A DNA stretch of 25,417 nucleotides from a virus, in IMG/VR virus record IMGVR_UViG_3300044516_000255, positions 1 through 25,417 of that record; one strand, given 5' to 3'. Below are positions 1-25,417 of this stretch, one piece after another. Both the position numbers and the translations under genes were made by a program. Numbering within the stretch: the stretch's first letter is position 1; the number at the start of each line of letters is the position of its first letter. The notes under the pieces were generated by a model. The model searched no databases and had not been told where the DNA came from. It saw only the letters and a program-made list of their open reading frames with translations.

Positions 1-1572
1 TTGTTCTACTGGCGCGGGTGCAGCTTGTGCAGGCTGAACTGTCAAGGAGTCCTTAACAGTTGGGGCTGGTTCTTCTACTATCGCCTTGGCTAACTCGGCT
101 TGCTGACGCTCGGCTTCTGTTATCGGTTCCGATAATCCGGTCAGCTTTGTGAGATTTTGGTTAAGCTCACCAAGCATTGACTCGCCTTCGGCAATATCAA
201 GTTTAAGCGTTTGTGCTTCTCTGCTTGTGGGTTCAATCGCGGCCAATGTTTGCTTGCGTATCTCTTGAACTTCAGACAATGCCTTAATCTGTTGGTTAAG
301 ATTGTTGGCTTGCGTATCGTCTGGTGAAATTGAAAGATCGTTTGCTACCCTATTAGCGGCATCGTTTATTTGATCTTCAGCGATTTGCTCTGGAGTTTTA
401 GGTTTGGAAAATAATACTTTGCCAACTTGTTTTCCACCCATGCCAACAACCTTTACTGCCCCACCCGCACCTGCGGTAATAGCACCCAATGCCAATGTAG
501 TAGGAGCAACTTCCTTGAATGCTTTTACCGCTCCAGCCAGACCTTGGTATTCGTCAGGCGCACCAGCGGTAGAACCAGTCTTAACATATTGTTCCATCTT
601 TGCTTGGTCTGCGCCTTGCTGTGTTTGAGTAATTGTTTCACCAGCAAGTTCAACTACTTGTCCTCCAGCAACTGCCCCTACTTTTTTCAACAAAGTATCA
701 TTTGCTTTTTGAATTGCTTGGCCTGCTACATTTGTTGCCGCTTTCTTTCCAAATCCAAAGGCATATTTCAATGCGCCAAGTTGAACTGCATTTCCGATAG
801 CCTCTGGCCCGGCTTCCCACAATGCTGTATTCTGCGCGATAGGAAGAAGTTCATTGTATGCTTTTGTTTTCTCTTCTTCAGTAAGTGGACTTCCTTTGCT
901 TTCTTCTAAAGATTTAAAAGCATCATACAGGAATTGTCCGCCTGCCATTCGATATGAAACTGGTGCAGACGCAACCATTGATCCGATACCTCCAGCAATA
1001 GCACCAATAGGAATAGTTGCAGATGCAGCAGGGGGAAATAGTGCGCTCGCCGCCGCGCCTGTTATCGCTCCACCAGCAATAGCGGGAGCCATGCCAGCAA
1101 CAGTAAACCCAAGGCTTTGCCCCGCTCCGCGAATCGCTTCACCAACAGCAGTTGACTTACCTTCAGCTTCTCTTGTTTTAGCTTGTTGTTCTAATTGCTT
1201 GAAGTATTCGCGTTGAGTATCAAATGCAGCAAGGGCTTCTTTTGAGTATTGGTCTGGTCTTGCGAGTCCTTCTTTGGCTGCATAGAAAGATGCTGGAGCA
1301 GTTTTTGTTAATCCAGAAAATGCTTCGCCCAGAGCAAGCGGAATATCCGCAATAGTCATCTCCAGTTCTTCTGTAGCTGTCTGTAGCTTGTCAGTAAAAG
1401 AAGTGCCTACTGGTTTAAATCCTTGAAATGCTTCAAATGCTACATCAAGAGGTATGTTATTATTTTTCAGTTCATTGAACTTCGGTTCAGCACTAGCCGC
1501 TGCCTCCCAAATAACATCATCTGGGATTCCAGCATCTCGCGCCTCTTTGAGTTTTTCAAGAGACAGATTCAT
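1..1572 (-). CDS. Large Gly/Ala-rich virion protein, C-terminus outside window
   Basis: An open frame of 524 codons starts at ATG 1572-1570 and reaches the left edge with no stop, so the protein is longer than what is seen. The start overlaps the stop of the preceding gene (ATGA), which supports both the frame and the start. Residues 152-206 form a long Ala/Gly-rich hydrophobic stretch with GxxxG-type spacing, and residues 355-384 a second one; the rest is Gln/Glu/Ala-rich and helical. It is the third of three consecutive proteins of this style downstream of the tail genes, the place where T7-like phages carry their internal core (ejection) proteins gp14-gp15-gp16. Role as a DNA-ejection protein that inserts in the host envelope is inferred from position and composition; I recognise no enzymatic motif in the visible part. 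The missing C-terminus could carry a lytic or other domain. Confidence 0.85.
   Translation of the reverse strand, partial: MNLSLEKLKEARDAGIPDDVIWEAAASAEPKFNELKNNNIPLDVAFEAFQGFKPVGTSFTDKLQTATEELEMTIADIPLALGEAFSGLTKTAPASFYAAKEGLARPDQYSKEALAAFDTQREYFKQLEQQAKTREAEGKSTAVGEAIRGAGQSLGFTVAGMAPAIAGGAITGAAASALFPPAASATIPIGAIAGGIGSMVASAPVSYRMAGGQFLYDAFKSLEESKGSPLTEEEKTKAYNELLPIAQNTALWEAGPEAIGNAVQLGALKYAFGFGKKAATNVAGQAIQKANDTLLKKVGAVAGGQVVELAGETITQTQQGADQAKMEQYVKTGSTAGAPDEYQGLAGAVKAFKEVAPTTLALGAITAGAGGAVKVVGMGGKQVGKVLFSKPKTPEQIAEDQINDAANRVANDLSISPDDTQANNLNQQIKALSEVQEIRKQTLAAIEPTSREAQTLKLDIAEGESMLGELNQNLTKLTGLSEPITEAERQQAELAKAIVEEPAPTVKDSLTVQPAQAAPAPVEQ
120..135. repeat. Palindrome copy 1, TTATCGGTTCCGATAA
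   Basis: Perfect 7+2+7 palindrome inside the large virion protein gene, where it is read as Leu-Ser-Glu-Pro-Ile. Member of the TTATCG-N4-CGATAA family that recurs through the window. Confidence 0.8.
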
Positions 1573-2924
1573 CGCCTATTCAATATAGCGGATGCTTGTT
1601 CAAGTAAAGACTTTCTATCTACTGGTTGCGATGCTTGCGCTGCTTGCGGAATCATTTTAGCTCCTTCTCTTGTCGGGCCTTCTGGTGTTTTAACAGGAAC
1701 CCTTACAAGCTGCGCAATGCCGTTTCGATTATTAATATCTTGAATTGAAACCGGAGACAATGCTACTTGCCTAAATGCCGCGATAATATCATTTCCTTGC
1801 GAGCCTGCTGGAATCTTGATTCTGCGATTTTGGTTTCGCTTGTCGAAGATATATGTTACTGATCTTGATTCACCAATTTCATCACCATCTTCATCAAGCA
1901 CAGGCTCATCTACTGTGGTTAAATCGGCATTAAACACTCCGCCTGTATTTGCAATGAAGTCTCCAACTTTTCCTTCATTTAGCACATTGATTGCGGCTCC
2001 TGTTACTTTATTTAAGTTCTCAACAACATCTCGTTTAGCTTTCATTATTGGCTTACCAGTTTTTTTATCAATTGATTCAGCTTCAACTGGTGGCTTTAGA
2101 TACATTCCACGGATGCCTTGTCCTAGAATCCTTTCAGCATTTGGAAACTCATAGAATTTTGCAAGGCGAGGAGAGTTTGCTATAACATCTTGATTGCTTG
2201 CAATATCTACCGTGTTTTTTTGTAGATAGTTCTTCTTCTGATTTTCGTCTTGAGCCAAATATTGTTCAGCCAATCTACGTAAATCTTTAAATTCAGTTAC
2301 TGTAGGGGGATTTTCAGCAGAATCTTCAATCGCTTTCCTATATGATGGATTTGAAATTTCAGCAGCCTTTTTCTTCAAGATGTCAGTTAGATTTCCGATT
2401 TCTTCTTCTTCTGTTGCTTGAGGCTGTTTGGTTGGCAATTGCTCACCATCAACTATTATAGCATCCATTTCTGTTCCTGCTCCACCGCTAATTGGCGTGG
2501 CTTCATCTGGGACTTGGTATCCGCCGCCATCTTCTCCTCCAAGTAATACATCTTCTTGTGAACTCATAGATGGCAATCCACCGCCAGCCCGCAGAGCTGA
2601 TGCTGCTACCCGCATTGTTTTATACCTATTATCATCAATAGCCTTACCGCCCATCATTGCCAGATTTGCTAGGTTTTGAACGTATGGGTTAGATTGATTT
2701 TGCGCTGCAAGCGATACGATTGCTGAATACCCACCACTGCTATCCCCCGATTCAAATGACTTCATGGCTTCTTGAAATGCTGGAAGAGCAGCTTGCGCTT
2801 GCTTCTGGTATTCTTTTGCAGCAAGTGCTTGACCCACTTGTTGACCAAGATCAGAAAGACTTTTTGTCAACGCGCCATAATCCATAGCGGGGATTCCATA
2901 GCTGATTTGTGGGATGACTGCCAT
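1569..2924 (-). CDS. Internal virion (ejection)-like protein, second of three
   Basis: A 451-residue protein with no recognised family motif. The N-terminal 60 residues are Gln/Ala-rich and helical (ALTKSLSDLGQQVGQALAAK); the middle (residues about 110-190) is Gly/Asp/Glu-rich and probably disordered; the C-terminal half is mixed alpha/beta with many charged residues. The start is preceded by AAAGG about 8 nt upstream, one of the few Shine-Dalgarno-like sites here. The stop overlaps the next start (ATGA). Sitting between two Gly/Ala-rich proteins after the tail genes, it occupies the place of gp15 in the T7 internal core operon. Function as an internal virion or ejection protein is inference from gene order only. 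Confidence 0.85.
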   Translation of the reverse strand: MAVIPQISYGIPAMDYGALTKSLSDLGQQVGQALAAKEYQKQAQAALPAFQEAMKSFESGDSSGGYSAIVSLAAQNQSNPYVQNLANLAMMGGKAIDDNRYKTMRVAASALRAGGGLPSMSSQEDVLLGGEDGGGYQVPDEATPISGGAGTEMDAIIVDGEQLPTKQPQATEEEEIGNLTDILKKKAAEISNPSYRKAIEDSAENPPTVTEFKDLRRLAEQYLAQDENQKKNYLQKNTVDIASNQDVIANSPRLAKFYEFPNAERILGQGIRGMYLKPPVEAESIDKKTGKPIMKAKRDVVENLNKVTGAAINVLNEGKVGDFIANTGGVFNADLTTVDEPVLDEDGDEIGESRSVTYIFDKRNQNRRIKIPAGSQGNDIIAAFRQVALSPVSIQDINNRNGIAQLVRVPVKTPEGPTREGAKMIPQAAQASQPVDRKSLLEQASAILNRR

Positions 2925-2949
2925 ATATTACCTTTCGTAAATTAATCCA

Positions 2950-3765
2950 CTATCCGTAAATTGATCCAGTAAGTGGACGATAGAATTGTCCACCAGTTGC
3001 GCTGGTCGCTGGCACATATTGCTGACCTCCAGCTCCAGTAATAGCACCCTTGGCTCCACCTGCTCCACCGCCAATTGCGTTAGCCATCATTGCTGATGTC
3101 CCGTAAGACATTAGTCCTCCACCAATCGCTTGAGTGGTTCCCATGATCGCTTGGGCTGGAGCCAAGTCAGCCGCGTATCTTGCCGCTGCTGCGTTTGATG
3201 CCGCTTGATATTGACCTCCAGCGGCTCCGAGGTTTATTTCTCCTGCTCTTTGCATAAAACTTTGTGCTAGGTTGTTCCAATCATATGCCATGTTCACTCC
3301 TTGAGTTGCAACATCTGTGGATAAAAGGCTAAGGTTACGAGCGAACTGCGATTGAGCTACTGACATTCCCGGCGTTTTCCCAAGCATTGGTCTGTATCCA
3401 CCACCAAATGCTTCGGCGGTTTGCCTCTGAACAAAATCAATTTGCTCTTGAGTGAGTGGTTGTCCGCTCATTCTTTGCTGGATGATATTTGCAGCTTGTT
3501 GCCTTTGGCTGGTTGCGCCCGGATAATACTGCTCAATATTCTGAATTAGTTGTTGAGGAGTTTCGATATTTGCTTCTTTTACCCTTGCCTCGAAATTCTT
3601 TTGAGCCTTTTTAGAAGCACCAGCTTGTTTTCCAGCAGCTTGACTAGACATAACGCCTCCAGCCACCGCTCCTACTGCGGCAATTGTTCCACCAGCAACT
3701 GCTGCCCAAACATGGAAACACCTTTTATTTTTTGAATATCGTTGTTCTATTGGCTCGTCAATCAT
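2950..3765 (-). CDS. Internal virion (ejection)-like protein, first of three
   Basis: A 271-residue protein. Residues 19-42 form an Ala/Gly/Val hydrophobic segment followed by a basic, Gln/Ala-rich helical stretch (SQAAGKQAGASKKAQKNF); the C-terminal third is again Gly/Ala-rich (AIGGGAGGAKGAITGAGGQQ) and could be membrane-interacting. This resembles small ejection proteins such as T7 gp14 or P22 gp7 in style, not in any motif I can prove. The start lies one base after the stop of the cupin gene. The first 18 residues (with a Cys at residue 16) are unlike the rest; I keep this ATG because no other plausible start precedes the hydrophobic segment. Likely role: packaged protein that helps DNA cross the host envelope (inference). 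Confidence 0.85.
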   Translation of the reverse strand: MIDEPIEQRYSKNKRCFHVWAAVAGGTIAAVGAVAGGVMSSQAAGKQAGASKKAQKNFEARVKEANIETPQQLIQNIEQYYPGATSQRQQAANIIQQRMSGQPLTQEQIDFVQRQTAEAFGGGYRPMLGKTPGMSVAQSQFARNLSLLSTDVATQGVNMAYDWNNLAQSFMQRAGEINLGAAGGQYQAASNAAAARYAADLAPAQAIMGTTQAIGGGLMSYGTSAMMANAIGGGAGGAKGAITGAGGQQYVPATSATGGQFYRPLTGSIYG

Positions 3766-3766
3766 A

Positions 3767-4276
3767 TTAGGATTCTATTCTATTACACCGCCAAGTTTGC
3801 ATCCTTGGATTGTTTTTGTCAATATGCGGGTTAAAGTCTCTTGCCATTATTTCATCTGCAATAGCTTCTGGGTCTGTCAATGTAGTTACAAAGCAAGCTG
3901 ACCAAATTGTATCTTCATGTGTGTAAAGAAGTCTGCGTGTTCCAGCTTTTGTTATTCCACTATATGGAGCTTTGTATCTTTGGACTGGTGTATCGTGATA
4001 CCATACCGACACATCTCCTTGAAGGATAAAAAATGGATGTGTTGTAAGATGCAACAAGGATGTAAGAATTGTATTTTTTGGAATAAAAATTTCCCTTGTG
4101 TATAAATTAGGTGTAAATTTGTGCGTTACTGGACAATCTACTGGAGGCAATTCTGCAATATCCAATTCAGCAAGATTTAGAACGTCATCAGGATTCTTGT
4201 ATCCAGCAACATCCATTGGATCAATACGATTTTTGACCAATTCAATTGGGCATCTTTCTTGAATCTCTAGTTTCAT
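3767..4276 (-). CDS. Cupin-fold phage protein
   Basis: A 169-residue protein with the signature of small phage cupins. Residues 57-130 show alternating beta strands: a strand ending REIFIPKNTILTSLLH, then LTTHPFFILQGDVSVWY, then a turn with a Gly-rich PYSGITKAGTRR, and a last strand beginning YTHEDTIW. His76, His80 and the His120-Glu121-Asp122 triad are candidate metal or ligand residues of the barrel. Proteins of this pattern are common near phage tail genes but have no assigned activity that I can state. It starts in an ATGA overlap with the adaptor gene, so it is translationally coupled to tail proteins. A structural role or a small-molecule/sugar role are both possible. Confidence 0.85.
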   Translation of the reverse strand: MKLEIQERCPIELVKNRIDPMDVAGYKNPDDVLNLAELDIAELPPVDCPVTHKFTPNLYTREIFIPKNTILTSLLHLTTHPFFILQGDVSVWYHDTPVQRYKAPYSGITKAGTRRLLYTHEDTIWSACFVTTLTDPEAIADEIMARDFNPHIDKNNPRMQTWRCNRIES

Positions 4277-5235
4277 CTATACAAGAAGTAATCGTTGGGT
4301 GATGGAGAAAGTAGATCAGAACCAATTAGATTATCTGCCCTGCTATAGTTTGCAAAGCGGATAGGTGCTGCTGTTGGAATTTCCGTATTTTCCATTTCCT
4401 TCTCTTGCTCTTTGATGGCAAGGTCTAGGTTCATCAAGAATTCTTGCGCCTTCCTATTGTCTCTGGAGTTCAGAGCAAGGACAGCATAGATCATCGCATC
4501 TGGAATGAACTCAACCAACTCTTTCGGATCGGTCAGATCGAAGTATTTCTTCGATGCGTAAAGCGTGATACACTCGCAGGTCTTTGGTGCTTTGAATCGG
4601 CGGAAGGTTGGGTTAGCATCGTTCGGTTGATAGATTGCTATCAGCGTCTTTGCTTCCAATGCCGTATCGTAGGCATACACCCGAATCCTACCTTTTGTAA
4701 TTGGCTTGGTTACTGCGCGAATTCCTTTCACAATAAGATCAGACTTCGCCAGCGTTGGAGGATTTGCAGTAGTTACCTTAACCTTGTGGTAGGTGTCATA
4801 CTGGTCTTGCGCTTCAAACATCAACTCTACGCCAATGTCTTCAGCTTCCTCGGCCATTACTCCAATTTGGTATGGATGCGTTGTGTAATCGCGGAATAGG
4901 ACATGGAGTCCCCCTACTTCTACGATTCCTCTATGGCATGATTGATCTGCATGGAGAGCAAAAGCGTTGGTAGCATTGAACCATTCGTCTGCTAGAGATG
5001 CAGATTCATTCCCGATCCAAGCTAGTTTGATTTGCTCATATCGGGCTGGCAGCGTGAAGCAATCGTTCACGCAGCAGATTTGGACATACTCTTCTTGAGA
5101 AGTCCATGCTCGCTTATTCCATAGCAGTCGCCTTGCTTGGTTTACGGCTTTGACTCCGCGCTCGTATGAACAAGTGCCAGAGTCGCCGACAAAACCCTTA
5201 ACAAGCTCTACCATCTCTTCGAGGGTATCAGCCAT
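4273..5235 (-). CDS. Head-tail adaptor / tail tube-like protein (candidate)
   Basis: A 320-residue protein. The N-terminal 45 residues are helical (VKAVNQARRLLWNKRAW), similar in style to podoviral adaptor or gateway proteins such as T7 gp11, followed by a long beta-rich domain and a C-terminal helix (about residues 240-285) that ends in a flexible tail. It contains seven cysteines, including ICCVNDC near residue 53 and KTCEC in the C-terminal half, high for such a protein. Its start is 5 bp downstream of a TTATCG-N4-CGATAA palindrome that fills the gap after the previous stop codon, and its stop overlaps the cupin start (ATGA). Adaptor function is inferred from size, fold style and position just before the ejection genes; a different tail protein is possible. 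Confidence 0.85.
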   Translation of the reverse strand: MADTLEEMVELVKGFVGDSGTCSYERGVKAVNQARRLLWNKRAWTSQEEYVQICCVNDCFTLPARYEQIKLAWIGNESASLADEWFNATNAFALHADQSCHRGIVEVGGLHVLFRDYTTHPYQIGVMAEEAEDIGVELMFEAQDQYDTYHKVKVTTANPPTLAKSDLIVKGIRAVTKPITKGRIRVYAYDTALEAKTLIAIYQPNDANPTFRRFKAPKTCECITLYASKKYFDLTDPKELVEFIPDAMIYAVLALNSRDNRKAQEFLMNLDLAIKEQEKEMENTEIPTAAPIRFANYSRADNLIGSDLLSPSPNDYFLYR

Positions 5236-5240
5236 AGGGA

Positions 5241-5256
5241 TTATCGTTTCCGATAA
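5241..5256. repeat. Palindrome copy 2, TTATCGTTTCCGATAA
   Basis: Sits exactly between the TAA stop at 5259-5257 and the ATG at 5235-5233, leaving 5 bp to the start codon. As minus-strand RNA it can fold as UUAUCG-GAAA-CGAUAA, a stem with a GNRA tetraloop. Confidence 0.85.
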
Positions 5257-5421
5257 TTATTTCGAGCCAACGGGCTTTCCAGATTTAGGAAGTGGTGCGC
5301 TGGAGTATGGGTTCTTGCCAGTGTTAGGTGGGTTCATGTTGCCCATGCCTTCACGGATCATGCCGCGAGTAGGTGCGCCGCCGCTAACGAGTTTAGGATC
5401 AGTTCCTTTTAGTGGTGTCAT
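5257..5421 (-). CDS. Small Gly/Pro-rich hypothetical protein
   Basis: A 54-residue protein, unrecognised, rich in Gly, Pro, Lys and Ser and probably unfolded (MIREGMGNMNPPNTGKNPYS). I choose ATG 5421-5419 rather than an ATG at 5481 because the longer version overlaps the previous gene by about 30 bases and because the chosen start is preceded by AAAACTAAACAT, the same leader sequence found before the capsid and long-fibre starts. Its stop is followed directly by palindrome copy 2. Probably a minor virion protein or tail assembly factor; no function can be assigned. Confidence 0.65.
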   Translation of the reverse strand: MTPLKGTDPKLVSGGAPTRGMIREGMGNMNPPNTGKNPYSSAPLPKSGKPVGSK

Positions 5422-5449
5422 ATGTTTAGTTTTTCTTATGGCTTGTTTA

Positions 5450-5977
5450 TTACGAAGTGTGAACCGCCATCCAGTCCACACTTGTTATTTGAGAAAGATT
5501 ATTTTCTACGCGGATAGAGAATCCTGTAGTTGTTTTACTGCCAGCTACCAACGCGAACAATGGAGTAGCAGAAGCTCCAATCGTTGCATTGCAGTTTGGT
5601 GTAATTGAAATGCCGTAGTTTGCAGAAGGAAGTGCAGCAAACGATGCGGTTTGGATAGAATCTCCAGTAGGAACGCTGCCAATATTTCCGTAACGAGCAT
5701 TAATTACTGGCCTTGCTTCTAGCGTATCAATCCTAACATCAAGCGCGTTTACATCTGTTACTAAAGCATCAATCTGATTCTGCTGGTCAGCAAGGTCTTC
5801 GTTGATTTGGTTAATCTGCGCTGGAGTTACATCGCCAAGCCCCGGAACATTGATCGTTCCATTGGCAAGAACCTCATCAATGAATACTTGGAAGACATTC
5901 TGCCAGTTACCAGTTGGACAGAAATCATCTGGAACATTTGGAAATGTAAGTGCTGGCGATGAAGACTGATTGTCCAT
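5450..5977 (-). CDS. Short trimeric fibre-like protein with coiled coil
   Basis: A 175-residue protein. Residues 53-89 have a heptad pattern (INQINEDLADQQNQIDALV) predicting a coiled coil; the C-terminal part, residues 95-175, is beta-rich with many Ala, Ser and Thr and could form a small head domain. This is the layout of short phage fibres or of a bacteriophage head/tail spike. It starts 3 nt after the stop of the nozzle candidate. Likely a minor tail or receptor-contacting protein (inference). It has no clear ribosome binding site. Confidence 0.8.
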   Translation of the reverse strand: MDNQSSSPALTFPNVPDDFCPTGNWQNVFQVFIDEVLANGTINVPGLGDVTPAQINQINEDLADQQNQIDALVTDVNALDVRIDTLEARPVINARYGNIGSVPTGDSIQTASFAALPSANYGISITPNCNATIGASATPLFALVAGSKTTTGFSIRVENNLSQITSVDWMAVHTS

Positions 5978-5980
5978 AGA

Positions 5981-7987
5981 TTAATTTACGATATTGTAGT
6001 TCCAATATTTCTCTTGGCAACACAAAAATGGTTCGCATTCTTGATTTTCTTCTGGGCAATCGCCAATCGGAGAATCATCATTGTTCTTGATGTTTGCCAT
6101 TAACCTTACTCTATCAATCGTAGCTGCTCCGGTTAGGTTCACTTTGATCTGGAACTCGCTTCCCTCTACCGCTGGGATGCCTGCCAAGTCATTGCACTCG
6201 CTTGGGTCTGGCGTGTTAAACTTGTAGCGTTTGTAGCGATTGCCGCCTTGTTGTGGAAAGCATTCAGTTACTTTAGGCGAGCATGGATCACACCCATATG
6301 TTGTAGGAACTTTTAGTTGTGACCAACATGGATTGGAATCAGCGCGAAAATCAACATCGCTTTCTACCTGCCCCTTAATCTCACTCATCCACATTTCTCC
6401 ACCAGTAATCTTTTTACGTAGGAACTTGTTTGTAGCCCCACTTCGGTTGAAGTCATACCTTCCAGTTGTGAAGAAGGATTCAATCTGTCTGCTTCCATTC
6501 GGGCCGTAGTCATCGCCTTGGGCTATGGTGAACTCATATAGGCGGTTCTTGTTGTCTTTATCAAACGAGAATCCAAACCCACGCTTTTCACCTTGGATTA
6601 GTGCAGTCAGAAGTTGGGTTGGTCTGATGCCTGTCCATACTCCATTCCAACGGAATGATAATTCTGCATCTGGGGCAGGAGTTGAGGATTGGTCTAGGTC
6701 TAGAACAACCATGCCCCGATGATACCTATTCAGTCCTTCCACTCCTTCTGCTCGGTAGGTCTGTGGAGAGACAGTATTGATGAGGTAGTTGTTGAAAAAG
6801 ATAGTAGAAGCGAATTGCTTCATCCACGGAGTATCATTTGATACCCACTTGTTCACGTCCCTAGATAGTTTGCGGAGTGAGAAGTATCTATTGAACTCGG
6901 ACTGGGTATTGGAATAGAATGCCCAACCATCGTGCGAGCGGAACCAAAGCTCACTATTAACTAGAGCTAGATACGGGCTAGTGCATCCGCGCCCAAGGAG
7001 TGAGATACGCTGGATGTTTGATGTGTTCCATTGTGACCTTGGTAGAGAGACATCCATTGAGAATGCTCCGTTTCCTGTAAGGACTACTAGCTGACCTTGG
7101 CCGCGAAGGTTGTATCCCAACTCTGGCATCGCCTTCATCCCTGTGATATTACCCATCATGGCTGGAGTCGAGAACGCGCCGCCTTCTGCCCAGTATCCTA
7201 TCTCCGTGAAGTTCTCTGTATTCTTGGTATCGGTGAACCCGCCACCATAGATGATGTCAGAAGCGTAGATTTGATTGAACCTATCAGAAACAAAGACTCG
7301 ACCGAAGGCATACTCCATGATCGTTCCAATCGGCATCTTTGCCAAGTATGGGTTCAGTCGGTAAGCAGGTAGCTTGACTGTTCCTGTTCCGGTTCCTCTT
7401 TGAGTGTCTGTAATAACTGCCGTGAACTTAACTCCAATCGTATTGGATGGTGCGCCGATCAAAGTGAAGTTGGTAGTCCCAACTGATACAATCTCGCAGT
7501 AGTCTCCGTTTTGAATTTCACTTGCTGTCAGCGTTCCTAATACCCCATCCCATGCTATCGCATTCTGGTAGCCATTTTGAATATATGCCCGATCTTCAGC
7601 TTGCACGAACCATGTGTGCATCATGCCCGGATCGTTGCCTTCGATAATCTTGTAGGCGAATGCTCGGTTGTTTATGATCTTCAGAAAGTAAATAATCCCA
7701 GATACCGATAACAGGATACCATCGCTGGTTCTCAAGTTAGTCGAACGATATGGATACGCACCTTGGAAGCTACCACCAAGAATATCGTTAACGATAGTCT
7801 CGGCTTCTCCATCTCCAGCGAGAATCGGGATGTTCCGAATGCTCGGTCTTGTCCGGTTAATGCCACCTCGGAATGTCCTATTTACCGACTCTGATACTAC
7901 AGACTCTGGTAAATACGATGGATGAGTATCTGCGTCTTGCGCGATGATACTTGTGAATCCATCAAAGACTGATCCTTCTGCTGGCAT
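5981..7987 (-). CDS. Large tail structural protein (nozzle / beta-propeller-like)
   Basis: A 668-residue beta-rich protein of a type I recognise from many uncharacterised environmental short-tailed phages. The N-terminus (FDGFTSIIAQDADTHPSYLP) and the middle motifs YIQNGYQNAIAWDG, GRVFVSDRFNQIYASDIIYG, YWAEGGAF and LWFRSHDGWAFY suggest blade-like beta repeats, as in the nozzle/tube proteins T7 gp12 or P22 gp10. The C-terminal 115 residues contain nine cysteines (for example YGCDPCSPKVTEC and CEPFLCC), suggesting disulfides or metal binding. It begins in a TAATG overlap with the previous gene, and the frame contains a near copy of the palindrome at 7783-7796. Nozzle or tail hub role is inference; a structural tail role is well supported by context. 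Confidence 0.85.
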   Translation of the reverse strand: MPAEGSVFDGFTSIIAQDADTHPSYLPESVVSESVNRTFRGGINRTRPSIRNIPILAGDGEAETIVNDILGGSFQGAYPYRSTNLRTSDGILLSVSGIIYFLKIINNRAFAYKIIEGNDPGMMHTWFVQAEDRAYIQNGYQNAIAWDGVLGTLTASEIQNGDYCEIVSVGTTNFTLIGAPSNTIGVKFTAVITDTQRGTGTGTVKLPAYRLNPYLAKMPIGTIMEYAFGRVFVSDRFNQIYASDIIYGGGFTDTKNTENFTEIGYWAEGGAFSTPAMMGNITGMKAMPELGYNLRGQGQLVVLTGNGAFSMDVSLPRSQWNTSNIQRISLLGRGCTSPYLALVNSELWFRSHDGWAFYSNTQSEFNRYFSLRKLSRDVNKWVSNDTPWMKQFASTIFFNNYLINTVSPQTYRAEGVEGLNRYHRGMVVLDLDQSSTPAPDAELSFRWNGVWTGIRPTQLLTALIQGEKRGFGFSFDKDNKNRLYEFTIAQGDDYGPNGSRQIESFFTTGRYDFNRSGATNKFLRKKITGGEMWMSEIKGQVESDVDFRADSNPCWSQLKVPTTYGCDPCSPKVTECFPQQGGNRYKRYKFNTPDPSECNDLAGIPAVEGSEFQIKVNLTGAATIDRVRLMANIKNNDDSPIGDCPEENQECEPFLCCQEKYWNYNIVN
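7783..7796. repeat. Palindrome near-copy, TATCGTTAACGATA core
   Basis: Perfect 14-bp palindrome inside the 668-residue tail protein gene. The outer bases differ from the consensus (A and G in place of T and A), so it is a weaker member of the family. Confidence 0.55.
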
Positions 7988-8769
7988 TAGGCGTTGACAC
8001 TCTTGATTACGATAAAGCGCAATGTCAGTGCTTCAGACAAACTTCCTGCGGTGATATTACGGATCACGATGTTAGCATTGCCTGCCGCTGGAGCTACCGC
8101 AAAGTTGTATGCACCAAGCGTTCCTCCAGAGATATGACTTACAACAACAATGTCCGTAGCCTCGATCACCGAATTACTCAAGTTAAAGGTAACAGCAGTA
8201 GCGGACGCGAGGGCAGCGTTATCGCTTACGATAATTCCAGTAGGACGATTCAGCGTAACAGAGTTTGTCTTTGCTCCTGCACCTTGGGTAATAGTTCCAC
8301 CTGCACCAGTATTGTATCCAATCTTGGATGAGTTACCATTGGCAAGGATAGTGCTGCTGGAAGTAATTGCGGCAGTAGATGTCGCACCAGAAACAGTCAG
8401 CGACGATGCTGTAATAGCAAGCGTTGGAGAAAGTGAACCTACAGTCAATGCTCCGGTAGTAGTCAATGGTTGGCTACCAAGATCAACTGGGCCTGCTTGC
8501 AGAACACTATTAAGTGTATCAAACTCTACAAGACCTGTAGAATCTTTTCTCAATACAGTTCCGCTCGCTCCATTTGTCCAAGTCAAATTTCCAGCACCAT
8601 CAGTCTTCAAGACTTGCTGGGCAACTGGAGTCTGAATCGTCTTCTGACAAGCAGCGGAGTCTTCTACTACCAATCGTTTCCCATTGGCGGTTGTTTCTAG
8701 CGGCTCACACAACAACGGATATTCCGAGTCGCATGGTGGGCATGGTGTGCAAGGTGTGCAGAGGCTCAT
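7987..8769 (-). CDS. Fibre-like virion protein with Cys/Pro-rich N-terminus
   Basis: A 260-residue protein starting with a Cys-Pro-rich head (CTPCTPCPPC within the first 13 residues), followed by a motif common in phage fibres (LKTDGAGNLTWTNGASGTVL, residues about 54-73), then a low-complexity Thr/Ser/Ala/Gly region of beta-repeat character (GALTVGSLSPTLAITASSLT) and a beta C-terminal domain of about 80 residues. It follows the tailspike and precedes the nozzle candidate, with TAATG coupling to the latter. Probably a tail fibre or appendage subunit. A nine-codon open frame at 8795-8766 ends in an ATGA overlap with this start and may couple translation. Confidence 0.8.
   Translation of the reverse strand: MSLCTPCTPCPPCDSEYPLLCEPLETTANGKRLVVEDSAACQKTIQTPVAQQVLKTDGAGNLTWTNGASGTVLRKDSTGLVEFDTLNSVLQAGPVDLGSQPLTTTGALTVGSLSPTLAITASSLTVSGATSTAAITSSSTILANGNSSKIGYNTGAGGTITQGAGAKTNSVTLNRPTGIIVSDNAALASATAVTFNLSNSVIEATDIVVVSHISGGTLGAYNFAVAPAAGNANIVIRNITAGSLSEALTLRFIVIKSVNA
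8219..8234. repeat. Palindrome copy 3, TTATCGCTTACGATAA
   Basis: Exact family member inside the 260-residue fibre gene. It is read in a different frame from copy 1 (Ile-Val-Ser-Asp), so the conservation is at the nucleotide level. Confidence 0.8.
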
Positions 8770-8795
8770 AGTGATGCTTTAATGTTTACGCTCAT
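8766..8795 (-). other. Nine-codon upstream frame before the 260-residue fibre gene
   Basis: ATG at 8795-8793 encodes MSVNIKASL and stops in an ATGA overlap with the fibre start at 8769. It may aid translation re-initiation in a leader without a Shine-Dalgarno, or be chance. Confidence 0.3.
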
Positions 8796-8837
8796 AATTG
8801 TAAGATTATTATTAAATTTTTAATATGCAATCGTAAT

Positions 8838-11126
8838 TTACGACAATGCTCCCTCGTTAAGCCATGATGCACTTCCGAGTCTATATGCAGATGCGCTTCC
8901 TGCTGTAGCCAATCGTGTTTTGCAAGAATATCCTTGTGGAACAACCGTTAATGCATTTGCAGCTGTAATCCCTCCTGTTGTTGCTAGATTCCTTGTTGTC
9001 GGATTAACAACACAAAATGCGTCCACATTTGCAATTGCTGGCATCCATTGAATAGTTGGATCAACAGTGATTTCATCATTTACGCTTTCAATCAATCCAT
9101 AACCAGATGCAAATGTAAAAGGTGTAATTGGATAAATACCAGCGGCTCCCCTTGACATAGAATTTTGGCTTGTTTTAATGCGAACTTTTTCCATTAGTGG
9201 CTGATCGTTTACATCGACAACTCCAAACCCAATTAATACTCCATTATTTGCTGAACCATTTCTAACAACATAATTTGAGTTTGCAGTTATACGAGGACAT
9301 CCCAATGTTCTAAATATAGGAGCAAAAGTGGCAGCGGATTCACCAAGATAAAGTTGGTTATCACTTAAAATGCATTGAGCAAATCTTGATATATTGAAAA
9401 TGCTATTTGTAGCCAATGATCCATAATATGCATTATTAATCACTTGCAATGTGGATGTTGTGCTTCCTCCAATAAATGTATTATTAACAAGTGTAAATTC
9501 AAAATTCGCCGTTCCCCCCGATGTAGCTCCTTCTCCGCGCCTAAATGTATTTCCTATGATTTTTGTAGAGAAATTAAATTGCACATCAGACGCTGCGATT
9601 TCACTATAAATAAATACTCCTTGATTTGAAGTAATTGTAATTTCGTTATTTGAAATATTTAAATTTTCAAAAACTGTTTTAGCATTTGTTGTTGTTAATT
9701 GAATAATGCCAGCAGTACTAGAATTAGAAGCATCTGTTCTAATATAATTATCCATAAAATTGATATTTTTATAGAGACTTGTTTGCCCTGCTGTATAAAT
9801 TGTATCAATTCCAACAAGCCATGAACAGACTGGAACCATGTTTGCTTCAGATGCTGTTGTCCATTTGTTTGTGTATGTAAATACATTGTTATTAATAGCG
9901 TAATTTACAATATTATAATTAAAGTTTGTATTTGGATAATCACTTCCAACATTTGTCCAAATTCCACCTATTACAGTATCAAAAATATTATTTGCAATAA
10001 TACAATTATCTAGTCCAATAATGACAGATGGACAATTTTTCCAGTTATTATTTGTAATAATATGACTTGGGCCTGACAATTGATCTGTTGTTTGTGAATC
10101 TCCATAATGGCTAATTAATTTTGTAACAGTTTGTTCAAAATAATTACCATAGATTGTTCCATTTGAATTTCCACCATATGTAAATGATAAAGATTGCCAG
10201 TTTGCAAAGAATCTATTATTGCAAATGCTATAAATTCCACTTTCAATTGGTTTGGTTGGAGGGATAGGCAATGGACTTCTGGGGTCATCATCGTTAATGA
10301 TGATTCCAAGGTTTAATCCGTTAAATACACAATCTTGCACAATGGCTTTTTTATATCCTTGAATCCTTATTCCATCTCCTTTATGACCCGGATCGGCTGT
10401 ATTATATCTTGTCGCAGTTGTTGCGGTAGATAAAGATGTTCCTGTTCCTTGAAACGATAATCCACTAATAGTTATATTTGTTACTCCAGCAATTAAAATG
10501 GCACTTTTTACAATCCCATTAATAGGAGAAACGCTAGTTACAAAAGCGTTTGTCATTTTAATTGTTGCACCATATCCTTCAATACTGAATGGCCCAATAT
10601 TTTGAGAAGCATCGTAGGCATCAGGACTTTCTATGCACGCTCCTTCTGTAATATAATATGTTCCATAAGGAAAATAAATTGATCCATATCCTTTGTTCTG
10701 CGCATATAGAAATGCTGCATTAATCGCGGCAGTATCGTCCGCAACTCCATCACCAACTGCACCGAAGTCCTTTACATTGATAATATCAGACATCCTTGTT
10801 ACAAGGTTTCTGGAAGTCGTTGTTCCATTTGCAATAAATGGAGTTGTTTCGTTAAAATTAGTTGCAATATCCCATGCCGCCCCATCCCAAACATACAATA
10901 TGTCACTTACTGTATTAAAATACAATGCTCCAACAATTAATGGATTCCCATTATTGTCTGTAGTTGGAGCGATATCTTTTGCACCAAGATAAACTTGGCT
11001 GAATCCATCTGAAGCATATTGAGCGATTCTTGCGTAGTATGCAGCCTTGTTGGCAATCTCATTCATTGCCGCCTCACTTGGGCCGCACGGATTGCATTTA
11101 GAACTTCTGGAATTTCCGCAACTCAT
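8838..11126 (-). CDS. Tailspike with pectate-lyase-type beta-helix
   Basis: A 762-residue protein. Residues 1-20 are Cys-rich (MSCGNSRSSKCNPCG). Residues 45-90 carry a common fibre N-terminal module (VGALYFNTVSDILYVWDG). Residues 117-160 carry the motif VKDFGAVGDGVADDTAAINA typical of the Pectate_lyase_3 superfamily that opens the right-handed beta-helix of capsule-degrading tailspikes, followed by long Asn/Ile/Ser-rich helix rungs to about residue 600 and a C-terminal domain. Expected role: binding and probably depolymerising host surface polysaccharide at the tail tip; I cannot name catalytic residues. The gene is visibly more AT-rich than the capsid and fibre genes, a sign of a different origin. 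Leader before ATG is A/T-rich with no Shine-Dalgarno. Confidence 0.9.
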   Translation of the reverse strand: MSCGNSRSSKCNPCGPSEAAMNEIANKAAYYARIAQYASDGFSQVYLGAKDIAPTTDNNGNPLIVGALYFNTVSDILYVWDGAAWDIATNFNETTPFIANGTTTSRNLVTRMSDIINVKDFGAVGDGVADDTAAINAAFLYAQNKGYGSIYFPYGTYYITEGACIESPDAYDASQNIGPFSIEGYGATIKMTNAFVTSVSPINGIVKSAILIAGVTNITISGLSFQGTGTSLSTATTATRYNTADPGHKGDGIRIQGYKKAIVQDCVFNGLNLGIIINDDDPRSPLPIPPTKPIESGIYSICNNRFFANWQSLSFTYGGNSNGTIYGNYFEQTVTKLISHYGDSQTTDQLSGPSHIITNNNWKNCPSVIIGLDNCIIANNIFDTVIGGIWTNVGSDYPNTNFNYNIVNYAINNNVFTYTNKWTTASEANMVPVCSWLVGIDTIYTAGQTSLYKNINFMDNYIRTDASNSSTAGIIQLTTTNAKTVFENLNISNNEITITSNQGVFIYSEIAASDVQFNFSTKIIGNTFRRGEGATSGGTANFEFTLVNNTFIGGSTTSTLQVINNAYYGSLATNSIFNISRFAQCILSDNQLYLGESAATFAPIFRTLGCPRITANSNYVVRNGSANNGVLIGFGVVDVNDQPLMEKVRIKTSQNSMSRGAAGIYPITPFTFASGYGLIESVNDEITVDPTIQWMPAIANVDAFCVVNPTTRNLATTGGITAANALTVVPQGYSCKTRLATAGSASAYRLGSASWLNEGALS

Positions 11127-11156
11127 ATTTTTAATATATTGATTGTTTTTTATTCT

Positions 11157-11576
11157 TTAAGCAAGAATTATTTTTTGGATTGTGCTTCCCTTGGGTTCTG
11201 TAACATGACCATTATCCCAAGCTATTTTTCCTTTGCCAATATGTGTTCCTTTGCTCTTAGGATTGTCTCTACGCGATACTCGTATTCCTTCTGCTGGCGG
11301 CCATTTTATCGTTAACGATACTTTCTCTTTGGTCGGCTTGTCTTTTTGAACTGGTCGATAACCGAAGACAGTAACCTTTCTTTTCAGTTCTTCGTTCCAA
11401 TAAGTGATAGCTTTCTTTTCTACTTGTCCACCTTTAATGGCAGATGACAATTGTTCTGCAACTCTTTCTGGACTGCACTCCAATTGTTCAGCAATTGTTT
11501 CGCGGGAATCCCAACCGCTCGGCCATTTGTAATGCTCCTTGTTGTGAGCCTCTACTATTTTGTTCCAGTTTGCCAT
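11157..11576 (-). CDS. Winged-helix-like hypothetical protein
   Basis: A 139-residue protein. Residues 24-74 look like a helix-turn-helix with a wing: RETIAEQLECSPERVAEQLS gives two helices and a turn, then KKAITYWNEELKRKVTVFGY gives a beta hairpin. The C-terminal half is basic and beta-rich (KEKVSLTIKWPPAEGIRVSR) and ends with Gly/Lys-rich strands. It starts 3 nt after the phosphoesterase stop with a strong GGAGG 8 nt upstream, the clearest Shine-Dalgarno in the window. A DNA-binding regulator, or a DNA-binding partner of the phosphoesterase, is possible; no family is recognised. It also contains a near copy of the palindrome (11306-11321). Confidence 0.8.
   Translation of the reverse strand: MANWNKIVEAHNKEHYKWPSGWDSRETIAEQLECSPERVAEQLSSAIKGGQVEKKAITYWNEELKRKVTVFGYRPVQKDKPTKEKVSLTIKWPPAEGIRVSRRDNPKSKGTHIGKGKIAWDNGHVTEPKGSTIQKIILA
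11306..11321. repeat. Palindrome near-copy, TTATCGTTAACGATAC
   Basis: One mismatch (the last base) from TTATCG-N4-CGATAA. It lies inside the winged-helix-like gene, read as Val-Ser-Leu-Thr-Ile. Confidence 0.65.
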
Positions 11577-11579
11577 TGG

Positions 11580-12584
11580 TTAGTCCTCCAAGAATATCGG
11601 CCAAGTTCCAGTTCTTCCGCGTTTTGCGTCGAACAAAAAGTAAGTTTGTTGTGGTGGCTCGAACGCTGCTTTGATAGCAATGCTATATGCGTTGTGTCCT
11701 ACGAGACTTCCGTTGCTAACCCATTTAGGGTTTTGTTGGGAAGTATGCCAGTGACCGAAAATGTCAATGTCCGCTGACCTTCCTTTATTCCAACTTGAAA
11801 TTGCTTTCTCTACGGGTATGGTCAACCCTCCGATACCCCCTTGATATTTCAATCCATCACCATGATGCAGTCGGAATGTTTTTCCAAACACTTCAAGGTA
11901 TGTGTGGTAGCTTTCTCCTACAATCCATTCCACACCTTCAATCTCTTGCTCTAGCAATTTGTATAGAAGCCACTCGTAGCTGTTCTTGTAAGCCGTGCTA
12001 TGTCGAGGCTTGATTGTAGTTCTGCCGTGATTGCCGATTGAACATGGAATAATAATCCGTTCAAAGTTCCCTTCTTTTTTAATTGTGTTGATTAGCTTGG
12101 ATAGCTTTTGACGCAACCAAAGAATTGTTTGAGTAGGTGACAATTCGTTTTCCTCGCGAAGTTCTTCGTGAATGTATCCCGTCATTAAATCTCCCAAAAG
12201 TGCAAGAACCAAGATAGGAATATCGCGTCCTACTCGTTCAATTTCTGTTAGTCGCAAAATAGCTTGGGTAGCTTTTTCAATGCGACGATCTGCAATTTCA
12301 AGATTGAATTCGTTTAAGTGTGAAACTGTTCTTGGATCAACTTGTTCTTCAACGTGCCAATCAGACAATACAGCTACCGCCGCGCTTGATACACCTCGCG
12401 CAGATTCTATCTTGTATGTGTCTTTCTTAAACTTATCTTCCTTCAATGCAGATACAATTCCAAGTTGCTTATCCAACTCGTCTACTGTTTGTTGGTAGCG
12501 TTTAATCTGGTTTTTGTAATCCGCGATTTCTACTTCATGGGATTTCTTTGTAGCATCCCGTTCGATTTGTTGCCATTTATTCAT
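11580..12584 (-). CDS. Calcineurin-like metallophosphoesterase
   Basis: A 334-residue protein with all main motifs of the family in order: D75-x-H77 (LSDWHVEE), G131-D132 (LLGDLMTG), G184-N185-H186 (IGNHGR), H240-H241-G-D (LHHGDG) and G277-H-W-H280. These residues bind two metal ions and hydrolyse phosphodiester or phosphomonoester bonds. A coiled-coil N-terminus (residues 1-50) precedes the catalytic domain. The substrate is unknown; related phage proteins are often annotated as DNA exonuclease-like. It is placed between the lysis genes and a winged-helix-like gene, an unusual position among virion genes. The start is 7 bp after palindrome copy 4, and the leader is A-rich (GATAAAAAACAAATG). 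Confidence 0.9.
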   Translation of the reverse strand: MNKWQQIERDATKKSHEVEIADYKNQIKRYQQTVDELDKQLGIVSALKEDKFKKDTYKIESARGVSSAAVAVLSDWHVEEQVDPRTVSHLNEFNLEIADRRIEKATQAILRLTEIERVGRDIPILVLALLGDLMTGYIHEELREENELSPTQTILWLRQKLSKLINTIKKEGNFERIIIPCSIGNHGRTTIKPRHSTAYKNSYEWLLYKLLEQEIEGVEWIVGESYHTYLEVFGKTFRLHHGDGLKYQGGIGGLTIPVEKAISSWNKGRSADIDIFGHWHTSQQNPKWVSNGSLVGHNAYSIAIKAAFEPPQQTYFLFDAKRGRTGTWPIFLED

Positions 12585-12591
12585 TTGTTTT

Positions 12592-12607
12592 TTATCGTTT
12601 ACGATAA
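12592..12607. repeat. Palindrome copy 4, TTATCGTTTACGATAA
   Basis: Perfect 7+2+7 palindrome just upstream (7 bp) of the phosphoesterase start. On the minus strand the stop codon of the previous gene (TAA, 12601-12599) lies inside it, encoding Leu-Ser-stop. Confidence 0.85.
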
Positions 12608-13141
12608 TTCCGTTAATAAATATGGTATCGTCTTCTGGTTGTATCTACTCATCTCCGAGTAGACGAGATTTATGAACCCGTCCCATTGCGGTGGGTAGAT
12701 CGTCTGACAGCCGAGCGAACTCGTAGTGTTATATCCTCCTTTATGGATGTTTATCGCAATCCCCATCGAATCACCTTCACCATCTCGCGTAACAGGGAGT
12801 TGTTCTTTTGCGTTAGCAGGTCGTAACGCTGGGTAGCCACCTCCGGGTTTAGAGATACCATGATTGCCTTTACGAAAGCGATGCACGCCTGTTTTAAGCA
12901 CAGCAATGCCTTTCTTGAAAACTGAAGGATCAGTATTAGCGTTAAACGTAGCATGAACGCTTGGTGATAGAAGAATGATCGCATCGTCGTAGATACCTCT
13001 GTCGTTCTTTCCTTTTGCCCCCATCGAGTCGAGGTAGTATCCACGAATCCCGACCAAACAAACCAAGTCTTCGATACCCGCTTTGATTACCATTGCGAGT
13101 GTCTTTTCCTTGGCTTGCTGTGGTCTGGAGTTGGGAATCAT
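12599..13141 (-). CDS. L,D-transpeptidase-like protein, candidate endolysin
   Basis: A 180-residue protein. The segment around residues 31-72 (GIRGYYLDSMGAKGKNDRG, then DDAIILLSP and FNANTDPS) and the motif H133-K-G135 ... S142-L-G144-C145-Q (INIHKGGYNTTSSLGCQTIY) match the His and Ser-x-Gly-Cys signature of L,D-transpeptidase (YkuD-like) active sites. Proteins of this pattern occur in phages and bacteria, usually unnamed. It starts in an ATGA overlap with a tiny membrane protein gene and follows a lipoprotein and another membrane protein, so it is likely the lysis enzyme acting on peptidoglycan cross-links or stems (inference). No signal peptide is seen, consistent with holin-dependent export. 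AAAGGA lies 4 nt before the start. Remodelling of host wall at entry is an alternative role. Confidence 0.85.
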   Translation of the reverse strand: MIPNSRPQQAKEKTLAMVIKAGIEDLVCLVGIRGYYLDSMGAKGKNDRGIYDDAIILLSPSVHATFNANTDPSVFKKGIAVLKTGVHRFRKGNHGISKPGGGYPALRPANAKEQLPVTRDGEGDSMGIAINIHKGGYNTTSSLGCQTIYPPQWDGFINLVYSEMSRYNQKTIPYLLTELS

Positions 13142-13311
13142 TTTCCTTTGCGGATAACGTTGATGAGTCCCACGAGTCCTATCCCTGCGACGATGATGGA
13201 CTCTTGAAGTTCTGGTTCCAGCTTAACTCCTACCGCCGTAGCGATTAGGATCAATCCGCGCCATGTGCTATTCTCTGATAGCCGTTCAAGTAGTATGTTT
13301 ACGATTTTCAT
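13138..13311 (-). CDS. Small membrane protein, holin-like
   Basis: A 57-residue protein beginning MKIVNILLERLSENSTWRGL, with two hydrophobic stretches at about residues 19-29 and 38-53 (IIVAGIGLVGLINV) separated by an acidic turn, and a basic tail RKGK. Both junctions are ATGA overlaps: its ATG overlaps the lipoprotein stop and its TGA overlaps the start of the L,D-transpeptidase-like gene, which strongly supports it despite its small size. Position directly before the endolysin candidate, and size and topology, suggest a holin or pinholin. The other small membrane protein upstream (13689-13468) could instead be the holin. Confidence 0.8.
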   Translation of the reverse strand: MKIVNILLERLSENSTWRGLILIATAVGVKLEPELQESIIVAGIGLVGLINVIRKGK

Positions 13312-13466
13312 TTCTTTGTTCCTGTTGGTTGAGGTAGCTCATAGGTGAACCGACCATATTGTGTTTCTAGGGATACTCCGAGAGTTTCGCATCCGGTCAA
13401 GAATGCCATTATGAAAAAAGCAAACGAAATCAATATAAGTCCAAGTGCGATTTTTTTATTATTCAT
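13308..13466 (-). CDS. Small lipoprotein, o-spanin-like candidate
   Basis: A 52-residue protein with a lipoprotein signal: basic MNNKK, a hydrophobic core to residue 23, and the lipobox L23-T24-G25-C26. The mature part is only about 27 residues (ETLGVSLETQYGRFTYELPQ) and ends KK. I choose ATG 13466-13464, one base after the upstream stop, because a longer frame from 13595 would put unrelated residues before the signal peptide and overlap the upstream gene. Its stop overlaps the next start (ATGA). Within a lysis cassette, a tiny outer-membrane lipoprotein suggests the outer spanin subunit, but no matching inner spanin is obvious, so this is tentative. Confidence 0.8.
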   Translation of the reverse strand: MNNKKIALGLILISFAFFIMAFLTGCETLGVSLETQYGRFTYELPQPTGTKK

Positions 13467-13467
13467 T

Positions 13468-13689
13468 TCAATTTGAGATTTTGTTTTTAATAAATTCAAA
13501 AAAGATCGTCCAAACAAATGCTGCCGCCGCAATGATACCAAATGCGTATCCTCGATGAGATTCCAAAGAACGCAAGCGTTTTTCAAAATCAGCAAATTTG
13601 CTACAAAAGTCTTTTTGATTTTCTAAAACAAGATCAAGTTTTCCAGATAAAATTCCCAATGTTCTTTGAATATCATCCTGCTCAATCAT
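13468..13689 (-). CDS. Coiled-coil plus single-TM protein, XhlA/holin-like
   Basis: A 73-residue protein. Residues 5-44 are helical with heptad character (LGILSGKLDLVLENQ, then FEKRLRSLESH), and residues 47-66 form one transmembrane segment (YAFGIIAAAAFVWTIFFEFI) with a basic tail (KNK). This is the layout of XhlA-type or i-spanin/holin accessory proteins encoded next to endolysins. First gene of the lysis cassette; an AT-only-like inverted repeat (13698-13716) lies just before its start. It could act as holin, as antiholin or as inner spanin partner of the lipoprotein; the sequence does not decide. Confidence 0.8.
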   Translation of the reverse strand: MIEQDDIQRTLGILSGKLDLVLENQKDFCSKFADFEKRLRSLESHRGYAFGIIAAAAFVWTIFFEFIKNKISN

Positions 13690-13697
13690 AAAATTAA

Positions 13698-13716
13698 TTT
13701 TCTAAATTTTAGAAAA
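13698..13716 (-). promoter_or_regulatory. AT-rich inverted repeat before the lysis cassette
   Basis: Sequence TTTTCTAAATTTTAGAAAA: arms TTTTCTA/TAGAAAA with a 5-base spacer, in the 35-bp gap between the 81-residue gene and the first lysis gene. It may be a weak hairpin or operator; it lacks GC pairs expected of a strong terminator. Confidence 0.4.
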
Positions 13717-13724
13717 CAAACAAT

Positions 13725-13970
13725 TCATTCTTCAACCCAAGTGTAAACTCCGTTTACTACTTTAAGAACAAATGTTCCTGTGTCGCTTGGTGGTGTTGGC
13801 ATACGTTCGGCGACGAGGATTGGAGCCTCGTCAACCCGAATGTAAATCTTGCCGTCCGTCACGTTGATCGCTATCTCGCGTTCTATCCATTGAGCAGTGC
13901 TTGGTTTAGCACCGGGGATTAAACTCTGCAATGGGAGAATGCGTGTTGGGATTTCGGTTTCGGACGGCAT
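13725..13970 (-). CDS. Small fibre-associated protein
   Basis: An 81-residue protein. Residues 24-47 (STAQWIEREIAINVTDGKIY) match the short beta module often found at the N-terminus of phage fibres and tropism proteins (a W..xEIAxNxxDGKIYI pattern); the last part (GTFVLKVVNGVYTWVEE) is also a fibre-like strand motif. As a stand-alone small protein it may cap or attach a fibre, or be a remnant of a larger adhesin. It lies 6 nt after the LamG gene. Function is inferred from motif style and context. Confidence 0.75.
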   Translation of the reverse strand: MPSETEIPTRILPLQSLIPGAKPSTAQWIEREIAINVTDGKIYIRVDEAPILVAERMPTPPSDTGTFVLKVVNGVYTWVEE

Positions 13971-13976
13971 TTGATT

Positions 13977-14690
13977 TTAGACTCCAAATTTAACTTTTCC
14001 GAAGAATTTAACTGGAGCTTGCATTTTGACAAGCGTTGGATTTCCACCACCGCCGCCACCACCGCCACCACCACCGCTGTTGTCAATCTCCAGCCCCGTG
14101 CCATTGTTATAGAGTTCAGCAACTTCTGCATCACTCAAAGCTCTGTTCCAGATGCCAACTGCGTCCATTTCACCGTTTAAAAACGCGAAGTTAGCTTCTC
14201 CGTTTACACCAATACTCATGTATCCTGATTCAAGAATAGTTTCTGGAATAGAATTAGAAGTTCCTGCTACGCCATCAACATATATTGTAGCAGATCCATT
14301 GTTGGCCTTGAGAACAATGTGATGCCAAGATCCATCATTTACCAAAATAGATGGGCCTTCAAATTCTGAATACTCTGCGCCAGCATATGCTGAAGCATAT
14401 CCAGAACCATTCATAACAACATAAAAACCATCACTAGGCCCATTTCCGCCTATCAAATAAGAATAATTTTCAGCGGTAGTTTTAACCCACAAAGAAACCG
14501 TTAAAGATGTTCCGTTTTGCCAAAATGGAGTTGGTGACAAATAATTACTTCCATCAAACACAGCAGCATTTCCAAGCTTACCAGAAGCAAAAGTGACGTT
14601 GCCGTTGTTGGTGAGGGTGTGGTTGTTACCGGAGGAGTCGGAGAGGTCGGAGAGTTTATAAAAAGCGAGAAGGTTGTCTGTAAGTGCCAT
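13977..14690 (-). CDS. LamG/concanavalin-like lectin with polyglycine linker
   Basis: A 237-residue protein. Residues 1-200 form a LamG_3-type jelly-roll: SLTVSLWVKT (62-71), SWHHIVLK (121-128), ATIYVDGVAG (134-143) and the end motif MDAVGIWNRALSDAEVAELY. Then come eleven consecutive glycines (206-216) and a short conserved-looking tail (MQAPVKFFGKVKFGV) that could anchor it. Such domains bind carbohydrates or proteins, so this is a probable adhesin or virion decoration for attaching to host surface glycans. The gene is separated from the long fibre by a strong hairpin at 14715-14757 and has an AT-rich leader. Confidence 0.85.
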   Translation of the reverse strand: MALTDNLLAFYKLSDLSDSSGNNHTLTNNGNVTFASGKLGNAAVFDGSNYLSPTPFWQNGTSLTVSLWVKTTAENYSYLIGGNGPSDGFYVVMNGSGYASAYAGAEYSEFEGPSILVNDGSWHHIVLKANNGSATIYVDGVAGTSNSIPETILESGYMSIGVNGEANFAFLNGEMDAVGIWNRALSDAEVAELYNNGTGLEIDNSGGGGGGGGGGGNPTLVKMQAPVKFFGKVKFGV

Positions 14691-14714
14691 AATATTTTTA
14701 AAAATAGATTGCCA

Positions 14715-14757
14715 AAATAACCCTGCCGCTACGCATTGTAACGGCAGGGTGTTATTT
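14715..14757 (-). terminator. Hairpin terminator after the long fibre gene
   Basis: Inverted repeat with arms CCCTGCCG (14721-14728) and CGGCAGGG (14742-14749), extended by AAATAA/TTATTT on the outside. Minus-strand RNA gives a GC stem followed by TTATTTT; the plus side is also T-rich, so it may work in both directions. Lies in the 81-bp gap between the 597-residue fibre and the LamG gene. Confidence 0.75.
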
Positions 14758-14771
14758 GTTTTTAGTTCAGA

Positions 14772-16565
14772 TTAGAACGTGCCGCCAGCGAGGACGAATC
14801 CACGGAGAGCGCTTGTTCCAGAACCGATGAGGTCTTGCGAAACAGTGACCGATCCAACAACGTCGAGCGCAGTTGAAGGAGTCTCGGTTCCGATACCAAC
14901 ATTACCAGTAGAACCAACGTAGAGTGCAGTAGAACCTGCACCGCTGATCTCCATGCTGGAGGCTTGGAGGTTAACACCGCTGATAGAACCACCAGTGATG
15001 TTTACATTGTTGGCGTTCTGGGTTGACATTGTGCCAAGACCAGCAATCGTGCCTTCAGCCGACGAAAGGCGGGTCTCATGGTTGTCGGTAACGTCGCGGA
15101 CGCTCTGAACGTCGCTCTGGCGAGCAGTAACTTCACTGGCGAGATCAGTCGTCAGTTGGGCTTCAGCCGCTTGAGCGCGGGTTACTTCATTGTTAAGCGA
15201 GGTCTGGAGCGCAGACACGGCAGCTTCACGTGCGGAAACTTCGTCAGCAATATCACTAGCAATTTCCGAAGCGAGATCACTGATAGCCGTTTGGCGAGCA
15301 GAAACCTCGTTGTTGATTGCAGTTTGCAACGCGGCTTCAGCAGCAAGAGCGCGGGTCTCTTCAGCGGCAACAGCAGCTGCAGAACCAGCGGTCAGGTTTG
15401 TGATTGCGTCTGTGATGGAGCTATCAGCCGATTGAAAGGCGGCAACAACTTCCGTCAAACTATCAAGAGCGGCTGGGTCGATGTTCGAGAGAACGTTATC
15501 AACGCGGGTATTAACAGCAGAGATAGCGGACTCACGGGCGGTCGTTTCAGCGGCGATAGCGGCAGCGCGAGCGGTCGCTTCGGCAGAAATGGCAGCAGTG
15601 CGAGCGGTTACTTCAGCAGCAACAGCGGCTTCACGGGCCGAAACTTCGCTAGCGAGATCAGCAGCAATGGCCGCCTCGGTAGCTTCAGCGCGGGTTTTCT
15701 CTGCGGCAACAGCGGCGGTGCGAGCAGTAACTTCAGCAGCGAGATCGCTGGTCAGTTGAGCTTCGGCAGATTGCGCACGGGTAATCTCGTCAGCAAGATC
15801 GCTCGCAAGTTCATCCTCCGCAGCTTCAGCGCGGCTAACTTCACTAGCAAGATCGCTCTCCAAAGTGCTAACACGACCAGTCAAGGAAGTAGCAGCGTTT
15901 TCAATCGCAACGATGTCGCTTTCAACTTCACTCACACGGCCTTCAAGAAGACCAGCGGCAGTCTCAATAGCGGTGCTACGAGTGTCGTTGGTGTTGGCGC
16001 GGGAAACCAAATTGCTGATGTCGCTAGCCATGAGGCTATCGGCAGCAATACGAGCGGTTTCTTCATCAGCAATATCCGAAGCAAGGGCAGCTTCGGCGGC
16101 TTGAGCGCGAGCAACTTCAGCACCAAGGGCGGATGTCGCCGATGCGCCGAGAGCGGAAATCATTCCCGAGAGATCACCGTCAGCTGTCTGAAAAGCGTCA
16201 ACAATTTCTGAAAGAGAGTCAAGGGCTGCCGCATCCGTGTTGGATACGATCGCGTCAACTCGGCTAGAGAGGTCGCTGATTGCAGATTGGCGAGCAGTAA
16301 CTTCTGCGTCGAGGGCGGATTGAACTCCACCAGTCAAAGATTCGGCATAAGCCTTGGTCGAGAAGTGACCCTCACCAGCGATTGGCACAATGGCGGTAGC
16401 ATTACCTGCTCCGTCATTACCAGTTCCAATGTAGAGGATTTGGTCGTTTTCGTTGTGAGCCAACTCTGCTGTGAGAGCGGATTGTGGTGCGCCTGCTCCC
16501 GCTGGATCACCGAGAAGACGGTGACGATTGCTGAAGCGTGTGCGATTGATGTCGTTGTTTGGCAT
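14772..16565 (-). CDS. Long coiled-coil tail fibre
   Basis: A 597-residue protein. The N-terminus (residues 28-67) carries a fibre attachment module (LTAELAHNENDQILYIGTGN). Residues 80-500 are a very regular Ala/Glu/Arg/Thr coiled coil with repeats such as AEVTARTAAVAAEKTRAE, expected to form a long trimeric rod. A 42-residue segment near 101-142 is duplicated near 353-394 (RVDAIVSNTDAAALDSLSE versus RVDNVLSNIDPAALDSLTE). The C-terminus has beta motifs NVNITGGSISGVNL and NVGIGTETPSTALDV typical of fibre tips. Start is preceded by AAAACTAAACTAAACAAAA, shared with the capsid gene, suggesting high or coordinated expression. It is less AT-rich than the tailspike. Likely a tail or side fibre. Confidence 0.9.
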   Translation of the reverse strand: MPNNDINRTRFSNRHRLLGDPAGAGAPQSALTAELAHNENDQILYIGTGNDGAGNATAIVPIAGEGHFSTKAYAESLTGGVQSALDAEVTARQSAISDLSSRVDAIVSNTDAAALDSLSEIVDAFQTADGDLSGMISALGASATSALGAEVARAQAAEAALASDIADEETARIAADSLMASDISNLVSRANTNDTRSTAIETAAGLLEGRVSEVESDIVAIENAATSLTGRVSTLESDLASEVSRAEAAEDELASDLADEITRAQSAEAQLTSDLAAEVTARTAAVAAEKTRAEATEAAIAADLASEVSAREAAVAAEVTARTAAISAEATARAAAIAAETTARESAISAVNTRVDNVLSNIDPAALDSLTEVVAAFQSADSSITDAITNLTAGSAAAVAAEETRALAAEAALQTAINNEVSARQTAISDLASEIASDIADEVSAREAAVSALQTSLNNEVTRAQAAEAQLTTDLASEVTARQSDVQSVRDVTDNHETRLSSAEGTIAGLGTMSTQNANNVNITGGSISGVNLQASSMEISGAGSTALYVGSTGNVGIGTETPSTALDVVGSVTVSQDLIGSGTSALRGFVLAGGTF

Positions 16566-16575
16566 AATTAATTTG

Positions 16576-16594
16576 TTTTGTTTAGTTTAGTTTT
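16576..16594 (-). promoter_or_regulatory. 19-bp leader repeat before the long fibre
   Basis: Minus-strand AAAACTAAACTAAACAAAA, identical to 21408-21390 upstream of the capsid gene. It ends 10 nt before the ATG. No Shine-Dalgarno is present, so it may serve as an A-rich translation enhancer. Confidence 0.7.
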
Positions 16595-16612
16595 ATGTGT
16601 TTTGTTTTTTAA

Positions 16613-16628
16613 TGTTGATTCCTCAACA
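16613..16628 (-). other. Small hairpin in the fibre leader
   Basis: Minus-strand TGTTGA-GGAA-TCAACA: a 6-bp stem with a GNRA tetraloop in the 72-bp gap after the 71-residue gene. No U tract follows, so it is more likely an RNA stability or processing element than a terminator. Confidence 0.45.
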
Positions 16629-16637
16629 ATAAAAGTG

Positions 16638-16853
16638 TTAATATGATCCAGCTTCTTCGATGTCAACGAAAATCTCGACTGGATCGTTTAAAATTTCTGG
16701 ATTTAATGGAAGAGAATCTAAATTTATTTCTGAACGGCGAACTGCGTATGTTCCTTCGGGAAGTGGCCAAGTTTCGGTATTTCCGTCCCAACGCACAACC
16801 ATTTCAAGCCATCCGCCTGCCGTATTGATTATTGCCCAATCGTCAATTTCCAT
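16638..16853 (-). CDS. Small hypothetical protein between two fibre genes
   Basis: A 71-residue acidic protein with no recognised family (begins MEIDDWAIINTAGGWLEM; ends VEIFVDIEEAGSY). It appears beta-rich. I choose ATG 16853-16851, two bases after the stop of the 696-residue fibre, because the longer frame from 17009 would be an out-of-frame reading of that fibre's glycine-rich end and gives an absurd Trp/Arg-rich sequence. Being between two fibre genes, it may be a fibre assembly chaperone or a connector subunit; this is inference. Confidence 0.7.
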   Translation of the reverse strand: MEIDDWAIINTAGGWLEMVVRWDGNTETWPLPEGTYAVRRSEINLDSLPLNPEILNDPVEIFVDIEEAGSY

Positions 16854-16855
16854 AA

Positions 16856-18946
16856 TTAAAAGTAAGTTGTAATCATTAATGCTCCGGGTGCGCCATTGCC
16901 TCCGTTGCTTCGGTCTCCAGAACCAATAGTTGATCCGCCACCACCGCCACCAGAGCCATATGCTGAACCATTTGCTCCATTTCCTCCAGACCCAGTTGCA
17001 AATGAGCAAGCTCCGCCGCCGCCACCACCAGAGCCATTAATCATCAATGTAGATAGTGTTCTTGGAGTAGTTGGAGTTGCAGAACCTCCATTTGCTGTTG
17101 CGCTTGCAACGCCTCCGTTGCTTATCAAACCAACAAAATGGTTAGTTCCGCCCGTTCCTCCATTGAATACACCTGTTATATTTCCCACAACTGCCGCCGC
17201 AGTTATACCGCCGCCAGCACCGCCACTTGATGGAGAAAAATTTGTTCCACTACCAGCACCTCCAGTTCCAGTTATGTTTGCCGCGCCTCCACCATTTCCT
17301 GCTGGCGCACCAGCACCACCTGATGTTGGTGCGACTGTGCCTCCATTGCCAGCAACAGTCCCACCCGCAGAAGCTCTGACGAGTGTTCCTTGAGTGATAC
17401 CAGCAAATGATGTAAGCGTTCCGAGAGTAGCGTTTGTTAAAGTAGTTCCAACTCCTCCAGTTCCTCCACTACCTACAGTTATTGTATAACTTGCATCTGT
17501 AAGTTCTGATGCGTTAATTGAAGCATGAGAATAACCACCAGAACCACCACCAGCACCGCCAAAAACTGCAGTTCCAGCAGTCTGCTTGCCACCATATCCA
17601 CCACCACCACCACCAGCCACACATTGAACTACAACTTCCCTTGCGCCTACTGGTTTTGTCCAAGTTCCTGATGCAGTATAAATATCAATTTGAGGAGAAA
17701 GTGAAGTTAGTGTTCCAGATGCAAGCGTAAGATTGCCTGCAACACTCAATTCTTCAACCGATCCAGTTCCAGCAGTTGTTCTGCCAAGAATTCGATTGGT
17801 TGCTTGAGAAAGTTTGCTTACTTCAATAGCTGCGGTTGCAGACACGTCAGCATTTACAATCGTGGATGCTGGTGATTGGAATACGCCATTGACTACTTTA
17901 ACAACGCCAGTTCCTGTGACGGATGGCATTGTTGTGTGAGTATGTGATGGATAGTTACCGCCAAAATGGAATGTAAGACGATTGTTGTTTTGATTCGCTC
18001 GTCCATACAAATAAACAAGGATTCGATCAGTTGCAAGAATCGTAGTTTGCGGCATTACCACCGATGCAACCTGTTGGTTAATTTCAGCGGGATCGTAGAT
18101 GTAAACATCGTTAGAAGTTGCAATGAGCGTTGGAGCGTTTACTCCATCGTATTTCAAAACTTCAACTTTGAAACGAATTTGGTTTGAAGAATTTGTAGTC
18201 GTTGATTCTACAAAGATATTGAAATCCCAAATGCCAGCGGGGATTGCAGTGGCAGATGGAATATTGAGATCAGTAACAAACGATGCGAGAAAGTCGTAGC
18301 TTCCTGTAGAAAGAATTGGTGAAAGATAACTTGTTGCGGTTGTTTCTCCGATAATTCCAAGTTCTTTCGATGCGTTTGGTGTTTGCGGAATATTTGTTAC
18401 AGGAGCGTCTGCTGCTGTGTTGAAATTCAAATAATAAATTACACCACCACCACCAGAACCACCGGGAGGAATAGTCCCCGGAACCCAACTTGTTCCATTG
18501 TATTGCAAGACTTGTCCATTGACTGGTGTTGCATTGCTTACCGGAGTTCCTTGCAATCCATCTACAGTTGGATTTGGGTATGTGCCAGTCAAGTCTCCGC
18601 CAGCAGACCCAGTCGGAATGCGAGCGTCCGAAAGTCGAGAATCATTGCCTTCGGCGGCTGTTCCAGCGGAAGTTCCATAGCTAACAGCAAGTGTTCCAGA
18701 AGTGGTAATTGTTCCACCAGTAAGACCAGTTCCACCAGTTACGCTTGTAACGGTTCCTGATCCACCGCCGCCAGATATGCCTTCGATTGCGCGAAGGATT
18801 TCAAGCCTCTGAACATCTTCAGTTGCATCTTTGAAACAAGTATCCGTTAATGGACTAATATATGTCCCTTGCGCCTCTGCTGCTCGCAAAATAGCAAGAC
18901 GTTGAATATCGTTTGTTCCATCCAAGAACTGTGAATCAGTTGGCAT
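16856..18946 (-). CDS. Tail fibre with glycine-rich receptor-binding tip
   Basis: A 696-residue protein. Residues 8-55 contain a tandem pair (DGTNDIQRLAILRAAEAQ and DATEDVQRLEILRAIEG), probably the attachment part. Residues 64-130 carry common fibre motifs (GTVTSVTGGTGLTGGTITTS, then SDARIPTGSAGGDLTGTYPN). A beta domain spans about 165-340. From residue 421 (IDIYTASGTWTKPVGAREVV) begins a glycine-rich tip with runs of Gly, ending GGNGAPGALMITTYF; this is the layout of glycine-rich adhesin tips that build polyglycine-II-like sandwiches in some phage fibres. Likely role: host receptor binding. The start lies 6 bp after palindrome copy 5. Confidence 0.9.
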   Translation of the reverse strand: MPTDSQFLDGTNDIQRLAILRAAEAQGTYISPLTDTCFKDATEDVQRLEILRAIEGISGGGGSGTVTSVTGGTGLTGGTITTSGTLAVSYGTSAGTAAEGNDSRLSDARIPTGSAGGDLTGTYPNPTVDGLQGTPVSNATPVNGQVLQYNGTSWVPGTIPPGGSGGGGVIYYLNFNTAADAPVTNIPQTPNASKELGIIGETTATSYLSPILSTGSYDFLASFVTDLNIPSATAIPAGIWDFNIFVESTTTNSSNQIRFKVEVLKYDGVNAPTLIATSNDVYIYDPAEINQQVASVVMPQTTILATDRILVYLYGRANQNNNRLTFHFGGNYPSHTHTTMPSVTGTGVVKVVNGVFQSPASTIVNADVSATAAIEVSKLSQATNRILGRTTAGTGSVEELSVAGNLTLASGTLTSLSPQIDIYTASGTWTKPVGAREVVVQCVAGGGGGGYGGKQTAGTAVFGGAGGGSGGYSHASINASELTDASYTITVGSGGTGGVGTTLTNATLGTLTSFAGITQGTLVRASAGGTVAGNGGTVAPTSGGAGAPAGNGGGAANITGTGGAGSGTNFSPSSGGAGGGITAAAVVGNITGVFNGGTGGTNHFVGLISNGGVASATANGGSATPTTPRTLSTLMINGSGGGGGGACSFATGSGGNGANGSAYGSGGGGGGSTIGSGDRSNGGNGAPGALMITTYF

Positions 18947-18952
18947 AATATT

Positions 18953-18968
18953 TTATCGGTTACGATAA
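18953..18968. repeat. Palindrome copy 5, TTATCGGTTACGATAA
   Basis: Begins directly after the TAA stop of the 88-residue gene (minus strand) and ends 6 bp before the 696-residue fibre start, filling the gap between the two genes. Confidence 0.85.
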
Positions 18969-19235
18969 TTATGTAACAGGGTTAAGAGCAGCAGACAGAG
19001 CCTCATTAGTAAGGAAGAATTGCTGGTCTTCAGTTTTTTGCACAAAGCAATTTTGAGTAACTGGGGTGAGGCCACCAATGGTTGCGAATCCAACATAGAA
19101 CTGATAGAGTTTGGCGGCATCGCTTGCCGAGTCGTAGCAACCAAAAGAGATTGGTTCAATGCCAGCGGCGGTAGCAATCGTCTGAACGAAAGGATAGGTT
19201 TTATCGCGGTAGGGTAGAGAGGTAAAGCAAGCCAT
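18969..19235 (-). CDS. Small hypothetical virion protein
   Basis: An 88-residue protein of unknown family, mixed alpha/beta, with three cysteines (C3, C33 and C63) and no membrane segment or signal peptide. It follows the decoration-like gene and a GC-rich hairpin, and precedes the fibre genes. Size and place suggest a minor capsid component, head completion or fibre-attachment protein; nothing in the sequence decides. The start is preceded by an AT-rich leader (CCATTTTCTATTATG) without a Shine-Dalgarno. Confidence 0.7.
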   Translation of the reverse strand: MACFTSLPYRDKTYPFVQTIATAAGIEPISFGCYDSASDAAKLYQFYVGFATIGGLTPVTQNCFVQKTEDQQFFLTNEALSAALNPVT

Positions 19236-19250
19236 AATAGAAAATGGTTA

Positions 19251-19279
19251 GGGTGAGGGAGAATGTAACTCCCCCACCC
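19251..19279 (-). terminator. Hairpin after the decoration-like gene
   Basis: Minus-strand stem GGGTGGGGGAG/CTCCCTCACCC (11 pairs with one G-U) and a 7-base loop, followed by TAACCATTTTC. The weak T tract suggests partial termination or 3'-end protection of the upstream message. Confidence 0.65.
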
Positions 19280-19289
19280 AGATTAATGA

Positions 19290-19904
19290 TTAGTAGTAGA
19301 TACCAACAACGTAGGCATTCACGTAGAGTGCGCCAACACGTCCAGCGGTATCCGCGCCCGAAGCGACATTAGCACCAGCGTTCGCATAGGTGAACGTGGT
19401 GGAGTCAACAACAGTAACTTCCGCCTGCACATCGTTGAACGAGGTGTCGGTCATGCTGGCAATCGTGATGACATCGCCCGTGGAGAATCCATGAGCAGCG
19501 GCAGTAACGATGGTAGCAACGCCCGAAGTGCGGGAGCGAGTAGCGGTGGCTTGACCAGCACCCACAGTGCTTTTCAGCAAGCGGAGTTTACCAGCACCAG
19601 TGATGACGTAAGGATTGGCGGCAATCGTAAGAGGATTGTAGCGTCCTTGGTTATCAAGACCGTCCGTGATGGTCAGCGAGGAAGTGATGTTTTCACCCGT
19701 GGTTCCGTTGTCAACGATCACAACTGGATCGGTGGCAGTGGTTCCGCGAGCGTATGCGGTTTCCAGAACGATGCTAGTTGGAAAGAACTTGGTGTCTTGG
19801 TCGTTGAGAACCAAGAGATCAGCGTCTCCAGCAGCGAGGAGGTTAACGGCGGTCGGGCCAAACAGGTTGACACGATCATAAGCGAGTGGTCGAGAATTAG
19901 ACAT
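19290..19904 (-). CDS. Capsid decoration-like protein with FCCH-type beta insert
   Basis: A 204-residue beta-rich protein directly after the capsid gene. Residues 122-190 hold a module typical of many phage structural proteins (ATIVTAAAHGFSTGDVITIA, then STTFTYANAG), often annotated by similarity to the E1 FCCH domain. It looks inserted into a decoration-type fold whose strands flank it (ITGAGKLRLLKSTVGAG before; GALYVNAYVVGIYY after). Place and composition suggest a head decoration or stabilising protein made in high copy. The leader TAAACAAAATCAAAATAT resembles that of the capsid gene (TAAACAAAAATCAAAT). Alternative: a minor head or tail protein. Confidence 0.85.
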   Translation of the reverse strand: MSNSRPLAYDRVNLFGPTAVNLLAAGDADLLVLNDQDTKFFPTSIVLETAYARGTTATDPVVIVDNGTTGENITSSLTITDGLDNQGRYNPLTIAANPYVITGAGKLRLLKSTVGAGQATATRSRTSGVATIVTAAAHGFSTGDVITIASMTDTSFNDVQAEVTVVDSTTFTYANAGANVASGADTAGRVGALYVNAYVVGIYY

Positions 19905-19929
19905 ATATTTTGATTTTGTTTAAGGTTAC

Positions 19930-19956
19930 GGGGAGAGGCTTTAATAGCCCCTCCCC
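19930..19956 (-). terminator. Hairpin after the capsid gene
   Basis: Minus-strand stem GGGGAGGGGCT/AGCCTCTCCCC (11 pairs, one G-U), loop ATTAA, in the 62-bp gap between the capsid and decoration-like genes. It lacks a T tract on the minus side; likely an attenuator or mRNA 3'-end stabiliser that sets the capsid-to-decoration ratio. Confidence 0.65.
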
Positions 19957-19966
19957 TTATTTAACT

Positions 19967-21376
19967 TTAGGAAGGCACAACGATGTCACCAACGCCAGCG
20001 CAGCTATAGCAGTCCTGATTGTTTTCAGGGACGATGTAGCTCTGAACTTCGCAGCAGGAACCATAGAGGTTCTTGCTCTTCGGCATACGATGCAGGAAGG
20101 TGTGCATGATGGTTGGGTCTTTGACCTGTGCGGCCAGACGGAACTGGGCTTGATAGAAGCCCGATTTACGCCAGCGGTTGCACTCCCAATCAGGGTTCTT
20201 CCATTCCCAATCACCAGCGTAGTTCTGGGTCATCTGTTGGGCTTGGCCGTAACCAGTCGAGGAAGGCATCGTCCATTTGCACATGGCTTTGTTGACCATA
20301 GCAACCGAGATACCGAAGTCGGCATTGCGGTAGGCTTTGTTCGGGACGTAGGCGCAACCTTGTTCCATCACAACTTTGATGTAGCGAGGAACGCGAACGA
20401 GACGCGCCCAAGTAGCAGGATCAGCTTCGTTGAACGGAGCGAGCGATGCGTTGAAGGCAGTGTCAGCGTTGAAGCGAGCGGCGTTGATGTCGTAACCAAA
20501 AGCGTAGTCGCCAATGATACGATTGATGCCGAGCTTCAGACGGGTAAGACGCTCATCGAAGTCCGTGTTAGCATCCCAGTAGCCATTGTTGCGCTTGGCT
20601 TGGAAGTAAAGCGCACGGCCAACTTGAGGATCAGGGATAACGATGTCGAGCAGAGGCTGACCAGTCGCATCTTGCAGATCAAGGCGGAAAGCGTCATCTT
20701 CGTCTTGGAGGTCAACGAGAGCATCGTCGAGCATATCAAGCGAGAGGTAAGCGATCTTGTTGAGATCGGCGGGAGCGAGCTTAACGCGAAGTGCGCAGAG
20801 GTCGTAACCAGCTTCGTTGTTGAGGGTGTGTTCTGGAACGAACCATGCTTGGTCATCGACCAGACCGCAGTAGGTTCCGTCATCAGTGGTGATACCCATC
20901 CATTTGTGTCCAGCACCACCGATATAGTTGCTACGAAGGAACTCTTCGTGAACGTTCTTGGTGATACGGGCATTGGACTCCTCGAACTGAAGAATCTCTT
21001 CAGCAGGGAAAAGGCGATAGAGAAGGCTCTCGACGCAAATCCAGTCAGTGGTCATCTCTTTGCGGAGAAGCTCGAAAGTGTAGCTCTCCGTGCCGGGACG
21101 TTGGATGACTTCGGGTTTGCTATCGCAAGAATCAGTCTCGCAGTAGGTGTCGGTGATCGTGCGGAAGGGGCTGCAAGGATCGTGGAATCCACGGCCAAAG
21201 CGGAAAGCCTTCTGCTCGGTTGTGTGATTCAAGGGCCAAGATTGCTCCTCGAAACGGGTGAAATATGCACTGTTGGTGACGAGTTTCTTAACATAGAGGT
21301 CGTTGAAATACTCGCGGCCCTCGCGGAAGAAACTGTCAATTTCAGCACAACTATTGAAGTAGAGTTGATCGCTCAT
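19967..21376 (-). CDS. Major capsid protein (presumed)
   Basis: A 469-residue protein without a signature I can prove, but placed right after a scaffold-like gene and before a decoration-like gene, with its own terminator-isolated leader, as expected of a major capsid protein (HK97-type fold assumed for tailed phages). Size is in the usual range. It is rich in Trp, Tyr and acidic residues, and has 14 cysteines, including TYCETDSCDS near residue 80 and the C-terminal pairs GSCCEV and QDCYSC, which is high. The base composition is visibly more GC-rich than that of the tailspike, in line with high expression. The A-rich leader AAAACTAAACTAAACAAAA ends 13 nt before the start. It would form the icosahedral shell. 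Confidence 0.8.
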   Translation of the reverse strand: MSDQLYFNSCAEIDSFFREGREYFNDLYVKKLVTNSAYFTRFEEQSWPLNHTTEQKAFRFGRGFHDPCSPFRTITDTYCETDSCDSKPEVIQRPGTESYTFELLRKEMTTDWICVESLLYRLFPAEEILQFEESNARITKNVHEEFLRSNYIGGAGHKWMGITTDDGTYCGLVDDQAWFVPEHTLNNEAGYDLCALRVKLAPADLNKIAYLSLDMLDDALVDLQDEDDAFRLDLQDATGQPLLDIVIPDPQVGRALYFQAKRNNGYWDANTDFDERLTRLKLGINRIIGDYAFGYDINAARFNADTAFNASLAPFNEADPATWARLVRVPRYIKVVMEQGCAYVPNKAYRNADFGISVAMVNKAMCKWTMPSSTGYGQAQQMTQNYAGDWEWKNPDWECNRWRKSGFYQAQFRLAAQVKDPTIMHTFLHRMPKSKNLYGSCCEVQSYIVPENNQDCYSCAGVGDIVVPS

Positions 21377-21389
21377 TGATTTATTTGAT

Positions 21390-21408
21390 TTTTGTTTAGT
21401 TTAGTTTT
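21390..21408 (-). promoter_or_regulatory. 19-bp leader repeat before the capsid gene
   Basis: Minus-strand AAAACTAAACTAAACAAAA, ending 13 nt before the capsid ATG; exact copy of 16594-16576. A shorter version, AAAACTAAACAT, precedes the start at 5421. Confidence 0.75.
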
Positions 21409-21418
21409 GCACTGCTAA

Positions 21419-21427
21419 ACTATACCA
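21419..21427 (-). promoter_or_regulatory. Possible extended -10 promoter of the capsid gene
   Basis: Minus-strand TGGTATAGT fits TG-N-TATAAT with one mismatch. No good -35 is seen at 16-18 bp. It would start RNA near 21411, giving a leader of about 35 nt that contains the 19-bp repeat. Confidence 0.4.
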
Positions 21428-21462
21428 CAGAGGAATAGCAAGCGAGTGCTTGGTTTCCTCTG
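21428..21462 (-). other. Imperfect hairpin upstream of the possible capsid promoter
   Basis: Minus-strand outer arms CAGAGGAA/TTCCTCTG and inner arms CAAGC/GCTTG around loop ACTC, with small internal loops. It abuts the possible -10, so it may be an operator or, if transcription begins further upstream, a structured leader element. Confidence 0.55.
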
Positions 21463-21553
21463 CTGGACTCAACCCAGAGTTTATTCTGTCCAGAAATCGT
21501 TTTTCATGCGAGGTCGAAAACTCGCCAGCCAGAGTGCGGCTGAATCCCTAATT

Positions 21554-21569
21554 TTATCGTAAACGATAA
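21554..21569. repeat. Palindrome copy 6, TTATCGTAAACGATAA
   Basis: Perfect 7+2+7 palindrome, the reverse complement of copy 4, in the capsid leader about 180 bp upstream of the capsid start. Confidence 0.85.
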
Positions 21570-21631
21570 TTTCGGCTATCTCTTGTGCGCCACATTGCAA
21601 TCGCCTATTTATTATGTCAAGCGATATTTTT

Positions 21632-21674
21632 AAAAAAAGTTAGGGGGAGGTAGCAATCGACTCTACCTCCCCCT
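21632..21674 (-). terminator. Rho-independent terminator after the scaffold gene
   Basis: Minus-strand stem AGGGGGAGGTAG/CTACCTCCCCCT (12 perfect pairs), 9-base loop, followed by AACTTTTTTT. It is the strongest terminator in the window and separates portal-scaffold transcription from that of the capsid gene. Confidence 0.9.
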
Positions 21675-21703
21675 CCATGACAACCAGAATTAGGAATGAT
21701 GGG

Positions 21704-22987
21704 CTATGCAGTTCTTGCTTGCGGCGAGAATCTTGCGATCTTCGCGGCCAGTCCCTCCGAAAGACTCATTCTTGGCTTCTGGGAATCCGATGCACTTGGC
21801 GATGATGTGATCCGTGACGATCCTTTCAGTTGTGAGATATACTCGTCTTTCTCTTTCACCATTTCATGCAATGCTTTTAGTTGGGCTTGTAGTTTCTGAT
21901 ACGCCCGGCCTTGGTTGATGAGGCGGTTCATATCTTCTACCGATGCCTGCTCATTACTCTGTTGGGTCGCGGCAAGAGCGATAGCTTCGTCACGGGACAA
22001 GTCATACTTGATTCCCTTTTCCTTCATGTATTCAGCCAGCGAGTCAGGAATCGCGGTAGCGTTATCAATTTCTTGCTGGGTAGTTTTATACCCTTCGCGC
22101 CACTGGTTCAGATACCTGTTTCGCCCTTCTTGCTCGCGTTGTTTTGCAGTTTGAAGGATGTCCTGCTTAGTCTCTTCAAAGTTAACTAGAGCCGAGTGGT
22201 GGTTTTGAGTTGCTTTGATGAAACTGTTGACTTGCTCCGCGAACTGGTATTGCTTGAATTGCGATAGCGAGTTCGTGATTTCCTCGAACGCTTGGTCGCG
22301 GTCAACTTCTGCCGCTCGACGATCTTCTTCGGATGCCGCATTGAAGATGGAGGCGTTTGCATTGACAGCACGGGAGAATGTTGAAAGAAGCGTTGGATCA
22401 TTCGCCAGCAACTGCCGCGCAGTGTCGTAAGTGCTTTTGATGGGATCGAGGTAATTCTTTTTAAAGTCAGGATTGCTTGCGATATCGTGGAAATCCAGTT
22501 TGCTTCGCAATTCTTTAATCTGCTCGGATAGTTGTTGCTCAACTTCCAACTTCTCTTGGTTGGCTTTGTTGAGTTGTTCTTGGTAGTGGTTGGTTTCTGC
22601 TGTCGATTTTGACTCGGATACCAATCGCTCAAGTTCTTGGATTTTGGTTTCAAACTTTGGAACTTCTTCCTTCTTGTATTTCTCCAGTTCTTCTTTGAGC
22701 TTTCGGTTTTCTTCGATTTGTCGCTCAACGAATCCTTTTTTCTTTCCTGTCCGTTCAGACGTGATTTCAGCTTCAGTAACTCCGGTTGGTTCTTCGGGTG
22801 GTTCTTCTTCATTGTATTTAGGTATTCCGAGATTCGGGTCTCCAACATTGGTCGCGCTTGGCTTGCCATCGTCGGCTTGTTGTTTGCTGAACTTCTTGAG
22901 GAAGTCAGATGTATTGCCCTTAATCGGAACTTGAGGTTTAGACTTCAGTTCTGCGATTACTTCTGCTGTGTTGTCGGTGTCTGCCAT
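21704..22987 (-). CDS. Scaffold-like protein
   Basis: A 427-residue, highly charged, Gln/Glu/Lys-rich protein. Residues 85-165 form a long coiled coil (for example FVERQIEENRKLKEELEKYK). The N-terminus is acidic and disordered (NEEEPPEEPTGV), and the C-terminus is basic and Ser-rich (SRITSSPSASDSQKPRMSL), a typical capsid-binding tail of scaffold proteins. It lies between portal and capsid genes, the standard place for the internal scaffold that guides procapsid assembly. No protease motif is seen. It starts 3 nt after the stop of the small protein gene and ends before a strong terminator. Confidence 0.85.
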   Translation of the reverse strand: MADTDNTAEVIAELKSKPQVPIKGNTSDFLKKFSKQQADDGKPSATNVGDPNLGIPKYNEEEPPEEPTGVTEAEITSERTGKKKGFVERQIEENRKLKEELEKYKKEEVPKFETKIQELERLVSESKSTAETNHYQEQLNKANQEKLEVEQQLSEQIKELRSKLDFHDIASNPDFKKNYLDPIKSTYDTARQLLANDPTLLSTFSRAVNANASIFNAASEEDRRAAEVDRDQAFEEITNSLSQFKQYQFAEQVNSFIKATQNHHSALVNFEETKQDILQTAKQREQEGRNRYLNQWREGYKTTQQEIDNATAIPDSLAEYMKEKGIKYDLSRDEAIALAATQQSNEQASVEDMNRLINQGRAYQKLQAQLKALHEMVKEKDEYISQLKGSSRITSSPSASDSQKPRMSLSEGLAAKIARFSPQARTA

Positions 22988-22990
22988 AAA

Positions 22991-23236
22991 TTAGATTTCG
23001 TCGAGGTCTGGATCAATCGTGCTTTCTTTAAGTTCTTTAGTTCTTGAAGAAGGCTTGGTTTTTTTGAATGCTCCTTGTTCCTCTGTTCCAATAGCATCAA
23101 TAGCTTTGATTGCATGGATAAGCGTGGTTACTCCTTCGGGTGGGCTTACGTTAAGCAACAGGTATGCCTGTAGCTTGTTCCAATCTTCGTGTGCTGTTAT
23201 TGCCGCGCATAAGGATTTTACTTTTTCGGTTGTCAT
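22991..23236 (-). CDS. Small hypothetical protein between portal and scaffold
   Basis: An 81-residue protein of unknown family. The first 50 residues are helical (KVKSLCAAITAHEDWNKLQA, then PEGVTTLIHAIKAIDA), and the last 30 are charged and probably disordered, ending in the acidic PDLDEI. The start overlaps the portal stop (ATGA), so translation is coupled. A head-assembly accessory role is likely from position only. Confidence 0.75.
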   Translation of the reverse strand: MTTEKVKSLCAAITAHEDWNKLQAYLLLNVSPPEGVTTLIHAIKAIDAIGTEEQGAFKKTKPSSRTKELKESTIDPDLDEI

Positions 23237-25417
23237 TGTGGTTGCATTGGTGTCTGTGTGGTTTCCATCTCAACTTCTTCAGTTCCTTCTGGAGTCTCGA
23301 CCTCTTCGGTCTCTACCTCTTCGGTTTCCATCTCCTCTGGCTCTTCGGTCTCTTCTTCTTCCATCTCTACCTCTTCCTCCATTGGCTTCTCTGCTGGCAT
23401 TGGCTTCTCTGCCGCCATCTTGCCTTTTGCCTTCTGAATCTCGGCGCGAGCCTTGGCTTTCTGGAGAGCGAGTTGAGTGATTCCCTGTTCTCTGCGTTGC
23501 TCGGTGCGCTGGGCGTGACTGATAGATGCCTTGCCAATCGCAATGTCGGCGAGTTTCTTCTTGGTGTCGATTTCGATACCAGACTTGGCAGCGAGGTATT
23601 GCAGTTTGATGTCTTCCTCGGAGTTCGATTGACCTTGCTTTTGAGCTTCGGCTTGAGCCATCTCCACGTATACAGACTGAAGATCGTCGGCCATTTTCTG
23701 CGCCTCGTTCATTCCTTGCATGAATTGCTTTAAGAAGTCCTGCTTCGATTGGTCTTTGCTGATATACTCGACGTGCGCCATGATGTGACCACCCTTGAAC
23801 TTGATGGAACGCATCGCCAATGCAAGATCATCAATGTTTGGCTGACCAGCCTGCACGGACTGCATATTCATCTGCAACTGCATCACCATGTCTTGGAAGT
23901 GACCTTGAGCGTGTTCAATGTGCGGATCGGTCGGTAGCACAGGGAAGTTGGCTGGGTTTACGAACGCATCAGTCATTCCAGCATTTTCAAATCCAATGAT
24001 GCGAGCGGTATCGTCGATCTTGCTTACCTTGGTATTCCGGTAGCGAGCTACGTTGTCTCGTCCAGATAGTGCCGCGATTGCGTCTTTAACTGCGTTCTCT
24101 TGGCCTTCGTTTGCTGGAGTGATTGCTGTGATGTTCAGCAACTTCTCTGCGGTAATCAGTTTGAACGATGGGCTACCTGCACCATTGATGAGGTTGGAGC
24201 GGATGCTGGTGATGTTCTTCCATTGCGCGGCTTCCTTCGGAGTTCCAAGTTCCTCAAGAACTTCGTAGAACTTTTTCACGAATTCGTATCCATCATCGCT
24301 CGACTTGGAGTTAACGAAACGTTTGTAGAGTTGCTTAAAGTAAAGCGTCTGGCACTCGTTGAATCGGCGGATTTGCGTTCCAGAGAGTTTGGCTGATTCA
24401 GCCGCATCTAACTCTGCCTCGCCTTTCGTGCGTTGCTTTCCTCCAGAGGTAGGGGCATTGATGCGATACTGCCCCATTCCCCTATACATATCTCCCATGA
24501 AGAATTGCATGAAGCTCATGCTTTCTCCTACTGGGAGTTGGAAGCGGTTCTGAATGAACTTCGCTCCGTCTGGCATGACGCTGATTGGCAACCATTCCAT
24601 CTGCTTCAACATCTTCGTTGCGTCTGGCCCTTGGCCTTCGATCATCAACATGGAGTTGAGGCGCACGGCATCAACCAGCGAGTTCATCGTGAAGTCATAC
24701 TGACGGCAAGCTACGAACGCCGACTCCGCTTGGCTCTTGATGTCTTGGAAGAGTCCGCTGCCAACCGAATCGGTGAGCATATACATGATCTCATCCCATG
24801 AGTTGAAGAGTCCTACCTTGAGCATCATAAACCCGTGCTGGGTTCTGATGTCATCTTCGCTGATCTTGCCTGCTCCTTTGATGTTGGAGTTGATGTAGTC
24901 AGAGATTGGTTGGTAGTCTTGGAGGATAATCGCCTTGCTGATCTTGCCGTCGAACTCCCTCCAGTATACTTCGTATAGGTCAATCTTCTGGTTAACCGAC
25001 AATGACCAGTTGAATCCTGCCTCGCTGATCGTGCGGAAGAAATCTTCGCGGGTCTTGCGATGGTTGCTGAATGCGCGGTGGAAACGGATCGCATCAATAG
25101 CCGCATCTACATTCCATCCCATTGCTTCTGCCGCCGCACGATTCTCGATCTTCTTGTAGAGTTCGTATGGTGTCAGACGGACACGGCGAACAAACTCCTC
25201 AAGGTTGCAGAAGTCGATCCTAATGTCGTCTGGAAAGAGAAGGTCGGATAGGAAGACGTGTTCTGGCATCCATCCCATAGGTGAATCCCACATTCCAATT
25301 CCCTTTCCATACAGCAACATTTCCTCAAGGTCTTGCTCTGTATTGTAGAGGTATCCGGGCCATTCGCGGATTGCTTGGTCAAATGCGATGGAAATGTTTT
25401 CGGAGTTAACGAGTCGT
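23233..25417 (-). CDS. Portal-like protein, N-terminus outside window
   Basis: The frame stays open to the right edge: 32 codons precede the first visible Met at 25320 (GYLYNTEQDLEEMLLYGKG), so 727 residues are visible and the true start lies outside. It is a long helical protein with motifs in the style of podoviral portals (AVRLNSMLMIEGQGPDATKM, then FMGDMYRGMGQYRINAPTSG and SGTQIRRFNECQTLYFKQLY). The C-terminal third is Gln/Lys/Glu-rich helical (QRREQGITQLALQKAKARAE) and ends in a very acidic tail of Glu-Thr/Val repeats (about the last 60 residues). It would be the dodecameric vertex through which DNA is packaged and ejected. Assignment rests on size, helical style and position before scaffold and capsid; its stop overlaps the next start (ATGA). 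Confidence 0.8.
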   Translation of the reverse strand, partial: RLVNSENISIAFDQAIREWPGYLYNTEQDLEEMLLYGKGIGMWDSPMGWMPEHVFLSDLLFPDDIRIDFCNLEEFVRRVRLTPYELYKKIENRAAAEAMGWNVDAAIDAIRFHRAFSNHRKTREDFFRTISEAGFNWSLSVNQKIDLYEVYWREFDGKISKAIILQDYQPISDYINSNIKGAGKISEDDIRTQHGFMMLKVGLFNSWDEIMYMLTDSVGSGLFQDIKSQAESAFVACRQYDFTMNSLVDAVRLNSMLMIEGQGPDATKMLKQMEWLPISVMPDGAKFIQNRFQLPVGESMSFMQFFMGDMYRGMGQYRINAPTSGGKQRTKGEAELDAAESAKLSGTQIRRFNECQTLYFKQLYKRFVNSKSSDDGYEFVKKFYEVLEELGTPKEAAQWKNITSIRSNLINGAGSPSFKLITAEKLLNITAITPANEGQENAVKDAIAALSGRDNVARYRNTKVSKIDDTARIIGFENAGMTDAFVNPANFPVLPTDPHIEHAQGHFQDMVMQLQMNMQSVQAGQPNIDDLALAMRSIKFKGGHIMAHVEYISKDQSKQDFLKQFMQGMNEAQKMADDLQSVYVEMAQAEAQKQGQSNSEEDIKLQYLAAKSGIEIDTKKKLADIAIGKASISHAQRTEQRREQGITQLALQKAKARAEIQKAKGKMAAEKPMPAEKPMEEEVEMEEEETEEPEEMETEEVETEEVETPEGTEEVEMETTQTPMQPQ

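Follow-up and report, generated by a model that had tools for sequence, protein, structure and literature searches.

Dispersed palindromes as probable operators of a phage-encoded helix-turn-helix protein in a lineage of uncultured phages

A family of palindromes dispersed over a viral genome most likely represents the double-stranded DNA operators of a phage protein of about 325 amino acids (aa), which would act as a global transcription regulator. The palindromes were noticed in a stretch of 25,417 nt, positions 1 to 25,417 of the record IMGVR_UViG_3300044516_000255, which is here referred to as the window. The window matches positions 32022-6606 of the viral contig IMGVR_UViG_3300042561_000324 (50,870 bp, designated G011) at 99.976% identity.

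Copy number and conservation

The six exact copies of TTATCGN4CGATAA that had been reported for the window are all present, and two additional sites with an intact 14-bp core bring the number of core sites to eight (Table 1). Among the near copies of the original prediction, the one at 11306 stands with a single mismatch, and the one placed at 7783 in fact starts at 7782 and retains its core. A weak match at 10006, in which the core is broken, is not a site and was left out of the counts. Per shuffled window the expectation for the 14-bp core is 0.007, versus the eight found, and none of 100 dinucleotide shuffles of the window reached the observed count, which rules out a chance origin.

Table 1. 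Palindromic sites and associated elements in the window
Feature	Position	Strand	Context
Exact site, TTATCGGTTCCGATAA	120..135	.	Within giant virion-protein gene, read L-S-E-P
Exact site	5241..5256	.	Fills gap between two minus-strand genes; start at 5235 lies 5 nt downstream
Intact-core site, TATCGTTAACGATA, both outer bases changed	7782..7797	.	Within gene 5981-7987
Exact site	8219..8234	.	Within gene 7987-8769
Core-intact site, one outer mismatch	11306..11321	.	Within gene 11157-11576
Exact site	12592..12607	.	Overlaps stop codon of gene 12599-13141; 7 nt upstream of start at 12584
Exact site	18953..18968	.	Takes up the interval separating gene 18969-19235 from gene 16856-18946; start lies 6 nt downstream
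Exact site	21554..21569	.	Precedes likely major capsid gene; at about +15 to +31 within predicted transcript
Predicted -35 of capsid-gene promoter, TTGACA	21615..21620	-	In 68 of 68 upstream regions compared
Predicted -10 of capsid-gene promoter, CAATGT	21592..21597	-	YANNNT in relatives
Likely major capsid protein gene	19967..21376	-	Position after portal and scaffold; downstream of 21554 site

The original prediction had named further copies in the rest of the genome, retention at the same places in relatives and an excess over controls as its checks, and all three came out in its favour. Copies occur outside the window, with 17 core sites over the whole of G011. With the likely capsid protein as query, 80 related viral loci were recovered, all 80 of which carry the motif (324 exact sites in total). 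In 17 long contigs (44-60 kb) there are 16-33 sites each when up to one mismatch is allowed, many of them kept at the same places, as against 0-2 for the reversed pattern; by a strict count the near-whole genomes hold 11-17 exact and 15-32 core sites each. The association with this lineage is also seen in an exact TTATCGTTAACGATAA scan of 2.9 million viral contigs, where among the matches listed 73 of 78 new loci encode proteins of the lineage and the remaining five have one site each. The phage record collection that was searched yielded no direct relatives, and the literature that was searched, in which few subscription journals were covered, held neither a description of the motif nor a link of LmbU (see below) to phages.

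Symmetry of the site and selection within genes

The consensus of the site is DTTATCGKWWMCGATAAH, or, symmetrised over 153 unique exact sites, D TTATCG K W W M CGATAA H. Within this set C never occurs at position -1 and G never at position +1; apart from rare exceptions, position 7 takes G or T and position 8 takes A or T. Every degenerate position is mirrored in the opposite half (K with M, W with W). This mirroring marks the palindrome as the double-stranded DNA target of a putative homodimer with two equal subunits. At the central step AA/TT and TA are the usual forms, and AT is rare. Among near copies, 86 of 108 substitutions fall on the outermost base, and the reversed-pattern control gave only eight near copies.

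The claim that the nucleotide sequence is what is conserved inside genes is borne out by the site in the terminase gene terL, which is read F-I-G-N-D-K. The codons TTT ATC GG[A/T] AAC GAT AAA are found in 75 of 75 genes (64 of them distinct), and the sole variation preserves the W position. Codon diversity in this stretch is 0.039, the lowest of 109 six-codon windows, for which the mean is 0.36. Judged from these codons, the intragenic sites are under selection at the nucleotide level.

Placement relative to genes and promoters

Placement was assessed with simple gene calls in 13 sequences, among which the window repeats a part of G011. Of the exact sites, one third (33%, versus 2.5% expected) are found no more than 20 nt ahead of a start codon, most commonly at a distance of 5-7 nt, and 43% lie inside genes versus 89% expected. 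The gaps between sites are fairly even, with a coefficient of variation mostly of 0.4-0.86.

Several sites lie close to predicted promoters. All 68 regions compared upstream of the likely capsid gene contain TTGACA, followed in most of them after 16-17 nt by a YANNNT -10 element. The distance from the first base of this -35 element to the beginning of the site is 49-52 nt in 68 of 68 loci, so that the site begins at about +15 of the predicted transcript. Ahead of the exonuclease operon come, in this order, a terminator hairpin, the site, a spacer of 17-30 nt and a TTGACA or TTGACG promoter. Downstream of a conserved 127-aa gene the site precedes a TTGACA promoter by 9-29 nt in most genomes. 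As a separate observation, Shine-Dalgarno-like motifs are rare ahead of start codons in the 12 near-whole genomes (L085-L120) and the window, yet the promoters look sigma70-like (TTGACA, N16-17, YANNNT).

A candidate reader protein

The best candidate for the protein that reads the palindromes is about 325 aa long, belongs to the core proteins of the phage and has a predicted LmbU/ParB/Noc-like helix-turn-helix (HTH) domain. Its gene lies outside the window, at 39003-39977 of G011, downstream of the exonuclease gene and in the operon whose promoter region holds a site. The protein is encoded in 12 of 12 near-whole genomes, where it is 74-93% identical to the reference. The LmbU family model NF038070 matches the HTH region (residues 148-271, E 6e-7; residues 145-277, E 6.8e-11) with full-model scores of 29.6 and 42.4 bits, far below the curated cut-off of 125 bits. 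For two AlphaFold models, the first with a pTM of 0.57, the best-ranking PDB entry is Noc (7nfu) or ParB/Spo0J (1vz0); the Foldseek probability is 0.95-1.00 for Noc 7nfu and 0.82-0.84 for ParB entries, but the E-values are 0.06-0.8. The N-terminal CTPase motif (G[ERD]RR or ENxxR) is absent from all 14 homologs examined.

Protein and motif appear to diverge together. In a second subclade, whose protein is 57-62% identical, the core of the site is kept and its centre is narrowed mostly to TTAA. A more distant phage, G023, has a portal protein 22% identical to that of the window's clade and few other detectable homologs. It retains a 226-aa version of the candidate reader (27% identical) together with nine sites, all with KWWM at the centre, where 0.03 would be expected. 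Proteins 33-38% identical to the G023 version are encoded by a further set of phages, group C, with contigs of up to 69 kb. The group C loci that were fetched have no TATCGN4CGATA sites, and an unbiased count of palindromes gave TATTGTT-N-AACAATA as their leading dispersed palindrome; TATTG-N5-CAATA is found in 12 of 12 group C records with 1-9 copies each and the reversed control has none.

These two motifs sort with one residue of the predicted recognition helix. Proteins with the helix SYSTVS (residue T) go with 455 TATCG sites versus four TATTG sites, and those with SYS[A/H]VS (residue A or H) go with 25 TATTG sites versus no TATCG site. G023 is nearer to group C in its overall protein sequence, yet its helix residue is T and its motif is TATCG. 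The motif thus co-varies with the predicted recognition-helix residue, a correlation that comprises very few independent events and in which groups A and C also differ in many proteins and many residues. A glycosyltransferase (83%), a dCMP deaminase (75%) and pieces of tail proteins are common to group C (L519-L541) and the window's clade (L086), although the portals are only 20-21% identical. Such gene sharing between group C and the window's clade suggests common hosts and gene exchange.

Proposed mode of action and alternative explanations

In the proposed mechanism a homodimer of the 325-aa protein would sit on each palindrome, with one subunit per 8-bp half-site (TTATCGKW). Where it is bound by or just downstream of a sigma70-like promoter, it could control initiation or block the escaping polymerase; at gene boundaries and within genes it may form a roadblock, as stoperators do. 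The direction of control may be a repressing one. From the layout, which by analogy is stoperator- or KorB-like, we infer a global transcriptional regulator. The mid-gene sites and the fairly even spacing fit a genome-organising role as well. It is conceivable, as a tentative extension, that several deeply diverged phage families use a ParB/Noc-like protein lacking the CTPase motif as both global regulator and genome organiser, with half-site and spacing of its dispersed palindromes co-evolving with the recognition helix; it would then be a phage counterpart of KorB or Noc with a different mode of action.

The main rival is a genome-organising role as such, in which the palindromes would be centromere-like or nucleoid-occlusion-like anchors of the parS/NBS type. 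A ParB/Noc-like protein would then organise, segregate or position the phage DNA, and regulation would be secondary. The predicted DNA-binding fold, the build of two abutting 8-bp half-sites known from parS and NBS (PMC7383237) and the dispersed, rather even spacing all speak for it. It is nevertheless considered unlikely: the GERR CTPase motif is found in 0 of 14 homologs, ParA was not seen among the genes covered by a partial scan, and segregation does not need the strong attachment of sites to promoters and start codons. The operators might also belong to a phage-encoded XRE/CI-like protein of 135 aa (HTH_3), or to a host regulator, and not to the LmbU-like protein. XRE/CI-like proteins do bind palindromes and the XRE gene is present in nearly all genomes of the clade, but its divergent promoter has a palindrome of its own, TTGACNNGTCAA, with exactly one copy in each of 12 near-complete clade genomes. 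The XRE protein was rejected as reader on this ground, since a single-copy palindrome at its own locus makes it an unlikely reader of the dispersed sites. It is, moreover, undetected in the motif-bearing G023 and in group C, and a host regulator would leave the correlation with the phage protein unexplained; this alternative is somewhat less probable still than anchors. In contig G011 (L118:2993-3004), TTGACNNGTCAA overlaps divergent -35 boxes in the stretch that separates the XRE gene from a gene of 128 aa.

The chances are slimmer that the palindromes are the classical immunity stoperators of a temperate phage, even though their number, their placement at gene boundaries and the intragenic copies recall cluster A mycobacteriophages (PMC6550527). 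The motif is symmetric, whereas stoperators are asymmetric and oriented with transcription, and no integrase was seen among the genes scanned. Pattern-limited searches of GTDB representative genomes with TerL and the LmbU-like protein gave no relatives, so that neither a host nor a prophage state was found. Least probable by a clear distance are RNA hairpins for processing, stability or translation control, which the original prediction had offered next to operator or stoperator-like sites. A stem of 6 bp with a loop of 4 nt can be drawn, and the third of sites shortly upstream of start codons, mostly at 5-7 nt, would suit such a role. However, no compensated changes of the outer pair were seen (0 versus 8.2 expected from independent half-sites), and the loops, which run from TAAA to TTTA, share no sequence. 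Translation control through a hidden Shine-Dalgarno motif was ruled out, since few genes anywhere in the genome carry such a motif (30 of the 297 that lack a site and none of the 57 that have one), which leaves little for a hairpin to hide. A role as terminators was likewise rejected, as the window's sites are not followed by a T-run on the coding strand. The operator or stoperator-like part of the original prediction is thus the one that fits best, on the symmetry of the sequence, the placement at promoters and boundaries, DNA-level selection and co-variation with the HTH protein, while the hairpin part is disfavoured.

Comparison with known systems

RK2 is a replicon of about 60 kb. Its KorB operators, OB, lie either 4-10 bp upstream of a promoter or at distances from 45 to more than 1,000 bp (PMC11790492). 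The phage system resembles KorB/OB in a predicted ParB-type HTH, a 16-bp site, the closeness of sites to promoters and the putative function as global regulator; it differs in that it belongs to a phage and not a plasmid, in a protein without the CTPase motif, and in sites that have another sequence, are more numerous and in part lie downstream of the promoter and inside genes. The stoperators of cluster A mycobacteriophages (L5, Bxb1) are asymmetric sites of 13 bp bound by a monomeric repressor (PMC9283540, PMC6550527). Both systems have tens of copies in phage genomes of about 50 kb, placed within genes as well as at their boundaries, and in both the site and the protein diverge together, but the phage site described here is symmetric, spans 16-18 bp and would be bound by a different DNA-binding protein. 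Because the CTPase motif of the one and the asymmetry of the other were not found, the sites are classed with neither KorB nor stoperators. Mycobacteriophages are the main known case of dispersed phage operator networks, and the present one, if true, would be a second solution, built on another site and another protein, in uncultured phages that are widespread. With a candidate protein, the exact site and a putative natural switch of specificity available, binding, code and function become testable with one purified protein.

The ParB/Noc/KorB type likewise has palindromic sites of about 16 bp, each composed of two half-sites. The 16-bp build, the predicted similar HTH fold and the dispersal, a property of Noc sites, are shared with ParB-parS and Noc-NBS; the half-site, the association with promoters and the lack of a detected CTPase motif set the phage system apart. 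Both parS (TGTTTCAC-GTGAAACA) and NBS (TATTTCCC-GGGAAATA) are 16 bp long and consist of two abutting 8-bp half-sites (PMC7383237). LmbU of Streptomyces is a homodimer that binds the palindrome CGCCGGCG (PMC6510168). Sequence homology to the LmbU family is detectable in the HTH region; unlike LmbU, for which few target sites are known, the phage protein is far below the family cut-off and has a different N-terminal region.

Other features of the window

Most structural proteins were left without a name by a PHROGs search, and the likely major capsid protein has no family match, its identity resting on gene position. The gene at 11580-12584 (-) matches a PHROG exonuclease family (phrog_284) and is located within the virion-gene module. 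Over the likely capsid gene runs an antisense open frame of 489 aa (19910-21379, +), which is probably meaningless and misleads simple gene callers. A tail-fibre-like protein encoded at 14772-16565 (-) is built of many similar stretches, for example EVTARTAAVAAE and DLASEVSAREAA.
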